Shown piece by piece: positions 1-64,000 of a DNA stretch of 64,000 bases. The notes beneath the pieces were generated by a model. It was not told where the DNA came from and made no database searches. It saw only the letters and a program-made list of their open reading frames with translations. Position 1 is the stretch's first letter; every line of letters begins with the position of its first letter. The DNA comes from Hyphomicrobiales bacterium (lineage in GTDB: Bacteria > Pseudomonadota > Alphaproteobacteria > Rhizobiales > Beijerinckiaceae): assembly GCA_900470095.1 (NCBI GenBank), contig UBZM01000035.1, positions 1 through 64,000 on the forward strand, given 5' to 3'. Made by a program: the position numbers and the translations under genes.

Positions 1-67
1 GCTGTGAGCCGCACGGATGCTGTCGCCCATGCCGCAAGGATTGGTGTCCTCCACCTTTGACGCCCGC

Positions 68-891
68 GGTTCTGTTGCAAACTCTTCAGTTGCGGAGGTT
101 AGGGCATCACCTTCCAGCCACTGGCGGGAGGATTTCAGATGTTCAAGGGCCGTCACTTTGACCGATCGGTGATCCTGCTGTGTGTTCGCTGGTATCTGGC
201 CTACGGCCTGAGCCTGCGCGACCTGAAGGAGATGATGGCCGAACGCGGCATCAGCATCGACCATTCCACGATCCACCGCTGGGTCGTTTACTTCTCGCCA
301 TTGCTGCTTGAGCGCTTCAACCGGCGCAAGCGCGCCGTGACCGGCAAGTGGCATGCGGACCAGACGTACATCAAGGTCCGCGGACGGTGGATGTATCTCT
401 ATCGCGCCATCTACAGCGTTGGCGACCCGGTCGAGTTCTGGTTCAGCGAACATCGGGATCTGTCGGCGGCCAAGCGGTTCTTCCGCAAAGCGCTTGAACG
501 CCATGGCCGGCCCGAGCGCATCGTCATTGACGGCAGCCAGACCAACCGGGAAGCCATCGTCTCTTGTGATGCGACAAGCCGTCTTCACGATCGGTCACGC
601 CGCAAGCTGAAGCCGATCCGCATCCGGCAAAGCCAATACCTGAACAATCGGATTGAGCAGGATCATCGGCGGATCAAACGGCGAGTACGATCGATGCTTG
701 GCTTCACATCATTCAAAAGCGCCGCGGCAACCCTGGCCGGTATCGAGATGGTTCACATGATGCGCAAACGACAGGCCAGATTCGCCTACAATCCGCATCC
801 GTCCATCGCAGCGCAGTTGAAACTATCGCAGCGGCGTGAAAGGGCACGAACCTTGAAGCTCTATGGTGCCGAGGGAATTTACAACAGAACC
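68..891 (+). mobile_element. IS6-family insertion sequence
   Basis: The element is bounded by 14-bp terminal inverted repeats, GGTTCTGTTGCAAA at 68-81 and the complement of GGTTCTGTTGTAAA at 878-891, which agree at 13 of 14 positions. This end sequence and the roughly 820-bp length are typical of the IS6 family, which moves by replicative transposition and forms cointegrates. The 8 bp on the left (ACGCCCGC) and on the right (CCCGAACA) do not match. So there is no target-site duplication, as expected after cointegrate resolution or an adjacent deletion. The right flank is a truncated IS1182-type transposase. Confidence 0.85.
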
Positions 892-933
892 CCCGAACAC
901 GCCTGCTCGCAAGATGCCGCGCTCGATCCATGA
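139..933 (+). CDS. IS6-family DDE transposase
   Basis: This transposase carries out replicative strand transfer of the IS6-family element that encloses it. It has an N-terminal helix-turn-helix (about residues 20-50) and a DDE catalytic core with Asp74 (HADQTYIKV), Asp131 (VIDGSQTN) and Glu173 (NNRIEQDHRRIK). The last dozen or so residues are unusual: the reading frame runs through the right inverted repeat and stops about 40 bp outside the element, so the C-terminus is formed by flanking DNA. The catalytic part is complete, so the protein may still be active. Family assignment is firm. Confidence 0.88.
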   Translation: MFKGRHFDRSVILLCVRWYLAYGLSLRDLKEMMAERGISIDHSTIHRWVVYFSPLLLERFNRRKRAVTGKWHADQTYIKVRGRWMYLYRAIYSVGDPVEFWFSEHRDLSAAKRFFRKALERHGRPERIVIDGSQTNREAIVSCDATSRLHDRSRRKLKPIRIRQSQYLNNRIEQDHRRIKRRVRSMLGFTSFKSAAATLAGIEMVHMMRKRQARFAYNPHPSIAAQLKLSQRRERARTLKLYGAEGIYNRTPEHACSQDAALDP

Positions 934-1171
934 AGGCGCCCGCGTCATGGCCCGCGATATCGCAAAGACCGACGCCTATGTCGTCTCACCACGTGAGCGC
1001 AAGAAGGTCCAGATGCTCTTCGCCCATCTCAAACGCATTCTGAAGCTCGATCGCCTTCGGCTGCGAGGACCATGCGGCGCCCTCGACGAATTCCTCCACG
1101 CGGCCACCGCCCAGAACCTCGGGAAAATGGCAAAGCTCATGCCGTTCGGACCGCGCGCTCTGGTCGCCTGA
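892..1171 (+). pseudogene. C-terminal fragment of an IS1182-type transposase
   Basis: The reading frame downstream of the IS6 element encodes the typical C-terminal end of IS1182-type transposases: PRSIHEGARVMARDIAKT, then ERKKVQMLFAHLKRILKLD and ATAQNLGKMAKLMP. The N-terminal part is missing. The 67 bp on the other side of the IS6 element can be read as a cysteine-rich stretch (C-x2-C spacing, ending LTPA) resembling the zinc-binding part of the same family. It overlaps the right flank by a few codons (NTPA), so the two sides are not a simple interrupted gene. The segment is an inactive remnant. Confidence 0.7.
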
Positions 1172-1336
1172 GGAGGAGCGCCCCAGTTCAGCGCCTCTCA
1201 GTACCGACTCCAGCCGTGCTGAAATGCTGACTTCTTCAGCGCAATCGGCCCTTTGCAGACTCTGGTGACGTCTGCTCCCAGGCGCTCTGATGTGTGCGCC
1301 GGCCAGTGAGCAGCGGCTTTGCCTGGTTCGGCAGCC

Positions 1337-2422
1337 TTATCTACTCCCGCGGAAGAAGCTAAGCACCTGAGTTGCAGTCCTGCTGCTGGCGCGTTCGAAG
1401 CTCTTGCGAGCTGCTTCGAACTCCCGGTCGGACCTCGGTTGGCCGGGGCGAAGTTCGATGAGAGCGCGGGTGGTTTCCCAAGACCATCCCATCGCCCGGG
1501 CTACCAGGAAGATGCTATCTCGGTTCTCGCCGCGGATGATCTGATCGGCAGTCGAGACCTCCAAATTGGCAAGCGTTGCGAACGCCCTCAGGACCTTCCC
1601 CGGGGCCTTTGCATGAGCGAAGTCGGTGATGCTCGACTCCGTGAGTTCGCCCTTCGCGGCGAGTTCCTGAATCTCGATGAGTTCACCATCGACGCTGGTG
1701 ATACCGAGCGCAAACTGGGTAGTGGCGGCGACACTCTTGGCGCCGACATTGACCGCGGTTTCGATCGCGCCGGCAAGCGATGGTTCAAGATCCTCTCTGA
1801 GACGATTGCGAGCGGACATCTTGGCGAGGTGGATGATCTGGCTGGCGAGTGCCTGCGGCAAGTCATGCCTCTCGGAAAGGGCGGACCGCAAGCGATGATC
1901 GGTTGCGGCTCGCATGACGAGGACGCCCATCGCTTGCTGTGAAAACTTGGCGGTCGTGTTCGCCGCAAGCGCGCGGGTTGCGACTTTTCCGCCTCGGAGA
2001 ACGAAGAAGTCGCAAACGGGCTCACTGAGATCATCTCGCTGAGTCATGGCGAGGATGTGCTGTTCACCCTTCAGAGTGCCGATATCGATGAGATCCCTGT
2101 TCGAAAGCCGTTTCGAAACCTCTAGGACAGGCTTTGCCACCTCGATCTCGTCCATCGCCAGCCGACGGATTACGCCGGTGGGCGCGTTGGGAATGGGCGC
2201 GAGCTTCTTGGAGAGCTCGATACGGGCTTCGCGCTCGATATCTTCCGACACCCGGTCGATGATGGCGTCGAAGACGTCGATTTGAACTTCTTGCAGGCTC
2301 GGCGCCGCGTTGATGAAGAGGTCCGTGACCCGCTGTAGAATTTGTGCGCGGTCCGCCTCGGACCCCTTGATCAGGGTCTCCTCCAGTTCGCGCATCAGCG
2401 CGTCAACCGACTTCATTTCCAT
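1337..2422 (-). CDS. DUF2336 domain protein
   Basis: A 361-residue soluble protein that I assign to DUF2336, an alphaproteobacterial family of unknown biochemical role. It is rich in short amphipathic helices, with repeated acidic/arginine patterns such as LPQALASQIIHLAKMSARNR in the middle, which suggests a HEAT-like helical scaffold. There is no signal peptide or membrane segment. It stands alone on the minus strand between the insertion sequence remnants and the flagellar locus. Nothing in the sequence links it directly to motility. Function unknown. Confidence 0.75.
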   Translation of the reverse strand: MEMKSVDALMRELEETLIKGSEADRAQILQRVTDLFINAAPSLQEVQIDVFDAIIDRVSEDIEREARIELSKKLAPIPNAPTGVIRRLAMDEIEVAKPVLEVSKRLSNRDLIDIGTLKGEQHILAMTQRDDLSEPVCDFFVLRGGKVATRALAANTTAKFSQQAMGVLVMRAATDHRLRSALSERHDLPQALASQIIHLAKMSARNRLREDLEPSLAGAIETAVNVGAKSVAATTQFALGITSVDGELIEIQELAAKGELTESSITDFAHAKAPGKVLRAFATLANLEVSTADQIIRGENRDSIFLVARAMGWSWETTRALIELRPGQPRSDREFEAARKSFERASSRTATQVLSFFRGSR

Positions 2423-2546
2423 TCACCCCAGCCCCGTCGGCCGAACTCATCTCACCCCCGGACTAGGAAATGATTAGCGGGGCTGGCAAGTCGGCAGACA
2501 TGGTTAGCTTTGGGTGGCAACGTTAGGCCGCCGCCCTTTGGCGCCG

Positions 2547-2909
2547 CTACCTGGCCTCGATAGGGGCCTTGGCAAAGGCCGCAGGCACCCGACGGCTCTG
2601 GAATTCGCCGTCGCCGTCTACGCCGCGGTGAAGATAGACCATATCGTCGCCCCGATAATTCTCGGGCATGGATTTTGCCCATTCGACCTCGCGCTTCTCG
2701 CGCCGGGAAAGCTGAGAGCCATGGAGGCTCTCGTATCCGAGGTAGGTCAGGCGGCAATGCCGATTGCCTTCGCGCTTCCGGTGGCCCTTTTCGATCGCAG
2801 CACTGATGGTGCCAAATCGGCCTTGTCCCGATTTCGGTTTGGAAATTACAGGTGCAGCCGGAATTCTTTTTAATCCCGATTTTTCCGCCCGTGGAAATGA
2901 AAATATCAA
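2547..2909 (-). CDS. Hypothetical protein, doubtful
   Basis: A 120-residue minus-strand reading frame with a basic N-terminal half and a charged middle (SRREKREVEWAKSMPENYRG). I recognise no family. No clear ribosome binding site precedes the ATG, and a plus-strand frame of similar length overlaps it, so it may not be a gene. It lies between the DUF2336 gene and ftcR. If neither frame is coding, 2430-3158 is an intergenic region upstream of ftcR. Confidence 0.25.
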   Translation of the reverse strand: MIFSFPRAEKSGLKRIPAAPVISKPKSGQGRFGTISAAIEKGHRKREGNRHCRLTYLGYESLHGSQLSRREKREVEWAKSMPENYRGDDMVYLHRGVDGDGEFQSRRVPAAFAKAPIEAR

Positions 2910-3158
2910 TCGGAGCGGTCATTTCGCCCAAAAAAAAATGCCAGGACGTTTAGAACGCCTATTTTAACGGGTGCGCCCCACATCCGATAGGGGCAACAAC
3001 TCCGCAAAATTACTTGCAAATTCAAACTATTGGCCGCCATCGTTATCCACGATTATCTGGGAATCTTGTTGCTAGACATGTTTAAGGCCGATATACCCCA
3101 ATCGAATACCGGGGGCTGTGAGGCGGCGCCCTGTCCCAAAAATACGGCGGTGCAACAC

Positions 3159-3842
3159 ATGTATATTGTCGTTGATGAGCGCCATTCGGTGCGCGTGAAT
3201 TATATCGCGAATTTCGAGAAGGAGGGCGTGTCGTCCCTCGGCCTATTTTCCCAGGATTTTCATGAATGGCTGCGTTCGGCGTCGGGGGATGACATCGAGG
3301 CCATTCAAGGCTTCGTTCTCGGCGAATTCCAGGATCGCAACTTCATTGCTCGAGCCATTCGCCGATACTCGGTCGCCCCGATCTTTGCCGTTACGGAGGG
3401 GCAATCTCTCGAGGAGAAATTGGAGCTATTGACGTCAAATTTCGACGACGTCCTCGGCAAAACCGCTCACGTGAAGGAGATCTTGGCGCGATCGCAGGCG
3501 GTTTGGCGTCGCGTGAATTCACCTCGCGATCAGACGGACGTTACCAGCGACGAACGGTTGAAAGTTTTCTTCGACGGTCGGGATATCGAAGTGGATGGGG
3601 AGGCTGTCACGCTGCCGCGTCGGGAACGTCAGATTCTCGAGCATCTCATTAGGAATAGGGGGCGGCGCCTTACGAAACAGCAGATTTTCAATGCTGTTTA
3701 TGGCGTTTTCGCCCAGAGTGTCGACGATAGCGTAATCGAGGGGCACGTCAGCAAATTGCGCAAGAAGCTTCGCGGTCTCCTGGGCAGCGACCCAATCGAG
3801 GCCAAGCGCTTCATGGGTTACCAATATGTCGGACTGGCCTGA
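3159..3842 (+). CDS. ftcR: FtcR/Rem-like flagellar transcriptional activator
   Basis: An OmpR-type regulator that in rhizobia and Brucella activates the flagellar hook and basal-body genes. The N-terminal half is receiver-like, starting MYIVVDERHSVR with the acidic pair at residues 6-7. Where the phospho-acceptor Asp normally sits at the end of strand 3, the sequence reads AIQGFVLGEF with no Asp, so it probably works without phosphorylation. The C-terminal third is a winged helix (LPRRERQILEHLIRNRGRRL, then VIEGHVSKLRKKLRGLLG). The frame is open upstream, but the ATG at 3159 gives 227 residues, close to the family length. It lies just upstream of flgB in the same direction and is the only regulator of this type in the locus. 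Confidence 0.88.
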   Translation: MYIVVDERHSVRVNYIANFEKEGVSSLGLFSQDFHEWLRSASGDDIEAIQGFVLGEFQDRNFIARAIRRYSVAPIFAVTEGQSLEEKLELLTSNFDDVLGKTAHVKEILARSQAVWRRVNSPRDQTDVTSDERLKVFFDGRDIEVDGEAVTLPRRERQILEHLIRNRGRRLTKQQIFNAVYGVFAQSVDDSVIEGHVSKLRKKLRGLLGSDPIEAKRFMGYQYVGLA

Positions 3843-3907
3843 CATCTTCCTCGAATATCCCGCTATTTAAGTAATTTCATTTTTTGGAGGACGGGCCTCA
3901 GCAGCAC

Positions 3908-3922
3908 AGCCCCACGCAAGGT
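3908..3922 (+). promoter_or_regulatory. Flagellar box upstream of flgB
   Basis: AGCCCCACGCAAGGT, one of seven 15-bp elements of the form AGC-N6-GCAAG placed before flagellar operons in this window. It ends 41 bp before the flgB start. The 27 bp beginning at 3909 match the region before flgF (23172-23198) at 24 positions, in otherwise unrelated surroundings. Inference: an operator for FtcR or part of a shared promoter. Confidence 0.55.
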
Positions 3923-3963
3923 TGAGCGACTAGTAAAGGGGTGAGACACCCTTGGAGGCCATT

Positions 3964-4353
3964 TTGACGTCCCCCGTCCATTTATTTGATCTCGCATCGC
4001 GACAGAGCCAATGGCTCTCTACGCGGCAGGCTACGGTTGCTGCCAACATTGCGAATGCAAATACCCCCGGCTTCAAGGCTCGGGATGTCGAACCCTTCTC
4101 TGCTTCATTGGACAAGACCAAGCTGCAGATGACAGCGACGAGCGCCCAGCACATCGGCTTTGATGGGCGAACCGTCAGCGCTTCGAAGGTCAAGAAATCC
4201 GACTCGTGGGAGACGTACGTTTCGGGCAATTCGGTGACCATCGAGCAAGAGCTCATGAAGTCAGGAGAGGTGTCGAGGCAGCACCAGCTCAACACCAGCA
4301 TCGTGAAATCATTCCACCGAATGATCATGTCAGCGGTAGGAGGCGGCTCGTGA
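3964..4353 (+). CDS. flgB: Flagellar proximal rod protein FlgB
   Basis: FlgB forms the proximal rod next to the MS ring and export gate. The N-terminus ([22 protein letters not shown]) is followed by the rod/hook signature [15 protein letters not shown], and the C-terminus ends in the helical FlgB/C-type segment. I chose the TTG at 3964 because GGAGG (3954-3958) lies 5 bp before it; an in-frame TTG at 3952 would add four residues. The gene opens the long rod/ring operon and its stop overlaps the GTG start of flgC, which points to translational coupling. Confidence 0.93.
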
Positions 4354-4766
4354 TTGATCCCCTGATCGCTTCCTCGAAGCTTTCGGCCTCGGGGTTGCAG
4401 GCTCAGTCAGTGCGCATGCGCGTGGTGTCTGAGAACATTGCCAACGCCAATTCCACCGGCCGCACTGAGGGTTCCGACCCCTATAGCCGAAAGACAGTGA
4501 CTTTCCGGGCTGAGTTGGACCGCGCCTTGGGCGCCGCCCCGGTCGCTGTGAAATCGATTGGCGCCGACCAGTCGGAATTCCCTGTGCAACATGATCCGGG
4601 AAACCCGGCGGCTGACGCGAACGGCATGGTCAAAATGCCGAACGTAAATGTCCTCACTGAAATGACGGACATGCGCGAGGCCAACCGGTCGTACGAAGCG
4701 AACCTGCAGATGATCAAGCAGGTTCGGTCGATGATCACTTCGACACTCGATCTTCTGAGGACTTGA
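4350..4766 (+). CDS. flgC: Flagellar proximal rod protein FlgC
   Basis: A 138-residue rod subunit that stacks on FlgB. The rod signature appears as [15 protein letters not shown], and the conserved C-terminal block ([20 protein letters not shown]) matches the FlgC/FlgG superfamily. The GTG start at 4350 overlaps the flgB stop by 4 bp. The same frame is open further upstream inside flgB, but the family length and the coupling support this start. Confidence 0.94.
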
Positions 4767-4768
4767 TC

Positions 4769-5104
4769 ATGGTATCGGCACTATCGTCCATCTCCTCCAT
4801 GATCGATCGCGCGGGTGGGATTTCGTCCTCGCAGGCGGTTTCAAACACTGTCGCTCCGACCGCCGGCGGCGTCGCTGGCGCCGGGCAGACGAGCTTCAGC
4901 GATCTCATGGCGCAGGTTGCGACCACCAGCATCGATACGCTGAAGGCCGGCGAAGCCGCATCGATTTCCGGCATTCAGGGCAAGGCCTCGGTTCAGCAGG
5001 TCGTTGAGGCCGTGATGTCGGCGGAACAGACGCTGAAAACGGCGATTGCCATCCGCGACAAGGTCGTGGGCGCGTACCAAGAAATCACACGCATGACCAT
5101 TTGA
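4769..5104 (+). CDS. fliE: Hook-basal body junction protein FliE
   Basis: FliE joins the MS ring/export gate to the rod. The 111 residues include the family core FSDLMAQVATTSIDTLKAGE and the C-terminal block VVEAVMSAEQTLKTAIAIRD. CTGAGGA before the start acts as ribosome binding site for the ATG at 4769. A TTG at 4763 overlapping the flgC stop is an alternative. Position between flgC and flgG follows the rhizobial order. Confidence 0.93.
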   Translation: MVSALSSISSMIDRAGGISSSQAVSNTVAPTAGGVAGAGQTSFSDLMAQVATTSIDTLKAGEAASISGIQGKASVQQVVEAVMSAEQTLKTAIAIRDKVVGAYQEITRMTI

Positions 5105-5120
5105 TCGGGCTTGAACGAAC

Positions 5121-5909
5121 ATGAAAGCACTCGCCATTGCCGCCACCGGCATGAATGCGCAGCAGATCAACCTCGAAGTGATCGCGAACAATATCGCCAA
5201 TGTGAACACGACGGGCTTCAAGGGCTCCCGCGCGGAATTCACAGACCTCATTTATCAGGCGGAGCGCGCACAAGGCGTACCCGCACAGGCTGGGCAGGGG
5301 CCAGTTCCTGAGGGAGCGATGATCGGACTTGGCGTGCGCACAGCCGCTATCCGCAACTTGCACCGCCAGGGGCCACTGACGAACACCTCGAACCAGTTCG
5401 ATGTCGCTTTGAACGGGCGCGGCTGGTTCCAGGTGAACGCGCCGAACGGCGATACGATCTACACTCGGGCTGGCTCGTTCAATAAGAACGGCGACGGCCA
5501 GCTGGTGACGATGGATGGCTATCAGGTTCAGCCGGCGATCCTTGTGCCGGCCAATACCGTCAGCGTCACGATCAACGAAAGCGGCCAGGTCTTCGCCAAG
5601 ATTGATGGCCAGCAGGCGCCTCAGGAGATTGGCCAGCTGTCACTCGCGAACTTCGCCAACGATGCCGGCCTCGAGCCGATCGGGAACAATTTCTATCGAG
5701 AGACGGTCGCATCTGGCGCCCCTGTTGTCGGTGTGGCCGGCGATGTCGGGTTCGGGAAGATCCAGCAGGGATATCTGGAGTCCTCCAACGTCGATGCGAT
5801 CAAGGAGATCACCACCCTCATTTCAGCTCAGCGCGCCTTCGAGATGAACTCGAAGGTGATCCAGGCTGCTGACGAGATGGCGGGCACCGTGTCCAAGGGC
5901 ATCCGGTAG
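5121..5909 (+). CDS. flgG: Flagellar distal rod protein FlgG
   Basis: FlgG builds the distal rod that passes through the P and L rings. The 262-residue length is normal. The N-terminal motif is [19 protein letters not shown], the central block contains GRGWFQV and [16 protein letters not shown], and the C-terminus has [18 protein letters not shown] followed by [17 protein letters not shown]. It lies 16 bp downstream of fliE in the same operon. Confidence 0.96.
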
Positions 5910-5930
5910 GCACCGCCCGGGGAGATCGTC

Positions 5931-6392
5931 ATGAGAGCTCTTACCCGCCTCGGATTCATCGCCGCAGCGCTGCTCGCCGGGGCTTATCAAGCCACGGCCC
6001 AGGATCAAATGCTGCCCGTTCCGACAGCGACCATCTACCCCGGCGACGTAATCGATGCGTCGATGCTGAAGGATCGGGCTTATCCCCCAAACTTCCGCTT
6101 TCGTGTCTCAATGATCGAAAATCCCCGGTCGCTCATTGGCAAGACCGTGCGTCGGACCCTCGTGCCGGGAGAAGCCATTCCTGTCAACGCCGTCGAAGAT
6201 CACCGCTTGGTCTCTCGGGGAGTGCCGACCACAATCATTTTCGAGGAGGGCGGCCTGTCGATCATTGGCGTCGGAACACCTCTCCAGAATGGCGTCGCTG
6301 GACAGATCGTTCAGGTAAAAAACATGGATAGCGGCCGCACGATAATCGGCCGCGTCGACGCCGAGGGGCGGATCCGGATCGGTGTCAATTAA
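5931..6392 (+). CDS. flgA: P-ring assembly chaperone FlgA
   Basis: A periplasmic chaperone needed for polymerisation of FlgI into the P ring. It has a Sec signal peptide (LTRLGFIAAALLAGAYQATA, residues 4-23) and the SAF-type C-terminal domain (IIGVGTPLQNGVAGQIVQVK). At 153 residues it is the short rhizobial form. GGGGAGA lies upstream of the ATG. Its stop is immediately followed by the flgI start, which fits its partnership with FlgI. Confidence 0.92.
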   Translation: MRALTRLGFIAAALLAGAYQATAQDQMLPVPTATIYPGDVIDASMLKDRAYPPNFRFRVSMIENPRSLIGKTVRRTLVPGEAIPVNAVEDHRLVSRGVPTTIIFEEGGLSIIGVGTPLQNGVAGQIVQVKNMDSGRTIIGRVDAEGRIRIGVN

Positions 6393-7496
6393 ATGCGTAA
6401 ATTAATTTCTTTTATTATTGCTGTTGCGCTCGCATTTTCCGGACAAGCATTTGCCTCCACCCGAATTAAGGACGTCGCTTCGGTCCAGGGTGTTCGAGAC
6501 AACCAACTGATCGGATACGGCCTGGTTACGGGCCTTCAGGGCACTGGCGATACGCTCCGAAACTCACAGTTCACCGAGCAATCGATCCAATCGATGCTCG
6601 ACCGGATGGGTGTGAACGTGCGCGAGATGAACCTTCGGACGCGAAACGTTGCAGCGGTAATCGTGACCGCTGACCTTCCGCCCTTCGTTGGCACCGGCTC
6701 GCGGATCGACGTCTCCGTGACGTCCATGGGCGATGCGACTTCGCTGAAAGGCGGCACGCTCATGCTCACCGCGCTGCGTGGTGGTGATGGCCAGGTCTAT
6801 GCGGTAGCGCAAGGCGGCATCGCCGTGTCGGGCTTTTCTGCACAGGGACAGGCTGAAACCCTTACCTCGGGTGTGGCAACCGCAGGGCGGATCCCAAACG
6901 GCGCCCTGATCGAGAAAGAGGTTCAGTCTGGAAGCCGAGAAGCGACGGCAATGTCGTTCGAACTCAAGAACCCAGACTACAAAACCGCGACGCTGATTGC
7001 CGATGCGATCAATGCGTATTCGCAGCGGCGTTTCGGGGTGCGTGTGGCCTCGCCGCGGGACTACAGGACCGTCGCTCTGAGGAAGCCGCGGAATGTTGGC
7101 TCCACGCGCTTTATCGCAGAACTCGGCGATCTGCTCGTCAAGCCCGACAACCCAGCGAAGATCGTCGTCGATCAGCGTACGGGAACGGTGGTGATCGGCA
7201 AGAATGTGCAGATCTCCACGGTGGCCGTAACCCACGGCAACTTCACGATCCGGGTCACTGAAACACCGCAGGTATCGCAGCCGGATCCATTCTCCGACGG
7301 CAGAACCGTTGTGGTTCCCAGAACCGAAATCAACGCGGTCGAGGAGCGTGTGCCCCTTGCGATCGTTGGTGGCTCGGACCTCCAGACACTGGTCAAGGGT
7401 TTGAACCAGATGGGCCTCAAGCCATCTGACGTGATCTCCATCCTGCAGGCCGTCAAAACCTCCGGCTCGCTCCAGGCAGAATTGGTGATTCAATGA
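6393..7496 (+). CDS. flgI: Flagellar P-ring protein FlgI
   Basis: FlgI forms the P ring around the rod in the peptidoglycan layer. It has a signal peptide (LISFIIAVALAFSGQAFA) and the conserved start of the mature protein (TRIKDVASVQGVRDNQLIGY). Later blocks such as LTALRGGDGQVYAVAQGGI and the C-terminal LVKGLNQMGLKPSDVISILQ match the family, and 367 residues is the usual length. The gene directly abuts flgA and overlaps motE by 4 bp. Confidence 0.96.
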   Translation: MRKLISFIIAVALAFSGQAFASTRIKDVASVQGVRDNQLIGYGLVTGLQGTGDTLRNSQFTEQSIQSMLDRMGVNVREMNLRTRNVAAVIVTADLPPFVGTGSRIDVSVTSMGDATSLKGGTLMLTALRGGDGQVYAVAQGGIAVSGFSAQGQAETLTSGVATAGRIPNGALIEKEVQSGSREATAMSFELKNPDYKTATLIADAINAYSQRRFGVRVASPRDYRTVALRKPRNVGSTRFIAELGDLLVKPDNPAKIVVDQRTGTVVIGKNVQISTVAVTHGNFTIRVTETPQVSQPDPFSDGRTVVVPRTEINAVEERVPLAIVGGSDLQTLVKGLNQMGLKPSDVISILQAVKTSGSLQAELVIQ

Positions 7497-8029
7497 ACGC
7501 TCGTGGTTCATTCTTGGGTCGGGTGATCTGTGCGGTCGGACTAGTCGGAATGCTCGCTATTCCGGCGGCGGCCCAACCCCAGACGAAAACTCCAAGCTCT
7601 GGAAAATCCGCTCCACAGCCGGTTTCCGAGAACGCGCGCTACTGCGGAAACATCGCAGATGCAGCTGCTGATGCTCGCTTCGTCCTGCAGAAGGAAGCAC
7701 TCGCCAGAATGGAAGGTGAGATCGAGGGCCGCCTCAAGGTCCTCGAGGCTAAGCGCGCGGAGTACGAAGTCTGGCTCAGGCGTCGCCAGGATGTGCTTGA
7801 AAAGGCCGACGATACCGTCGTGAAGATCTATTCCGGAATGCGTCCCGACGCAGCCGCAGTTCAGATTGCCGCGATGGAGAACGAAGTTGCCGCCGGCATC
7901 TTGGCGAAGCTGAAGGCTCGTACGTCAAGCGCGATCCTGAACGAGATGGAGCCAGCACGCGCCGCTCAACTCGCAAATGCAATTACGGATGCGCCTAACC
8001 GTCGGGCCAAGCCGCAGGAGAAACTCTGA
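7493..8029 (+). CDS. motE: MotE-like periplasmic chaperone
   Basis: In rhizobia MotE is a periplasmic chaperone that stabilises MotC, the partner of MotB. The protein has a signal peptide (residues 10-27, AVGLVGMLAIPAAA), a helical coiled-coil segment (about residues 65-105) and a C-terminal MgtE-N-like repeat region (IYSGMRPDAAAVQIAAME). A Cys in RYCGNIADAAADARF could form the known disulfide-linked dimer. It overlaps both flgI and flgH and has the same position as in Sinorhizobium. motC lies 5.7 kb downstream. Confidence 0.82.
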   Translation: MNARGSFLGRVICAVGLVGMLAIPAAAQPQTKTPSSGKSAPQPVSENARYCGNIADAAADARFVLQKEALARMEGEIEGRLKVLEAKRAEYEVWLRRRQDVLEKADDTVVKIYSGMRPDAAAVQIAAMENEVAAGILAKLKARTSSAILNEMEPARAAQLANAITDAPNRRAKPQEKL

Positions 8030-8727
8030 TGAAGCCCGCAGTCGTTCTCGCAGCGTGTCTGACACTCGGAGCATGCTCAACACGGCCAGCTGACATTGGC
8101 CGCGAACCTGGGATGACGCCGGTCGGTACCGGCCTCTCAGTCCAGCGAACCTCAGTTCCGCACGTCTTCAAGGAGAACGGGCAAAGCTCTGCAGGCTCGA
8201 CCTGGAGCAACGTAAGCGCCGATCTCTTTACGAGCGCTCGCGCGAAGCGTGTCGGTGACATCGTGACGGTGAATATTCAGATCGATGATAAGGCCCAGTT
8301 TGAGAACGCCACGGATCGGTCCCGCAAGTCGAAAATGAATGCTGGCTTGGACTATGCCTTCGCCTTCAAGGGGTGGGATGCCGATGGCCAGGCCGACGCG
8401 AACATTCGATCATCGTCGTCGTCGGATGGACGCGGGACGATCGATCGATCGGAAAAGCTGAGGCTGTCGGTCGCAGCCGTTGTGACCGAGGTCCTGCCGA
8501 ATGGAAATGCAGTGATTAGCGGCTCCCAGGAAGTGAGGGTCAATTTCGAAGTCCGCGTCCTGAACATTGCAGGCATTGTCCGGCCGGGCGAGATCTCGAA
8601 GAAGAACACGATCAGCTATGATCGCATCGCTGAAGCCCGGGTCTCTTATGGCGGCCGTGGCCGGCTCTCGGAAATGCAGCAGCCCGGTTGGGGGCAGCAG
8701 ATCTACGACGCCGTAGCTCCGTTCTGA
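8029..8727 (+). CDS. flgH: Flagellar L-ring lipoprotein FlgH
   Basis: FlgH forms the outer-membrane L ring. A lipobox (LTLGACS) puts the lipidated Cys near residue 17. The core contains SADLFTSARAKRVGDIVTVN and the C-terminal block FEVRVLNIAGIVRPGEISKK with SYDRIAEARVSYGGRG, all typical of FlgH. The length of 232 residues is normal. The ATG overlaps the motE stop (TGATG). Confidence 0.95.
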   Translation: MKPAVVLAACLTLGACSTRPADIGREPGMTPVGTGLSVQRTSVPHVFKENGQSSAGSTWSNVSADLFTSARAKRVGDIVTVNIQIDDKAQFENATDRSRKSKMNAGLDYAFAFKGWDADGQADANIRSSSSSDGRGTIDRSEKLRLSVAAVVTEVLPNGNAVISGSQEVRVNFEVRVLNIAGIVRPGEISKKNTISYDRIAEARVSYGGRGRLSEMQQPGWGQQIYDAVAPF

Positions 8728-8744
8728 ACCGATAGGAGCGGCAC

Positions 8745-9248
8745 ATGGCCCGAGACGCGACCCTGAACGAAAGTGAGCCGGGGCTGCTGGATCAGCTGCG
8801 TCTGGCAGCAACCATCCTGGCCCTGAGCCTCCTTGCCATTGGACTGGGGGGCGGCGCTGGGCTCGTCATGATGAAGAGCCTCGAAGACACGATCATCGAG
8901 CGCTACAAGGCCCAGAGGGAAGAGGCAAAGCCAATCCCCAGCAAATACGTGGGGGACATCGAACTTAGGAAGATACCGGCCGTCATAGCAAATCTGGCAA
9001 ATTCCACGACCGACTGGGTCAGGATTGAATCGTCGATCGTATTTACGCGAGATCCCTCTAAACCTTCGGAGATCGTCGTTGCCGAAATCCGCCAGGATCT
9101 TGTCGCCTATCTCCGATCGGTCTCGCTTGCCCAAATTCAAGGTCCCAGTGGACTGCTGCATTTGCGGGAGGATATGAACGAGCGAGCGAAGCTTCGGTCG
9201 AATGGTAAAATTCAAGAGATAATCGTCGAGACGCTCGTGGTTCAATGA
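8745..9248 (+). CDS. fliL: Flagellar basal body-associated protein FliL
   Basis: FliL is an inner-membrane protein that surrounds or stabilises the stator. It has one membrane helix (about residues 24-46, AATILALSLLAIGLGGGAGL) and a periplasmic stomatin-like domain ending in SGLLHLREDMNERAKLRSNG and IQEIIVETLVVQ. The 167-residue length fits the family. The ribosome binding site is GATAGGAG. It ends the flgB-fliL run; an 84-bp gap separates it from fliP. A second, shorter protein with FliL-like features occurs at 34831-35286. Confidence 0.88.
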   Translation: MARDATLNESEPGLLDQLRLAATILALSLLAIGLGGGAGLVMMKSLEDTIIERYKAQREEAKPIPSKYVGDIELRKIPAVIANLANSTTDWVRIESSIVFTRDPSKPSEIVVAEIRQDLVAYLRSVSLAQIQGPSGLLHLREDMNERAKLRSNGKIQEIIVETLVVQ

Positions 9249-9332
9249 GTTTAATTCGGAACTATTCGAGTGTATTCTTAGGGCGGGCGCCATTTTTGTT
9301 CCTGCTTTCCCACCAATTTGATTGATCGATAA

Positions 9333-10103
9333 ATGTTCATCCGTCTCATTCTAGCGAGCGCTTTTGCGTTCGCCACGACCGCTGCCTATGCGCAGGTTCC
9401 GAGCCTGGAGAACCTCATCCCGCAAGGCGATGGAACAGCAAGCGGGCGGATGATCCAGATCATCGCCCTGATGACCGTGCTATCGCTCGCGCCGAGCTTG
9501 CTGATCATGGTCACGAGCTTCACGAGATTTGTCGTGGCATTCTCGTTCCTGCGTTCAAGTTTGGGGCTTCAAAGCACCCCCGCGAACCTCTTCCTGATCA
9601 GCCTCGCCCTGTTCATGACGTTCTTCGTCATGGCGCCAACCTTTGATAAGGCCTGGCAAGACGGGGTGCGGCCGCTAACTGAGAACCGCATCTCAGAGGC
9701 TGAAGCCTACGATAAGGTGTCGCAGCCGTTCCGTGAATTTATGATGCAGCACGTGCGTCCGAAGGATCTTCAGACGATGATCGACCTCGCGTCGGCCAGG
9801 ACGCCCTCTCTGGTCGATGGCCTGAAGTCCGAGGACGGAGCATCTGCGAGCAATCAGAGGATCGATCTGCGTGTCTTGATCCCGGCCTTCATGATTTCGG
9901 AATTGCGGCGCGGTTTCGAAATTGGATTTCTCATCGCCCTACCCTTCCTGGTGATCGACATGATCGTCGCGGCACTCGTGATGAGCATGGGCATGATGAT
10001 GATGCCGCCCACAGTCATTGCGCTGCCCTTTAAGATCCTATTTTTTGTGCTCATCGACGGCTGGAGTATTCTCGTGAGCAGCCTCATTAAATCGTATTTT
10101 TAG
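9333..10103 (+). CDS. fliP: Flagellar export gate protein FliP
   Basis: FliP forms the core of the type III export gate with FliQ and FliR. It carries a cleavable signal peptide and four hydrophobic segments. The family blocks MTVLSLAPSLLIMVTSFTRF and FVVAFSFLRSSLGLQSTPAN are clear, as is the C-terminal GFEIGFLIALPFLVIDMIVA. The length is 256 residues. fliQ and fliR lie more than 20 kb downstream in block C, and no fliO was seen in the window. Confidence 0.96.
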   Translation: MFIRLILASAFAFATTAAYAQVPSLENLIPQGDGTASGRMIQIIALMTVLSLAPSLLIMVTSFTRFVVAFSFLRSSLGLQSTPANLFLISLALFMTFFVMAPTFDKAWQDGVRPLTENRISEAEAYDKVSQPFREFMMQHVRPKDLQTMIDLASARTPSLVDGLKSEDGASASNQRIDLRVLIPAFMISELRRGFEIGFLIALPFLVIDMIVAALVMSMGMMMMPPTVIALPFKILFFVLIDGWSILVSSLIKSYF

Positions 10104-10147
10104 CGACCGATTTTTATCGCAATACCCATGCCCTGACGGCTGAAGAA

Positions 10148-10162
10148 AGCCTGGGGCAAGAT
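10148..10162 (+). promoter_or_regulatory. Flagellar box upstream of fliF
   Basis: AGCCTGGGGCAAGAT, the weakest of the seven AGC-N6-GCAAG elements. It ends 57 bp before the fliF ATG, in the 116-bp gap after fliP. In Brucella FtcR is known to act at the fliF promoter, which makes this copy a good test site. Inference only. Confidence 0.4.
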
Positions 10163-10219
10163 TGGTAGGGCAATAGTGATTGTCCGGACTCATTTTGATT
10201 TTCAACATTGAGATTGCGC

Positions 10220-11857
10220 ATGCCAGGCCGTCAGCAAGTTGAGCGAATTTGGTTGAGCCTTATGCAGCTAGGCGCTCGCCGGCTCGCTGCACTCGGCATT
10301 ATCGGGCTCGTTGTTTTCCTGACCGTCGGCGGAGGAACCTACTACCTCAGCCGCCCCTCATTGGAGACGCTCTATACGGGCCTCAACCGCGAAGACATTG
10401 GGCGGATGGGCTCCGTTCTGAAGGACGCCAATATCCCGTTCGACGTGAGCTCCGACGGAACGTCTCTACTCGTGAGCTACGGGAACACGTCTCACGCTCG
10501 CATGCTTCTGGCTGAAAAGGGTCTGCCTCAGAGCTCGAAATCGGGCTACGAGCTATTCAACGATCTGGGTTCGCTTGGACTGACCTCCTTCATGCAGGAA
10601 GTCACCAAAGTCCGCGCTCTTGAAGGAGAGCTTGCGCGGACAATCCAATCGATGAAGGGCATCAAGGCGGCGCGCGTGCACATCGTGCTGCCCGACCGTG
10701 GTTCATTTCGTCGAGATCAGCAGTCGCCATCGGCCTCAGTGGTCATACGGTCTGAGCCAGCTGATGACGTGTCGTCCGCGCAAGCCATCCGCCATTTGGT
10801 GTCCGCAGCGATCCCGGGGCTGAAGGTCGACCGCGTAACGGTGATGAACACGGAAGGCACTCTGCTGGCATCCGGAGAGGACGGGGCCCTCGCCTCAACC
10901 GGGAATCTCGCGAAGCTGGAAAAGACCGTCGGAGCTGACATCCAGGCGTCCGTTCGCCGGACGCTCGCGCCGTATCTCGGAATTGGGAATTTCGAGATCA
11001 GTGTTGCGACTCGATTGAACACAGACAAGGTCAGCACCAGCCAAACCATCTTCGATCCGGAATCCAAGGTCGAACGTTCCGTCCGGTCTGTGAAGGAGAC
11101 CGAGGTATCTCAGAACCGTCAGGGGCAGAAGCCGGCGACGGTGCAGCAGAATTTGCCGGAACAGAATGTCCGCTCTGAAGGCGGGGATAACTCGAGCACC
11201 GACAATCAACGCAGGGAAGACCTGACGAATTTCGAGATCTCGTCAAAAACGGTCCAAACGGTAAGCGACGGATATTCGATCAAGAACCTGTCGGTGGCCG
11301 TTCTGGTCAATAAAGCGCGTTTGATGACGTTGTTGGGCGAGAAGGCCACCCAGGCTGACGTCGACACGCGTATTGTCGAGATCGAGCAGTTGGTTTCGTC
11401 CGCTGCAGGGTTCGACAAGGCTCGCGGGGATCAAATTAAAGTGGCGGCGGTGTCGTTCACCGACGCGGCGGAAAACCTGCCTGCCGTCCCGGGCCCGGGG
11501 GTTGCAGAGCTGATCGGCCGGCAGTCCGGAACCATCATCAACGCGATCGCGATCCTCCTGGTCGGTGCACTCGTGATCTGGTTTGGACTGCGCCCGGCCG
11601 TGAGGATGCTCGTCGCTCGGGGGCAGGCCGAAATCGAGTTCTCACGCGCGACGGCAGCTGTTGACGCAGAGGATGCGCAGGCCCGCGAGATCGAAAGGCA
11701 GGAGGCTTCCCGGATTACAGCGCAGCCGACGGCACCGGCTTTGCCGAACATCGTTGAGGGGCAAACCGCTCAACGGAAGCTCGAGCACATCGTCAATCAC
11801 AACGAGGAACAGGCGGCGTCAATTCTGCGCAAATGGCTTGTTCAGGAGATCGCCTGA
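10220..11857 (+). CDS. fliF: Flagellar MS-ring protein FliF
   Basis: FliF forms the inner-membrane MS ring on which rod and C ring assemble. It has a first membrane helix (about residues 22-42, ALGIIGLVVFLTVGGGTYYL), the YscJ/FliF periplasmic fold (ETLYTGLNREDIGRMGSVLK, YELFNDLGSLGLTSFMQEV), a second helix near residues 438-458 (INAIAILLVGALVIWFGLR) and a C-terminal FliG-binding tail ending EQAASILRKWLVQEIA. The ATG at 10220 is preferred over a TTG at 10208; no strong ribosome binding site is visible for either. Its stop overlaps the start of the fliH-like gene. Confidence 0.95.
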   Translation: MPGRQQVERIWLSLMQLGARRLAALGIIGLVVFLTVGGGTYYLSRPSLETLYTGLNREDIGRMGSVLKDANIPFDVSSDGTSLLVSYGNTSHARMLLAEKGLPQSSKSGYELFNDLGSLGLTSFMQEVTKVRALEGELARTIQSMKGIKAARVHIVLPDRGSFRRDQQSPSASVVIRSEPADDVSSAQAIRHLVSAAIPGLKVDRVTVMNTEGTLLASGEDGALASTGNLAKLEKTVGADIQASVRRTLAPYLGIGNFEISVATRLNTDKVSTSQTIFDPESKVERSVRSVKETEVSQNRQGQKPATVQQNLPEQNVRSEGGDNSSTDNQRREDLTNFEISSKTVQTVSDGYSIKNLSVAVLVNKARLMTLLGEKATQADVDTRIVEIEQLVSSAAGFDKARGDQIKVAAVSFTDAAENLPAVPGPGVAELIGRQSGTIINAIAILLVGALVIWFGLRPAVRMLVARGQAEIEFSRATAAVDAEDAQAREIERQEASRITAQPTAPALPNIVEGQTAQRKLEHIVNHNEEQAASILRKWLVQEIA

Positions 11858-12543
11858 TGTCGGCGTTGTTGAAAGTCCTCGAAACCTATCCGCGAACGGA
11901 GGCCTCTACACCCAATCTGGCTTCGCCCTTCGGCAGCTTGCGCCGGGTGCGACTGTCAAGCGAAGGAGAGGCCGTATCAATCGAGACCGGCTCGGTCGTC
12001 GAGCTTCCTGTCCAGGCGAGAACGGTCGAGGAATCGCAGATTGATATCGAGTCGCTAATCAAGGCGGCACGAGAGGACGAGGCTGCAGCTGCAGCAGCAA
12101 GGCTTCAGGAGGCGCTTGACGCTCAACGCCGTGAGTTTGCTGAGATCGCTCAGGCCCTGCGCGCCCAATGGGTCTCCGAGCACGCTGAAGCGATTGCGAA
12201 GAAGATAGAGCAAGGCTTGGAGATCGTTGAGCTCGAGCTCGGAGAGCGGATCGGGAATGTGCTCCATCAGTTCGTGGCAGAAGCGTTCCGCGGGCAAGCG
12301 ATCGCGGAAACGGCCGATCTCCTGAATTCAATCGTCACGGATTCGGAAGTCTCAATCATCCGGGTTTCTGGGCCGGAGGATCTTTTGGACGCCCTGAAAG
12401 AGCGGCTTCATGTGGGTGTGACGGCTGTCGAATTCGTGCCTGAGCCGAGCATTGACGTTTCAATCACGGTCAATGACGCACTGATCGAAACCCAATTGCA
12501 TGCGTGGAGTCAGCGGCTCTCCACATTGCAGAAGGCGGGCTGA
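11857..12543 (+). CDS. fliH: FliH-like export ATPase regulator
   Basis: A soluble 228-residue protein in the normal position of FliH, which holds the FliI ATPase at the export gate. The middle is strongly helical, with Ala/Glu-rich coiled coil (about residues 60-115, including AAREDEAAAAAARLQEALDA), as in FliH. The C-terminal third resembles the FliH/V-ATPase-E fold (SEVSIIRVSGPEDLLDALKE). Sequence similarity to classical FliH is weak, as is usual in rhizobia, so the call rests on position and architecture. The ATG overlaps the fliF stop; motB follows after 3 bp. Confidence 0.7.
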   Translation: MSALLKVLETYPRTEASTPNLASPFGSLRRVRLSSEGEAVSIETGSVVELPVQARTVEESQIDIESLIKAAREDEAAAAAARLQEALDAQRREFAEIAQALRAQWVSEHAEAIAKKIEQGLEIVELELGERIGNVLHQFVAEAFRGQAIAETADLLNSIVTDSEVSIIRVSGPEDLLDALKERLHVGVTAVEFVPEPSIDVSITVNDALIETQLHAWSQRLSTLQKAG

Positions 12544-12546
12544 GCC

Positions 12547-13725
12547 ATGTCGTCAGCAACTCCTGAAATCATCATCATTCGCCGGGTCGATCCCGAGGAC
12601 GAGATGCCCAAAGGTGGCGTTTGGAAAATCGCTCACGCCGATTTCATGACGGCGTTGATGGCGTTCTTCCTTGTGATGTGGCTCATCAGCCAGGCTGACG
12701 AAGCGACGAAACTGAGCGTCGCCAATTATTTCAACCCAGTGAACCTGGCCGAGGCTGTTGCCGAGCGCAAAGGTCTGGAAGACGCTCGCTCGCAGCCAGC
12801 TGAAGGAAAGAAGGATCAAGCCGCCGGCGCCACCACTGGCGGCCAATCCTACCAGATGCGGAAGCCGCGGTTTAAGGAAGGCGTCCTCTTTCAGGATCCC
12901 TATGCCATCCTGGCAAGGATCGCGGCTGAGGCAGAGCCATTGGCTCACCATGCGCTAGGTGCTGACCTCACGACGGGCGAGAATGATAAGCCAGGGTTGC
13001 CGGGTGGCGAGGCGTATCGCGATCCGTTTGATCCGCTCTACTGGCAGATATCGCCAGTGAAGCCGGCAACGAGTGATGGGAAGATCCAACCGGGGACCGT
13101 GCCAACGCCAGTTCAAGGAGAACTCGATGCGCTAGCGTCCGTGTCGCCGCGCAACGCTGCTGACATCCGCAAGTCGGAACAACCTGCCAAGCCTGTAGCC
13201 AAGGACGTTGCTGCCGAGGCTAAGGCAGAACCAATTCAGGCTGCACGGCCTTCCGCCGGAACAAGCGACGAGGACTTGGCGAAGCTGAAGAGCGAGATTT
13301 CGCAGGCAGTGAACCAGTCACGCACGCCCTCTGCATCTCCCAAGGTTGAGGTGCGGAGAACGGGCACCGGCACTCTGATCAGCCTGACGGACGATCACCG
13401 CTACAGCATGTTCGCGATCGGATCGGCCGAGCCCGACGGCAAGGCCGTGAAAGCGATGGCGGCGATTGGGACAATCCTGAAAGCCCGGCCCGGCAAGGTC
13501 GTGATTAGGGGGCACACTGATGGTCGTCCCTTCAAGTCGGAGAGCTACGACAATTGGCGATTGTCTCAGGCCCGGGCGCAGATGGCCCTGTACATGTTGG
13601 TGCGAGGTGGGCTGCCAGAGGAGCGCGTGGCTCGCGTTGAAGGACATGCTGACCGCGATCCGCTCAACGCCAAGGACCTCAATGCGAATGAGAACCGACG
13701 CATTGAGATTTTGATCCAGGAGTAG
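12547..13725 (+). CDS. motB: Flagellar stator protein MotB
   Basis: MotB anchors the proton-driven stator to peptidoglycan. The single membrane helix begins HADFMTALMAFFLVMWLIS and contains the proton-carrying Asp at position 32. A long, Ala/Pro/Lys-rich linker (about residues 75-270) is followed by the OmpA-like peptidoglycan-binding domain (KVVIRGHTDGRPFKSES, LSQARAQMALYMLV). At 392 residues it is longer than enterobacterial MotB, which is common in rhizobia. It is followed by motC; its partner motA is on the minus strand at 22186. Confidence 0.95.
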   Translation: MSSATPEIIIIRRVDPEDEMPKGGVWKIAHADFMTALMAFFLVMWLISQADEATKLSVANYFNPVNLAEAVAERKGLEDARSQPAEGKKDQAAGATTGGQSYQMRKPRFKEGVLFQDPYAILARIAAEAEPLAHHALGADLTTGENDKPGLPGGEAYRDPFDPLYWQISPVKPATSDGKIQPGTVPTPVQGELDALASVSPRNAADIRKSEQPAKPVAKDVAAEAKAEPIQAARPSAGTSDEDLAKLKSEISQAVNQSRTPSASPKVEVRRTGTGTLISLTDDHRYSMFAIGSAEPDGKAVKAMAAIGTILKARPGKVVIRGHTDGRPFKSESYDNWRLSQARAQMALYMLVRGGLPEERVARVEGHADRDPLNAKDLNANENRRIEILIQE

Positions 13726-13729
13726 CGGC

Positions 13730-14938
13730 GTGTCGTCACCTCGGATCTCACTCCTCGCGGGGGCGGTGCTGGGCCTTTTGGGGACTGCATCCGCCCAGGA
13801 GCTCGACGCAAATTTCAAGCCGCTGCCCATAACGGCGCGGCCCGCTGTCGAGATCGTGAGGACGCTTCAGCTCCTTCAGGACCAGGTGGCCACGGGCTCA
13901 GTCGAAGCCCATGCGAGCCAGCGGGGGCTCCTCGGAATTCTTGAAAGCCGCCTTGTCGATCTCGATGCATCTGCGTGGAACGACGAACGCAACACCGACG
14001 CGGCGGTGATCTTCGCGCTGAGCGGCGGCTCGCCAAAAATCCTCCGACACCTCCTATCAAATCAGCTGGTAACAGGCGTCGCGGCCGATCTCGTGCAAGG
14101 CGCCCTTGCCTACGTCGAAGGCCGCGGTGAGGAGGCCAAGCGCCTCCTGATGCCGATCGAAGCTCGCCTCCTGCGACCAGGCTTAGGAGCGCAGTTGGCG
14201 CTCGTTCAATCTGCCCTGATCGTTGGGCAGGAACCCGCGCGGGCAATGAGCTTGCTCGACTTTGTTCGCCTGCAGGCCACCGGTACGTTGCTGGAGGAAG
14301 CTGCGCTTCGACGTCAGGTTTTTGTCGCCCGGCAGATCGATGATTTCCCCCGCTTTGAGACGCTCTCGTCCGACTATCTGCGCCGATACCGTCATTCCAT
14401 CTATGCCGGGAATTTCCGCCAACGGCTGGCGGCGGCATTGGCAGAGATGGACTATGCGAAAGACCCTGCGCGGTTTTCGCGAATGGTTGGATTGCTGACC
14501 AATCTTGAGCCGAAGGCGCAGCGCGATCTCTATCTCATGGCCGCGCGAAATGCGGTTGAGAATGGCAGGATCCAATCCGCGCTGTTGTCGGCGGAGATGG
14601 CTATGCGCCTGGCCGAGAATTCAGCACCGGATATTGCGCGGGCAAAGCTCTACCAGGCGTCAGCGATGGTGGTTTCTCCGCGCTCCCTGGACATGGGTCT
14701 CAGGGATCTTCGCTCGATAGACCGGTCGCTTCTCGGCGCCAACGACCTGCGCCTGCTCGACACGGCCCTAGGCGTTGGAAAGTCGATTAAGCGCCTGCCT
14801 GGCGAGCCTGAGAAGCCGCCGGAGGCCTCAGTGAACGAGCGCAAACAAGTCGATGAGGCGCAAGCCTCGGCACAGCTACCAGCCTTAAGGAAAGCCCAGG
14901 AGGCTCTGTCTGGAGTCGACCGACTATTTCTTAATTAG
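13730..14938 (+). CDS. motC: Periplasmic motility protein MotC
   Basis: MotC is a rhizobial periplasmic protein that binds MotB and is needed for flagellar rotation. The product (402 residues, GTG start) has a signal peptide (ISLLAGAVLGLLGTASAQE) and a largely helical mature part with TPR-like segments, including DYLRRYRHSIYAGNFRQRLA. It sits 4 bp after motB. Its chaperone MotE is encoded upstream in the flgI-flgH operon. The presence of motC and motE is a strong lineage marker. Confidence 0.88.
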   Translation: MSSPRISLLAGAVLGLLGTASAQELDANFKPLPITARPAVEIVRTLQLLQDQVATGSVEAHASQRGLLGILESRLVDLDASAWNDERNTDAAVIFALSGGSPKILRHLLSNQLVTGVAADLVQGALAYVEGRGEEAKRLLMPIEARLLRPGLGAQLALVQSALIVGQEPARAMSLLDFVRLQATGTLLEEAALRRQVFVARQIDDFPRFETLSSDYLRRYRHSIYAGNFRQRLAAALAEMDYAKDPARFSRMVGLLTNLEPKAQRDLYLMAARNAVENGRIQSALLSAEMAMRLAENSAPDIARAKLYQASAMVVSPRSLDMGLRDLRSIDRSLLGANDLRLLDTALGVGKSIKRLPGEPEKPPEASVNERKQVDEAQASAQLPALRKAQEALSGVDRLFLN

Positions 14939-14947
14939 GTCCTGTGC

Positions 14948-16258
14948 ATGCGCATGTTCGATTTCATGACCCCAGTGGTAGCGCGGTCGTCGGAACCGAG
15001 CGCGACGAGTTCGGAAGAAGGCCAAGCCAAGAAATCCGACCTCGGAGCGTTCGATGCCCTGTTTGGCAAGCTGGCTGATAGGCCAGTTCCGGCGGATGAG
15101 GGCTCCAGCGGAGCTACATTGAACCTGCCTATCGCGGCCGAGACCAAACCGCCACTTAGTGAGCTCGAGGCTCTCATTGCGAGTCTTGGACCGAACCCGG
15201 AAGGCGATGAGGCTGCTGAAGGGTCAGCGAAGGCCCCGGTCGATGCCGAGCTGCCGAAGGACGATCCGACCGGAGCCGGCGAGGTCGGCCAACAGGTGGG
15301 ATCGGCGGTGGCGATCGCTGTCAGCGCCAATTTGATCAGGGCTGCGCCTGGTGATCCCAAATCCGAAAACGACCAACTGGTTTCAGCTGGTCCGCAAGCC
15401 CCGACTGGTGACGAGCAAGCCTCGCTCCTCGACCAGCCAAAGGCTCCGCTGGCAGTGCATGTCCGCTCACAGGAAACCCACTTTAAGCCTGTGGTGGAAG
15501 GCTTTGTCTCGAAACCTGTGTTTGGGCCCCAAGCGGCGGCAACCGACACTTTCGGAGGCACCGAGACCGAGCCAGGGTCTTCTGCAATTCAATTCTCCGC
15601 TCCCAGCCAGAAGCAAATGCCAAAACCGGCAGATCGCGGGGTGCCCGAAGCCCAGATCAGCTCCCCGGTAGCGGCTGAAGGGCAAGTTGGAATTCCGCCC
15701 GATTCAGGAGCGGGTTTGTCGGCTGGCATGCTGCAGAAAATCACTGGTGCGGTGCTGGATGAAGCGAAGCAGCTCAGCCAGCAGGTGCGCCACCCGCTCC
15801 AGGAGTCTCAGCCTGCCTCATTCATCGCAACGGCACGAGCTTCGGAGAGTGCTGTTCGCAAACTGACCATTCAACTTCATCCCGCCGATCTTGGCCTGAT
15901 GACGATCAATATGAAGCTGTCAGGCGACAACCTGGAAATGGACGTGAGCGTCGCCAGTGAAGAAGTCGCTCAGATGCTTCGCCGCGATAGCGACGGCCTC
16001 AATGCCGTTCTCCGCACCTCCGGCTATCGCCCCGACATCATCTCCATCCACGTCGCGCCATCTTCGCAAACTCAGGATGGTTCATTCCAAAATTCCCGCC
16101 AACAGCCACAGCAGCAGACCTTCGATCAAAGCGAAAATCAGGGTGGTGGCTCTCAGAACCGTGGCAAATTCCATGAACCGACCGACGATACCCGCGAGGC
16201 TGGCGAGCAGCACGAAGGCAATCTTCATCGCCGCAGCATTGGCGGGACTTATCTCTAG
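14948..16258 (+). CDS. fliK: Flagellar hook-length control protein FliK (rhizobial MotD)
   Basis: FliK measures hook length and switches export specificity through FlhB. The first 280 residues are a low-complexity Pro/Ala/Ser/Glu-rich ruler. The C-terminal hook-length domain is clear: ESAVRKLTIQLHPADLGLMT, then INMKLSGDNLEMDVSVASEE and LNAVLRTSGYRPDIISIHV, followed by a Gln-rich tail. This gene was formerly called motD in rhizobia. The muramidase gene begins inside its last 86 bp in another frame. Confidence 0.88.
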   Translation: MRMFDFMTPVVARSSEPSATSSEEGQAKKSDLGAFDALFGKLADRPVPADEGSSGATLNLPIAAETKPPLSELEALIASLGPNPEGDEAAEGSAKAPVDAELPKDDPTGAGEVGQQVGSAVAIAVSANLIRAAPGDPKSENDQLVSAGPQAPTGDEQASLLDQPKAPLAVHVRSQETHFKPVVEGFVSKPVFGPQAAATDTFGGTETEPGSSAIQFSAPSQKQMPKPADRGVPEAQISSPVAAEGQVGIPPDSGAGLSAGMLQKITGAVLDEAKQLSQQVRHPLQESQPASFIATARASESAVRKLTIQLHPADLGLMTINMKLSGDNLEMDVSVASEEVAQMLRRDSDGLNAVLRTSGYRPDIISIHVAPSSQTQDGSFQNSRQQPQQQTFDQSENQGGGSQNRGKFHEPTDDTREAGEQHEGNLHRRSIGGTYL

Positions 16259-16784
16259 CACCTCCCCCTCTCGCGCTGATCTTGGTGGAGCGGCACGGGT
16301 TTGCGAGATCGAGATGAAGAGGGCGGCAGCAAAGTATGGCGTCCCGCTTGGGGTGCTCTATTCGGTCGGCCTGACCGAGACAGGTCGGAAAGGCAGCCTG
16401 CATCCCTGGTCGCTCAACATTGAAGGCAAGGGCGTTTTTGCCGGATCCGCCGGCGACGCGAAGCGCCGATTTGAGGAAGCCAGGCGAGGCGGGGCCAAGC
16501 TCATTGACCTCGGTTGCATGCAGATCAACCACCACTTTCACCGCGAGCATTTCACGTCGATCGAGCAAATGCTGAACCCGCGGGATAATGTGGACTACGC
16601 GGCTCGGTTCTTGAAGGAATTGAAGGACCGCCATCGGACCTGGACTATGGCTGTCGCGCGTTATCACGCAGGACCGAACAATGATCCTGCCCAAAAGCGA
16701 TATGTCTGCAAGGTCATTGCAAACATGGTCGCGACTGGGTTCGGTCAATGGACCCCGACCGCCAAGACATTTTGCTTGGCTTGA
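16173..16784 (+). CDS. Flagellar lytic transglycosylase (SLT family)
   Basis: A 203-residue exported muramidase that probably opens peptidoglycan for the rod. A signal-like hydrophobic segment (AIFIAAALAGLISSTSPSRA) precedes an SLT domain: catalytic Glu in SVGLTETGRK, then GCMQINHHFHREHFTS, NVDYAARFLKEL and VARYHAGPN. The ATG at 16173 lies inside fliK, giving an 86-bp overlap in a different frame. The frame is open further upstream, but that part is only the shadow of fliK. The FlgJ-like protein at 34029 lacks its own muramidase domain, so this enzyme likely supplies that activity. Confidence 0.85.
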   Translation: MNRPTIPARLASSTKAIFIAAALAGLISSTSPSRADLGGAARVCEIEMKRAAAKYGVPLGVLYSVGLTETGRKGSLHPWSLNIEGKGVFAGSAGDAKRRFEEARRGGAKLIDLGCMQINHHFHREHFTSIEQMLNPRDNVDYAARFLKELKDRHRTWTMAVARYHAGPNNDPAQKRYVCKVIANMVATGFGQWTPTAKTFCLA

Positions 16785-16866
16785 GGGAATGGTGCCAGCC
16801 TGCCAGCACGTAAAATGCGGGATGTTGGTGTAAGGGCTGGCAAATGGCAGGTGGAGCTTGGCGCCC

Positions 16867-17257
16867 CTACCTGCGCCGCCATGATATCAGGAAGCCGATC
16901 GCGAGGGCGCCGAGCACGGCCGGACGCATGACGGCATTGATGGCAGCGGTGATCGCCAAGACAAACATGCCGACAATCGACCAGAACGTCAGAAATGGCC
17001 GCGACGCCGCCCGGCATGCCCGTGAACTTGATCGTCTCAGCCGCGTTCTGGGCGGCGGTAGGCTCGGGTTCCGCGACCGGCTTCACGCCCCAGGCGTCGA
17101 GCTGGGCGGCGCATGCCTCTCTCACTTTTGGGTCACGCGATCTCGATCCCTTTATGAGAAGCGTGCGGGAAAGTTCGTAGCCAGGGCCTGCGTAGTCTTC
17201 GCCGGTTTGTCCACGAGCGAAGAACAACGCGAGGTGCAGGTGATCCATTCCCCCCAC
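16867..17257 (-). pseudogene. Unknown small protein, apparently frameshifted
   Basis: The minus strand encodes a plausible soluble N-terminal part (ARGQTGEDYAGPGYELSRTL, then DPKVREACAAQLDAWGV). After about residue 85 the frame becomes cysteine/histidine-rich and unlikely. A shift by one base into another frame gives a clean membrane helix with a basic end (FWSIVGMFVLAITAAINAV, ending FLISWRRR) and a stop at 16867-16869. This suggests a gene of about 130 codons with one indel near 17000, or a sequencing error. I do not recognise the family. It converges with the muramidase gene. Confidence 0.3.
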
Positions 17258-17316
17258 TTGGCCTGAAGCCGATCAGCAACCAGGCGCGTCGACCCGTCGT
17301 TTTCCGTGTTCGTAGA

Positions 17317-18000
17317 TCACCTCGCCAGGCGAAGGGTTCCACCTGCTTCAATTGGACCCGACAGGCTGGCTTCTTGCCCTGAAAGGCGGGCAACGACCTT
17401 CTCCCGGGAGTAGAGCGTGACGTTGCCCCCTGAGAAGCTCCAGAGGTTCACGGACTGTAGTGGCGATCCAGCGCAACCACTCACCGTCGCCTTGTAAAGG
17501 TCGATCGAGGACGTCGTGGAGAGCTGCACCCTGCACGTCTTTCCGCCGGCATCTACGGCTCGCCAAGAGCCGGCGTAGGCCGATGGGCTCGTCGGAGGCG
17601 GGATCACTTGCGAGGCGGAGGGCTGGCTGGTCGCAAGTCTTCGAACGGGCTGCGGCCGCTCCGCGCGCACCTCCCCCTGCTGCGGCAGATCGGTGTCCTC
17701 GTATTGCTCCGGCGCTGACCTCGGGCCAGTCGGAATAGGATCAGGCGGCAAACCGACGATGACACGGCCTGCGGGAGGCGTGACATCTCTTACTACGGGA
17801 TCGAACCCGCCGGCATCGATATAGGGCTCTGTCTCGACAAGATCGTATGGCGGATCGGCCCACGGCGCAGCGTAGCCAGGGGGTGTCCGATAGACGTTCC
17901 GCGGCCCCCATGGGCCGGTGGAGTGATAATAGTAGCCAGCCGAGTTACAGGCGCCCAGGAGGACTGATGACGCGGCAATCGTGATGTGTCGCAGCTTCAT
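17317..18000 (-). CDS. Outer-membrane lipoprotein with Omp19/AprI-like domain
   Basis: A 227-residue lipoprotein. The lipobox SVLLGACN places the lipidated Cys at residue 18. A Pro-rich linker (to about residue 135) leads to a C-terminal beta-rich domain (YAGSWRAVDAGGKTCRVQLS and SGCAGSPLQSVNLWSFSGG) like the protease-inhibitor fold of AprI/Inh proteins and Brucella Omp19. The two Cys of this domain fit the family disulfide. It is the last gene of the minus-strand motA-flhB block, but a motility role is not shown by the sequence. Confidence 0.75.
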   Translation of the reverse strand: MKLRHITIAASSVLLGACNSAGYYYHSTGPWGPRNVYRTPPGYAAPWADPPYDLVETEPYIDAGGFDPVVRDVTPPAGRVIVGLPPDPIPTGPRSAPEQYEDTDLPQQGEVRAERPQPVRRLATSQPSASQVIPPPTSPSAYAGSWRAVDAGGKTCRVQLSTTSSIDLYKATVSGCAGSPLQSVNLWSFSGGNVTLYSREKVVARLSGQEASLSGPIEAGGTLRLAR

Positions 18001-18009
18001 GGTGCCCTG

Positions 18010-18486
18010 CTAGTGCCAAATGTGGGAAGCAGAGGCGACGTCAGGCTTAAGCCGCGCGGCTTCGAGGAACTGCGCGAAGGTAGCTTCATCAAGCTCTGCG
18101 GATTTGAGCTTGTGGTCCAGCAAGACTGAATTGATGGATATCGATGCCCGGTCCGCTTCCAAGGTGAGCCAAAATCGAACCAGGACAGGCCCGTGGGTGA
18201 ATTTCATCTTGAGGACGATCGATCGATCGACAGACGAGTTCCCCTGAATATCGGCGCCATAGTCGTAGGTGAGCGTTTGGTCCTTGTAGAAGAGCTCGGT
18301 TGATGACAGCACGAAATCGTTCATGTTGCCGTGAGCGTTATTCGCGGCATAGCGATGGAGAATTTCAACATCCGCGAGCCGGATCTCGTCGACAACATCC
18401 TTGATGCTGTGAGCCAAAATCGCCTCGAATTTTGGGAGGTCCGGCACGAAGAAGTTGATCGGTTCAATTTGCGTATGCGAACTCAT
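18010..18486 (-). CDS. Unknown protein coupled to flhB
   Basis: A 158-residue soluble protein with no family I recognise. The N-terminal half is helical and acidic (LPKFEAILAHSIKDVVDEIR); the C-terminal half is strand-rich (VLVRFWLTLEADRASISINS). There is no signal peptide or membrane helix. Its ATG overlaps the flhB stop by 4 bp, so it is translationally coupled to an export gene and is likely made with it. An export chaperone or gate accessory is possible but is inference. Confidence 0.6.
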   Translation of the reverse strand: MSSHTQIEPINFFVPDLPKFEAILAHSIKDVVDEIRLADVEILHRYAANNAHGNMNDFVLSSTELFYKDQTLTYDYGADIQGNSSVDRSIVLKMKFTHGPVLVRFWLTLEADRASISINSVLLDHKLKSAELDEATFAQFLEAARLKPDVASASHIWH

Positions 18487-19550
18487 GCGCGCGATCTCGT
18501 CATGACATAGAAGAGGATTTGGGCGACGGCCTTGTAGAACTCGGTGGGGATCATTCGATCCACCTGAACATTGGCGTACATGGACCTTGCCAGAGGCTTG
18601 TCTTCAATCACGGGAATCCCGTGTTTCTCGGCAATTTCACGAATTTTTAGAGCGATCAGATCCTGCCCCTTCGCAACAACAACGGGGGCGCTGGCCTCAT
18701 TCTGGTTGTAGCGGAGGGCAATTGCGAAATGTGTCGGGTTGGCGATGACGATCGTCGCCTTGGGGACTGACGCCAGCATGCGCTTGCGCGAACGATCCTG
18801 GGCAATCGAGCGCAGGCGCGCTTTGACCATAGGGTCGCCCTCGGCCTGCTTGAACTCGTCTTTGACCTCTTGTCGCGTCATCATGAGGTCGCGATTCCAT
18901 TTAAAGCGCGACCAAATCAGGTCAGCTGCCACGACGACGATTGTGGCGATGCAGACGGCCGAGACCAGTCGCACGGAAATGCTCAGGATTAACTCCGGGA
19001 TCAGGCTCGGATCGCTGAACATGGAATTCACAACCTTGTGCTGCTCGGACTTGAGAAGGAGGACTACGACGATGCTGACAGCTGTGAATTTGAAGAGCGA
19101 TTTTAGAAATTCGACCTGTCCCTGCCTTCCGAAAATCCGGAAAAAACCAGAGACGGGTGATATTTTTTGCCACTTGGGGCGAATTCTCTCGCCCACAAAA
19201 CTCGGCACATTTTGAGAGAGCGATCCAACCAGGCTGCATCCCGCAAGGAGCGCGACAATGGGGAGCATGAACAGCCCGACCTCTGCCGCGACGGCATAAA
19301 TCAGCGCACTGGCGTCCACGCCGGAGTCCAAGCGAAAATCATGCGCGCGATCGATGAAGAGCGACAGCTTGCTGGTGAGGGCTTTGACGTTCTCTCGCGC
19401 ATTGAATGTGAGGACGAGGAGGAAGCCGATAAAGGATGCAAACATCGGGGCTTCGCGGGAGAATGGGACGTTGCCCTTCTCGATCGCATCTCGGACTTTT
19501 TTGTCCGATGCCTGTTCGGTTTTGCTTTCCTTGTCAGCCTCCTCCGACAT
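18483..19550 (-). CDS. flhB: Flagellar export switch protein FlhB
   Basis: FlhB controls substrate specificity of the flagellar export apparatus. Four membrane segments lie in residues 31-210. The cytoplasmic domain has the autocleavage motif NPTH at residues 271-274 (TIVIANPTHFAIALRY) and the downstream block VVAKGQDLIALKIREIAEKH with GIPVIEDKPLARSMY. The length of 355 residues is normal. It is encoded downstream of fliG on the minus strand, as in Sinorhizobium. Confidence 0.96.
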   Translation of the reverse strand: MSEEADKESKTEQASDKKVRDAIEKGNVPFSREAPMFASFIGFLLVLTFNARENVKALTSKLSLFIDRAHDFRLDSGVDASALIYAVAAEVGLFMLPIVALLAGCSLVGSLSQNVPSFVGERIRPKWQKISPVSGFFRIFGRQGQVEFLKSLFKFTAVSIVVVLLLKSEQHKVVNSMFSDPSLIPELILSISVRLVSAVCIATIVVVAADLIWSRFKWNRDLMMTRQEVKDEFKQAEGDPMVKARLRSIAQDRSRKRMLASVPKATIVIANPTHFAIALRYNQNEASAPVVVAKGQDLIALKIREIAEKHGIPVIEDKPLARSMYANVQVDRMIPTEFYKAVAQILFYVMTRSRA

Positions 19551-19566
19551 TCGATGCGTTCGCTAT

Positions 19567-20598
19567 TCAGTACCGCGAGACTTCGAGATCGCTCTCGGAC
19601 TGGACCACAATCTCGCCGCGGTTAGCCATCTCGAGTGCGAGGTCGGTAATCACGCGACGAGCGTCGGTGACGTCGCGTGCCGATACCGCGTCCTGCGTCG
19701 TGATGTCGTGCTCGACCATCCGGCGAACACGAGAGGCGAGAGAGCCCAGAATGACCTGGCGCAGCTCGTCAGGGGCACCCTTGAGCGCTACGGAGACACG
19801 ATCTGGCTGGATCTGGTCAAAGAGCGTGGTCCGATCCTTCGGCGACAGCTTGATAACGTCGTCGAACGTGAAGAGCATACCCTTGAGGATCTCGGCAGAG
19901 CGCGGGCGGACGCTTGCAAGGTCAGCAAGAACGTCCTCCATGTGGCCACGTTCCATCTTGTTGATGATGGTGGCCATTTTGGCATGCGTGTCAGAGCCGG
20001 CATCCTTCGAGAAGCTCGTCACGAAGTTTTCCTGAAGGGCCGCTTCGATGTTCTTCATCGTCTCTTCGATGATGGGCTTCAGCGTAAGCATGCGTCGCGT
20101 CACGCTGCTGCGCACATCGGCCGGAAGCTGAGAGATGACCTTGGCAGCACAGGTCGGCTTCACCTTCGAGAGGATCAACGCCGCGGTCTGAGGATGCTCT
20201 TTGACGAGGTAAGTCGCGATCGCGGTCTCAGAGACACTCGAGATGCGCTCCCAGATCGAGCGGTTCGCGTTCCCCCGGAGCTCTTCCATCAGATCGGTGA
20301 CCTGCTCATCGGGCAGGATCCCGGTCAGCAGCTTTTGGATCTCGGACGAGTTTCCGACAAGATCGGTCCCGTGGGCAAAGCCGTCAGCAAATTCCTCTAC
20401 GAGGTCCTCGATCTGCATAGTCGTGATCTGGCCGAGGCTGGCGGCCGCCTTGGTGATCGCCTTGACCTCTTCGGGGTCGAAGTACTGAAGGACTTTCTTC
20501 GCCGCCCCCTGCCCCATTGTGAGCAGGAGCGCGGCCACCCGTTGCTGGCCGCTCAAGACACGATGGTTGGGAGCCGGAGTGGTCACCGCCAGTGACAT
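19567..20598 (-). CDS. fliG: Flagellar motor switch protein FliG
   Basis: FliG couples the C ring to the stator and generates torque. The 343 residues show the N-terminal domain (QQRVAALLLTMGQGAAKKVL), the middle EHPQTAALILSKVKP motif with QLPADVRSSVTRRM, and a C-terminal charged torque helix region (DDVIKLSPKDRTTLFDQI). The gene lies between fliN and flhB, about 15 bp from each. Confidence 0.96.
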   Translation of the reverse strand: MSLAVTTPAPNHRVLSGQQRVAALLLTMGQGAAKKVLQYFDPEEVKAITKAAASLGQITTMQIEDLVEEFADGFAHGTDLVGNSSEIQKLLTGILPDEQVTDLMEELRGNANRSIWERISSVSETAIATYLVKEHPQTAALILSKVKPTCAAKVISQLPADVRSSVTRRMLTLKPIIEETMKNIEAALQENFVTSFSKDAGSDTHAKMATIINKMERGHMEDVLADLASVRPRSAEILKGMLFTFDDVIKLSPKDRTTLFDQIQPDRVSVALKGAPDELRQVILGSLASRVRRMVEHDITTQDAVSARDVTDARRVITDLALEMANRGEIVVQSESDLEVSRY

Positions 20599-20612
20599 TG
20601 CGCGTCTCTCGC

Positions 20613-20948
20613 TTAACCGACGATCTCGTTCGAAGGCGGCCCGACGATCTCGGTCAGGGCCACCCCAAAGCGATTGTCCTCCTCGACATGAACGACTTCG
20701 CCGCGCGCGATTACGCGGTTGTTGACGACGATGTCGACGGGCTCACCAACTCGCTTATCCAGGGCAACAATTGCGCCGCGACCGAGGTTCATGAGGCTCG
20801 CGACCGGCATCTGCGCACCGCCCAAAACCACCTGGATGTTGACCGGGATGCGCATGATTGCCTCGAGGTTGCGACCGCTTCCAAGCGTGTCCAGCATCCC
20901 CTTTTCCTGAATGTTCTCGAATGCTTCGGCGGCAACTGGCTGGGTCAT
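20613..20948 (-). CDS. fliN: Flagellar motor switch protein FliN
   Basis: FliN forms the base of the C ring with FliM and helps deliver export cargo. The 111-residue product is essentially one SpoA domain: IPVNIQVVLGGAQMPVASL, then VGEPVDIVVNNRVIARGEVV and the C-terminal NRFGVALTEIV. It is followed by fliG. Confidence 0.95.
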   Translation of the reverse strand: MTQPVAAEAFENIQEKGMLDTLGSGRNLEAIMRIPVNIQVVLGGAQMPVASLMNLGRGAIVALDKRVGEPVDIVVNNRVIARGEVVHVEEDNRFGVALTEIVGPPSNEIVG

Positions 20949-20997
20949 AGGAATAATCCTGAAAAGAATGATTGAAGGGAAATATCGGCGGCGGGCT

Positions 20998-21282
20998 TTA
21001 CGACGCTTTCCGTCGGTCGAGCTCGGCGATCAGTTCCTTGGCCTGCTCAATTCGGTCGCCAAGGCTTGCAAGCGTGCCATTGGCTTCCGCATTCAGACCT
21101 GTGAGCGCTGCATGGGCCTGCGACAGAGCTGCTGAGGATGCTTCGAGCGCAGTACCATAGCTCTTGTACATGGCCTCAAACCCTTTGAGCTTGCGGTACA
21201 TGCCGGTGACGAGGACGCTCGTAAGGACGAGAGCCGCGAACAACACGAAGTTAGCCAGGGAGGATAGCATCGAGGAATTCAT
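20998..21282 (-). CDS. Small membrane-anchored coiled-coil protein between fliM and fliN
   Basis: A 94-residue protein with one N-terminal membrane helix (SLANFVLFAALVLTSVLVTG, about residues 7-26) and a cytoplasmic or periplasmic helical tail (ALEASSAALSQAHAALTGLN to the end). I chose the ATG at 21282; one at 21270 is also possible, and both overlap the fliM 3' end. The frame is open further upstream inside fliM. Alphaproteobacterial flagellar operons often carry a small protein of this layout (for example DUF6468), but I cannot confirm membership. Location inside the C-ring operon suggests a motor accessory. Confidence 0.6.
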   Translation of the reverse strand: MNSSMLSSLANFVLFAALVLTSVLVTGMYRKLKGFEAMYKSYGTALEASSAALSQAHAALTGLNAEANGTLASLGDRIEQAKELIAELDRRKAS

Positions 21283-22186
21283 CTTTCTGGTCGACGACGT
21301 CGTCGATCCTGAGGACATATTTTCCGTCCGACTGGCCCATCGAGCACCAAAACAAGTTCTGGTTGCTGCTCTGAAGGCGAACTCTCGATTTTGGAGTCGC
21401 GTGGAGCTGAATGACCTGGCCAACCCTTAGGGAAGCGATCTCTCCGAGTGTTAGGGGCTTTTCTTCGAGGATCGCGCTCACCGAAATATTGGTTCGCTTT
21501 ACCTCCTTCTGAATCTGATTTGACCAGCGCGGATCACGGCCGCCCGCTTCACCCGTAATCGAACTCGCCAGCGCGTTGCGCATCGGAGTGAGAACGGATT
21601 GCGGGATCACGACGAACATCTCGCCGTTGCGATTCAAGGCTTGCAGGTCAAATTTGGCCGAAACTGCCTGGTTGGTCCGACGCCCGATGGTCGCAAAATC
21701 CATGCGGGTTTCGATCCGATCGAGATTGAAGCGGACCTGGGAGACAGCGGAGAAGGCGACTTCAAGGGCACGTGCGATCTGCCCGAAAATGCCCTGAGCC
21801 ATCTTCATCTCAATGGTCGAGAAGGGGCGCTGCGTGTCTACTGGCGGTTCCGAGCCATCGCCACCATAGAGGACCTCCACCATGGTGTAGACGAAGGCTC
21901 GATCCAAGCCGATGACAATGTGGTTGTCCCACTCGGGCGCGTGAAAGACGGCGGCGATGGCATTCGCCTCATAGCCATCGAGAACGTCCGTGATACGCCG
22001 GCTCTCGATGCCCTTCACAGTGAAGTACATCGGCGAGGCAGCCTGGTGCCTGAGATGATCGGCGCATGATGTCGACAACCGCTCGAAAATGACGTGCAGC
22101 ATGGGCAGTCGTTCGAGCGAGAGGCCGCTAGCGTCGAGCAGCTTGTCGCGGATCCAGTTGGTTTCGGTTTTCGCCTGGGCGGTCAT
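21251..22186 (-). CDS. fliM: Flagellar motor switch protein FliM
   Basis: FliM forms the middle of the C ring; in chemotactic bacteria it binds CheY. The 311-residue protein has the CheC-like middle domain (WDNHIVIGLDRAFVYTMVEV and EMKMAQGIFGQIARALEVAF) and a C-terminal SpoA domain (ISVSAILEEKPLTLGEIASL, VIQLHATPKSRVRLQ). The N-terminus lacks an obvious canonical LSQxEIDALL peptide for CheY binding, in line with the divergent rhizobial FliM. The start overlaps the motA stop by one base. Confidence 0.92.
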   Translation of the reverse strand: MTAQAKTETNWIRDKLLDASGLSLERLPMLHVIFERLSTSCADHLRHQAASPMYFTVKGIESRRITDVLDGYEANAIAAVFHAPEWDNHIVIGLDRAFVYTMVEVLYGGDGSEPPVDTQRPFSTIEMKMAQGIFGQIARALEVAFSAVSQVRFNLDRIETRMDFATIGRRTNQAVSAKFDLQALNRNGEMFVVIPQSVLTPMRNALASSITGEAGGRDPRWSNQIQKEVKRTNISVSAILEEKPLTLGEIASLRVGQVIQLHATPKSRVRLQSSNQNLFWCSMGQSDGKYVLRIDDVVDQKDEFLDAILPG

Positions 22187-23058
22187 CAGGCGGCCTCGAG
22201 CTTGCTGTCGCCGCTTATCGCAGCATCCTCGACCTGATTGATGGTCGGGCGCGTCTCAGCGGAGATGCCCTTTCGGCCGTGCTCAATGGCAATCATCGGG
22301 GCAGCGCCGTTCAGGTAGGCAATCAGGGACTGCTTCACCATTCCGTAAACCCGGACCTGTTTCTCCCGGGTGTTCTTGATCTTGTTGGCCAGGGGGCTGA
22401 CGATCACATAGGAAATGAAGATGCCGGCGAAGGTGCCCACGAGCGCAGCCCCAATGAGGCTCCCGAGAATTTCCGGGGACTGACTAATCGCCCCCATCGC
22501 CTTCACGATGCCCAGCACCGCCGCGACGATACCTAGAGCAGGCAGCGCTTCGGCGACGCTGTTGAGGGCCAGATACGGCTTCAGGGCGTCCTTGCGACGG
22601 GTGCTGATGTCATTTTCCATGAGTGACTCGATCTCATGGGGCTTTGCATTGCCGATGACGATCAGGCGCGCGTAATCGCAGATGAAATGCGTAAGCTCCT
22701 GATCTTTCAGGATCGTTGGGTACTGTTTGAAGATCTCCGATTCTTCAGGCTTGTCGACATGAGGCTCGACCACATTGCGTGGCTTGCTCCTCATCTCCGA
22801 GAGAAGGGTGTAAATCAGCCTGAGGGTGGTGATGTTGTCTTCCCGGTTGGGGACCCGGCCCAGGATTGCCTCCACGCAGGCCCGGCCGGTGTCTTTGACG
22901 ACGTACATCGGATTGGCGACGATGAAGATGCCGGCCGAAATCCCCAGGATGATGACGTACTCCCAAGGCTGCCAGATGACGGCAAGCTTGCCGCCCATGG
23001 CCATAAAGCCGCCGATCATCGAAGCGAATGCAATAATTAATCCGATAATAGCGCCCAA
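22186..23058 (-). CDS. motA: Flagellar stator protein MotA
   Basis: MotA is the proton-channel partner of MotB. The 290-residue product has four membrane helices: residues 2-20 (IGLIIAFASMIGGFMAMGG), 33-50, and two near 170-225 (ALPALGIVAAVLGIVKAMG; LIGAALVGTFAGIFISYVI). The conserved Pro lies in EALPALGI, and the cytoplasmic loop is rich in charged residues. It heads the minus-strand block and diverges from flgF; the 215-bp spacer between the two starts carries two flagellar boxes. Confidence 0.95.
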   Translation of the reverse strand: MGAIIGLIIAFASMIGGFMAMGGKLAVIWQPWEYVIILGISAGIFIVANPMYVVKDTGRACVEAILGRVPNREDNITTLRLIYTLLSEMRSKPRNVVEPHVDKPEESEIFKQYPTILKDQELTHFICDYARLIVIGNAKPHEIESLMENDISTRRKDALKPYLALNSVAEALPALGIVAAVLGIVKAMGAISQSPEILGSLIGAALVGTFAGIFISYVIVSPLANKIKNTREKQVRVYGMVKQSLIAYLNGAAPMIAIEHGRKGISAETRPTINQVEDAAISGDSKLEAA

Positions 23059-23111
23059 AGGAGCACCCTTTTTGTTAAAGCAATAAACTCAGATCCCCCG
23101 ATACAAGGCGT

Positions 23112-23126
23112 GGCTTGCGCGTAGCT
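23112..23126 (-). promoter_or_regulatory. Flagellar box upstream of motA
   Basis: On the minus strand this reads AGCTACGCGCAAGCC, fitting the AGC-N6-GCAAG element. It is 53 bp upstream of the motA start and is oriented toward motA. A second, opposite element for flgF lies 45 bp away in the same divergent spacer. Inference: operator or promoter part. Confidence 0.5.
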
Positions 23127-23170
23127 GGAGCGGATGGATTTTTTTGCCGACAGTTTGGATCGGGAACGCA

Positions 23171-23185
23171 AGCCCCACGCAAGGT
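23171..23185 (+). promoter_or_regulatory. Flagellar box upstream of flgF
   Basis: AGCCCCACGCAAGGT, identical over all 15 bp to the copy before flgB, and similar for 13 bp further downstream (GATTAGTA versus GACTAGTA). It ends 88 bp before the flgF start, farther than the other six copies, so the transcript probably has a longer leader here. Confidence 0.55.
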
Positions 23186-23273
23186 AGCGCGATTAGTAGG
23201 TGGTATGGCGTCGCCGATTTCATTCCGCGGCGGAATCAATAGGGCCATTCCGGGCCTCTTGCGGAGAATATGG

Positions 23274-23999
23274 ATGCAGTCGGCGCTGTATGTTTCTCTA
23301 TCAGCACAGCTGGCCACAGAGAAAAGGCTGGTTAGCATCGCGAATAATATCGCCAATATGAATACGGGCGGATTTCGCGCCGACGAAATCAAATTTGAGG
23401 AGGTTTTGTCGCGGGCAGGAGCATCGCCGGTTGCGTTTTCCTCGACCGGGGCGAACTTCATTTCCCGTCGCGCCGGCGCGATCACGAAAACCGATAATCC
23501 CCTCGATGTCGCGATCCAGGGGGAGGCCTTCATTGCCTTCTCGACGCCTAATGGCACCGCGTACACGCGCGATGGCCGATTGAAGATGGCCGAGAACGGC
23601 AACCTTCAGACCATCGATGGCTTCCAGGTTCTGGATGCGGGTGGGGCTCCGATTGCTCTTGCCCCCGACGGTGGTGATGCGACCATCGGTCGAGACGGGT
23701 CAATTACCCAGAACAATGTGGCCGTCGGCACTTTGGGGCTTTTCACCATTCCCCACGACGCGAAGCTTTCACGCGCTGGGAATTCGGGCGTGATGCCCAG
23801 CAAGCCGACCGAAGTTGTGCAGGACTTCACCTCGACGGCTGTTCTGCAGGGTCACAGCGAAGGGTCGAACGTGAATCCGATGATGGAGCTGACAAAGCTG
23901 ATCACCCTTCAGCGGACGTTTGAAAGCGCCAACGCGACCATCAAGGAAACCGAGGATTCCGTGATGAGTGCAATCCGCACGCTTGGGCCGTCGACCTGA
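23274..23999 (+). CDS. flgF: Flagellar proximal rod protein FlgF
   Basis: FlgF is a rod subunit between FlgC and FlgG. From the ATG at 23274 (GGAGA 6 bp upstream) the product has 241 residues, the usual size; the frame is open for another 53 codons upstream, but that part carries the promoter box. Signature blocks are ANNIANMNTGGFRADEIKFE, GEAFIAFSTPNGTAYTRDGR and the C-terminal GSNVNPMMELTKLITLQRTF. Its stop overlaps the fliI start (TGATG). Confidence 0.94.
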   Translation: MQSALYVSLSAQLATEKRLVSIANNIANMNTGGFRADEIKFEEVLSRAGASPVAFSSTGANFISRRAGAITKTDNPLDVAIQGEAFIAFSTPNGTAYTRDGRLKMAENGNLQTIDGFQVLDAGGAPIALAPDGGDATIGRDGSITQNNVAVGTLGLFTIPHDAKLSRAGNSGVMPSKPTEVVQDFTSTAVLQGHSEGSNVNPMMELTKLITLQRTFESANATIKETEDSVMSAIRTLGPST

Positions 24000-25354
24000 T
24001 GTCGTCGCTGAAGGCACTGGAGCACTTCGTTCGTTCCGAGGGCACGGCATTTCAGCGGGTGCGCGTGAGCGGGGTCATTCGCGAGGTGACGCCGAGCTTC
24101 TATCGGGTGAAGGGGCTGGCGAATTTTGTGAAACTCGGAGACAGCATAGGCTTCAAAGCCAATGGCAGAACCCGGGTTGGAGAGGCGGTCCGCGTCGACG
24201 ACGGTGGTGTGACGGTAAAGCCCTATGACGGGGCGATTGAAGCCAAGGTCGGCACGCGAGCCTACATCCTTGGCGACCTGAAGCTGTGTCCCGATCCTTC
24301 ATGGCGAGGCCGAGTGATCAATGCCTTGGCCGAACCGCTTGATGAAGGTCCAGCACTGATCCAGGGGGCGAAGCCTTACTCGACAGATGCGCAGCCGCCG
24401 TCGGCTATGACGCGAGCTCGGGTTTCGGAGCCAATAAAGACGGGCATTCGGGCGATCGACCTCTTCACGCCAATCTGCATCGGGCAGCGTATCGGAATCT
24501 TTGCTGGATCCGGCGTCGGGAAATCGACGCTGCTGACCATGCTCGCCAAATGCGAGGGCTTCGACACGATCGTGGTTGCCCTGGTTGGAGAGCGCGGCCG
24601 CGAGGTGCGAGAATTCCTCGAAGGCCCGATCAGCGAGACTATCGGCAAATGCGTCATGGTCGTTTCGACCGGCGATGAAAGCCCGATGATGCGCCGTCAG
24701 GCGCCGAAGACCGCAATGGCAATAGCGGAGTTCTTTCGTGATCAGGGTGATTCCGTTCTTCTGATCGCAGATTCGGTGACACGTTACGCACACGCCGCGC
24801 GCGACGTCGCTCTTGCCGCCGGTGAGCCCGCTGTTGCCCGTGGCTATGCCCCTAGCGTTTTCAGCGAACTCCCTCGCCTCCTGGAGCGAGCCGGCCCGGG
24901 CCGAGTGTCCTCAGGCTCCATCACGGGCCTATTCTCAGTCCTGATCGACGGGGATGATCACAATGACCCCGTAGCGGACAACATCCGCGGGACATTGGAT
25001 GGCCATATCGTTCTGGACAGGGCGATCGCGGATCAAGGTCGGTTTCCGGCGATCAACGTGCTGGGATCGATCTCTCGTTTGGCTGATCTCGGATGGACAT
25101 CGAAGCAGAAAGACCTCATCCGCAGGATCAAGGGCCTGATCGCCCGCTACGAGGACAGTCGCGACCTGCGCATGATGGGCGGGTATCAGGCCGGAACTGA
25201 TCCGGAACTCGACCAGGCGATTGTGATCGTTCCGAAGGTCTATGAGGCGCTTCGTCAATCGCCGTCGATGCCCTCCAGTCGGGACTCATTTGCGGATCTG
25301 GCGGAATTTCTGCAGCAACCGTCGGGGTCAAACGCGCTGCCCGCGTCCCCGTAA
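23999..25354 (+). CDS. fliI: Flagellum-specific export ATPase FliI
   Basis: FliI is the hexameric ATPase that prepares substrates for export. The Walker A motif GSGVGKST is at residues 170-177, followed by VVALVGERGREVREFLE and the Walker B-like region DSVLLIADSVTRYAHAARD. The length of 451 residues is normal. The C-terminal segment after about residue 420 is divergent. It is coupled to flgF by a TGATG overlap. Its regulator (the fliH-like gene) is in block A. Confidence 0.95.
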   Translation: MSSLKALEHFVRSEGTAFQRVRVSGVIREVTPSFYRVKGLANFVKLGDSIGFKANGRTRVGEAVRVDDGGVTVKPYDGAIEAKVGTRAYILGDLKLCPDPSWRGRVINALAEPLDEGPALIQGAKPYSTDAQPPSAMTRARVSEPIKTGIRAIDLFTPICIGQRIGIFAGSGVGKSTLLTMLAKCEGFDTIVVALVGERGREVREFLEGPISETIGKCVMVVSTGDESPMMRRQAPKTAMAIAEFFRDQGDSVLLIADSVTRYAHAARDVALAAGEPAVARGYAPSVFSELPRLLERAGPGRVSSGSITGLFSVLIDGDDHNDPVADNIRGTLDGHIVLDRAIADQGRFPAINVLGSISRLADLGWTSKQKDLIRRIKGLIARYEDSRDLRMMGGYQAGTDPELDQAIVIVPKVYEALRQSPSMPSSRDSFADLAEFLQQPSGSNALPASP

Positions 25355-25371
25355 AATCATTTCCAAAAACC

Positions 25372-25386
25372 AGCTTCGCGCAAGCG
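25372..25386 (+). promoter_or_regulatory. Flagellar box upstream of flgE
   Basis: AGCTTCGCGCAAGCG, an AGC-N6-GCAAG element in the 74-bp gap between fliI and flgE, ending 42 bp before the flgE start. Together with the flhA and flgJ copies it shows the partial dyad AGCTT-N5-AAGC. Confidence 0.55.
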
Positions 25387-25428
25387 TGAGCATTTATTGC
25401 GATTAATCAGAATTAGGAGAAGCGGATA

Positions 25429-26646
25429 ATGAGCCTATTTAGCGTCCTGCGAACCGGCGTTTCGGGCATGAACGCCCAATCCACGAAGCTCGGTACCGTG
25501 GCCGAGAATATCGCCAACTCGAACACCACCGGTTTCAAGCGCTCGGGTATCGAGTTTTCGTCACTGATCCTGTCGCAGGACGACAGCTCCTACACCTCCG
25601 GGGCGGTTGAGACGAGGGTTCGCCGTGCGATCTCCGATCCTGGCTCCATCGCCTATACGACGTCGGGATCGGATCTCGCAGTCTCGGGAAATGGCTTCTT
25701 TGTGGTGAGCGACGCGAAGGGAACGCCACTGCTGACGCGCGCCGGGAATTTTGTGGTCGACGGACCATCCGGCAACCTCGTGAATGCGGCTGGTTTCAAG
25801 CTGATGGGCTACAGCCTCGAGAATGGCGCGGCGGACATCCTGCTGAACAGCTCGAGCAACCTGGTCCCAGTCAGTATCAAGTCGCTGAGCATGAAGGCGA
25901 CGCCGTCGACAGAGGGCACGTTCAAGGGCAACTTGCCGGTTGACGCGCCGGTGATTGCCGCCCCTCCCCCCGCTTCGGCGAATTTCAGCAAGAAGTCGTC
26001 CATCGAGGTCTACGACAACGTCGGCAATCCGATGAAGCTCGACATCTACATGACGAAGTCGAGTGCCGGTTGGGAGGTGGCTGTCTATAACGGCGACAAC
26101 CCAGCCAGCTTCCCGGCGACACCGATCGCGACAGAAACGCTGACGTTCAACGGAACGGGCCAGATGTCGGGCCCGACCAGCATGTCATTCGGCATCCCGA
26201 ACGGCGCGCCATTCACGCTCGATATGACGGGGATGAGCGAGTTGGGCGGCGATTACGCGGTCACCGGCGGTGCGAATGGCAACAAGCCGTCCGCGGTAAA
26301 GGGAGCCGAGTTCGGCGAGGACGGCACCGTCTATGCGGTTTACGAGAACGGTTCGCGAGTGGCGGCCTTCAAGGTTCCGTTGGCGACCGTCAGGAGCCCG
26401 GACAACCTGACGCCGCTTGCGGGCAACGTGTACGAAGCCAGCATCGCCTCTGGCGGTTACGAGCTCGGGACGCCGGGCCAGTCCGGCTTCGGTTCGATCA
26501 GATCGGGCGCCCTGGAGCAGTCCAACGTCGACATTGGCGCCGAGCTCACGAGCATGATTGAGGCGCAGACGGCGTTCTCCGCAAATTCGAAGTCGTTTCA
26601 GACCGGCAACGAGATGCTCGACGTTCTGATCAATCTCAAGCGCTAG
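25429..26646 (+). CDS. flgE: Flagellar hook protein FlgE
   Basis: FlgE polymerises into the flexible hook. The product has 405 residues. The N-terminal rod/hook motif is AENIANSNTTGFKRSGIEFS, the D1 region contains SGNGFFVVSDAKGTPLLTRA, and the C-terminal D0 helix is LEQSNVDIGAELTSMIEAQT with SKSFQTGNEMLDVLINLKR. A ribosome binding site (AGGAGAAG) lies before the ATG. It heads the flgE-flgK-flgL-flaF-flbT-flgD-fliQ operon. Confidence 0.96.
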   Translation: MSLFSVLRTGVSGMNAQSTKLGTVAENIANSNTTGFKRSGIEFSSLILSQDDSSYTSGAVETRVRRAISDPGSIAYTTSGSDLAVSGNGFFVVSDAKGTPLLTRAGNFVVDGPSGNLVNAAGFKLMGYSLENGAADILLNSSSNLVPVSIKSLSMKATPSTEGTFKGNLPVDAPVIAAPPPASANFSKKSSIEVYDNVGNPMKLDIYMTKSSAGWEVAVYNGDNPASFPATPIATETLTFNGTGQMSGPTSMSFGIPNGAPFTLDMTGMSELGGDYAVTGGANGNKPSAVKGAEFGEDGTVYAVYENGSRVAAFKVPLATVRSPDNLTPLAGNVYEASIASGGYELGTPGQSGFGSIRSGALEQSNVDIGAELTSMIEAQTAFSANSKSFQTGNEMLDVLINLKR

Positions 26647-26672
26647 CCGCCAGGACTTCGAGGTTCTAACTC

Positions 26673-28136
26673 ATGACACTAAGCGCAGCGCTCAACACTG
26701 CTCGATCGTCACTGCAGGCTACGCAGACGCAAATTTCCGTCGTCTCGCGGAACACGGCAGGATCTTCCGACCCCTATTATTCCAGGAAGATCGCGTCGGT
26801 TATCTCGCAGGGCGGAGCCGTGCAGGTCACGATCTCCCGGGCGAGCAATCTGGCGCTTTATTCCAAGATGCTGGTTGCCACGTCCGGAATGGCGGGCAAC
26901 CAGGCCATCACAGCTGGCCTGGATCAGCTGAACGCGACCATCGGTGATACTGCCCTCAATGCATCACCGGCCGCCAAGATCGGGATGCTAAAGTCGGCAC
27001 TGTCCCAACTTGCGAAGGCACCGGATAGCTCGACCTTCGCAAAGGCTTTTCTGAACTCGGCCAGTGACTTGGTGAAGTCGCTGAATGATGCGACTGCCGA
27101 GGTTCAGAAAGCCCGGCATGACGCCGACACTGCGATCGCAAACTCCGTTGGTCGGATCAATGGCCTGCTGACGAAGTTTGAGGCGGCGAACCAGGAGGTC
27201 ATGCGGGGCTACGCTCTGGGCAGCGACATCTCTGACAGCCTCGATGCCCGGGATGCATTGATCAGCCAGTTGTCGGAGGAAATGGGCGTCCAGATCGTTG
27301 AGCGCGAGGGCGGTGACCTCGCGCTTTACACTGATAGCGGCGTTCCCCTTTTCGATCGTTCGCCTAGGAAAGTGAGCTTCCAACCGACATCGGCATTTGG
27401 GCCGTCTACCGTGGGCAACGCGGTGTTCATTGACGGCATTCAGGTGACCGGTGCCGGCGCTCCGATGCCTCTGAATACGGGCAATCTGGTAGGCCAAGCG
27501 AAGATCCGCGACGACATTTCGGTTGGGTACCAGTCGCAGCTGGACGAGCTCGCCAGGAACGTGATCGAGGCCTTTAAGGAGACCGATCAGTCTGGCTCTG
27601 GGCTCCCTGATCTGGCGGGCATCTTCAGCTTCGCAGGCAGCACAGGCGTTCCGCCCAATCCTGCACCGTCGGGATTGGCTGGGCTCCTGAGGCTGAATCC
27701 AGCGCTCGCTGGTCAGCCGGACGGTGGCTTGGCGGCTCTCCGTGACGGTGGGATCAACGGCGCCGCCTACCGTCATAACCCGGCAGCCCCAGGCTCCGAC
27801 GTCGCCTTTTCCGGCCGTCTGTATGGCCTCGTGTCCGAGATGGAGAAGAGCCGACCGGTTGATCCGGCTTTCGGCTTTGGCGCCACTCAGTCGCTGCAGG
27901 ATTTTGCGTCGTCCTCTGCAGGTTGGCTGCAGGGCCTCAGGGCATCGGCCAAGTCTGAGGCCACCTACTCCGAGATGCTGCTCTCGCAGGCTTCCGAAGC
28001 GATGTCGAATGCTACGGATGTGAACGGTGACGATGAAACGGCTCGGATGCTCCAGCTCGAACATGCTTACTCCGCATCCGCAAAACTCATCTCGACGATC
28101 AACGAGATGATGAAAACCCTCTTGGCGATGGTCTGA
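26673..28136 (+). CDS. flgK: Hook-filament junction protein FlgK
   Basis: FlgK is the first hook-filament junction protein. It is 487 residues long. The N-terminal segment (LNTARSSLQATQTQISVVSR) and C-terminal segment (LLSQASEAMSNATDVNGDDE, then YSASAKLISTINEMMKTLLA) form the D0/D1 helices, with a variable middle. In the N-terminal signature the usual NIAN is replaced by NTAG (SRNTAGSSDPYYSRK), as in rhizobial FlgK. It is followed by flgL after 2 bp. Confidence 0.93.
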   Translation: MTLSAALNTARSSLQATQTQISVVSRNTAGSSDPYYSRKIASVISQGGAVQVTISRASNLALYSKMLVATSGMAGNQAITAGLDQLNATIGDTALNASPAAKIGMLKSALSQLAKAPDSSTFAKAFLNSASDLVKSLNDATAEVQKARHDADTAIANSVGRINGLLTKFEAANQEVMRGYALGSDISDSLDARDALISQLSEEMGVQIVEREGGDLALYTDSGVPLFDRSPRKVSFQPTSAFGPSTVGNAVFIDGIQVTGAGAPMPLNTGNLVGQAKIRDDISVGYQSQLDELARNVIEAFKETDQSGSGLPDLAGIFSFAGSTGVPPNPAPSGLAGLLRLNPALAGQPDGGLAALRDGGINGAAYRHNPAAPGSDVAFSGRLYGLVSEMEKSRPVDPAFGFGATQSLQDFASSSAGWLQGLRASAKSEATYSEMLLSQASEAMSNATDVNGDDETARMLQLEHAYSASAKLISTINEMMKTLLAMV

Positions 28137-28138
28137 AA

Positions 28139-29188
28139 ATGAAGACTTCATTCATTTCGACAACGACGCTCTGGAACGCGCCGCGCGCCGGCCTGAACAA
28201 GATGCAGGCGGATCTTGCGAAGGCCACGAAGGAAATGACCAGCGGCCGAGACACTGATGTGGGGCTGCGGCTGGGTTCTCGTGCCGGTGAAGCATTCTCC
28301 CTTCGCCAGGAGATGGAGCATCTCGGTTCAATCATCGACAGCAATGCGACCGTGAAGGTTCGACTCGAAGCCTCGACTGCGGCCCTGGCTCGAGCCCGAA
28401 CGTCGTCGGAGAAATTTGCGGCGACCCTCATTGCTTCGCCGGTTGGTGATCGGAATCTGCCGGTGGTCCTGCTTGAAGCGAAGAGCACGCTGGCGGGACT
28501 GGTTGGCGACCTCAATCGGGCTGTGAATGGCCAGTACATCTTCGGCGGGATCAACAGTGGGGAGCGGCCAATCGTCGAAGATGGCAGCATGCCGCCGGCG
28601 GCCGCCAAGAGCGCTATCGATGCCGCGTTCTCGGCCTTCTTCGGATTTCCTCAATCGAGCCCATCTGTCGCTTCGATCGACGAAGCCCAGATGAACGCAT
28701 TCCTGGACGGCCCATACAAGGCCCTCTTCGATAACGGGCCTTGGGCTGCGACCTGGTCGAACGCCTCCAATCAATCGATCACGAGCCAGATCTCGCCATC
28801 GGAAGTGATCGAGACCTCGGTCAGTGCGAACGAGAGTGCCGTCCGCCAGCTCGCGATGGGCTACTCGATGATCCTTGAACTCGGGATCTCGAATTTGGGA
28901 GCGGACGTCCGGGAAACCCTTTTGGCGCGCGCGATCAAAACGATCGGCGAAGGCGGCAGCGCGATGTCCGACCTTGAGGCGCAAATTGGCATGTCTCAGG
29001 AGAAAATCGAACATGCCAACTCGCGGATGGATATCCAAAAGGACGTCTTCAACGAGAAACTGTTCGGCTTGGAGGGCGTCGATCCACTCGAAGCCAAGAC
29101 GCGCATCGATCATCTGACGACGCAGATCCAGACGTCATTTTCTTTGACCGCTCAGCTCCGCAATCTGAGTCTCATTAATTTCATTTGA
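28139..29188 (+). CDS. flgL: Hook-filament junction protein FlgL
   Basis: FlgL is the second hook-filament junction protein and a flagellin homologue. The N-terminal helix (FISTTTLWNAPRAGLNKMQA with KATKEMTSGRDTDVGLRLGS) and the C-terminal helical region (KTRIDHLTTQIQTSFSLTAQ, ending LRNLSLINFI) are typical. The length is 349 residues. It lies directly after flgK. Confidence 0.93.
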   Translation: MKTSFISTTTLWNAPRAGLNKMQADLAKATKEMTSGRDTDVGLRLGSRAGEAFSLRQEMEHLGSIIDSNATVKVRLEASTAALARARTSSEKFAATLIASPVGDRNLPVVLLEAKSTLAGLVGDLNRAVNGQYIFGGINSGERPIVEDGSMPPAAAKSAIDAAFSAFFGFPQSSPSVASIDEAQMNAFLDGPYKALFDNGPWAATWSNASNQSITSQISPSEVIETSVSANESAVRQLAMGYSMILELGISNLGADVRETLLARAIKTIGEGGSAMSDLEAQIGMSQEKIEHANSRMDIQKDVFNEKLFGLEGVDPLEAKTRIDHLTTQIQTSFSLTAQLRNLSLINFI

Positions 29189-29198
29189 GAGAGCCACC

Positions 29199-29546
29199 AT
29201 GAGTTTTGCCGCCTATTTTGAGATGGCCGACGATGATCCGCTGGAGTGCCGAAAGCGCGAACGGGACATTTTCGACAGCGCAATCGAGAAGCTGAGGTCG
29301 ATTGAGCACTGCAATTCGGTATCGGACGAAGTCGTGTCGGCAGTCGCCTACGTCCAGAAGCTCTGGATAGCACTCATTCAGGACCTCAAGACTCCCGGTA
29401 ATGCCCTTTCGGACAGCCTGAAGTCGAACCTCATTTCAATCGGCATGTGGGTGGTCAATGCCACAACCACGATCGTTCGAGGCGATTTTTCGAAGCTGGA
29501 AGAGATCATCAGGATCAACACTCTGATCAGGGAGGGCTTGGAATGA
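29199..29546 (+). CDS. flaF: Flagellin secretion/assembly regulator FlaF
   Basis: FlaF is a small helical alphaproteobacterial protein that promotes flagellin translation and secretion and works with FlbT. The 115 residues contain the family features RERDIFDSAIEKLRS near the start and LSDSLKSNLISIGMWVVNAT. GAGAGAGCC upstream may serve as ribosome binding site. Its stop overlaps the flbT start (ATGA). Confidence 0.93.
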   Translation: MSFAAYFEMADDDPLECRKRERDIFDSAIEKLRSIEHCNSVSDEVVSAVAYVQKLWIALIQDLKTPGNALSDSLKSNLISIGMWVVNATTTIVRGDFSKLEEIIRINTLIREGLE

Positions 29547-29965
29547 AAGCGAAGATGCGATTTTCGCTGAAGCCGGGGGAGCGGATTTTCATCAACGGGG
29601 CTGTGATCTGCGTCAGTCAGAAAGTGACGCTGAGCCTGCTGAACGACGCATCGTTCCTCCTGGAATCGTACGTGATGCAGTTTGATGATGCGAACACGCC
29701 GCTCCGGCAGCTGTATTTCATCACGCAGACCATGATCATCGATCCCAGCTCTCGATCTCAAATGAAAGCTGCGTTCCTGGAGCGCTTCGCGCTCATCGCC
29801 GGGGAGTATGCCGCGGCCGAAGAGGCACGGTCACTGCAGGCGGTCCACGATCTCGTCACCGGCGAACGCTTCTTCGATGCGCTGAAATTGCTGCGGACGA
29901 TGTTCCCCATCGACGACGCGAAACGTCCGGTTGACCGCTCGGGCACTGCCCTTCGCGCCGCTTGA
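29543..29965 (+). CDS. flbT: Flagellin post-transcriptional regulator FlbT
   Basis: FlbT binds flagellin mRNA leaders and controls their stability or translation in alphaproteobacteria. From the ATG overlapping flaF the product has 140 residues, with the family blocks LKPGERIFINGAVICVSQK, DASFLLESYVMQFDDANTPL and LYFITQTMIIDPSSRSQM. The flaF-flbT pair suggests that the flagellin gene at 35593, with its long leader, is under translational control. Confidence 0.94.
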   Translation: MKAKMRFSLKPGERIFINGAVICVSQKVTLSLLNDASFLLESYVMQFDDANTPLRQLYFITQTMIIDPSSRSQMKAAFLERFALIAGEYAAAEEARSLQAVHDLVTGERFFDALKLLRTMFPIDDAKRPVDRSGTALRAA

Positions 29966-29984
29966 ATTACGAGGTTTAGCAACG

Positions 29985-30386
29985 ATGGACGTCTCTTCGA
30001 TCGTCACTGGAATGTCCGCTCCGCAGCACCGCGGCTCCACCGAAAAAGGCTCATCTGCGGTGAGCTACGACGCATTCCTTGGCCTTCTCCTGACCCAGTT
30101 GAAGAACCAGGACCCCACGGCACCAATGGAATCGACCGATTACATGGCGCAGCTGGCGAGCTTCTCGCAGGTCGAGCAGCAGACCAAGACCAACGGCAAG
30201 CTGGATGCTCTCTTGACGTCGTCCGCACTCTCCCAGGCTGATACTGTGATTGGTCGCACAGTGACCTCGGCCGACGGAAAGGTCACTGGTGAGGTGGCAT
30301 CGGTGAAGGTCTACTCCGATGGACTCGTGGCTACGACGGTCGACGGCAAGGAGATCATTCTAAGTCCCGGCATTACGGTGAAGTAA
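29985..30386 (+). CDS. flgD: Hook-capping protein FlgD
   Basis: FlgD is the scaffold that caps the growing hook. The 133-residue product is the short rhizobial form. The conserved N-terminal block is SYDAFLGLLLTQLKNQDPTA with MESTDYMAQLASFSQVEQQT; the C-terminal part contains TVIGRTVTSADGKVTGEV. GAGG lies 11 bp upstream of the ATG at 29985. The stop TAA overlaps the fliQ start (TAATG). Confidence 0.94.
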   Translation: MDVSSIVTGMSAPQHRGSTEKGSSAVSYDAFLGLLLTQLKNQDPTAPMESTDYMAQLASFSQVEQQTKTNGKLDALLTSSALSQADTVIGRTVTSADGKVTGEVASVKVYSDGLVATTVDGKEIILSPGITVK

Positions 30387-30652
30387 TGACCGCAGTTGAT
30401 GCACTGGAGATGGTTCGGGCAGCGATCTGGACCATCATCGTCGGTGCGGGCCCCGCGGTCGTTGCAGCTATGCTTGTCGGCATAGCAATCGCCCTGGTTC
30501 AGGCTCTCACTCAGATCCAGGAGGTCACACTGACCTTTATCCCGAAGATCATTGCGATTTTGCTGGTGACGCTTGTCACCGGCACATTTGTTGGATCCCA
30601 GATCTTTTCATTTACAGAGGCCGTCTACGGAAAAATCGCTACCGGCTTTTGA
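30386..30652 (+). CDS. fliQ: Flagellar export gate protein FliQ
   Basis: FliQ is an 88-residue, two-helix component of the export gate. The helices are about residues 13-38 (IVGAGPAVVAAMLVGIAIAL) and 50-74 (IIAILLVTLVTGTFVGSQIF), with the conserved loop QALTQIQEVTLTFIPK. It overlaps flgD and precedes flhA. Confidence 0.95.
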   Translation: MTAVDALEMVRAAIWTIIVGAGPAVVAAMLVGIAIALVQALTQIQEVTLTFIPKIIAILLVTLVTGTFVGSQIFSFTEAVYGKIATGF

Positions 30653-30684
30653 GCTCCGACGTCGCCCATTTTTCCAAGGAAGAG

Positions 30685-30699
30685 AGCTTGGCGCAAGCT
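30685..30699 (+). promoter_or_regulatory. Flagellar box upstream of flhA
   Basis: AGCTTGGCGCAAGCT, the best copy of the element: a perfect inverted repeat AGCTTG-GCG-CAAGCT. It ends 49 bp before the flhA start in the 96-bp gap after fliQ, and suggests that flhA-fliR has its own promoter. Confidence 0.6.
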
Positions 30700-30748
30700 A
30701 CGTAGTCCAAGAACGATCCGAAGCATTTTTGTTTTCGGATATTTCGGC

Positions 30749-32824
30749 ATGAATTCCAATCAGGCTGCTAAATCGGATCGCGGCCGTGACATCGCATTTG
30801 CTGGCGGTGTCGTAGCGATCCTGGCGATTTTATTTCTGCCCATTCCAGCGATTCTCATCGACATGGGCCTCGCCCTTTCGATTGCCCTGTCCGTACTGAT
30901 CCTGATGGTGGCGTTGTGGATCCACAAGCCACTGGAATTCTCGGCCTTCCCTGTCGTCCTGCTCATTGCAACGCTATTGCGGCTCGCATTGAGTATTGCG
31001 TCCACGCGATTGATCCTCGCCGACGGGCACAAGGGGGTCGATGCAGCCGGCCATGTGATCGCCGGCTTCTCGCGGTTCGTGATGAGCGGCGACTTTGTCA
31101 TCGGCATTGTCGTCTTCATCATTCTGGTCACCGTGAACTTCCTGGTGATCACGAAGGGCGCGACCCGCATTGCGGAGGTTGGCGCCCGCTTCACCCTCGA
31201 CGCGATCCCGGGCAAGCAGATGGCGATTGATGCCGATCTGAACGCTGGCCTGATCGACGAGAAGGAGGCGCAGCAGCGACGCCGCGAGCTAGAGGAAGAG
31301 AGCTCGTTCTTTGGCTCGATGGACGGTGCCTCAAAATTCGTTCGCGGCGAGGCGATCGCCTCTCTCATCACGATCGCCGTCAACATTTTTGGTGGCATCA
31401 TCATCGGCGTAACTCGCCATGGGATGCCGCTGTCAAAGGCGGCCGACGTATTTACGCAGCTTTCCGTCGGTGACGGCCTCGTCAGCCAGATCCCGGCCCT
31501 CATCGTCTCTCTGGCGGCTGGCCTGCTGGTGTCGAAGGGGGGAACGCGGGGCCAGGCCCAGCAGGCCGTCCTCGGGCAGCTGAGCGCCTATCCAAGGGCG
31601 CTCTGGGTGGCATCCGTACTGATGATGGTCTTCGCCATCATGCCAGGTCTCCCGCTTGTGCCGTTTATGGCGCTCTCCCTCATGATGGCGTTCGTTGCCT
31701 ACACGATCCCGAAGCGCATCGCGGAAGAAGCAGGACGAGTGGCTGCCCAGAAGCAGGAAGCTGACAGGGTCAAGCAGATCGAGGCGAAGGAATCCGTGAG
31801 GGAGTCCCTGAAGACCGCCGAGATCGAGCTTTGCCTCGGCCAGCACCTGGCCTCAATGCTCAACCATTCAAGAGCGGAGTTGCCGCACCGGATTGCGAAA
31901 ATGCGCCGGCGGTTTGCGCAGGATTACGGCTTCGTCGTTCCCGACATCAAGCTCTCGGACGGCCCCTTGATGTCGGCGAAGAGCTACCAAATTCGGATCC
32001 ACGGGACGATTGTAGCGTCGCATGAGCTGCGACCTGGCGAGGTTATGGTTCTGACGGGTGACGGCCCGGTTCCGGACGTGCCTGCTGAAGAGACGCGGGA
32101 GCCCGCTTTCGGATCAAAGGCCTATTGGGTGACGGAAGCCCTTGTCGGTGAGGTGAAGCGACAGGATTTCAAAACGGCCGACTGCAACTCAATTCTTCTC
32201 ACTCACCTGAGTGAGGTAATCCGGAACAATCTCCCGCAATTCCTATCCTATCGGGACATGCGAACGCTGCTGGACCGCCTGGAGCCCGAGTACAAGCGCC
32301 TTCTGGACGATATCTGCCCCTCTCAGATTTCATATTCTGGATTGCAGGCTGTCTTGAAGCTGCTTCTGGCGGAGCGAGTTTCTATCCGCAATCTGCATCT
32401 CATCCTCGAAGCCGTCGCTGAATTTGCGCCGCATGCCAGGCGGGCGGAGCAACTCGTGGAGCACGTTCGTACCCGAATTGCCCAGCAGATATGCGGCGAT
32501 CTCGCTGAAGGCGGGCCGCTCAACATCCTGCGTCTGGGAAACAAGTGGGATCTCGCCTTCCATCAGGGGCTCAAGCGTGATGCCAAAGGAGATGTGATCG
32601 AGTTCGATATCGATCCGCGCCTGATCGAGCAATTCGGCCAAGAGGCCTCAGAGGTGATCAAGCAGACATTCGTAAAGGCCAAAAAATTCGCGATCGTCAC
32701 CTCTCCGGACTCCCGTCCGTATGTGCGGATGATTGTGGAGCGAATGTTCTCCTCGCTGCCAATCCTCTCGCATCTCGAGATTGCCCGGGGCGTCGAAGTG
32801 AATTCGCTAGGGGCTATCGCGTGA
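30749..32824 (+). CDS. flhA: Flagellar export gate protein FlhA
   Basis: FlhA is the largest export-gate protein, with eight membrane helices in residues 1-330 and a cytoplasmic domain that binds chaperone-cargo complexes. Signature segments are [40 protein letters not shown] and the FHIPEP loop [20 protein letters not shown]. The length is 691 residues. The stop overlaps the GTG start of fliR. Confidence 0.97.
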
Positions 32825-33576
32825 GCTCATATAGCTCCGATACACTTCTGACCGTATTTCTTATCTTTTGCCGTGTCGGAGCGGGAATGATGATGGCTCC
32901 TGGCTTGTCCAGTAGCCGCATCCCAATGAATGTCCGCCTCTTCCTTGCGCTCACCGTCTCTCTGGCAGTCTCTCCGCTTATCATGGACCGCTTTGCCCAA
33001 GGTGTTGGAGCGCTGCCGCCAGCTACTCTTTTTGGTCTCATCGGGACGGAGCTTCTGACCGGGATCGTGATCGGCCTTCTAGGCCGGGTGTATTTCTTCG
33101 CTCTTCAAACGATGTCGAACGCCGCGGCCATGGCGATCGGTTTTGGAAACATCCCCGGAGCTCCCTTTGACGATTCAGAGCCCCTCCCCGCGATCACGAC
33201 GATGATCATGATGGCAGCGACGGCCATGCTGTTCATGATGGACTTGCATCTTGAGCTCATCAAAGGCGTCGTCGCGTCCTATGACCAGTTGCCATCGGGC
33301 CAATGGTTCGGTCCGCGAATGTCCCTGATGCGAATTGTCGACCAATCGACCGCAGCCTTCGTCCTCGCTCTCCGGATCAGCGCGCCCTTCATCGTCTATT
33401 CGATTGTCGTCAACCTCGCGGTGGGCTTGACCAACAAGCTCACCCCGCAGATCCCCATCTTCTTCCTGGCGACGCCCTTCGTGATGATGGGGGGGCTGTT
33501 CATGGTCTATTTCTTGATCTCCGACTACCTGACGCTCTTCCTTGAAGAATTTGCCTCGTGGTCGGTTCACGGATGA
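32821..33576 (+). CDS. fliR: Flagellar export gate protein FliR
   Basis: FliR completes the FliPQR core. The 251-residue product has about six membrane helices, the block [20 protein letters not shown], and [20 protein letters not shown]; the C-terminal helix is [20 protein letters not shown]. The GTG at 32821 overlaps the flhA stop, so the two are coupled. Confidence 0.95.
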
Positions 33577-33583
33577 CCGCGAA

Positions 33584-33985
33584 ATGAAGGATCGCATCAG
33601 GAAAATTGAGAGAATTCGGCAGGTGCAGCAGCATATGCATCGTGTCGCCGAACTCCGAATGTCGGGTCTGGAAAATTCCCGTCGGATTAATCAGAGCGAG
33701 CAACTCGATTTAATTTCCGCGTTAAATGAAGACAGCAGCTTTCAAGGGCTCTTCGTTGACGCGACGGCCAGACGCCTGAAGTCGCTGACGCATCAGGGCG
33801 ACCAGATCGCGACGGAATGTCTGGCCCAACGCACTGTGGTGATTGAACGCGGCCTGCAGCTCAAGCGAACAGAGAAAACCTGCGACCGACTGAAGGAGCA
33901 GGATCGGCGAGAAACCGAGAAGCGGGAGCTGCAGAACATACTCGAGCAGATCATTTCTCGTTCACACAAGCTTCCCGCAAGCTAG
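33584..33985 (+). CDS. FliJ-like coiled-coil export chaperone
   Basis: A 133-residue, highly charged, almost entirely helical protein (for example GLQLKRTEKTCDRLKEQDRR). It sits 8 bp after fliR, where rhizobial loci carry a poorly conserved export chaperone of FliJ type. No other fliJ is present in the window, so FliJ is the most likely role, but the call rests on size, coiled coil and position. The start ATG at 33584 has no strong ribosome binding site. Confidence 0.6.
   Translation: MKDRIRKIERIRQVQQHMHRVAELRMSGLENSRRINQSEQLDLISALNEDSSFQGLFVDATARRLKSLTHQGDQIATECLAQRTVVIERGLQLKRTEKTCDRLKEQDRRETEKRELQNILEQIISRSHKLPAS
33969..33983 (+). promoter_or_regulatory. Flagellar box upstream of the flgJ-like gene
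   Basis: AGCTTCCCGCAAGCT, an AGC-N6-GCAAG element with the dyad AGCTT-N5-AAGCT. It covers the last codons of the fliJ-like gene and ends 45 bp before the flgJ-like ATG. Its position inside coding sequence weakens it, but the match to the flhA copy is 13 of 15. Confidence 0.45.
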
Positions 33986-34028
33986 GGCGGTTACAAGCGC
34001 TGAACCGACGATAAGAGGTCACCCAGTA

Positions 34029-34472
34029 ATGGCAATTAGCCCTCCTTCCGACATCATTGGCGATGTTGCGCGGGCTGCGGATCCGGCTCGCGTCCAGGCT
34101 GCTGCTCAGAAGCTCAGCGAAGGCGCCAGTTTGGTGGCTGGCGCAGATTTTGGCGACGCGCTTAAAGACGCTGGCTTTTCAGCGCCTTCGGGTGGGTTCG
34201 ATCCCTATGCCTTCCGAACCTCGCTGAAATCGAGCTCTACGCTGGGCGGATCAGCCGAACCCTACAAGAAGTTCGAGTCCTTCGTACTCCAGACGTTCAT
34301 CGAAGTCATGTTGCCTAAGGACGCAGCGACAATCTACGGCAAGGGCACGGCTGGCTCGATCTGGAAATCGATGATGGCCGAGCAGCTCAGCACCCAAATT
34401 ACCAAGGCCGGTGGAGTTGGAATTGCGAACCAACTTGCAGCCAAAGCCCTTTCCGCTCGCACTGATATTTAA
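34029..34472 (+). CDS. flgJ: Rod-binding protein, FlgJ N-terminal domain type
   Basis: A 147-residue protein corresponding to the N-terminal rod-capping domain of FlgJ: KKFESFVLQTFIEVMLPKDA and GSIWKSMMAEQLSTQITKAG. The C-terminal muramidase domain of enterobacterial FlgJ is absent, as usual in alphaproteobacteria. The separate transglycosylase gene at 16173 likely supplies that function. AGAGGT upstream is a plausible ribosome binding site. Confidence 0.85.
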   Translation: MAISPPSDIIGDVARAADPARVQAAAQKLSEGASLVAGADFGDALKDAGFSAPSGGFDPYAFRTSLKSSSTLGGSAEPYKKFESFVLQTFIEVMLPKDAATIYGKGTAGSIWKSMMAEQLSTQITKAGGVGIANQLAAKALSARTDI

Positions 34473-34483
34473 GGAATACCAGC

Positions 34484-34834
34484 ATGCTGACCGCTTGCCT
34501 TGACCGCCTCGAGGAGACAATCGACGCCGAGATGAAAGCTATTCAGGCCCGCGATCTCACCGTCTTGCCGGAGATGACACGGCGGAAATCGCAGTCCCTC
34601 CTGGAATTGACGCGACTTCACCGTTCGGTCCTCAGTGACCACGAAAAGCACCGAGCCTTCTCTGAGCGTATGTCGCGCATGAAAGTCAAAATGGACGAAA
34701 ACCTCGCCCTATTGGCACTCCAGGTGAGAGCCACGCAGGAGATCTCATCGATCATCAACCAGGCGATCGTCCAATCCCAGTCGGATGGCACGTACGAGGC
34801 GCCGGCGATGGGCGTGCGGGCCGCCACGCGATGA
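34484..34834 (+). CDS. FlgN-like helical protein (copy 1)
   Basis: A 116-residue helical protein with a FlgN-like layout (N-terminal LTACLDRLEETIDAEMKAIQ, middle MKVKMDENLALLALQV), the type of chaperone that serves FlgK and FlgL. AAGGA precedes the ATG. It shares the opening MLT-x-DRLEE-x-ID, an RDL-x2-LP block and a KM-x2-NL-x-L block with a second gene at 39589, so the two are probably paralogues. The assignment to FlgN is by length, helicity and context. Confidence 0.6.
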   Translation: MLTACLDRLEETIDAEMKAIQARDLTVLPEMTRRKSQSLLELTRLHRSVLSDHEKHRAFSERMSRMKVKMDENLALLALQVRATQEISSIINQAIVQSQSDGTYEAPAMGVRAATR

Positions 34835-35286
34835 TCCGGAACATCGCGACCGGAGCCTGGGTGTGCACCCTTGCATTGGGGGCCTGCTACATGGCGGCCT
34901 CCTATGCCGTCGGCAGCCAGTCAAAGGATGAGCAGCCTCAGCATCAGCTGATCGGGTTGCAGTACAAGAAGCTGCCAGCGGTGAATGTGCCGATTATCGC
35001 GGACGGGGCCGTTAAGGGATACATCGTCGCTCAGATGGTGTTTACGGCGGATGCGGACACGCTTCGAACCCTTTCCGTGCCGGCCGATGCGTTCATTCGT
35101 GATGAGGCGTTCCGCTACATGTATTCGGACACGCGGATCGATTTCGCGAACCTCTCCCGGTACAACGTCAATCAGATGATTGCTGACGTACGAAGCAATG
35201 TGAACAAGCGGCTTGGCGCGGAGGTCGTGAAGGAAATCCTTCTTGAAGGGATCAACTTCGTCGACAAGGCTGATATTCGCCCGTGA
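34831..35286 (+). CDS. Membrane-anchored FliL-like protein
   Basis: A 151-residue protein with one N-terminal membrane helix (about residues 8-27, GAWVCTLALGACYMAASYAV) and a periplasmic domain whose C-terminus (NQMIADVRSNVNKRLGAEVV, then EILLEGINFVDKADIRP) resembles the end of FliL-type domains. It overlaps the flgN-like gene by 4 bp and is the last gene before the flagellin. A role at the stator or basal body is likely from context but unproven. Confidence 0.55.
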   Translation: MIRNIATGAWVCTLALGACYMAASYAVGSQSKDEQPQHQLIGLQYKKLPAVNVPIIADGAVKGYIVAQMVFTADADTLRTLSVPADAFIRDEAFRYMYSDTRIDFANLSRYNVNQMIADVRSNVNKRLGAEVVKEILLEGINFVDKADIRP

Positions 35287-35592
35287 TCGGAGCGCGGCTA
35301 ATATTCCGAAATTCGAAATAACAAAAATAATCGACGCCGCGCCCAAAATTCACTTGACGATATTTTTAGGACCTCATATTCCTCAATTGTCGCCGGTCGG
35401 ACCATCGACTGGCGCCACGCACGACGGAGCCCTTCCAGGGTTGGCATGACGCCTTCTGTCGTTCCGGAACTGAGCCCGGATATTCCATGAACAGTGAAGC
35501 GATTTACCTCGCGGCATGATGCCTTTTTCACTGGGTCGGTTGAATTCCGACATTTCCACGTCTCGTGAAAATTCAAGCTAGGAATATTTAAA
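35287..35592 (+). other. Flagellin upstream region
   Basis: A 306-bp stretch without a convincing gene, AT-rich at its start (around 35310-35370). It contains a 10-bp perfect palindrome, GTTCCGGAAC, at 35461-35470. None of the AGC-N6-GCAAG boxes is found at the usual distance, and I see no clear sigma-28 type promoter. With flaF and flbT in the locus, a structured leader that FlbT binds is expected here. Confidence 0.4.
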
Positions 35593-36441
35593 ATGTCGTC
35601 CATCAACACCAATATCGCTGCTATGTCGGCCCTTCAGAACCTGAAGTCGACGCAGACGGCTCTCAACAAGACGCAGGGCGAGATTTCGAGCGGCCTGCGT
35701 GTCGGCGAAGCGGCGGATAGCGCCTCTTACTGGTCGATCGGCACGAAGATGAAGTCCGACGTTACGTCGCTGGGCGCGGTGAAGGATGCGATCAGCCAGT
35801 CCAAGGCTATGATCGACACCTTCTCTTCGGCAATGGGCAAGGCACTCGATTACCTCAACAAGATGAAGACCGGCGCGATCACTGCCATGCAGCCTGGCGC
35901 CGACAAGGCCGCGATCCAGACCGAATACTCCGCTTCGGTGTCGGGTCTGAAGAGCTCTGCGGGCTCGGCTGCGTTCAACGGCCAGAACTGGCTTGCGGGC
36001 ACGGCTGCCACTGTCAAACTCGTTACGTCATATGACGGCAACGCGAAGACCGTGGGCAAGCTCGACATCGACACGTCGAAGACGATCCTGTTCGCCGACG
36101 CAACGGCTGGTACCGGTGGTCTGCTCGGCGCTGCTGCAGCGATCGATATTTCCACCAGCACGGACCTCGATGCGGACCTGACCGCGATCGATGCAGCGAT
36201 CACCGCTGTTACGACTGCGGCTTCAATGCTCGGCGCGAACAAGGCTCTGCTGGGTGCGCAGACCGAGTTCATCCAGGTCATGTCGGACTCGCTGAACGGT
36301 GGCGTTAGCGCCTTCGTCGACGCGGATATGAACGACGCATCGACCCGTCTTCAGGCGCTGCAGACCAAGCAGCAGCTGGGCATCCAGGCACTGTCGATCG
36401 CGAATCAGAACTCGCAGAGCATCCTGAAGCTCTTCCAGTAA
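35593..36441 (+). CDS. Flagellin
   Basis: The filament subunit. Conserved N-terminal D0/D1 helices (SSINTNIAAMSALQNLKSTQ, ALNKTQGEISSGLRVGEAAD) and C-terminal helices (ALQTKQQLGIQALSIANQNS, ending QSILKLFQ) flank a short Ala/Thr-rich variable middle. At 282 residues it is a compact flagellin. It is the only flagellin gene in the window; rhizobia often have several. It ends at a strong terminator. FlaF and FlbT from block C are its expected regulators. Confidence 0.95.
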   Translation: MSSINTNIAAMSALQNLKSTQTALNKTQGEISSGLRVGEAADSASYWSIGTKMKSDVTSLGAVKDAISQSKAMIDTFSSAMGKALDYLNKMKTGAITAMQPGADKAAIQTEYSASVSGLKSSAGSAAFNGQNWLAGTAATVKLVTSYDGNAKTVGKLDIDTSKTILFADATAGTGGLLGAAAAIDISTSTDLDADLTAIDAAITAVTTAASMLGANKALLGAQTEFIQVMSDSLNGGVSAFVDADMNDASTRLQALQTKQQLGIQALSIANQNSQSILKLFQ

Positions 36442-36469
36442 GAGCCGGCCTCAGGGCTATCCAAACAAG

Positions 36470-36500
36470 GGCTCCGCCTCACAAAGGCGGGGCCTTCTTT
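36470..36500 (+). terminator. Rho-independent terminator after flagellin
   Basis: A 10-bp stem, GGCTCCGCCT (36470-36479) with AGGCGGGGCC (36485-36494), including one G-U pair, a 5-nt loop and the run TTCTTT. It lies 28 bp after the flagellin stop. Confidence 0.85.
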
Positions 36501-36517
36501 CTGAGGTGGATGTTCGA

Positions 36518-37036
36518 ATGACCGCAAGAGTTTTGACCGCCTGTGTCGCCTTCCTTCTTGCCGGTTCCCCCGCCGTTGCAGGCACGGATGCCGGCTGGGC
36601 CTACACAGTGAGGGTTGGCGAGGATGGCAAGCCAACGATGGCACTTGCAGGCCTACGCAATCCAAGCGGTGAGACCTTGTGGCTCACCTGCGCCCGCTCC
36701 GTTCAGCCAGGAGCAGTTGTGCGCGCGGCGGTTTCCGGTCCGCGCTATCTCGGTGCCGGGGCGATGATCTCGAGAGCAACGGTCATCCGTTTTGATAAGG
36801 CGACGCCTTCCGTTGACTACTGGACCTATGGCGAGCGTTCAGGCCGCCTGATGGATAGTGCCAGCGCTCGTGTCTTTGTTGGACGGCTGGCGGAGTCGAG
36901 CCAGGTGGCGATCGATCTGTCGAATTACCGACTTGAGACCTCAACAGCAGTTTTCCGTCTTGATCCCGCCGAAACCAAGAGTGTGATCGGCCGGTTGGAC
37001 AGCGACTGCCGGCGCATCGCAGCGGCTCAATCCTAA
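36518..37036 (+). CDS. Exported protein of unknown function
   Basis: A 172-residue protein with a Sec signal peptide (VLTACVAFLLAGSPAVAG, residues 4-21) and a beta-rich mature part (AYTVRVGEDGKPTMALAGLR). Two Cys, in LTCARS and SDCRR, could form a disulfide. GAGG lies upstream of the ATG at 36518. It follows the flagellin terminator and precedes the DUF1217 gene by 20 bp, so the two may be co-transcribed. I recognise no family. Confidence 0.65.
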   Translation: MTARVLTACVAFLLAGSPAVAGTDAGWAYTVRVGEDGKPTMALAGLRNPSGETLWLTCARSVQPGAVVRAAVSGPRYLGAGAMISRATVIRFDKATPSVDYWTYGERSGRLMDSASARVFVGRLAESSQVAIDLSNYRLETSTAVFRLDPAETKSVIGRLDSDCRRIAAAQS

Positions 37037-37055
37037 CGGGCGCGGAGATCGGGAC

Positions 37056-37844
37056 ATGATCAGCACGACAACGCGATATCAGATTCTGACGTCCAATCCG
37101 GTCCGGACGCGTTCGACGATCGAGAATGATCCGGTCGTGAAACGCGACACCGAATATTATCGGGCGAACATCGGGAAAATTAAGACGGTCGACGAGTTCA
37201 TGAAGGACCACCGTCTTTTTAGCTACGCCATGAAGGCCTTTGGCTTGTCCGACATGATCTACGCGAAAGCGTTCGTCAAAAAGCTCCTGACAGAGGGGCT
37301 GGCCAAGCCCGACAGCATGGCCAACAAAATGACGAACGCGCTCTACAAGGAATTTGCAAAGGCATTCGATTTCGCCGGAAAGGGTGACAAGGCCACATCG
37401 CAGCCGGGCGCCACCACGGAGACAGTCGATCGTTACGTGCAGCAAACCCTCGAAACGAACGAGGGGAAAGAGAATGAGGGCGTACGATTGGCGCTCTATT
37501 TCAAGCGCAAGGCTTCAACGATCACGTCGCATATGGGCCTGTTGGCCGACAAAGCTGTTTTGACGTTCGTTCAGACGGCTTTCGGCATCCCGAAGGAATC
37601 CTCCGGCGCTGACCTGGATGCCCAGGTGCGTCAGCTCAAGAAGCTGATCGACGTCGAGGACCTCCAGGATCCGAAGAAGGTCGAGAAGCTGATCCAACGC
37701 TTCTCTGCCATGTGGGACATGAATAATGTGAGCGCAGCGTCACTGAACCCGGTGCTCAATCTCTTCGGCGCTGGCCAGGGAGAGATCGGCTTCAGCATGG
37801 ATCTCATGATGAGCATCACGAAGCTGCCGCGAGGGGGCTTCTGA
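37056..37844 (+). CDS. DUF1217 flagellar-associated protein
   Basis: A 262-residue protein of the DUF1217 family, which is almost always found in alphaproteobacterial flagellar loci. Features are the N-terminal STTTRYQILTSNPVRTRSTI, KTVDEFMKDHRLFSYAMKAF with YAKAFVKKLLTEGLA, and LYFKRKASTITSHMGLLADK. The biochemical role is unknown. It is the last gene of the flagellar block on the plus strand. Confidence 0.82.
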   Translation: MISTTTRYQILTSNPVRTRSTIENDPVVKRDTEYYRANIGKIKTVDEFMKDHRLFSYAMKAFGLSDMIYAKAFVKKLLTEGLAKPDSMANKMTNALYKEFAKAFDFAGKGDKATSQPGATTETVDRYVQQTLETNEGKENEGVRLALYFKRKASTITSHMGLLADKAVLTFVQTAFGIPKESSGADLDAQVRQLKKLIDVEDLQDPKKVEKLIQRFSAMWDMNNVSAASLNPVLNLFGAGQGEIGFSMDLMMSITKLPRGGF

Positions 37845-38351
37845 ACGGACAATGCCAAACTGCTGACCTGAGATCGTTTCAGCCTGATTCTGGATCGATC
37901 CTTATCAGGATTATAACCTGAATCGGTCTCCCAGGCCGCTTCCAGTCGCGCCAACTTCTCTTCGGCTACAGGCCAGGTCTGCCCGAGCCTGCTCCAGGTG
38001 GGCGGGCCCGGTGTTCACGACGTATCGGCTGTGGCAAACGCCGTAGTCAGCCGGGCGCTCAGCGACATATGCTTTGACGGCAGGAGTCGGAATGACGACT
38101 GGTGCTCTTTGGGTTAGATTCGACCTCGCTCAGTCCTATCGACCGTCTTGAGATAAGAGTGGAGAAGGCCCCGTGTGTTTCTCCAATGGCAACTTCATCA
38201 CCCACGGATACAGCGCGATAATAGGCCTCGATCGCTCCGACAGATCGCTCACCGCAGGGGCAACTGGATTGCTAAATCTGCAAGTGACTGATTCCAAATG
38301 TGTCGAACCGAGCTCCTGGCGTGCGATACCTAAAGGGCTCTGGCGGGAGCG
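37845..38351 (+). other. Intergenic region after the flagellar locus
   Basis: About 500 bp without a supported gene. It contains an inverted repeat TCAGG-N7-CCTGA at 37915-37931. A 60-codon plus-strand frame at 38173 has no family features or convincing context. The following genes are on the opposite strand, so this is a convergent spacer. Confidence 0.4.
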
Positions 38352-38741
38352 CTAGGAGCGGACTCCGGGAACAACATCAATTGTGACTTCGCGGATTTTT
38401 CGCGGATCGACGGGGCGCACGAAATTCCCCTCGCATGTCGTTGTGACCGGCCGGATTGCGGTCCGCTTATTGTCGACGCCAGTTAGATAATTGACCTCGT
38501 AGTACCGTTCGCCGCCAATGAATCGCGTCTGCGCGCTTTCGTAGACGTAACCCTGTCTGGAGCGAGAAACGCGTGTCACGGGTCGTGGGTCGCTTTGTTC
38601 AGCGACGACGGCCGGAACCGGGTTACCGATGTACTCGCTGCAAGCGAGCGCAAAGGTCTTGTCGGCTGCGCAGCCGCCCAGGAATGGCCCGGCGACAAGC
38701 GCCAGCGTCAGAAAATGCAGTTTCGCCATCGTCATTTTCAT
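38352..38741 (-). CDS. Small lipoprotein
   Basis: A 129-residue predicted lipoprotein: signal sequence FLTALVAGPFLGGC-like with the lipobox Cys near residue 24, then a short mature domain with pairs of beta-type segments (SRQGYVYESAQTRFIGGERY). I recognise no family. It follows the 38765-39160 gene on the same strand after 23 bp. It converges with the DUF1217 gene. Confidence 0.6.
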   Translation of the reverse strand: MKMTMAKLHFLTLALVAGPFLGGCAADKTFALACSEYIGNPVPAVVAEQSDPRPVTRVSRSRQGYVYESAQTRFIGGERYYEVNYLTGVDNKRTAIRPVTTTCEGNFVRPVDPRKIREVTIDVVPGVRS

Positions 38742-38764
38742 TCGCGTAGATAGGCTCTCTGGTC

Positions 38765-39160
38765 TCAGCCACTCACCCCCTTCGAGATGACGGATTGCCC
38801 CGCCTCTGTGAGGCGGTTCTCGAGAGAGAAACTGATATAGACGAGCCGAGATTGGACAAGCTTGGTGAAGCCAGACGTGCTGGCATTTAGCTTCTTACCG
38901 TCCGCGGCCATTTTCAGCAATTCGAGATCGGTGTCTGAAAGGGTTTCGTCGAATCTTGCGATCGCTTCGTCACCCTGTGCAGCGCGCTTGTAGCCGTGCT
39001 CTGTCTTGGAAATATGCCCCGCGGTCGCGAGTTTATTGAGCTTTGCCTTTGTTGGGCCAGCAGCCGGCGTTGGACGTCCTGTGGGTGGGGCTGCCGCATA
39101 ATTTGACGGGCTCACTTTGGCTCCGACTTTGCGCCGCCCAATCGGTATTATGGTTAACAA
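38765..39160 (-). CDS. Hypothetical small protein, possible winged-helix
   Basis: A 131-residue basic protein. After a Pro/Ala-rich N-terminus (APPTGRPTPAAGPTKAKLNK) the rest is mostly helical and ends SLENRLTEAGQSVIS, which resembles the last helix and wing of small winged-helix regulators. No recognised family and an uncertain start (the first ATG has no clear ribosome binding site). It could regulate the lipoprotein downstream; this is inference. Confidence 0.45.
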   Translation of the reverse strand: MLTIIPIGRRKVGAKVSPSNYAAAPPTGRPTPAAGPTKAKLNKLATAGHISKTEHGYKRAAQGDEAIARFDETLSDTDLELLKMAADGKKLNASTSGFTKLVQSRLVYISFSLENRLTEAGQSVISKGVSG

Positions 39161-39588
39161 ATTATGGATAGAGAATTCCGTTAAAGGTTAATTCAATGTC
39201 CCCGGGGTCGAAAATAGCGCGCAATCGAATCAGGCAACGCGGCATCGCCAATGGGGGCTGGGCAATTTTTGCCGAGTTCGGATATCTTCTGCCAAAACAA
39301 GGATGCGGCAAATCGCAAGTGTTCACCGGGAAATCTTGCGTTTAAACGGTACGAATTCATGAGTTCGGATCGCGCTCGGCATCGACGAAGCCGCGCTTAT
39401 CTCCAGATTGACGTCGAAATTGAGAAGTGTTTATTACGTCAATCCGTATGGTTAAGGGAGATTATGAGTCACCAAGCCGCAACACGCGACCAAATGTTCT
39501 ATACCGGGGCCTAGCTTTCGATTCAGATGTGCCATTTATAGACCTGAGGCAGGCGTAGCAGCTTGTGTGGCGACAGTGAGGCACGTTG
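39161..39588 (+). other. Divergent intergenic region
   Basis: About 430 bp between the divergent 38765-39160 gene and the second flgN-like gene. An 87-codon plus-strand frame (39251-39514) lacks any family resemblance. The part at 39140-39200 is AT-rich and could hold the minus-strand promoter. A GAGG ribosome binding site at its 3' end serves the next gene. Confidence 0.35.
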
Positions 39589-39936
39589 ATGTTGACCCCG
39601 TCTTTCGATCGGCTCGAGGAGGCGATCGATCAGATTACGAGTGCGCTTTTGGCGCGCGATCTGGAAAGGCTCCCGACTCTGAATGCGGCGAGTGACGGTC
39701 ATCTTGCGGTTCTCTTCACACAGATTTCTCGTATGAATAATGCGGGGATCCGGCTCGATGAAGTTGAGCAGGATCGCTACAACGACCTGCTCGGCAAGAT
39801 GGAAGTCAACCTCGAACTCGTTCGCGAACATATGAGCGAGACTGCCCAGCTCAAGGATGTTGTGGCAGCGGCCAAGTCCTGGGACGATGTTGCTCATCTC
39901 TGCTCGGTTGCGCCGGCGATGCTCGAGGTCGCGTAA
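39589..39936 (+). CDS. FlgN-like helical protein (copy 2)
   Basis: A 115-residue helical protein that opens MLTPSFDRLEEAIDQI and contains KMEVNLELVREHMSETAQL. These match the start (MLTACLDRLEETID) and the KM-x2-NL-x-L block of the flgN-like gene at 34484. It lies alone, 1.7 kb outside the flagellar block, and is the likely paralogue. GAGG lies 7 bp before the ATG at 39589. It may be a chaperone for a different junction protein or a regulator; unknown. Confidence 0.55.
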   Translation: MLTPSFDRLEEAIDQITSALLARDLERLPTLNAASDGHLAVLFTQISRMNNAGIRLDEVEQDRYNDLLGKMEVNLELVREHMSETAQLKDVVAAAKSWDDVAHLCSVAPAMLEVA

Positions 39937-40003
39937 ACTCGGGACTTCATCTCTAAAGCTATTTCTTGGATTGCAGCTTGCCTGTCCCTAAGGCAAAGCG
40001 AAT

Positions 40004-40330
40004 TTATTTGTGAAAATGCCTCGTAAAGTCCGGCCGCTGATCGACCCGGAATGCGGAGCTTTCGACATACGCGCGCATCACGTCAGACGCGATAAATCGG
40101 TGGCCGAGGTCGAGGGCGACTTTGCCAGTCGTGTTCGACCCGGCCATGGGATCATATACGGTCTGACCAGGTTGTGTGGTCAGGGATATGATCCGTCGTG
40201 GAACCTCTTCGGGATACCGCGGGGGTGGGCGGTCACTCCGTGTTCACGGAACAGATCGGACGTCGCAAAGGGCGAAAGGTTATGCAGAGAACAGCATCTG
40301 CGCGCTCGCGTCTTCTGAAACGAACAGGAG
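40004..40330 (-). pseudogene. Remnant of a DNA methyltransferase C-terminus
   Basis: Read on the minus strand, a frame ending at 40004 encodes PRYPEEVPRRIISLTTQPGQ, then the SAM-binding loop DPMAGSNTTGKVALDLGHRF and a short tail. This is the C-terminal end of amino-group DNA methyltransferases of the DPFxGxGTT class. Upstream the match continues only after a frame change (SPFATSDLFREHGVTAHPR), and earlier parts are lost. So the gene is frameshifted and truncated. It lies in a 600-bp stretch with no intact gene. Confidence 0.65.
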
Positions 40331-40532
40331 TTGAACGGGCTTTTTGTGAACAGCGAGTCGCCGGACCTATCGTTTTAATGTTCTTTGGTAGCGCATTTGG
40401 GTCTGGTCAACGCTTTTAGAAAATGTCATGAATTCGCCACTTGTCAATGGATAGGATTTGCTTGCGTCGCACGATATCCATGGCTGTTGCCACCTGATTC
40501 GCAACAAAAAGAAGACCTTCGGACCAACCAGA

Positions 40533-42980
40533 ATGAATCTAAGATTGAGCTCAGACAATGGGTCGAAGGCTGCGCCTGGCGCACGCCGCCAGCCGGCTTT
40601 CCCGGCAGAAATTGTCAGAGCCGGTGGTCAAGTCACCAAAGCGACGTATCAAGTCAAGTGCTCACGTTGTTCACGGACCGCGCAGAACGACGCCTCAAAA
40701 ATCAGATCCGACAGCCTCGTATCAGAAAAATTCCAGAAGCGGGGTTGGATTCTCGGGAAGACGCGGGCGGCTGATGTTTGCCCGTCATGCGCAAGTGGCG
40801 ATCCAACGAAGCCTGCCGATAATCAGATTATCAATAATCCGGGTGAAGTGGTGCTCTCCCTGGGACAGCTAGCGGAGCAATTATTCATGCCCGATAGAAA
40901 AGGGGATACTGGCAGGGTGGTGGTTGAGCAGCGGGGGCGTCCAATGTCCCGTGCGCGGCAACAAGCCGAGGTGGTGGCCAGTTCAATTTTCGCGCAGCCT
41001 GCGGAACGGCCGATTTTGGGCCTTGGTGGCGCCAGGTCTCCCGCTCCGCCGAATGCGGCCACGGAAGGCGCAACTCCTGCGCCTCAGCCTAAGACAGCGC
41101 CTTCGGTTGAAGGTCAGCGCGATTCTGGCTTCGAGCGGCGAGTTGAGGCTGTTGTCGAAAAGCTGGCAAACGGGATGTCGGCCCTAACTGGGTCGATGGA
41201 GGTTCTCGTTGAACAGATGAATAAGATGGCCACGCTGCAAGCCAGCCTGCTCAATGTGACCACCGCGACCAAGGATCAAAGCGCCGAACAGGCCAAGCTT
41301 GCCAAACTGAACAATGAGGCGATCGCGCGTTTGGCGCCGATGGTGTCGAACACAACCGATGTCATCCTGGGAAATGTTCGGGAGGCTGTCTCGGATATGC
41401 GCCAATTGGCGCAAACGGTGGCTAGGACGAAGGTTGTGACCACTCCTGGCGAGGAGCCTCCTGTGGCCGCTCGTCAAGAGCGGGATGATGCAACCGCCCA
41501 TGCTGCTCCGTCTTTGCCTGACGTGGTAGGGCGGGCCGCGAGTGAGAATGTGGCCACTCCTCAAAAGTCGAGATCCCGCAGGACTAAAGCGGAAATTGCA
41601 ACAGCCCGGGCCATTGACGAAAGGCTTGTTGCGCTGGGCTTGAAGCGCGGTCGTGGGCGTCCATCGAAGGACGCTCTCACCCAGGAAGAACTAGCGGAAG
41701 TGCTCGCGGGTACGTCTCCTGAGGCAACCCTTGCGGAGATCAGGAGACGGCGGGAAAGGGCGGCCGCGGCGGAAGCGGCGAAGGCTGCTGGAGAGCCGGC
41801 CGCGCCGCTAGTCGCCCGCAAAGGTGATCGGAAGGCGACGACAGCGGAGACGGTAGCCTCGGAGGTTGAGGCCGCGCCAGAGCGCAGAAGTGATCAACCA
41901 CGTACGGATCAACCTGCAGCGGACCTGTTAGCACTCGGGGAAGATTCGACGTCTGTGTCAGCTGACGAGTCGGCTGTTTCGCCAAAGCGCCGCAAGACTA
42001 AAGCTGAAGTGGAGACTGCAGCGGCGCTGGAGGCGAAGCTTGCTTCACTTGGGCTCAAGCGTGGGCGAGGCCGTCCGGCTAAGGACGCCCTGACCGCGGA
42101 GGAGCTTGCTGAAATTGGCGCGAGCTCGCGTCCAAAGGCGACGCTCAAGGCGATTCTTGATCGCCGCGCTGAAGTTCAATCCGCGGCAGTAGCGGTACCG
42201 GTCGAGTCAGCAGCAGTACCTGTCGCCGAAGTCCCGACGCCGTCCGAGGACAAGCCCAAGCGTGGTCGTCCGAAGAACAGCGTCGACGCGGCTGCAGTCT
42301 CGTCGGCGCGCTCAACGCCCGACGTGGCGCGAGCAGTTGTTGCTTCGGCCGAGTCGGTAGCTGACAAGCCTAAGCGTGGTCGTCCGACGAAGAGCGTTGA
42401 GGCAGTCGCGCAGCTAGGCATCGTTCCGGCCGCTCCGGTAGTCGATAAGCCTAAGCGCGGTCGTCCGAAGAATGCTGAGAGCGCTTCTGCAAGCGTGGCG
42501 AAGTCAGTCTCTCAGGTTGCTCAAATTCCCGTTGCCGCGGCGTCGGCTTCGGTGGAGGAGCCTGCGAAGAAGAAAAGAGGGCGGCCTAGGAAGCACGCTA
42601 CGCCAGCTATTCAGGTGAAGGAAGCGGCGGGGCCGAAGACCACGAGAGTCAAACGGTCGAGGCCCTTGAGCGACGTGGACTGGAGCAGGGTGCCCCAATC
42701 TCATGACGTGATGGTGCTGACGATGGAAGGCATCACCACCTTCCAGATGGACCGGTCTGTATGGAATGAAGCGGGCTTTGCCGCCGAAGATAAGATCGGT
42801 GTGGAAATCAATGGTGAGGAGTTTCGCCTCTCCAAGTCGGAGACTGGTGTGAAGCCTGCGACGATCTCCAGCGCGTTCGTGGTGGTGAGCTTCTCAGGTC
42901 TTGAAGTGCCTTCACTCTGGAAAATCCAGCACGTGACAAAGGATGGGGTACTCCTTTTGAAGGGTGTGAAGGCGCTTTGA
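40533..42980 (+). CDS. Large AT-hook, zinc-ribbon DNA-binding protein
   Basis: From the ATG at 40533 the product has 815 residues; I know no family with this architecture. A C-x2-C / C-x2-C pair (Cys43, 46, 83, 86; KCSRCS and VCPSCAS) suggests an N-terminal zinc ribbon. A helical section follows (about 195-300). Two copies of a roughly 60-residue module (about 349-407 and 486-545) share RRxTKAE, LGLKRGRGRP and KDALTxEELAE. Four more AT-hook cores (KRGRPKN, KRGRPTK, KRGRPKN, KRGRPRK) lie at about 577-685. The last 100 residues form an unrecognised globular domain. Likely a nucleoid-associated or regulatory DNA-binding protein. It ends in a strong terminator. Upstream frame is open to 40458 but lacks features. 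Confidence 0.8.
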   Translation: MNLRLSSDNGSKAAPGARRQPAFPAEIVRAGGQVTKATYQVKCSRCSRTAQNDASKIRSDSLVSEKFQKRGWILGKTRAADVCPSCASGDPTKPADNQIINNPGEVVLSLGQLAEQLFMPDRKGDTGRVVVEQRGRPMSRARQQAEVVASSIFAQPAERPILGLGGARSPAPPNAATEGATPAPQPKTAPSVEGQRDSGFERRVEAVVEKLANGMSALTGSMEVLVEQMNKMATLQASLLNVTTATKDQSAEQAKLAKLNNEAIARLAPMVSNTTDVILGNVREAVSDMRQLAQTVARTKVVTTPGEEPPVAARQERDDATAHAAPSLPDVVGRAASENVATPQKSRSRRTKAEIATARAIDERLVALGLKRGRGRPSKDALTQEELAEVLAGTSPEATLAEIRRRRERAAAAEAAKAAGEPAAPLVARKGDRKATTAETVASEVEAAPERRSDQPRTDQPAADLLALGEDSTSVSADESAVSPKRRKTKAEVETAAALEAKLASLGLKRGRGRPAKDALTAEELAEIGASSRPKATLKAILDRRAEVQSAAVAVPVESAAVPVAEVPTPSEDKPKRGRPKNSVDAAAVSSARSTPDVARAVVASAESVADKPKRGRPTKSVEAVAQLGIVPAAPVVDKPKRGRPKNAESASASVAKSVSQVAQIPVAAASASVEEPAKKKRGRPRKHATPAIQVKEAAGPKTTRVKRSRPLSDVDWSRVPQSHDVMVLTMEGITTFQMDRSVWNEAGFAAEDKIGVEINGEEFRLSKSETGVKPATISSAFVVVSFSGLEVPSLWKIQHVTKDGVLLLKGVKAL

Positions 42981-42982
42981 CC

Positions 42983-43014
42983 AAAAGGGGGCGCCCGAAA
43001 GGCGCCCCTTTTTT
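42983..43014 (+). terminator. Rho-independent terminator after the AT-hook gene
   Basis: An 8-bp perfect G/C stem, GGGGCGCC (42988-42995) with GGCGCCCC (43001-43008), a 5-nt loop CGAAA and a T6 run, flanked by A4 on the other side. It begins a few bases after the stop codon. Confidence 0.9.
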
Positions 43015-43349
43015 CATGGCCTGCGGCTCTTGGCCCGCTAGGAAGCAGGATCCTCAAAATGGCCTGAGCCGCATGGGCGATGATCACCGGAGGAAACCGA
43101 TGGCGCTTGTAGCTGATGGTCGGCAGGATCATGCCCGCCCACCGACGCGGCTGGCCGCCATGCCGGAGTTAAGGTGACAACGCCATGCGCCTCATCTTCT
43201 GCTGCCAGGATGCCTTCATTCATATCACCGCGATCGAGCGAGGAAGCATGAGCAACCTACGCGAAGAGCAAGAGATCTCGTATGAGCTTGTCGCCGACCG
43301 GCGGTTGGGGAAAGCATCAGCCGAAATCCTTCGCCCGACGATTTTTGGC
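43015..43349 (+). other. Intergenic region before scpB
   Basis: About 335 bp between the AT-hook terminator and the 3' end of the minus-strand scpB gene. Short plus-strand frames here have no family features. I see no repeat or RNA element in it. Confidence 0.35.
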
Positions 43350-44066
43350 TCATACGAGAGGCTCTGCTCCACCCATCGGGTCCCCGTCGTCCACGGCGAG
43401 GCCGGCGCGTTCAGCGTCGCCCTCTCCCTCATCGCCAACGCCCATCGGAATCTCCTCAGCCAGCAGATCCTTCTTCGTCAGCAGGCCAGCATCCTCGAGC
43501 TTTTCCAGGTCAGGCAGGTCGCGGAGACTGGCGAGACCGAACACCGACAGGAATTTGTCGGTCGTCACATAGGTATAGGGTGCCCCCGGTTCCGGGCTGC
43601 GTGGCCCGGCCGTGATCACGCCGGCGCGTTTTAGCGCCGCAACGATGTCGCGGCTCATCTCCTTGCCAAAGACCCTGCCGAGCTCGCTGCGGGTGATCGG
43701 CTGCAGATAGGCGATCCCGGACAGAAACAGGGTCTCGGTCTGTGACAAGCTGGCGGCCGCCTGCGGCGCTCCAAACACGGCCCGGATCGCCGGCGCAAAG
43801 GCGCCGCGTGTCCGGTGCTGCCAGCCCCCGGCGACGGCGACCAGGTCGTAGGGGCGGCCGCGCAACTCCTCGCGGATGTCGGCGATGATCAGATCGATCG
43901 CACAATCGCGACCGACGACCTGCGCCAGCACGTCGCGTGTGACTGGCTCGGGGGCAGCGAAGATTACGGCTTCGACCCTGCCCATCCATTCACGCCAGCG
44001 CAATTCGGGCGGCAGCTCGGCCAGTTCGGTATCGAGCCCACTTTCGGGTTTGGGGCGACGCGCCAT
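43350..44066 (-). CDS. scpB: ScpB-like condensin subunit
   Basis: A 238-residue homologue of ScpB, the winged-helix subunit of the SMC-ScpAB condensin. Evidence is the start of the first winged helix (WMGRVEAVIFAAPEPVTRDV), ELRGRPYDLVAVAGGWQHRT with TRGAFAPAIRAVFG, and FLSGIAYLQPITRSELGRVF followed by APYTYVTTDKFLSVFGLASL. No smc or scpA gene is in the window. It lies 3 bp after the DUF1403 gene, an arrangement known from rhizobial plasmids, so it probably works with DUF1403 in plasmid maintenance. Confidence 0.85.
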   Translation of the reverse strand: MARRPKPESGLDTELAELPPELRWREWMGRVEAVIFAAPEPVTRDVLAQVVGRDCAIDLIIADIREELRGRPYDLVAVAGGWQHRTRGAFAPAIRAVFGAPQAAASLSQTETLFLSGIAYLQPITRSELGRVFGKEMSRDIVAALKRAGVITAGPRSPEPGAPYTYVTTDKFLSVFGLASLRDLPDLEKLEDAGLLTKKDLLAEEIPMGVGDEGEGDAERAGLAVDDGDPMGGAEPLV

Positions 44067-44069
44067 CGC

Positions 44070-45026
44070 TCAGAGCCCGTAGATGCGAAAGGTCGGCCGG
44101 CCCGACAGTTCGCGGACAGCGCCGAGCGACACGAGCCGGTCGAACAGCCGGCGCAGGCCACGATCCGAGATGCCGCCGATCTCGGCCGAACTCACCAGCG
44201 CATCCTCATTGAGCAAGGCTGTGATTACAGCCCCCGCCCCTTTCGCTCGCAGTTTGGGCGCCGCGGCCTGGAGGATCTCGCTCCGCCGCGCCAGGTCCCC
44301 GGCCAGATCGATCGCACGGGCTGCCGCGTGCGCATAGCCGAACGCGACCACCTGCTGCCAGCCCTCCCCGCCCGGCCGCGGACGTTTTCCGGTCGTGCCC
44401 AACCGTGCAGCAGGATCAAGAATCGTCGTCGCCAAGAGTGGCACCGGCACGGGCCATTTGAACCTTTGCGCGAGCACGGCGTCAGCCAGCCAGAGTGCAA
44501 AGGCCTCGGCATCCGGGCGCACCCTGACGACGCGCTCGGTCATCTCAGCCACGGCGACGATCCCGGCCCGGGCCGAACCGGCCGCTTCAGATGCCAGGTC
44601 GGCGAGCGCAGCAAGCTCCGCCACACTCAGGGCCAAACCAAAGCCGCCGGCCGCCCGCGCAATCGCCCCTGGCGAAAAATCCGGTGAGCGTACAACGAGT
44701 TGCCGCCAGGCCAGCAGGACACGCCCGGCCGGACCAGGGTCGTCGCCAAGCCGGCGCAGCAGCTGCACATCGCGCAGCTGCCCCAGATCCTCGCGGCGCC
44801 CGAGCAGGCGCAGGCTGGCGGCCGCAGCCTGCAGCGCCAGGCGCTGCCGAAACACCCCGCTCCAGGGCAGCGTGTCATGGGCGATGGGATCCAGGGCCGC
44901 GAGGCTGGCGCCGGCCTGAAACGCCGCATCAAGCGCCTGATCGGATTGCGATTTTGTCCGCACCCAGCCGGGCACCGGCCGGACGGGCGAGGCTGGCTGA
45001 ACGAGGGGCGCGACACGGCGAAGCAT
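44070..45026 (-). CDS. DUF1403 family protein
   Basis: A plasmid-associated protein of unknown role. From the ATG at 45026 the product is 318 residues and begins LRRVAPLVQPASPVRPVPGW; in-frame ATGs lie upstream to 45143. The body is Ala/Leu-rich and helical, and the last 45 residues look like a winged helix (EIGGISDRGLRRLFDRLVSL, then PTFRIYGL). This layout, helical body plus C-terminal winged helix and coupling to scpB, recalls a kleisin-type partner, but I see no direct ScpA similarity. Confidence 0.75.
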   Translation of the reverse strand: MLRRVAPLVQPASPVRPVPGWVRTKSQSDQALDAAFQAGASLAALDPIAHDTLPWSGVFRQRLALQAAAASLRLLGRREDLGQLRDVQLLRRLGDDPGPAGRVLLAWRQLVVRSPDFSPGAIARAAGGFGLALSVAELAALADLASEAAGSARAGIVAVAEMTERVVRVRPDAEAFALWLADAVLAQRFKWPVPVPLLATTILDPAARLGTTGKRPRPGGEGWQQVVAFGYAHAAARAIDLAGDLARRSEILQAAAPKLRAKGAGAVITALLNEDALVSSAEIGGISDRGLRRLFDRLVSLGAVRELSGRPTFRIYGL

Positions 45027-45295
45027 GCCCAGAGCATAACGAGTAGCGGCGCTTGATGCCATCCATTTCGTAGAAAAGCGCCGTGCTCGTCGTCTCATCA
45101 AAACGAACGATAATGTTGCATTATCGTTCATTTCTGCCATCATCCGTAAATGCTGACTCTGGCCGCGGAATCACCCGACCAAGCTCCGAGCCGGAAGCGC
45201 CGAGCGTCGCTCCGGTCGTCCGAATCCGGGCGATGTTGCATATGGTTAACAGCGGGCGTATCTAGCTAGCCAGTCTAGCCAAGGAGATTCGCGTG

Positions 45296-45547
45296 ATGGA
45301 GTGGCCTCTGCAGGATGCCAAGAACCACTTTTCGAAGGTGGTCCAGCGCGCGCGCAGCGAAGGCCCGCAGGTCGTGACGCTGCGCGGCGAAGCTGCGGCG
45401 GTGATCCTCTCCACCCAAGCCTATGAGACGCTGCGTGCGGCCCGGCCGACGCTGGTCGATGATCTTTTGGCCCCGCCGCTCTGGGACGAGGCGCTGGCAC
45501 GGGCGCTCAGACCGGCGCGTGGGACGGCCGATCGCGAGGCCGTCTGA
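45296..45547 (+). CDS. Phd/YefM-type antitoxin
   Basis: An 83-residue antitoxin: an N-terminal Phd fold (EWPLQDAKNHFSKVVQRARS, then PQVVTLRGEAAAVILSTQAY) and a C-terminal toxin-binding tail. AAGGAG lies 9 bp before the ATG at 45296 (a GTG at 45293 is also possible). The stop overlaps the start of the PIN-domain gene by 1 bp. Phd proteins also repress their own operon. Confidence 0.88.
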   Translation: MEWPLQDAKNHFSKVVQRARSEGPQVVTLRGEAAAVILSTQAYETLRAARPTLVDDLLAPPLWDEALARALRPARGTADREAV

Positions 45548-45963
45548 TGTACCTGCTCAGCACCGATTTTGTTGCCGAGGTCCGGTCCGGGTCGCCGCCG
45601 GCGGTCGCGTGGCTGCGCGCGGTCTACCCCTTGGGCGTCTATCTGAGCGTGATCACCCTCGGCGAGCTCGCCCGGGCCATCGCCGCGCAGAGGTCGCGCG
45701 ACCCCGACCAGGCGGCGCAGCTCAGCGAGTGGCTGCGCAAGCTCCGCCATGACCATCACGATCGTATTCTGCCGGTCTGCGATCGCGTCGCGGCCGCGTG
45801 GGGCCGGATCCCCTCCCCTGCCACCGATGCCGTGGCAGAGGCGCTGCTTGCGGCGACAGCAATCGTGCATGACATGATCGTCGTCAGCCGCCGGCCCAAC
45901 GCGTTCGAGACGATGGGCGCCTCGGTCGTCAATCCCTGGGACGTCCAGGGGGCGCAGTCATGA
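45547..45963 (+). CDS. PIN-domain (VapC-type) toxin with altered active site
   Basis: A 138-residue PIN protein, coupled to the Phd antitoxin. Normally PIN RNases have four acidic metal ligands. Here the first motif reads YLLSTDFVAEV where VapC has LLDTNV, so the first Asp is Ser (an Asp occurs two residues later). The second, Glu in VITLGELARAI, is kept. The third is Glu instead of Asp (AEALLAATAIVHD), and the last region reads SRRPNAFETMG where an Asp is usual. The ribonuclease may be weak or dead. Its stop overlaps the integrase start. Confidence 0.8.
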   Translation: MYLLSTDFVAEVRSGSPPAVAWLRAVYPLGVYLSVITLGELARAIAAQRSRDPDQAAQLSEWLRKLRHDHHDRILPVCDRVAAAWGRIPSPATDAVAEALLAATAIVHDMIVVSRRPNAFETMGASVVNPWDVQGAQS

Positions 45964-47024
45964 GTGGCGAGAAGTTGTCCGGAACAGCCCTGCCCTCCCC
46001 TGCCACGGCGCCTGATGCCGGTGCGCAAAGTGTCCTCTCACCGCAGCTCGAGGACCTTGCCGGCCGGGCCCGCCGCTATGTCGAAGCGGCCAGCTCGCCC
46101 AATACACGCCGCGCCTATGCCTCGGACTGGAAGCATTTTTCGGGCTGGTGCCGCCGCCAGGGCATTTCGGCCCAAGAGCCCGATCCCCAGGTCGTCGGGC
46201 TCTACATCACCGCCCTCGCCTCCGGCACCGCCAGCGGCGACCGGAGGCCGTCATCGGTGAGCACGATCGAACGCCGCCTCTCTGCCTTGGCCTGGACCTA
46301 CGCTCAGCGCGGTCATCCCCTCGACCGGCAGGATCGCCATATCGCCACCGTGCTCGCCGGGATCAGAAACACCCATGGCCGTCCGCCTGTCCAGAAAGAG
46401 GCGGTCCTGCCGGAAAACGTGATCGCCATGCTGGAGACGCTCGAGCGCGGCAGCCTGCGTGGCCTGCGCGATCGCGCCATGCTGCTGCTTGGCTTCGCCG
46501 GCGGTCTCCGGCGCTCGGAGATCGTCGGCCTCGATGTTGGCCCGGATCACAGCGAGGATGGCCGCGGCTGGGTCGAGATCCTCGACAAGGGCATGATCGT
46601 GACATTGCGCGGCAAGACGGGCTGGCGCGAGGTCGAGATTGGTCGCGGCTCGTCGGACGCAACCTGCCCCGTCGTCGCGCTGCAGACCTGGCTGACATTC
46701 GCCCGGATCGCGCACGGGCCGCTGTTTCGCCGCGTGACCGGCCAGGGCCGGGATGTCGGACCTGAGCGCCTGCTCGACCAGGAGGTCGCGCGGCTGGTCA
46801 AGCGCACCGCCCTGGCCGCCGGCGTGCGCGGAGATCTCCCCGAGGGGCAACGGGCTGAGAAGTTTTCCGGTCACTCGCTCCGGGCCGGACTCGCGTCCTC
46901 GGCCGAAGTCGATGAGCGCTATGTCCAGAAGCAACTTGGTCACGCCAGTGCCGAAATGACCCGGCGCTATCAGCGCCGCCGCGATCGCTTCCGGGTCAAT
47001 CTCACCAAGGCAGCCGGCCTTTAG
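45960..47024 (+). CDS. Tyrosine recombinase/integrase
   Basis: A 354-residue site-specific recombinase. A core-binding domain (SPNTRRAYASDWKHFSGWCR) precedes a catalytic domain with Arg184 (GGLRRSEIVG), Lys about 219 (GKTGWREVEI), His305 and Arg308 (SGHSLRAGL), His328 (QLGHAS) and the nucleophile Tyr337 (MTRRYQRR). All six residues are present. The ATG overlaps the PIN toxin stop, so the integrase is in a three-gene operon with the toxin-antitoxin pair. A degraded copy of its 3' end lies at 47360. Possibly a plasmid multimer-resolution or mobile-element enzyme. Confidence 0.9.
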   Translation: MSGEKLSGTALPSPATAPDAGAQSVLSPQLEDLAGRARRYVEAASSPNTRRAYASDWKHFSGWCRRQGISAQEPDPQVVGLYITALASGTASGDRRPSSVSTIERRLSALAWTYAQRGHPLDRQDRHIATVLAGIRNTHGRPPVQKEAVLPENVIAMLETLERGSLRGLRDRAMLLLGFAGGLRRSEIVGLDVGPDHSEDGRGWVEILDKGMIVTLRGKTGWREVEIGRGSSDATCPVVALQTWLTFARIAHGPLFRRVTGQGRDVGPERLLDQEVARLVKRTALAAGVRGDLPEGQRAEKFSGHSLRAGLASSAEVDERYVQKQLGHASAEMTRRYQRRRDRFRVNLTKAAGL

Positions 47025-47027
47025 AGC

Positions 47028-47261
47028 TTAGCCTCGGGCCCGGAGCGACATTCTGCTCGGAACAGTCGGCCGACGCGGCTGCGGGCTGAGTGTATCTGCG
47101 ACTTTCAACGTCGCTAAAACACAGGGGCGGACATAGTCCCGCATGTCAGCGCGCCAGCGCTCCGCCATCAGCTCCCAGCGCAGCTGATGCTGACGTCGGA
47201 CCGTCTCATGAAGAGCCTTCGCTGCCGCTTCGACAGCGAGTTCAACGCGATTCGTCGTCAC
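47028..47261 (-). CDS. Hypothetical 77-residue protein
   Basis: A short minus-strand frame, helical and charged (VRRQHQLRWELMAERWRADM). No recognised family, no clear ribosome binding site, and it lies between the integrase gene and its degraded copy. It may not be a gene. Confidence 0.25.
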   Translation of the reverse strand: MTTNRVELAVEAAAKALHETVRRQHQLRWELMAERWRADMRDYVRPCVLATLKVADTLSPQPRRPTVPSRMSLRARG

Positions 47262-47359
47262 CCCACGCCCCTCGTCTACGCATCCCCGACCGCTATGCTA
47301 TGGGCAATGCAAGCCAAGCGAAACGGGCGGATCGCGCAAGCAGCCAACAATTCACTGCG

Positions 47360-47491
47360 CAACAGCTTGGTCGCCACGCTGCACCTTGCGGCTCAGCCAA
47401 CCGCGGTCAAGCCGCGGCCGAACTGCCCCGCCGTGATCAGCGCCGGCGCGATCGGTTCAGGGTGAACCTGCCCAAGGCCGCCGGGTTATAG
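47360..47491 (+). pseudogene. Degraded copy of the integrase 3' end
   Basis: The segment ends in RRDRFRVNLPKAAGL and a stop, against RRDRFRVNLTKAAGL at the end of the intact integrase (47024). Upstream the match continues with QQLGRHA and AELPRRDQRRR, versus QLGHASAEMTRRYQRR, interrupted by about 33 extra bases. The catalytic Tyr codon is changed to Asp. It is a second, inactive integrase 3' end, about 470 bp downstream of the first. Confidence 0.6.
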
Positions 47492-47527
47492 CCGCCAACG
47501 TCCCCTCCCCTTCTGCCCGATCGGGGG

Positions 47528-48046
47528 TCAGCGCCACGACAGCTGATCCTTCGGAAGCCGCCCGCTGGGATCGAAGACCGTCACCTTGTGCGGCAGATCC
47601 GGTCCCCAGCGCCAGAGCACGAGGTTGAGATCATCCGCTTCGGCGCCTGGTGCGAAGCTTGGCACACGCAGACCGGCGATCCCCCGTGCTTTGAGCCGAT
47701 CATAGACCGACCACGACGCCGGCCGGTCGCCCTCGGCAAGAGCTCCTGCCCAGGCACAGGCCAACTCATCGCGCTCGACCGCATGCTCTCTCCTGCCCTG
47801 ATCCGTCGTCAGGTCAGCGATATCCTCACAATCGGTCTCATAGGAACACAACACACAGGGGTCGATGCGATGCGCAAACCCCTGGTTGGCCTCCTTGATC
47901 GCGGTCATGATGCTCAAGCCGAGATACAGCGCAGGGACCCCCTTTGGGTTGAAGCGGGCGCCCCTGATCGCCGCACCATCCCCCGACAGTGGCTTGAAAG
48001 CCCAGCGCGGATCATGTGCCCGGTAGCAGGTGCCGACAAACCTCAC
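47528..48046 (-). CDS. RES-domain toxin
   Basis: A 172-residue RES-family protein; such toxins degrade NAD+. The RES pattern is visible in YRAHDPRWAFKPLSGDGAAI with RGARFNPKGVPALYLGLS and AIKEANQGF, providing the Arg and Glu active-site positions, and later in PASWSVYDRLKARGIAGLRV. Its ATG overlaps the stop of the upstream antitoxin by 4 bp. Confidence 0.85.
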   Translation of the reverse strand: MRFVGTCYRAHDPRWAFKPLSGDGAAIRGARFNPKGVPALYLGLSIMTAIKEANQGFAHRIDPCVLCSYETDCEDIADLTTDQGRREHAVERDELACAWAGALAEGDRPASWSVYDRLKARGIAGLRVPSFAPGAEADDLNLVLWRWGPDLPHKVTVFDPSGRLPKDQLSWR

Positions 48047-48432
48047 GCAAAGCCGCCAAGCGCCATGTGGTCGAGATAGTCCCGAACGGCCGCAGCCTTG
48101 CCCTCCTTGACCAGTGCCTCGGCCGTTCGTCCGCCGAAGGCCGGCAGCGGCTGAGCCCGATACCAGGCCATCGCCTGCTCCTTACCACCCGCCCATTCCG
48201 AGACGCGGCTGATGATTTCGAGCATTTCGCGGAGCCGGCCCTGGGTCCTTCGCGCACCGCTCCGCTCGGCTCGGTAAAGCGTCTCGCGAGCGAGACCCGC
48301 GGTTTCGGCGAGCTGGGTCTTGGACATGCCGAAGCCGTCCGCCAGCTGAGTGATCGCAATCCTGCCGGCCCGGTCCATATAGGACAGGACCAGGGATTCG
48401 CTCTGCAGCGGAGCCTTCACAGCTTGAGCCAT
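48043..48432 (-). CDS. Xre/MbcA/ParS-type antitoxin
   Basis: A 129-residue antitoxin for the RES toxin. The N-terminal half carries a helix-turn-helix (ITQLADGFGMSKTQLAETAG, ARETLYRAERSG); the C-terminal half has the DUF2384-like segment (WAGGKEQAMAWYRAQPLPAF, then RTAEALVKEGKAAAVRDYLD). The ATG at 48432 has GGGGAG in front; the frame is open much further upstream without features. Confidence 0.85.
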   Translation of the reverse strand: MAQAVKAPLQSESLVLSYMDRAGRIAITQLADGFGMSKTQLAETAGLARETLYRAERSGARRTQGRLREMLEIISRVSEWAGGKEQAMAWYRAQPLPAFGGRTAEALVKEGKAAAVRDYLDHMALGGFA

Positions 48433-48592
48433 TCTGCTCCCCTTTGCCACATCCAATCGCACACTCACCTGACAGAATATATGGCACTCATCGCTCAGTT
48501 TCAACTCGGGCCCCCATTCGAGGCCGAGCTTGCGCTCCTGACAGGCCTGCACCCGATCGACCATCGCCAGGCTTGGCTCGGATCTGTCGCAT

Positions 48593-48865
48593 TCAGATCC
48601 AACGCGTCCACACAAAGCGCCCGCCATCCGAACAAGCCCTGGCTGTAAATCTCGGCCATTCCACTGCGAGCTGATCGCTCTCACCGGACCAAGCCGCAAA
48701 GTGCGCCTCCATGGCCTTCAGCCGTTCGACCGGAATGTCGTACGCTCTTCGCCGGGCAAACGGGCCTCCAAAACTCAACGAAGCAATCGCGACGACCACG
48801 GCGCTCCGAAGCAGAACAGTATTAATGTCAGCCATTGAGGCTTCCGCGTTTTCAGGCGTACGCAT
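48593..48865 (-). CDS. Small membrane-associated protein
   Basis: A 90-residue protein of no recognised family. One hydrophobic segment (NTVLLRSAVVVAIASLSF, residues 15-32) is followed by a charged tail ending FVWTRWI. I support the ATG at 48865 because GGGAGG lies 7 bp upstream. It lies between the RES/Xre pair and the WGR gene. Confidence 0.45.
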   Translation of the reverse strand: MRTPENAEASMADINTVLLRSAVVVAIASLSFGGPFARRRAYDIPVERLKAMEAHFAAWSGESDQLAVEWPRFTARACSDGGRFVWTRWI

Positions 48866-48968
48866 ACCGATGGCCTCCCTATCGAAGGCAGCCTCCAGCA
48901 GGCGGACGCGGGGTACAATGCCATTGCCTCTCCGCGGCAGCCGGCGCGCAGCTGTTACCACCCGGCAA

Positions 48969-49373
48969 CTAGGCGTCCCGCTCCTGATCCGATTCAGGCT
49001 CATTGTCTCCAGCCGCGGTCCTGACGATGCGATAGCCGCGCCTGGTTTTCCGGAGCAGCCAATGCTCCAGCGCCTCAGCGGCTTCATCGAGACCTCTGTA
49101 CAGATCCAACCGCCGCCGGCCGGAACGGCCCCATCGGCCCCATTCGCGGACGAGGGCAGCATCTCCGAAAAGCGTTGGCTCGACGGAGAGCACATAGAAG
49201 CGCGCCATGTTTTGCTGCGGATCGGTCCGATCCAACACGAGCATTTGCAGGCGGGGCGAGGTCGTCACAATGGCGCGGTCCATCTGCGCATTTCGCGCCC
49301 AGGTCGGGTTTCGGTCCAACGCAAAGGTTGAATCGGTCCGGAGCCACTGATTCACGCGGTTGATGGGTGACAT
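48969..49373 (-). CDS. WGR-domain protein
   Basis: A stand-alone WGR domain of 134 residues: MLVLDRTDPQQNMARFYVLS, FGDAALVREWGRWGRSGRRR and EALEHWLLRKTRRGYRIV. WGR domains occur in PARPs and in bacterial proteins of unknown role, where they may bind nucleic acid. The true start may be internal, near residue 44. It follows repC on the same strand after 17 bp. Confidence 0.75.
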   Translation of the reverse strand: MSPINRVNQWLRTDSTFALDRNPTWARNAQMDRAIVTTSPRLQMLVLDRTDPQQNMARFYVLSVEPTLFGDAALVREWGRWGRSGRRRLDLYRGLDEAAEALEHWLLRKTRRGYRIVRTAAGDNEPESDQERDA

Positions 49374-49390
49374 GGGGAGCGCGCGCGCGA

Positions 49391-50620
49391 CTAGGCACGT
49401 TGCTTCTCGCGCTTGCGGCTGCCGATCAGGGCCATCAGCATCGGTCCAAGCGAGAAATCGCCCGCCTCAGCCTTTCGTGTCAGGCCGCGGAGATAGCCGC
49501 CGGCACTGTTGATCGCTTCGCCACGCTGAAGTATGGCCGCCACCACAACAGACGCTTCGATCTCGCCGAGCGCGGTCTGCGCCTCAAACCAAGCACTTGG
49601 ACTGATCCCGAGCATGGGTCTGACGACCGCGATCGCCACCTGAAAGTCGCGCCAATTGCTGATACCGCCCCGGCTGTAATCAATGATGTCTGGGCAGGCG
49701 TCGAGCACCATGCCCAGCGGATAGGTCCGCTCTGGCATCCGCGACGGTTTGGGTTCAATCTCGACAATCGCCCCCCTGCTTTCTGGAAAGCGAGGTTCAA
49801 GATCAGTAAGGGAGTCTGGTTTTGAATTCTGTATGTGGCGCTCAGAACGAGACTCTGTGCCGCTCATATTCTGAGATTTAATGTGTTCTTCCAGCAGGTT
49901 GAGGATCTCGTCCGCAAGCAGCGACAATTCGGTCCCAATCGCCACGAGGATCTGGCACGAGGCGGTCCGCGGAATCCGGCCCGCAATGCCCCGATAGAGT
50001 TCGTGCAACTCCATCCAATCTGCCGGCCCCTGGCCATTGCGTCGCGTCGGGATGTTTTCCTCGATGCCCGTTGCGATCATCTTGCAAATGTCTCGGCGGC
50101 AGATCGTGATCCGTTCACGCGCAAGTTTGAGCGCCCGCTCCTCGGCCAGAACCTCGTCTGCAAGCCGTTCGAACTCTTCGGCGCGCATCACGAGCGGAGC
50201 CAGATCGAAGCCGAAAGCGAGCTCGATCTCGCCTGCCCTATCCTTGCGGGCGTAGCGCTTGCCGTTGGGGCTGTCGCGGCGAATGATCAAGCCGCAGTCG
50301 ACCAGGACAGCCAGGTGTCGCCGGAGGGTCGCCGGCGGCATGCCATGGGCGCGCAGGCAAAGTTGCTGGTTGGACGGGAAGACCACCAGGCATTCGCCCA
50401 TCAGCACGGTTTCTGGGTGGAAAGTCAGCAGCGCGTCCAGAACGGCGAGCGCGCGCTCCGTCACGCCGAGCCGGTTCTTGGCCGTGCAGATCGCCCGGAA
50501 GATGTTCCACTTGTGAACCGCCTTCTCGGGCGGTCGATCTTTTACATTGGCCTGGCTTGCGACATGCGCAAGCGTCAGCGCCCGCCGCCCAAAGGGCGTC
50601 GTCGAGATATGAGAAATCAT
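49391..50620 (-). CDS. repC: Plasmid replication initiator RepC
   Basis: RepC is the initiator of repABC plasmids; it binds the origin inside its own gene. The 409-residue product shows the family opening (FGRRALTLAHVASQ), the winged-helix block AVLDALLTFHPETVLMGECL, GMPPATLRRHLAVLVDCGLI and the C-terminal RDFQVAIAVVRPMLGISPSA with AVVAAILQRGEAINSAGGYL-like spacing. The replication origin is expected within this gene in a locally AT-rich patch around 49800-49880. It is separated from repB by 163 bp that hold the probable antisense RNA. Confidence 0.93.
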   Translation of the reverse strand: MISHISTTPFGRRALTLAHVASQANVKDRPPEKAVHKWNIFRAICTAKNRLGVTERALAVLDALLTFHPETVLMGECLVVFPSNQQLCLRAHGMPPATLRRHLAVLVDCGLIIRRDSPNGKRYARKDRAGEIELAFGFDLAPLVMRAEEFERLADEVLAEERALKLARERITICRRDICKMIATGIEENIPTRRNGQGPADWMELHELYRGIAGRIPRTASCQILVAIGTELSLLADEILNLLEEHIKSQNMSGTESRSERHIQNSKPDSLTDLEPRFPESRGAIVEIEPKPSRMPERTYPLGMVLDACPDIIDYSRGGISNWRDFQVAIAVVRPMLGISPSAWFEAQTALGEIEASVVVAAILQRGEAINSAGGYLRGLTRKAEAGDFSLGPMLMALIGSRKREKQRA

Positions 50621-50724
50621 TTTCCTTCACCTATCGCTAGGCAAAAGAAATCCGCTCGCCAAAATGACGCCGTGTCCCTCGCGAGACTCTTGACTGCGAT
50701 TCGGGGAAGTGCGATTCTGTGTTT

Positions 50725-50775
50725 GCTTAGGACACAGAGAAGGGCTTCCGGACGTCGTTTCGGGGGCCTTTTTCT
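50725..50775 (+). ncRNA. Probable counter-transcribed RNA of repABC
   Basis: In repABC plasmids a small antisense RNA from the repB-repC spacer represses repC and sets incompatibility. Here the plus strand (antisense to repC) has TTGACT at 50690-50695, a 17-bp spacer and a -10-like GATTCT at 50713-50718. A start near 50725 and the terminator ending about 50775 give an RNA of about 50 nt, the usual size. The repC leader also has a 7-bp inverted repeat (50716-50722 with 50732-50738) that could act as the alternative structure. The start site is inferred. Confidence 0.6.
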
Positions 50776-50776
50776 T
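50743..50776 (+). terminator. Terminator of the repABC antisense RNA
   Basis: An 8-bp stem, GGCTTCCG (50743-50750) with CGGGGGCC (50761-50768), containing two G-U pairs, a 10-nt loop, and a T-rich run TTTTTCTTTT. It is on the strand opposite to repABC. Confidence 0.7.
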
Positions 50777-50783
50777 TTGCGGG

Positions 50784-51782
50784 CTAATCTCCGTTGGTGG
50801 TTGCACTCATCCGATTCCTGAAATCGTCATAGAGACGGTCCAGGTTGTCGGATAAATATTCGCCGAACGCCTTGGCATCCCGCCCTTTGGCTCGAATCGC
50901 CAAAGTGAACTTCTTTCCCTCCGCCGAGATTTCCGCAGCAAGCGACCCGTCTTGGGGGGTCCAATTATGCTTGCTCGGCTCATTTCGGCTTCGTGCTTGC
51001 TTCACCTTCAGACGCTTCTCGACGGCGACAAACCGTTGGTCTGTAGCCAATCCAGCGAAACCCTCGTCTCCGACCACCTCGACCGCGGTGTCGAAATTTG
51101 ATGGCCGATCGAGGAGCAGCTTCAGCTCATACCAGCGATCACGGCCGATGCCCTTTGCTGGTCCAATCGCACGCAAGACCTTTTCGGGAATGCTCGCAAC
51201 GGCGAGCATTTTCGACAGGGTTGTGCGGTCCAGCGAAAGTGCCGTCATGACAATCGCGTTGTCTTCGTCGTAGCGCAGCCTTGCCAGCTCCGATGCGTAA
51301 AGCGCTTTCTCGATGAACGAGAGGTTGGCGCGGGCCGAATTCTCCTGGCCTTGAGCAACGACGTGCTCGCGGTCTTTCATCTCCTTGATGACCGCCCGCA
51401 CCTTCCGGTCGAGTATCTTGGCGACCTTCAAGCGTCGGTGGCCAAAGACGACCATGTAGCGCCCGGTAACGCTCGGGTGAGGGCGCACCAAGATCGGCGA
51501 GTCCTGTCCGCGCTCCCGGATGGCCTGCAGGATCTCATTGAATTCCTGCTCGTTCTCATCGATGCGGTCTTTGACGAATGAAGGGTCGACGCTGTCGGGA
51601 TCGAGCTCAACGATCGGCTCGCCTTCCATCAGCTTATCGGCCCGGGCAGTGATCTCGTTCAGCGAGCTTAGGAACGACTTGGACGCGCCCTTGACGGCGT
51701 AGTCGAGCGCCGGCTGCTCCTGCACGGGAACGTCATCGGTGAGCAGGTTCGCGAAGGGGTTTTTACGAGCCAATCCGCGCAC
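50784..51782 (-). CDS. repB: Plasmid partition protein RepB (ParB type)
   Basis: RepB binds parS sites and works with RepA in partition. The 332 residues include the ParB/Srx block (SVTGRYMVVFGHRRLKVAKI with SPILVRPHPS), the helix-turn-helix region (ALSLDRTTLSKMLAVASIPE) and a C-terminal dimerisation segment. The family opening RKNPFANLL is present. It lies between repA and repC in the usual order. Confidence 0.94.
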   Translation of the reverse strand: MRGLARKNPFANLLTDDVPVQEQPALDYAVKGASKSFLSSLNEITARADKLMEGEPIVELDPDSVDPSFVKDRIDENEQEFNEILQAIRERGQDSPILVRPHPSVTGRYMVVFGHRRLKVAKILDRKVRAVIKEMKDREHVVAQGQENSARANLSFIEKALYASELARLRYDEDNAIVMTALSLDRTTLSKMLAVASIPEKVLRAIGPAKGIGRDRWYELKLLLDRPSNFDTAVEVVGDEGFAGLATDQRFVAVEKRLKVKQARSRNEPSKHNWTPQDGSLAAEISAEGKKFTLAIRAKGRDAKAFGEYLSDNLDRLYDDFRNRMSATTNGD

Positions 51783-51828
51783 TCCTCATTTGAAACAGGC
51801 CATTGAAATCACGGCCTTTTTCCTCGCT

Positions 51829-51844
51829 TTTTACTGCAGTCAAC
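51829..51844 (-). other. parS-like site in the repA-repB spacer
   Basis: On the minus strand this reads GTTGACTGCAGTAAAA. The known repABC parS palindrome is GTT-N2-C-N-GC-N-G-N2-AAC; the match is complete except for the last base. It lies in the short repA-repB spacer, a common location. RepB binding is expected. Confidence 0.5.
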
Positions 51845-51845
51845 A

Positions 51846-53033
51846 TCACACCCGCCCCCAAGCCTGGTGGATGAGGCCTTGCACTTCGAAATTGACAGCA
51901 TCCATGCATTCGATCGCGCGGTCGTAGGTTCCGCGCGTGAAGTTTGCGCGCTCGACCTCGTAGAGCGTCTGCTTGGTCAGCCCAGCGTCAGAGATGGCGG
52001 TCGATTTGACCATTTGTGCCTTCAGCATTTCGGCCGCGAGCATGCTCTGCATGAGCCCTAGCATTTCGACCTGAGGCACATCGGTCGGCTCGAACCGTGT
52101 GATGAGATAGCGGAGCCAATCCATCCGCACCTGGGCTCCCGCGTCCTTGATCGTCTTCGCAATGTTTCCCAGCATCAACAAAAACTGGCTCATCGACATC
52201 AGATCGAGCATCTGCGGATGCACAGTGATCAAGACTGATGTCGAGGCGATTAGGGCCGTAAGAGTGAGGTAGCCAAGCTGGGGAGGGCAGTCCACGACCA
52301 CGACATCATATGAGTCGTCGACGTCCTCAAGAGCCTTTCCAAATCGGGTGAAGAACCGCTTTCCTTCTGCCGAAGTTTGCATCGCAAGCGGCGTGTCGTA
52401 CTCGTATTCCTGCAGTTCCAGGTTCGCCGGGATGATGTCGAGCGCCGGGAAGTTCGTAGGTAAGATCACATCGCGGATTTGTTTCCGCTGATCGTCGTAT
52501 CGGATCGCATCATAGAGCGAGGGGTTCTTGTCCAGCTCCGGTTGGAAGCCATAGAGCGCTGACAGGGACGCCTGCGGATCGAGATCAACAGCAAGGACAC
52601 GATGCCCAGTTAAGGCAAGATGCTGCGCGAGGTGGGCTGTTGTCGTGGTCTTTCCAGACCCGCCTTTAAAATTCACAACGGCGATAACCTGTAGCTTCTC
52701 GCCAGGCTTTCGATGAGGCACATATTTTTTGGCGTCCGAGCGCCCATTCTTGTCGAGGTAATGTCGTAGCTCGAGCATCTGCTCGGCAGTATAGAAACGA
52801 CGACCGCCCGCAGCGATGAGAGGTTCGGGCCCCTTCTTCTCGAGATGAAGACGCTTCAAATTATTCGGGCTGACGCCGAGATAGTGCGCCACCTCAGACA
52901 TAGGAAAGCGCCGAAGCGTCTTCTGCGCGTTGGGAGGAAATTTCTCTTGCCGAAGCTGATTCAGCTTACGAGATATCTCAGCGCCCTGCAGCAGGATCTT
53001 GTCGTCGAATTCAAACGCAGGGAGTCGAGACAT
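51846..53033 (-). CDS. repA: Plasmid partition ATPase RepA (ParA type)
   Basis: RepA is a deviant Walker ATPase that drives partition and represses the operon with RepB. The 395 residues contain an N-terminal MerR-like helix-turn-helix (MSEVAHYLGVSPNNLKRLHL), the Walker A motif KGGSGKTT at residues 123-130, DLDPQASLSALYGFQ and the Walker B-type VVVDCPPQLGYLT. It is the first gene of the repABC operon. Confidence 0.95.
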   Translation of the reverse strand: MSRLPAFEFDDKILLQGAEISRKLNQLRQEKFPPNAQKTLRRFPMSEVAHYLGVSPNNLKRLHLEKKGPEPLIAAGGRRFYTAEQMLELRHYLDKNGRSDAKKYVPHRKPGEKLQVIAVVNFKGGSGKTTTTAHLAQHLALTGHRVLAVDLDPQASLSALYGFQPELDKNPSLYDAIRYDDQRKQIRDVILPTNFPALDIIPANLELQEYEYDTPLAMQTSAEGKRFFTRFGKALEDVDDSYDVVVVDCPPQLGYLTLTALIASTSVLITVHPQMLDLMSMSQFLLMLGNIAKTIKDAGAQVRMDWLRYLITRFEPTDVPQVEMLGLMQSMLAAEMLKAQMVKSTAISDAGLTKQTLYEVERANFTRGTYDRAIECMDAVNFEVQGLIHQAWGRV

Positions 53034-53056
53034 GATTTTCGTGCCTAGGAAGAAAA

Positions 53057-53093
53057 TAGCGCCAAATTCGCCACCTTTGGCGGATTAGCGCCA
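53057..53093 (-). promoter_or_regulatory. Putative repA operator
   Basis: Twenty to sixty bp upstream of repA, two direct repeats TAGCGCCA (53057-53064, 53086-53093) flank the inverted repeat CGCCA-N4-TGGCG (53069-53073, 53078-53082). RepA autoregulates repABC promoters at operators of this kind. The promoter itself is not clear. Inference from position and symmetry. Confidence 0.4.
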
Positions 53094-53099
53094 GTATGT

Positions 53100-53630
53100 C
53101 CGATTCCCACCTCCGAGCAAGGAAAATGAGGTAAACGATACCTTAACATGCACTCATCGATTGAGTGGCTCCGCTGAATTGGCCTGCATTATATCCTTAT
53201 ATTTCAGCTACTTACGAAGCTCATGCCGCGGATAGGCCCTTGAATGGGGCGATAGTTGACGATGCACCCTCGCGCTCCGGCTTACGCAGAAAGCCACTTC
53301 ATCCCACCAACGCGATGAGAATCATCGAGTGATTCACTTCGGGACAGTGGAAGGGGAGGGGAGGTGCGATCTGCTGCCGGCCTCGTGAACCCCGGGATTG
53401 GGCGCTTTCATGAGTCTGAAGGGGGCGTACGCCGCCACGGAAGTTCGGACGGGAGTTCAAGATCGCGGCGATTCTTCTGATTTAGGACTGTGGAGTGTGC
53501 GTTGTGTAGGCGGCTCGTCCGAGTTCCAGAGAGAAGGGTGGACTAGCTGTCGAAGCTATGAAGGTTGTTCATCCGGGCCGGTGCTGAGAGGCTGGGGTTG
53601 CGAAGCTCCAACTCCTGCGCCGGAGGTGCC
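53100..53630 (+). other. repA upstream region without genes
   Basis: About 530 bp between the repA operator and the IS481-type transposase. No reading frame with family features was found. The first 130 bp are AT-rich and may contain the repABC promoter. The boundary with the insertion element could not be set because I could not identify its inverted repeats. Confidence 0.3.
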
Positions 53631-53633
53631 CGG

Positions 53634-54574
53634 ATGAACGTCCATCAGAATGCCCGTTTGACGCCTTGCGGTCGAGCCCTGCTCGCAGAGCGGGTCGAAG
53701 GGGGCTGGTCCGTCAAGGCGGCGGCACTGGCAGCGGGCGTCTCGGACCGCCCGGCCCATACCTGGCTTCGCCGGCATCGGCAGGGCGGCGAGCGCAGGTA
53801 CTACGACCGCAGTTCCGCCCCGCACCACTGTCGGCATACCACACCGGCCGAGCGCGTCGCCGCGATCGAGGCCCTGAGACGTCGCCGGCTGAGCGGCCCG
53901 CAGATTGCGGCTGCGCTCGGCATCCCGCGCTCAACCGTGGGAGCGATCCTGCGCCGTCTGGGATTGAACCGATTGTCGGCGCTGGAGCCGAAACCCGAGA
54001 TTCTGCGCTACGAGCGCGCCGCGCCGGGCGAACTGATCCACCTCGACATCAAGAGCCTGGGCCGGATCGACGGCGTCGGCCACCGCATCACCGGCAACCG
54101 CACCGGCCCAGGCCGCAATCGCGGCATCGGTTGGGATCATCTCCATGTCGCGATCGACGACGCCTCGCGGCTGGCCTTCGTCGAAGTGCTGCCCAGCCTC
54201 GGCCGGGACGACGCGACGGCCTTCCTCGAACGCGCGCTCGCCTGGTTCGGTCGTCTCGGCGTCACCGTCGAACGGGTGATGACCGATAACGGTTCGGCCT
54301 ATCGCTCGAAGCTCTTCGCAGCCGCGCTCGCAAAGGCCGGCGCCGCCATGTCCGCACCCGGCCCTATACTCCGCGAACCAACGGCAAGGCCGAACGCTTC
54401 ATCCAGACCAGCCTGCGCGAATGGGCCTATGCCAGACCCTATCAGAGCTCGGCAGAGCGCCACGCCGCCATCGGACCATGGGCCGACAACTACAACCTCT
54501 CACGCCCTCACTCAGCCCTCGGCGGAAAGCCGCCATGGACAAGACTGGACAACCTTCTTGGAAACGACAACTAG
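53634..54574 (+). pseudogene. Frameshifted IS481-family transposase
   Basis: An IS481-type DDE transposase. From the ATG at 53634 (GGAGG upstream) the frame carries the N-terminal helix-turn-helix (MNVHQNARLTPCGRALLAER), the first Asp in LIHLDIKSLGRI and the second in RVMTDNGSAYRS. At about 54343 the match leaves this frame and continues one base over with RHVRTRPYTPRTNGKAERF, the catalytic Glu, and NLSRPHSALGGKPPW to a stop at 54574. One extra base (in the run GGCGCCGCC) explains it. So the gene is broken, or sequenced with an error. Confidence 0.8.
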
Positions 54575-54619
54575 CCCAATTCTCCGCCCACAGAACCCTC
54601 AGCAGACCTAATGTCCCGA

Positions 54620-55604
54620 GCCAGCTCTAGGAGCCAGCCGCGGGGGCACTTCAGGGGCCTATTCGGCGCTCGAGCGTGTCCAAAGCGCGGCAGCATCGAC
54701 ACCGAGCTGCCGGGCGATCCTATCCAGCACGTCGACGCTAGCACGGCGATCGGGAAAATTACGGGTTCAATTCGCGCTGCGTCGTTGAAGCGACATGAAG
54801 GGAAGGGCCGCTTGACCTGTCGGCGCCGCGTTTCGGGTTTGAACAGCAGTGGAGGGAGACAGCGTCGCCGGCGATGACGGGCAACCACTCTGTAGCGCCG
54901 GTGCCCGGTGGGCTCCTGGAGCCAATTATCAACTTGTAGGCAAGGGGAGGGGGCTCGCCTGTTTGCCCACAACGAATGCATGGCCATTCTGGAGCCCCGG
55001 GGCAACTGGTCTGCTAAGTTTATCGAACAGACGTCAGATAACTTGCCCGCCGCAGGAGAAATCGTGCCGTTCGCCAGCGTTCGCTACCGACACCGCCGAC
55101 CAGGATTTGTTCTGCGAACGCTGCCGCTTGTGGCATGGTGAAGCGATATGTGCCACGAAATTGAAGGACCGCCCTTTTACGCTCCTCAAAAGAGGACGTG
55201 TGGCGGCCCATGACCTCTAAAACGTACCTGAGCCCAGAATATGTATCGAGATCGCGCGTCCCAACTCCGGGCGAAAGCACAGGCCAACTGAGGCGGGCCT
55301 CGGCTCGCAGATGTCCGCTTCCGAACAATTTTCCCGCGTCCTGTTACGGCGCTTGCACGCCCGCAGATATACGAGCTCGGTGACATTGCCGGCCCCGAAG
55401 TCGTCGAAGCTCACGAATTCTCGCCTCCGACAAATGATGTCGCGTTTGGCGGATCTCAAAATCGGCCATGGTTCAGGATGTTTTTCAGCGAAGGCACGCC
55501 CCACCGGCCCGTCGCCAACTCGGGCTCGCCGCAGCCGGCAACGTTGCAGGTGATAGGCGCCGTCCGGTTCGGATTGAAGGTTCGTCGCAACAGTCCTGAA
55601 CTTC
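54620..55604 (-). other. Region with no intact gene
   Basis: About 1 kb between the IS481 remnant and the gene at 55605. Two overlapping minus-strand frames (55217-55681 and 55020-55328) look coding in composition, for example FVSFDDFGAGNVTELVYLR and RAVLQFRGTYRFTMPQAAAF, and together could be one frameshifted gene. I recognise no family. The rest shows nothing. Confidence 0.3.
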
Positions 55605-56147
55605 TCAAACAGCTCTTGGATCCTGTTCAAACAATCGCAACTCAACTGGCAAGTTTGGATAGAGACGGAAAATCCTAGCAAGCTGCGCTAAATCCTCCGG
55701 CCTAGGTTTCCTAGTGCGCGACGTTGAGCGGTGCTGACGTTGGGCCTGAATAGCCTGTTTTCGGAGACGAAAAACGTGCTCCTCCAAATCTGCTACGCGG
55801 GCATCTAACCCGCGAGCAACGTGCAGACCATCGAGCCCCATCCATTCCTTTAGAAGGCTAAGAACTGACTGCGCGCCCACCAGAACGACGTGAGCCTGAG
55901 TGCGCCTCGTCCTCACATTTCCCCTTGTAAAGCGAGGATTCTGGCCCAAGGAGCCACACCAAAGGTCAAACGCTCTTTGCCACGCATCGCGTTCTTCAGC
56001 TTCTCCCCACGCTTTCACCACTACGTCGTATGTGTCTCCAAAAGCCCAATTAATCTCCACATTCAGAGAGATTTCGGGATACCCGGGCACATACCAAACA
56101 AAGCAGTCCAATGTTTCGATCCAGATCGTTTCGGAAGCGACCAAACT
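55605..56147 (-). CDS. Unknown protein divergent from an Xre regulator
   Basis: A product of up to about 180 residues with no recognised family. The middle is strand-rich with many Trp and Tyr (ETLDCFVWYVPGYPEISLNV, then WQRAFDLWCGSLGQ), and the C-terminal half is helical and basic (LEEHVFRLRKQAIQAQRQHR). The start is uncertain: a TTG at 56147 lies next to the shared operator, while earlier ATGs (56201-56258) overlap the divergent xre gene. Divergence from an Xre gene suggests that it is the regulated target. Confidence 0.5.
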   Translation of the reverse strand, partial: SLVASETIWIETLDCFVWYVPGYPEISLNVEINWAFGDTYDVVVKAWGEAEERDAWQRAFDLWCGSLGQNPRFTRGNVRTRRTQAHVVLVGAQSVLSLLKEWMGLDGLHVARGLDARVADLEEHVFRLRKQAIQAQRQHRSTSRTRKPRPEDLAQLARIFRLYPNLPVELRLFEQDPRAV

Positions 56148-56151
56148 ACAT

Positions 56152-56159
56152 ACTATAGT
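56152..56159. promoter_or_regulatory. ACTATAGT palindrome in a divergent promoter
   Basis: A perfect 8-bp palindrome, ACTATAGT, centred between the unknown minus-strand gene and the xre gene, 38 bp before the xre ATG. It overlaps plausible -10 sequences on either strand. Likely the Xre operator by position. Confidence 0.35.
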
Positions 56160-56196
56160 TGATAAACTCAAACTCGGAAAATTCCGATGGTCGCGC

Positions 56197-56427
56197 ATGG
56201 ACATGCGCAAGGTGGTGGGCAAAAATTTCGCCAGAATTCGACGCGAGAAGGGACTCACCCAGGAGGACGTCGAACGACTTTCGGGCTTTAGTCAACAATA
56301 TCTCAGTGGCCTGGAAGCTGGACGCCGCAATCCGACGATCGGTACGTTGTCGGAGATCGCCCAATCGCTCGGGGTAAGCTTCCTCGATCTCGTGAGGCCA
56401 GAGCCCGAAAACGACGAGAAGACCTGA
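56197..56427 (+). CDS. Xre-family transcriptional regulator
   Basis: A 76-residue single-domain regulator with a clear Xre/Cro helix-turn-helix: NFARIRREKGLTQEDVERLS, FSQQYLSGLEAGRRNPTIGT and LSEIAQSLGVSFLDLV. The ATG at 56197 fits the domain start; the frame is open upstream into the divergent region without features. It probably controls itself and the divergent gene at 55605. Confidence 0.85.
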   Translation: MDMRKVVGKNFARIRREKGLTQEDVERLSGFSQQYLSGLEAGRRNPTIGTLSEIAQSLGVSFLDLVRPEPENDEKT

Positions 56428-56464
56428 AACGGCTGGCGGGTTTCAATGCCAAGGCCCAAAGTTG

Positions 56465-58810
56465 CTAGCGTTCCGGACCGCCGCGTCCGCGCTGCCGTGC
56501 GATCGCCAAGCGCTTCTGCAACTGCGCAATGCGCTCGGCTTCCTTCTTGCGCCGCTCCTCAACGGTGGGCGGCTTGGGCCTAGCCGGGTTGGATGCCACG
56601 GGTGTTCCTGGCTGCGGCTCCTTGGCAAGGGGGCGTGGCTCGATCGCCGCCGACATTGGCGCTTGAAGCGGCGTTGAAGGCTTGACTGGTTCCGCTGGCG
56701 GGTGGAGCTGGTTTGCCGCCCTCTCTGTCGCGATGGCCTTCGCCGTATCGCGGGCCTTACTGATGAGATCGGAGGAGAACCTACTGCGATCTGGCTGGTC
56801 AACGCGTGTCTTCGATGTCCGATTGATCCTGGCCGCGCCCCGGTTCTTGGCCTCCTCGGGAACGATAATGGCCGGCTCGGCCATCAGTCGCTCGACCATG
56901 CCGCACATGGCCCTGTTCAGGGCGGCGTAGTTCTCCGCGCGCATGGTTGCGTCGTCGAGCCTCTTCGCTTTGACGAGCAATCGCTCAGCTTTCTGGATCT
57001 GCCTGAGAAGTAGCCGGATGCGATTGTCGAGGTCGTCGACCGCTTGCTTCATCCCGCCGGCGACGGCAATGGCAGCCTCATCGGCATCGTCGCGGGTTTT
57101 CCTGGTCTTGAGGCGTGAACGTGACTCAAGCTTTGCCGATACGTGCGAGATGGCATTACGTTCGTTGACGAGCTCGGCCTTCCGCGCCGACAGGCGAACG
57201 ATCTCTTTGGCGGCCTTGTTCGCTAGGTGTGCTTCGGCAGTTTGACGCCCATGCTGCGGAGCCAGAGCCTTCGCCAGCCAGGCTCGGCGATAGGCCTCAT
57301 ACGAGGCATCCGCCTTGGCGATCGCGGCAACGGATTGAAGATTGGCCGCCCATTGCTGATCGGCAAGCTTCAGGCCCTGGCTCGTCTCCAGCCCCTTACG
57401 CTCGCGAGCATAGGAAGCCGGATCGACGCGCCCGCGAGCTCTTTCGGGAACACCCATCTCGACATAGGTCCGCGGGTCGAGGCGCTTCTCAGCCCCGGCA
57501 GAAGACAGATGCTCGTTGGCGAGCTTGGCGAAACGCGCGCGCTCGGTCCGGATCCAGGTCTTCTCCTGGCCGATCGCGAGAAGCTTAGGTTGGATGAACG
57601 GTCGATTGGATCGATTTTGCCGCCGAGCTGTCTTGAACTGCCTCACATAGGTGAAGTCCCAGATCATTTCGCCCGAGCCTGGCTTCTCCGGGTGCTCGAT
57701 TTTCTTGGCGGGACGATCGTATAGATTGATGTGCACGTGATAGTTGCGGCTATCGTTGTGCTCGTTCGGAGCGTGAATGGCTGCCCAGTAGGGGAGGCCG
57801 AGATCCTCGTACGACTTGCAGAACTCCTTCGTCAGCACGAGGCGCTGCGCGGGCGTCATCTCGTGAGGGAGTTCGATGACCAGACGCGTCTGGACGCGAC
57901 CACCGCGGCCGACCAAGAATGCGATGGGCGCATCGGGCAGGTCATCCGCATTCTGCTCGGCTGATATTCTGGTGAAGCCGGCCTTCTGGAAGATGTCGAT
58001 GAGCTTGAGGCCTTCAGCCTCCGTGACGGTCTCCGAGATCGCTTGATTTGTGGTCAGCGCGAGCGAAAGCGTCGACGGGATGTCAGAAGCGTGTCGGGTC
58101 AGCTTTCGAAGACTGGCCCATACCGCAGGGTCCTTTTCGGGATCCAGGATGACCTTGGTTTTCCGAGGAGCATCCTCGGCATCATCGACGGCTTCCCAGA
58201 AGGCATCGCGCTCCTCCTTGGTCGCGCCGAGGTTGCCAAAGGAGGAGACGTCCATGCCGTCGCTGACAACCGCTTCAAGCTTGGATGGATCGTCGATATA
58301 GCCCTGCATGGCTTTCGCCTGGACCACCTCGACGGCATCCTCACGGTCGATGTAGCGCTGATGCTTGCCGCCGCCACTGAGCGCTGACGAGGCACTCTTG
58401 CGCCCCTTCAGGACATCAGCAAGCTGCCCCCCCTTCGAGAAGGTCGTAACCGAGAAGTGGAAGGAGACGGCTCCGTTCTGGCCCTGCGGCCTGGTGGTCT
58501 GCTTCTGAGCTTTTTGGCTCTGCAGGCCGCTCGCGGTTCGGATACCGGGATTAGCCAAAATGCGCGCTAGGTCGGCAAGGCCCGATCCACCGCGTGAGAC
58601 GTCCTTCATCCGCCGCTGTGCCTGCTGCTCAAGGGCGTTGACCCGATGCAGGGCACGAACAGCTACGCGCTCGCCTTCGTCTATCTCCCATTGGCGATCG
58701 GCCTCGAGTTCGCGCTGCGCGCGCCTGCTACCCCGCTTTGCACGCGACTTGGCAGCGCGCTCCTCGGCTGCAATGCGCTTCTTGGCGGCGATGTCGTCGA
58801 GATCGAGCAT
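56465..58810 (-). CDS. MobA/MobL-type conjugative relaxase
   Basis: A 781-residue mobilisation protein of the MobA/MobL (MOBQ-like) type. Such enzymes nick at oriT and lead the strand into the recipient cell. The N-terminal 70 residues are charged and helical. SFHFSVTTFSKGGQLADVL begins the relaxase region, and the metal-binding histidine motif is HNDSRNYHVHINLYDRP (about residues 351-367) after YWAAIHAPNE. The C-terminal third is helical and basic, as in mobilisation proteins that contact a coupling protein. No type IV secretion genes or coupling protein are in the window, so the plasmid is at least mobilisable. Confidence 0.75.
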   Translation of the reverse strand: MLDLDDIAAKKRIAAEERAAKSRAKRGSRRAQRELEADRQWEIDEGERVAVRALHRVNALEQQAQRRMKDVSRGGSGLADLARILANPGIRTASGLQSQKAQKQTTRPQGQNGAVSFHFSVTTFSKGGQLADVLKGRKSASSALSGGGKHQRYIDREDAVEVVQAKAMQGYIDDPSKLEAVVSDGMDVSSFGNLGATKEERDAFWEAVDDAEDAPRKTKVILDPEKDPAVWASLRKLTRHASDIPSTLSLALTTNQAISETVTEAEGLKLIDIFQKAGFTRISAEQNADDLPDAPIAFLVGRGGRVQTRLVIELPHEMTPAQRLVLTKEFCKSYEDLGLPYWAAIHAPNEHNDSRNYHVHINLYDRPAKKIEHPEKPGSGEMIWDFTYVRQFKTARRQNRSNRPFIQPKLLAIGQEKTWIRTERARFAKLANEHLSSAGAEKRLDPRTYVEMGVPERARGRVDPASYARERKGLETSQGLKLADQQWAANLQSVAAIAKADASYEAYRRAWLAKALAPQHGRQTAEAHLANKAAKEIVRLSARKAELVNERNAISHVSAKLESRSRLKTRKTRDDADEAAIAVAGGMKQAVDDLDNRIRLLLRQIQKAERLLVKAKRLDDATMRAENYAALNRAMCGMVERLMAEPAIIVPEEAKNRGAARINRTSKTRVDQPDRSRFSSDLISKARDTAKAIATERAANQLHPPAEPVKPSTPLQAPMSAAIEPRPLAKEPQPGTPVASNPARPKPPTVEERRKKEAERIAQLQKRLAIARQRGRGGPER

Positions 58811-58947
58811 GCGAGGCCCTGAAAGCGAATCCGGATTCCCGGCAAGGCTTCAAGTAAAACTCGAATCCGATCACCTCCAAAGCTGCCCGTAGAGTATCGC
58901 GTTTCCCCATGCGGTCATGATTAAAAAAGCACTAATCATGGCTCACT
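58811..58947. other. Spacer upstream of the relaxase, possible oriT
   Basis: Relaxase genes usually lie next to their oriT. This 137-bp spacer has an 8-bp perfect inverted repeat CATGATTA / TAATCATG (58916-58923, 58933-58940, 9-nt loop) and two CGAATCCG repeats (58830-58837, 58862-58869). No nick-site consensus is recognisable, so oriT is only suggested. Confidence 0.3.
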
Positions 58948-59870
58948 GTGCCGTTTTCCATCGGCCGCCTCGGAACTTCCCGGCGCGCCTCGATGAGACT
59001 TTCGCTTGGAGCGTCCCTCCACGAGGACAATCTCAATGGCGCTCTCATGATCGACCGGCTGACGCTGATCTGTAATCAGATCGACGAGATCGTCGAGAAG
59101 GTCTCGGACTCGGAACGCTGGGAAGCCCAACGCAACCACAGCGAGGAGACGGCCATGCTTCTTGAGGATCATATGGCGGACAGCGTTCCGCGAGCTGATG
59201 CAGATCAAGGCGGATCTGTGCGAGGGGCGGGTGGGGCACCTTGCACTGATGCAATACCGAAGGTGGTTGAGACGACTGCGGCCCGGGTTTCCCGGGCCTT
59301 TTTGTTGGTCGCAGCAGCATTGCGACGCGGCCAACCTGGCACCCCGCCACGACAAGGCTTTGCCGTGTTGTGCGCCGCTCGATAGAGGGGCGCGCGGGGT
59401 GCCTTGACGCTGAGCCGGGGAGACCTCTTGGCCATGGCCGAGAGCACCGTCATTCGAACCGGCCAGCGACATATCGGGATGCCTTCTGACCTCCGCACAC
59501 AGGCTGCCTTAGGCTGCCTGTGCGACCCTCTTTGGGGACGCGCGGAGGCACCATCCCGATTTTTCCAAGGCGCCTGCAAGGGCCTTCGAAAAGGCGTCCG
59601 GCGCGTCGCCGGAGCGCAACCCAACCGAGCCTGAGAACGCGCTTTTTCCGAGGCCGGAAACTTTTTCCGGACCGACGAAAAACGCGATCGGCAGGACAGG
59701 CTCGATTGGGTGGGAAAACGGGGCTCGTCCCGGTTTTTCCATCCTTCCCATTTTGGGAAGGATAAGCCTCGCAGAGCCCACAGCCGAAGGCAGTAAGGAC
59801 TGGAGCATCTGCTCCAGCTTTACGGTATTGGGCCCATAGCTGTTTTCGACTGAAGTCCAGCCGTTCAGCT
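58948..59870 (+). other. Gene-poor GC-rich region
   Basis: About 920 bp without a convincing gene. Two plus-strand pieces look as if they once formed one small protein: IDRLTLICNQIDEIVEKVSD from about 59047 and, one frame over, FRELMQIKADLCEGRVGHLA near 59185-59245. There is also a perfect inverted repeat CCGGAAA-N3-TTTCCGG at 59654-59670. Remaining frames look like shadows. Confidence 0.3.
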
Positions 59871-59883
59871 AAACCCGGAAAAG

Positions 59884-60106
59884 AACCACACACGGTAGGC
59901 GGGGGATCGTGTGTGGTTGAGGTGCAGGAAGGGAAGAAAGGAGGACCAAAAAGTGCGGTGAATCAGCCCGCGGGAAAAGACCACACACGGTAGGTAGGGG
60001 AGCGTGTGTGGACGGGGTGAATCAACGCTGAATCGATAGGGCCTTCTGATTGCTGAACGAGAGCCGGGAAAAGACCACACACGGTAGGTGGGGGATCGTG
60101 TGTGGT
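59884..60106 (-). repeat. Three tandem terminator-like hairpins
   Basis: Three copies of one hairpin at 59884-59918, 59981-60011 and 60074-60106, spaced 94-95 bp. Each has the arms CCACACACG and CGTGTGTGG (9-11 bp, all perfect) around a 13-nt G-rich loop, preceded by GGAAAAGA on the plus strand. On the minus strand each is therefore a stem followed by CTTTTCC, like a terminator. Direct repeats of TGAATCA occur between the copies. Confidence 0.75.
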
Positions 60107-60459
60107 GCCGGCGAATGCCCCTCGTCGTAGGGCATGAATCCGTTGCGCTGAATCAGCGTTGAATCGCAGTGGACTGGATAATGGATTGATGCATTTGAGG
60201 GGCGGCCGTGAGGCCTTAACGGCAGGTTGAATCGTTGGACCTGGCGCCGCGTAAGCGACCTCGTTGAATCGGCATATCGAGGTGCCGGTAGGCAAGGGAG
60301 ACGACCGCGTCGGTCGGCTGCGGGGTGCTTATGAATCGGGTAGCCCCGGCGGCTTTGCCGCTCAGTCCCATGGTTGCGTGCGCGCAAGGTCTTCGGATGG
60401 GGATTGGCCAATCGGCCATAAGGAAACCCCGCACTTAAGGGCGGGATTCGGCCTGTGGA

Positions 60460-60552
60460 TGCACCGAAGGTCGCCACATCGACATGGGCAGGCTTGTGGT
60501 CATCGGTGAAGGTCACGACGCGCAGACCATATGCGCGATGGATGGTGACCAT
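60460..60552 (-). pseudogene. N-terminal remnant of a DUF4160 protein
   Basis: The frame begins MVTIHRAYGLRVVTFTDDHK and continues PAHVDV, close to the usual DUF4160 opening, where the family has PAHVHVF and then a domain of about 50 residues. After this point the frame loses all resemblance. DUF4160 proteins are usually paired with DUF2442, which is not seen. The fragment is a likely decayed gene. Confidence 0.45.
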
Positions 60553-60577
60553 GTAGATAACCCATTGAGATGGGTTC

Positions 60578-61348
60578 TTAGCGGCGATCCCAATTCAGGC
60601 CGGCAATGCGCGGATCGGCCGCGAAGGCATCTCGGCCGAACTCCAGTGCTTGCTGCGGGAACTCGCATAGGGCCCGGACGCCGGATGCGCTGACGCGCAT
60701 GCGCCAGCTTTGCCTCTCGACGGGTGCGGGCCTCGCAAAAGCCCGACACATCAGGATCGCGAGATTGCTGCCTTTGGCAGGATCGCGAACCGACTGATAG
60801 CGGATCACCTCGGCGTTGGCCGCCCGCGCAGCCTCCGCGAAAGCCTGACAGCCCTCATAGGCGAAGAGATCTGTCCAGATGACCGCATCTTCGGAAAGCG
60901 GCTCCTGGGTGAGATCGAGGAGGGATGCTGTACCAACCGCGGCCGAGAAGGCCGTGTATTCGGCGGCATTCGACGGCCAGGGTGTAGCAGGAGACTCTGA
61001 AAAGAACAGCAGCCGATAAAAGGCCATTTCGGCGATCGCTGTCGCCGGGCGCTCGGCAGCGTAGTAAACGCCAGCCGTTCGACCAGCGCGCCGGAACCGT
61101 GATCCCTTCGGATAGATCGCGCCATATCGGAAGGGGGTCGCGAGGAGGAAATCGAGGTGGCGACATTCTGTCGGTACCGGCGGCTTGGAGTTCTCGATCA
61201 GATCTTCCAGCAGGGCTTGCTCGGCCAAGGTATCGGTGAGCTTCAGCGTCGAAACCTGATGCTGTGCCTCAACAAGGCGCCAGCATGGCCCTTCGAAGTG
61301 CTGGAACTCAGACGAGAGCGCGACGCGCGTCCAGGTAGGCGATGACAT
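60578..61348 (-). CDS. RES-domain toxin, second pair
   Basis: A RES-family protein of about 256 residues (ATG at 61348; another at 61360). The N-terminal extension (EGPCWRLVEAQHQVSTLKLT) precedes the RES core: YGAIYPKGSRFRRAGRTAGV and YYAAERPATAIAEMAFYRLL with the conserved Arg and Glu. It is larger and clearly different from the RES toxin at 47528. The start overlaps the upstream antitoxin by about 40 bp. Likely an NAD+-degrading toxin. Confidence 0.82.
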   Translation of the reverse strand: MSSPTWTRVALSSEFQHFEGPCWRLVEAQHQVSTLKLTDTLAEQALLEDLIENSKPPVPTECRHLDFLLATPFRYGAIYPKGSRFRRAGRTAGVYYAAERPATAIAEMAFYRLLFFSESPATPWPSNAAEYTAFSAAVGTASLLDLTQEPLSEDAVIWTDLFAYEGCQAFAEAARAANAEVIRYQSVRDPAKGSNLAILMCRAFARPAPVERQSWRMRVSASGVRALCEFPQQALEFGRDAFAADPRIAGLNWDRR

Positions 61349-61688
61349 CGACGAGTCCACTCACGGTCTGAAGCTTCTCGATCGGCCGGGCATCGAGAGC
61401 GGTATTGGGATTGGCAAGCCAGCTTGCAGCGACCTGATCGTCCCCTCCGACGATGGCATCGAGAGAGCGGAACAGCCGCACGAAGAGGACGGCAAGCTCG
61501 AACGGCTTGGTGCCGGGTTCCAGGCCGAAGGCACCGCGCTTCATGCGCGAGACCGTGGCCTCGCTGATGCCGATGATCGCGGCGAGGGTTCGGGCGGAGA
61601 CCTGAAGTTGGTCGGCCGCGCGGATGGTGGCCTTGGTGATGACCGCACCGGCCTCTGGGCGGGAAGCGTGACCGGGTAGCGTGGGCAT
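61308..61688 (-). CDS. Xre/MbcA/ParS-type antitoxin, second pair
   Basis: A 126-residue antitoxin with a helix-turn-helix (LQVSARTLAAIIGISEATVS, residues about 28-47) and a C-terminal DUF2384 domain (AVLFVRLFRSLDAIVGGDD, LDARPIEKLQTVSGLVDVIA). AAAGGAAAT lies before the ATG at 61688. It precedes the RES toxin on the same strand. Confidence 0.85.
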   Translation of the reverse strand: MPTLPGHASRPEAGAVITKATIRAADQLQVSARTLAAIIGISEATVSRMKRGAFGLEPGTKPFELAVLFVRLFRSLDAIVGGDDQVAASWLANPNTALDARPIEKLQTVSGLVDVIAYLDARRALV

Positions 61689-61695
61689 GTGATTT

Positions 61696-61711
61696 CCTTT
61701 CCTATGAAAGG
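61696..61711 (-). promoter_or_regulatory. Operator of the second RES/Xre operon
   Basis: An inverted repeat CCTTTC-N4-GAAAGG directly upstream of the antitoxin start, overlapping its ribosome binding region. Xre-type antitoxins repress their operon at such sites. A second GAAAG half-site lies at about 61734. Inference from position. Confidence 0.45.
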
Positions 61712-61718
61712 ATAACAT

Positions 61719-61997
61719 AGAATTATTCCTCCTGAAAGCATCAGGATCCTCGCTAGGCCGACTAGCCCACGCTCGAGCCTAACCAGCGCTACACCGCGCC
61801 CTCAGCATGGCCAGCGTTTTCCCTGCGAGCACCGCGTGGCGGCGATACAGGGTCGCCGTCGATGAAGCGGCCGTCGCCATGCGGGGCGGTCGGCTGGAAG
61901 ACGAGGGTCTCTCCTTGAGAATTCTTAGCTGGGCTTCGTCGATCAAAACCAAGGCCGGCCGCGCGATCGGCGCGGCAGACGGACCATCACGTCAGCG
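61719..61997 (+). other. Spacer between the antitoxin and the nucleotidyltransferase
   Basis: About 280 bp. A plus-strand frame of 84 codons (61807-62061) overlaps the end of the nucleotidyltransferase gene and has no family features. The stretch should contain the promoter of the antitoxin operon near 61720-61740. Confidence 0.3.
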
Positions 61998-63551
61998 CTA
62001 CGGGCCTTTGCCGACCGCCGTAGTCGAAAGGGCGTTAGCCGGAGTTTCCACGGCGGCCTGATAGAGGTTAGCGATATCGGGATCGGCCATTGCGAGGGCC
62101 GGCTCCGATTTCTCCGGGTGCAGGAAGACCTTCATATTGTCGACGTGTCCGAAGATGGCGAGCAGGTTTGCAAGGGCTTCCTCGCCGCTGAGGATCTTAC
62201 GGGTTTTTGCGAACTTGCCATCGGAGCGACGTCTCCATTCCGGCTGCACGATCCCGTCCTTGAAGGTCGTGAGCAGCCGCGCCTGAGGCGTATGCGAGGT
62301 GGCGCCGGTGCGGATTGTCTGCAGAGCGTCTTCGACGTCCGTTCGGGTGACTGTGATGCCGACCAGATCGCCAGGCGCTTTGGCGCTTTGAGCCGCAGAT
62401 CGCGGCTTGAGGGTGCAGCTGATCGCTCGGCTGGGCTCGGCATCTGCCTGGAAGCCATGGCTGTCGCTCACGCGGGTCACATTGCGGCTAAGGATCTCAC
62501 GGGCGTCAGGCTCTAGCCGCAGCGCCGCCTTGGCGAGTTCTTCGCGCCAGCGCGGGCCCCGTTCCCACGCCTCGATCCAGGCTTCTGCGATGTCGTGGCC
62601 GCGCCGCGGGAGGTCATGGGCAAGGATGAGGTCATGCGCCTGCCGAAGATCCTTGGCAGCTTTCTCGCGGCCGCTTTCGTGCCTCATCCCTGAGACGATC
62701 ATCTTGTGCACGGCATAACGCGCGGGCTGCGGAACGCGGACGGAGACCCCGGACTCATGCAGGATGACCGCCCGGACGGGGTCCTTGATCAAGTAGTCGA
62801 TGTGGCGCAGGGGAACGGCGCCGACGCCGCCCAGTGAGGGCAGGGTGGTGGCGCGATCGCCAACCTCGTCGGAAGCACGGTCCGACGTGATGAAGTCGAC
62901 ACGGAAATTCTGGGCGTTGGCGTAGGTGGTGCTGTTCGTGCTGTCGTTGACCTGCGGGGCAGGGCGGAACGTCTCGTCATAGCGCTGCAACGCTTCGAGC
63001 AGGTTGCCGGTCCTGTCGTCGATGCTGATCGAGATCCCGTGATCCTGCGCGAAGTCGACGTCCTGCGTCATCATCTGCGCGAGGGGAAGCTTCACGCCGA
63101 TGAGAGAGCCATAGGTCTGGTAAGCCATGGATCCGACGATGATGGAACGCATACGGAAGATGCCCTCTTCGGCCAGGACCTTGACGATGCCGCCTTCAAG
63201 CGGACCGGGCGCCGGGTTCCCCATGGACTTGAGCTGGGTGCCCATGCGCGACCGCTCCCGCGCATCGCCCTTCAGGGTCTTGAAGCGCTCGATCCTCTTC
63301 TCGAGCTCGGGATCACCAGCCGGTCCGACATACATACGATAGCGCACGCCAGGGTTGCCATCAGAGGCTTTTCGGTAGCCCTGATAATACCAGTATTCCT
63401 TCATCTCCCTCTCTCGGGTCGGACGCTTCTCCATGGAGAACTGCCCGTTGAGCGGGAACTGGTGATCAAACTCGGCGTGATAAGCGCGCTCGGCGAGTTC
63501 GGCGAACAGGATGCCCTCCGCCGCAGTCAGCTTTCTCATGACGCATCTCAT
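61998..63551 (-). CDS. GSU2403-family nucleotidyltransferase-fold protein
   Basis: A 517-residue protein with a nucleotidyltransferase fold of the GSU2403 type (NTP_transf_8). The active-site pattern is a Gly-Ser pair (IIVGSMAYQTYGSLIG, residues 137-152) followed by an Asp-x-Asp (TQDVDFAQ, about 164-166). The C-terminal half (helical, to about residue 390, plus a divergent tail) is unrecognised. Related folds are used by MNT-type antitoxins and by abortive-infection proteins such as AbiEii. Here no partner toxin is seen. The ATG at 63551 (another at 63539) lies next to a duplicated 17-bp element. Confidence 0.7.
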   Translation of the reverse strand: MRCVMRKLTAAEGILFAELAERAYHAEFDHQFPLNGQFSMEKRPTREREMKEYWYYQGYRKASDGNPGVRYRMYVGPAGDPELEKRIERFKTLKGDARERSRMGTQLKSMGNPAPGPLEGGIVKVLAEEGIFRMRSIIVGSMAYQTYGSLIGVKLPLAQMMTQDVDFAQDHGISISIDDRTGNLLEALQRYDETFRPAPQVNDSTNSTTYANAQNFRVDFITSDRASDEVGDRATTLPSLGGVGAVPLRHIDYLIKDPVRAVILHESGVSVRVPQPARYAVHKMIVSGMRHESGREKAAKDLRQAHDLILAHDLPRRGHDIAEAWIEAWERGPRWREELAKAALRLEPDAREILSRNVTRVSDSHGFQADAEPSRAISCTLKPRSAAQSAKAPGDLVGITVTRTDVEDALQTIRTGATSHTPQARLLTTFKDGIVQPEWRRRSDGKFAKTRKILSGEEALANLLAIFGHVDNMKVFLHPEKSEPALAMADPDIANLYQAAVETPANALSTTAVGKGP

Positions 63552-63566
63552 TTGTTGTGAATTTCA

Positions 63567-63620
63567 GAATTTGAACACAAGCCACAACTTGTAGTTAAAA
63601 TCGGAATTTGATAACAAGCC
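63567..63620 (-). repeat. Duplicated 17-bp element upstream of the nucleotidyltransferase
   Basis: GAATTTGAACACAAGCC (63567-63583) and GAATTTGATAACAAGCC (63604-63620), 15 of 17 identical and 37 bp apart. The second copy is also part of an inverted repeat CAAGCC-N6-GGCTTG (63615-63632). The pair lies 16-70 bp upstream of the gene start, a typical operator position. Confidence 0.5.
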
Positions 63621-63742
63621 GGGATTGGCTTGTGGCTTACGAGCATGGCCGCTGGTCGCCCACAATGAACGCGCCATCATTGGCTGTCAGGTTAGATGCG
63701 ATAGGGCTGACTTCGCAGGCCCGAGGGCTGCAGCGTCGGATG

Positions 63743-63940
63743 TTATGATTTGTGGTAGGGAACCCGTCGCCGCCCTATGCGCATCTGCGAAGGATCGAAG
63801 GCTGAGAACATACCGTTACGGCGCTCCAACTCAGCGCGCGCCATGGCGTCGGAAGCCAGACGTGCATCATCTTCGGCCCGGGCGAGCTGCTTGGCGCGCT
63901 GGAGCTCATAGTAGTCGAAGGATGCGACTTGCGCGGCCAT
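63743..63940 (-). CDS. Small charged protein
   Basis: A 65-residue, highly charged helical protein (QRAKQLARAEDDARLASDAM) with no recognised family. GAGAGA lies 8 bp upstream of the ATG. It precedes the nucleotidyltransferase gene on the same strand by about 190 bp, with the duplicated element in between. Confidence 0.4.
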   Translation of the reverse strand: MAAQVASFDYYELQRAKQLARAEDDARLASDAMARAELERRNGMFSAFDPSQMRIGRRRVPYHKS

Positions 63941-64000
63941 TGGACTTTCTCTCGGCCTTCTGCATTTACTCCGCTAAACCAGCTTAGATCAACAGGAACT

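Follow-up and report, generated by a model that had tools for sequence, protein, structure and literature searches.

A conserved tandem box before lateral flagellar genes of a Hyphomicrobiales bacterium, a putative activator site for FtcR

The stretch of DNA analyzed here, 64,000 nucleotides from a Hyphomicrobiales bacterium (the window), carries flagellar genes together with ftcR, which encodes an orphan OmpR/PhoB-type regulator. A preliminary description had listed seven similar 15-mers before flagellar genes. Checked against the window sequence, all of their positions and strands were correct, but the fixed part is AGC-N5-GCAAG, not the N6 form claimed. Each 15-mer lies within a longer tandem box, and the features are as follows.

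3159..3842, + strand: ftcR, orphan OmpR/PhoB-type regulator (PF00486; 40-56% identity to orthologues)
3905..3923, + strand: tandem box before flgB; matrix score 18.9; -10-like element at 3931-3936
10145..10163, + strand: tandem box before fliF; matrix score 15.5; weak -10-like element at 10171-10176 (CAATAG)
23111..23129, - strand: tandem box before motA; matrix score 24.6; -10-like element at 23103-23098
23168..23186, + strand: tandem box before flgF, divergent from the motA box; matrix score 24.0; -10-like element at 23194-23199
25369..25387, + strand: tandem box before flgE; matrix score 20.1; -10-like element at 25395-25400
30682..30700, + strand: tandem box before flhA; matrix score 15.7; weak -10-like element at 30708-30713 (CAAGAA)
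33966..33984, + strand: tandem box before a flgJ-like gene; matrix score 22.8; -10-like element at 33992-33997
35287..35592, + strand: flagellin upstream region, without a box; best matrix score -13.5

The 15-mers end 41 (flgB), 42 (flgE), 45 (both fliF and flgJ), 49 (flhA) and 53 bp (motA) before the start codon, and 79 or 88 bp before that of flgF, which has two possible ATG codons. The upper end of 57 bp given earlier was not reproduced, and depends on the start chosen. The flagellin did fall outside the box set of the window, as had been stated. The region upstream of ftcR also lacked a box (best matrix score -4.0).

The conserved part of FtcR starts at Met44 of the 3030-3842 frame. PF00486 and profile matches to PDB entries identified an OmpR/PhoB winged helix, placing a regulator of this type in the same locus as the boxes. 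The structural model had a mean pLDDT of 74.7 and a whole-chain TM of at most 0.58 to PDB relatives; the predicted fold may resemble those of DNA-bound PmrA, KdpE and PhoP and of a phosphorylation-independent orphan regulator, all of which were among its matches. The helix ESHISKLRKKLR is common to the orthologues of S. meliloti, Phyllobacterium and Shinella, and the window FtcR has EGHVSKLRKKLR.

We asked how the loose pattern AGC-N5-GCAAG compares with chance. It occurred nine times in the window against 3.6 expected (sd 1.8), a number reached in none of 100 window shuffles. The two matches beyond the seven lie at 1403 (minus strand) and 18586 (minus strand, inside flhB); the latter was treated as codon-driven, since FlhB is conserved in the codons that it covers and relatives have the match at the same position. 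Across the whole genome (7.17 Mb), the loose pattern was not specific, with 298 matches versus 288 for the reversed control. The preliminary description had named equal frequency elsewhere in the genome as grounds for abandoning the idea, and the short pattern alone would fall on that count. Similarly, MAGCYYCRCGCAAG alone separated FtcR-positive from FtcR-negative genomes poorly. The short pattern by itself proves little.

A matrix was trained blindly, by unsupervised EM on 179 non-coding upstream regions from nine FtcR-bearing relatives, with the window excluded and with three genomes (G053, G058 and G037) removed from the training set beforehand. EM over all 323 upstream regions, coding ones included, yielded codon-periodic patterns only. 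The best motif from the non-coding set, present in about 78 of the 179 regions, was cGccAGCctCGCGCAAGCct.gcc..ctA, and a shifted frame gave ctA...T. When both strands of the window were scored with this relatives-trained matrix, the seven sites took ranks 1-7 (24.6, 24.0, 22.8, 20.1, 18.9, 15.7 and 15.5), and the eighth-ranked place scored 10.5. Among 20 Markov-1 sequences as long as the window, top scores ranged from 6.1 to 19.7 and no sequence had more than three places above 10, so that one site with a score of 15 could be due to chance, but seven could not.

The box recurred before the same genes in relatives, the conservation that the preliminary description had called for. Eight same-genus relatives had 9-13 places scoring above 12 per fetched 80 kb, mostly before flagellar genes (flgB, flgE, motA, motE, fliF, flgJ, flgD, flgC, duf1217 and flagellin); the flagellin of these relatives is preceded by a box, whereas that of the window is not. 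An order-wide search of 297 genomes at E 1e-35 detected FtcR in 83. We sampled 20 FtcR genomes and four named plasmid loci, of which 23 of 24 were counted (the Microvirga VF16 plasmid locus was omitted), and 20 loci (17 genomes and three named plasmid records) had at least three flagellar genes. A second, named sample comprised the top 80 from a longer list of FtcR loci, 53 of them with at least three flagellar genes. Counting as gene-linked any box 20-160 bp upstream of a flagellar gene, we found 66 in the order-wide set, with at least one in 18 of 20 loci, and 90 in the named set, with at least one in 41 of the 53 loci among the best 80; 12 permuted matrices gave 0 or 1 gene-linked sites per set. 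All surveyed loci were selected for FtcR presence, the two sets overlap and are not independent (G232 = L139/L187, G113 = L192, G297 = L169), and G317 shares its genus with a training genome, G059. In S. meliloti, the box precedes flhA, flgE, flgB and flgJ. Order-wide, G136 and G152 had flagellar genes and no gene-linked box, as did 12 of the 53 named loci (L136, L149, L163, L164, L166, L170, L171, L172, L173, L178, L192 and L203); in several loci without a gene-linked box, strong sites do occur, but not within 20-160 bp of a flagellar gene. FtcR-bearing G037 and G058 showed weaker forms of the box or none.

We then compared the distribution of the box with that of the regulator. FtcR orthologues (40-56% identity, >170 bits) were present in 12 of 60 relatives, eight of them among the 36 that belong to the same genus. 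The surroundings of ftcR hold flagellar genes in 11 of the 12; those in G053 contain none but ftcR. Primary FlhA was found in all 37 genus genomes. Nine also carry a lateral-type FlhA (784-799 bits), and these are exactly the nine with FtcR; the additional FlhA of G029 and G036 is of a different type (668-690 bits). Genome-wide profile matches at E 1 numbered 9-14 in the nine FtcR-positive genus genomes versus 0-7 in the 28 others (Mann-Whitney p ~4e-6); because eight of the nine positives supplied training sites, the independent number is the 11 of the window's own genome. Six of these 11 lie elsewhere in that genome, within the 0-7 range of FtcR-negative genomes, and the excess is in the flagellar locus. 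At E 3, the window contig, 0.9% of the genome, held 6 of 17 matches; the fliF site was not reported at this threshold, and no window site lay below E 0.1. In 80 kb at this genome's other flagellar cluster, no site exceeded 9.6; the best scores in this primary cluster of relatives were 12.7 (G009), 16.9 (G010) and 15.4 (G025). Order-mates without an FtcR orthologue had 0-4 matches at E 1, versus 12 in FtcR-bearing G053 and 10 in G059, with only 2 in G037 and 4 in G058, which also bear FtcR. The box occurs with the regulator and is absent without it, with G037, G058, G136 and G152 as exceptions. Several strong matches outside flagellar loci also occur in FtcR-negative genus genomes, which speaks against treating every match as a target. 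Examples are those at a polyprenyl synthetase gene (G014) and at a DUF2336 gene (G001, G008, G020 and G033).

The matrix recognizes a tandem direct repeat with an 11-bp period, GCMAGCYTCRC|GCAAGCYT, followed at a fixed distance by a -10-like TAnnnT. Columns 1-8 (GCMAGCYT) and 12-19 (GCAAGCYT) are nearly the same word, 11 bp apart. Among 81 unique sites, of which relatives supplied 76 and the window five, identity at offset 11 was 0.573 versus 0.275 by chance, and the best six-base arm of an inverted repeat reached 0.488 versus 0.254. Similarly, 85 unique sites from the named loci among the best 80 gave 0.553 for the direct versus 0.43-0.47 for the inverted repeat, these sites being matrix-picked (score >15) and so not wholly independent. 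In the same 85 matrix-picked sites, A4 and its direct-repeat partner A15 were A in 100%, whereas the dyad partner of A4, T18, was T in only 24%. The best copies had been described as dyads, a reading that we reject: the dyad is the weaker of the two symmetries, and it is the self-complementary AAGCTT that gives the impression of one. The TAnnnT begins at column 27, with TA (columns 27-28) at fixed spacing; A28 was present in all seven window sites and TA in five. With this placement, the first half-site would cover the -35 region, leaving a spacer of 16-17 bp.

The pho box of PhoB, like other tandem boxes of the OmpR/PhoB family, consists of head-to-tail half-sites 11 bp apart that replace the -35 element just upstream of the -10. 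The flagellar box resembles it in its two head-to-tail half-sites, its 11-bp period (within the 10-11 bp of such direct repeats) and its predicted fixed place at the -35 region before the -10; unlike the pho box, it has the half-site GCAAGCYT, and its putative regulator, FtcR, is an orphan.

On these sequence comparisons, the box is a real, conserved promoter element; the motif and its geometry are established, as are its conservation and its association with loci that carry FtcR. We give scarcely any credence to a chance similarity among promoters: the loose pattern indeed does not stand out from its reversed control across the genome, but the sites were rediscovered blindly and their conservation far exceeded that seen with permuted matrices. 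It is improbable that a dedicated sigma factor reads the box as its -35/-10 pair, with FtcR acting elsewhere. Such a factor would explain the overlap with the -35 region and the fixed distance to the -10-like element, but an 11-bp tandem repeat suits a dimeric regulator, not a sigma factor. A sigma-28 promoter was discarded, since FliA was above the cut-off in none of four genomes, where only weaker sigma-like matches appeared; the sigma factor survey covered the FliA and sigma-54 types. A sigma-54 promoter was likewise rejected, as -24/-12-like sites with at most one mismatch were at chance level (17 versus 16.5), and CtrA control was discarded because TTAA-N7-TTAA had no match in the window.

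An equally small probability attaches to another regulator of the locus, or a second FtcR-like factor, reading the box while FtcR merely travels along. The link between FtcR and the box is one of co-occurrence, and the Brucella FtcR ChIP motif differs from the box, both of which favour this reading; against it, G053, without FlhA and FliF, keeps FtcR and many boxes, so that the two stay together without a flagellar cluster. As many FtcR-bearing relatives have the box before the same genes, it is most likely the landing site of FtcR (Rem/LafR), a putative activator site for an OmpR/PhoB-type regulator. The preliminary description had proposed either an FtcR operator or part of a common promoter; a tandem OmpR/PhoB-type site over the -35 region, with conservation at orthologous flagellar starts in FtcR loci and no match in the other cluster, fits both at once.

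We infer FtcR binding, the role of the -10 and activation from the arrangement of the sites. Each site would be an activator-dependent promoter element, on which two FtcR subunits would occupy two head-to-tail GCAAGCYT half-sites 11 bp apart. The pair would lie over the -35 region, the second half-site starting 15 bp before the -10 TAnnnT, and FtcR, bound as PhoB is on the pho box, would contact the housekeeping-sigma form of RNA polymerase. Seven units for basal body, hook and motor of the lateral flagellum would thereby be switched on together, and the flagellin would be under another control in this genome. We regard this full model, a tandem box with FtcR-driven joint activation of the seven lateral-flagellum units, as highly probable.

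The literature, as far as the cited papers were covered, calls FtcR, Rem and LafR master flagellar activators in plant symbionts and Brucella, and the lateral flagellar system of Rhizobiales, Methylobacterium included, has already been described (PMC6406911). The Rem regulon of Sinorhizobium meliloti and the LafR regulon of Bradyrhizobium involve an orthologous regulator and the same gene set, and LafR, a relative of FtcR, was reported to be phosphorylation-independent; that account gives no binding site in the parts covered (PMC8429497). The ChIP-seq motif of Brucella melitensis FtcR is given as TGTGGGCA (PMC9456535). Although attributed to an orthologous regulator in the part covered, it is unlike the box and conflicts with it; in the window, TGTGGGCA occurs once, at 54971, not at a flagellar promoter. 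'Motif 3' of Methylosinus sporium 5, reported in 2025, was called novel and assigned to no regulator in the part of the paper covered; compared by promoter set, it lies at five of the same promoters as the box (PMC12403871). If its letters match the box, that paper would supply start-site evidence. Our literature search, with the founding Rem and FtcR papers beyond its reach, brought up no paper that gives a Rem, FtcR or LafR box in the parts covered, and the novelty of the box is provisional.

Matches outside flagellar genes were followed in two genomes of one genus. Flagellated G167, outside the training set, had 19 genome-wide matches at E 0.5. Ten precede motility or chemotaxis genes: motA, two flgE-like genes, flgB, two flagellins, a CheY-like receiver, two MCPs and a HAMP protein (motA, flgB, one flgE and the flagellins were assigned from N-termini). 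Two lie before GGDEF/EAL genes, and seven before other genes, before no nameable gene or unassigned; the distances are 24-288 bp. G053, whose FtcR is 79% identical to that of G167, had 11 genome-wide matches. Three lie 97-128 bp upstream of GGDEF/EAL genes, and the other eight had no common theme. That the box is an order-wide DNA code of FtcR/Rem/LafR, with a regulon reaching beyond flagella, is a tentative idea that we consider rather doubtful.

With the matrix, regulons can be predicted across the order, the two flagellar systems that a cell may carry can be distinguished from their promoter sequences, and the published FtcR motif can be tested directly. If the wider regulon is real, a flagellar master regulator would have outlived its flagellum as a c-di-GMP regulator in the G053 lineage.

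FtcR is retained in G053, a related genome, despite the absence of FlhA and FliF, neither of which was found in that genome (loci L033, L265-L272 and L289-L309). Genome-wide matching detected 11 boxes in G053, three of which precede GGDEF/EAL genes. A globin gene lies 4-5 kb from ftcR in this genome, with two of the boxes nearby.

In the window, the matrix scan detected no box in the region upstream of the flagellin gene (35287-35592), unlike in relatives, where a box is positioned about 135-146 bp upstream of flagellin. A GRTMACCCYCARGCAAGA-like site, similar to the box, was present in the primary (non-lateral) flagellar clusters of three related genomes (L112-L123), with matrix scores of 12.7 in G009, 16.9 in G010 and 15.4 in G025. 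The same scan of the primary cluster in the window's own genome found no counterpart of this site scoring above 9.6.

In Methylobacterium and Methylorubrum, ftcR occurs twice on some contigs (L145/L178, L139/L187 and L144/L196), with one gene by flhB/fliK and the other by flagellin; the spacing is about 36-37 kb in the first two pairs. Separately, an ftcR-like gene is present near repC on a plasmid of Microvirga sp. VF16 (L247), and the 40 kb around it contain no annotated flagellar genes.

The flagellar locus shares its 64-kb contig with repABC genes, which were named from ORF sequence:

49391-53033: repC, repB and repA

Similar repABC genes are found on Bosea and Ancylobacter plasmids, and in Phyllobacterium the entire lateral set is plasmid-borne.
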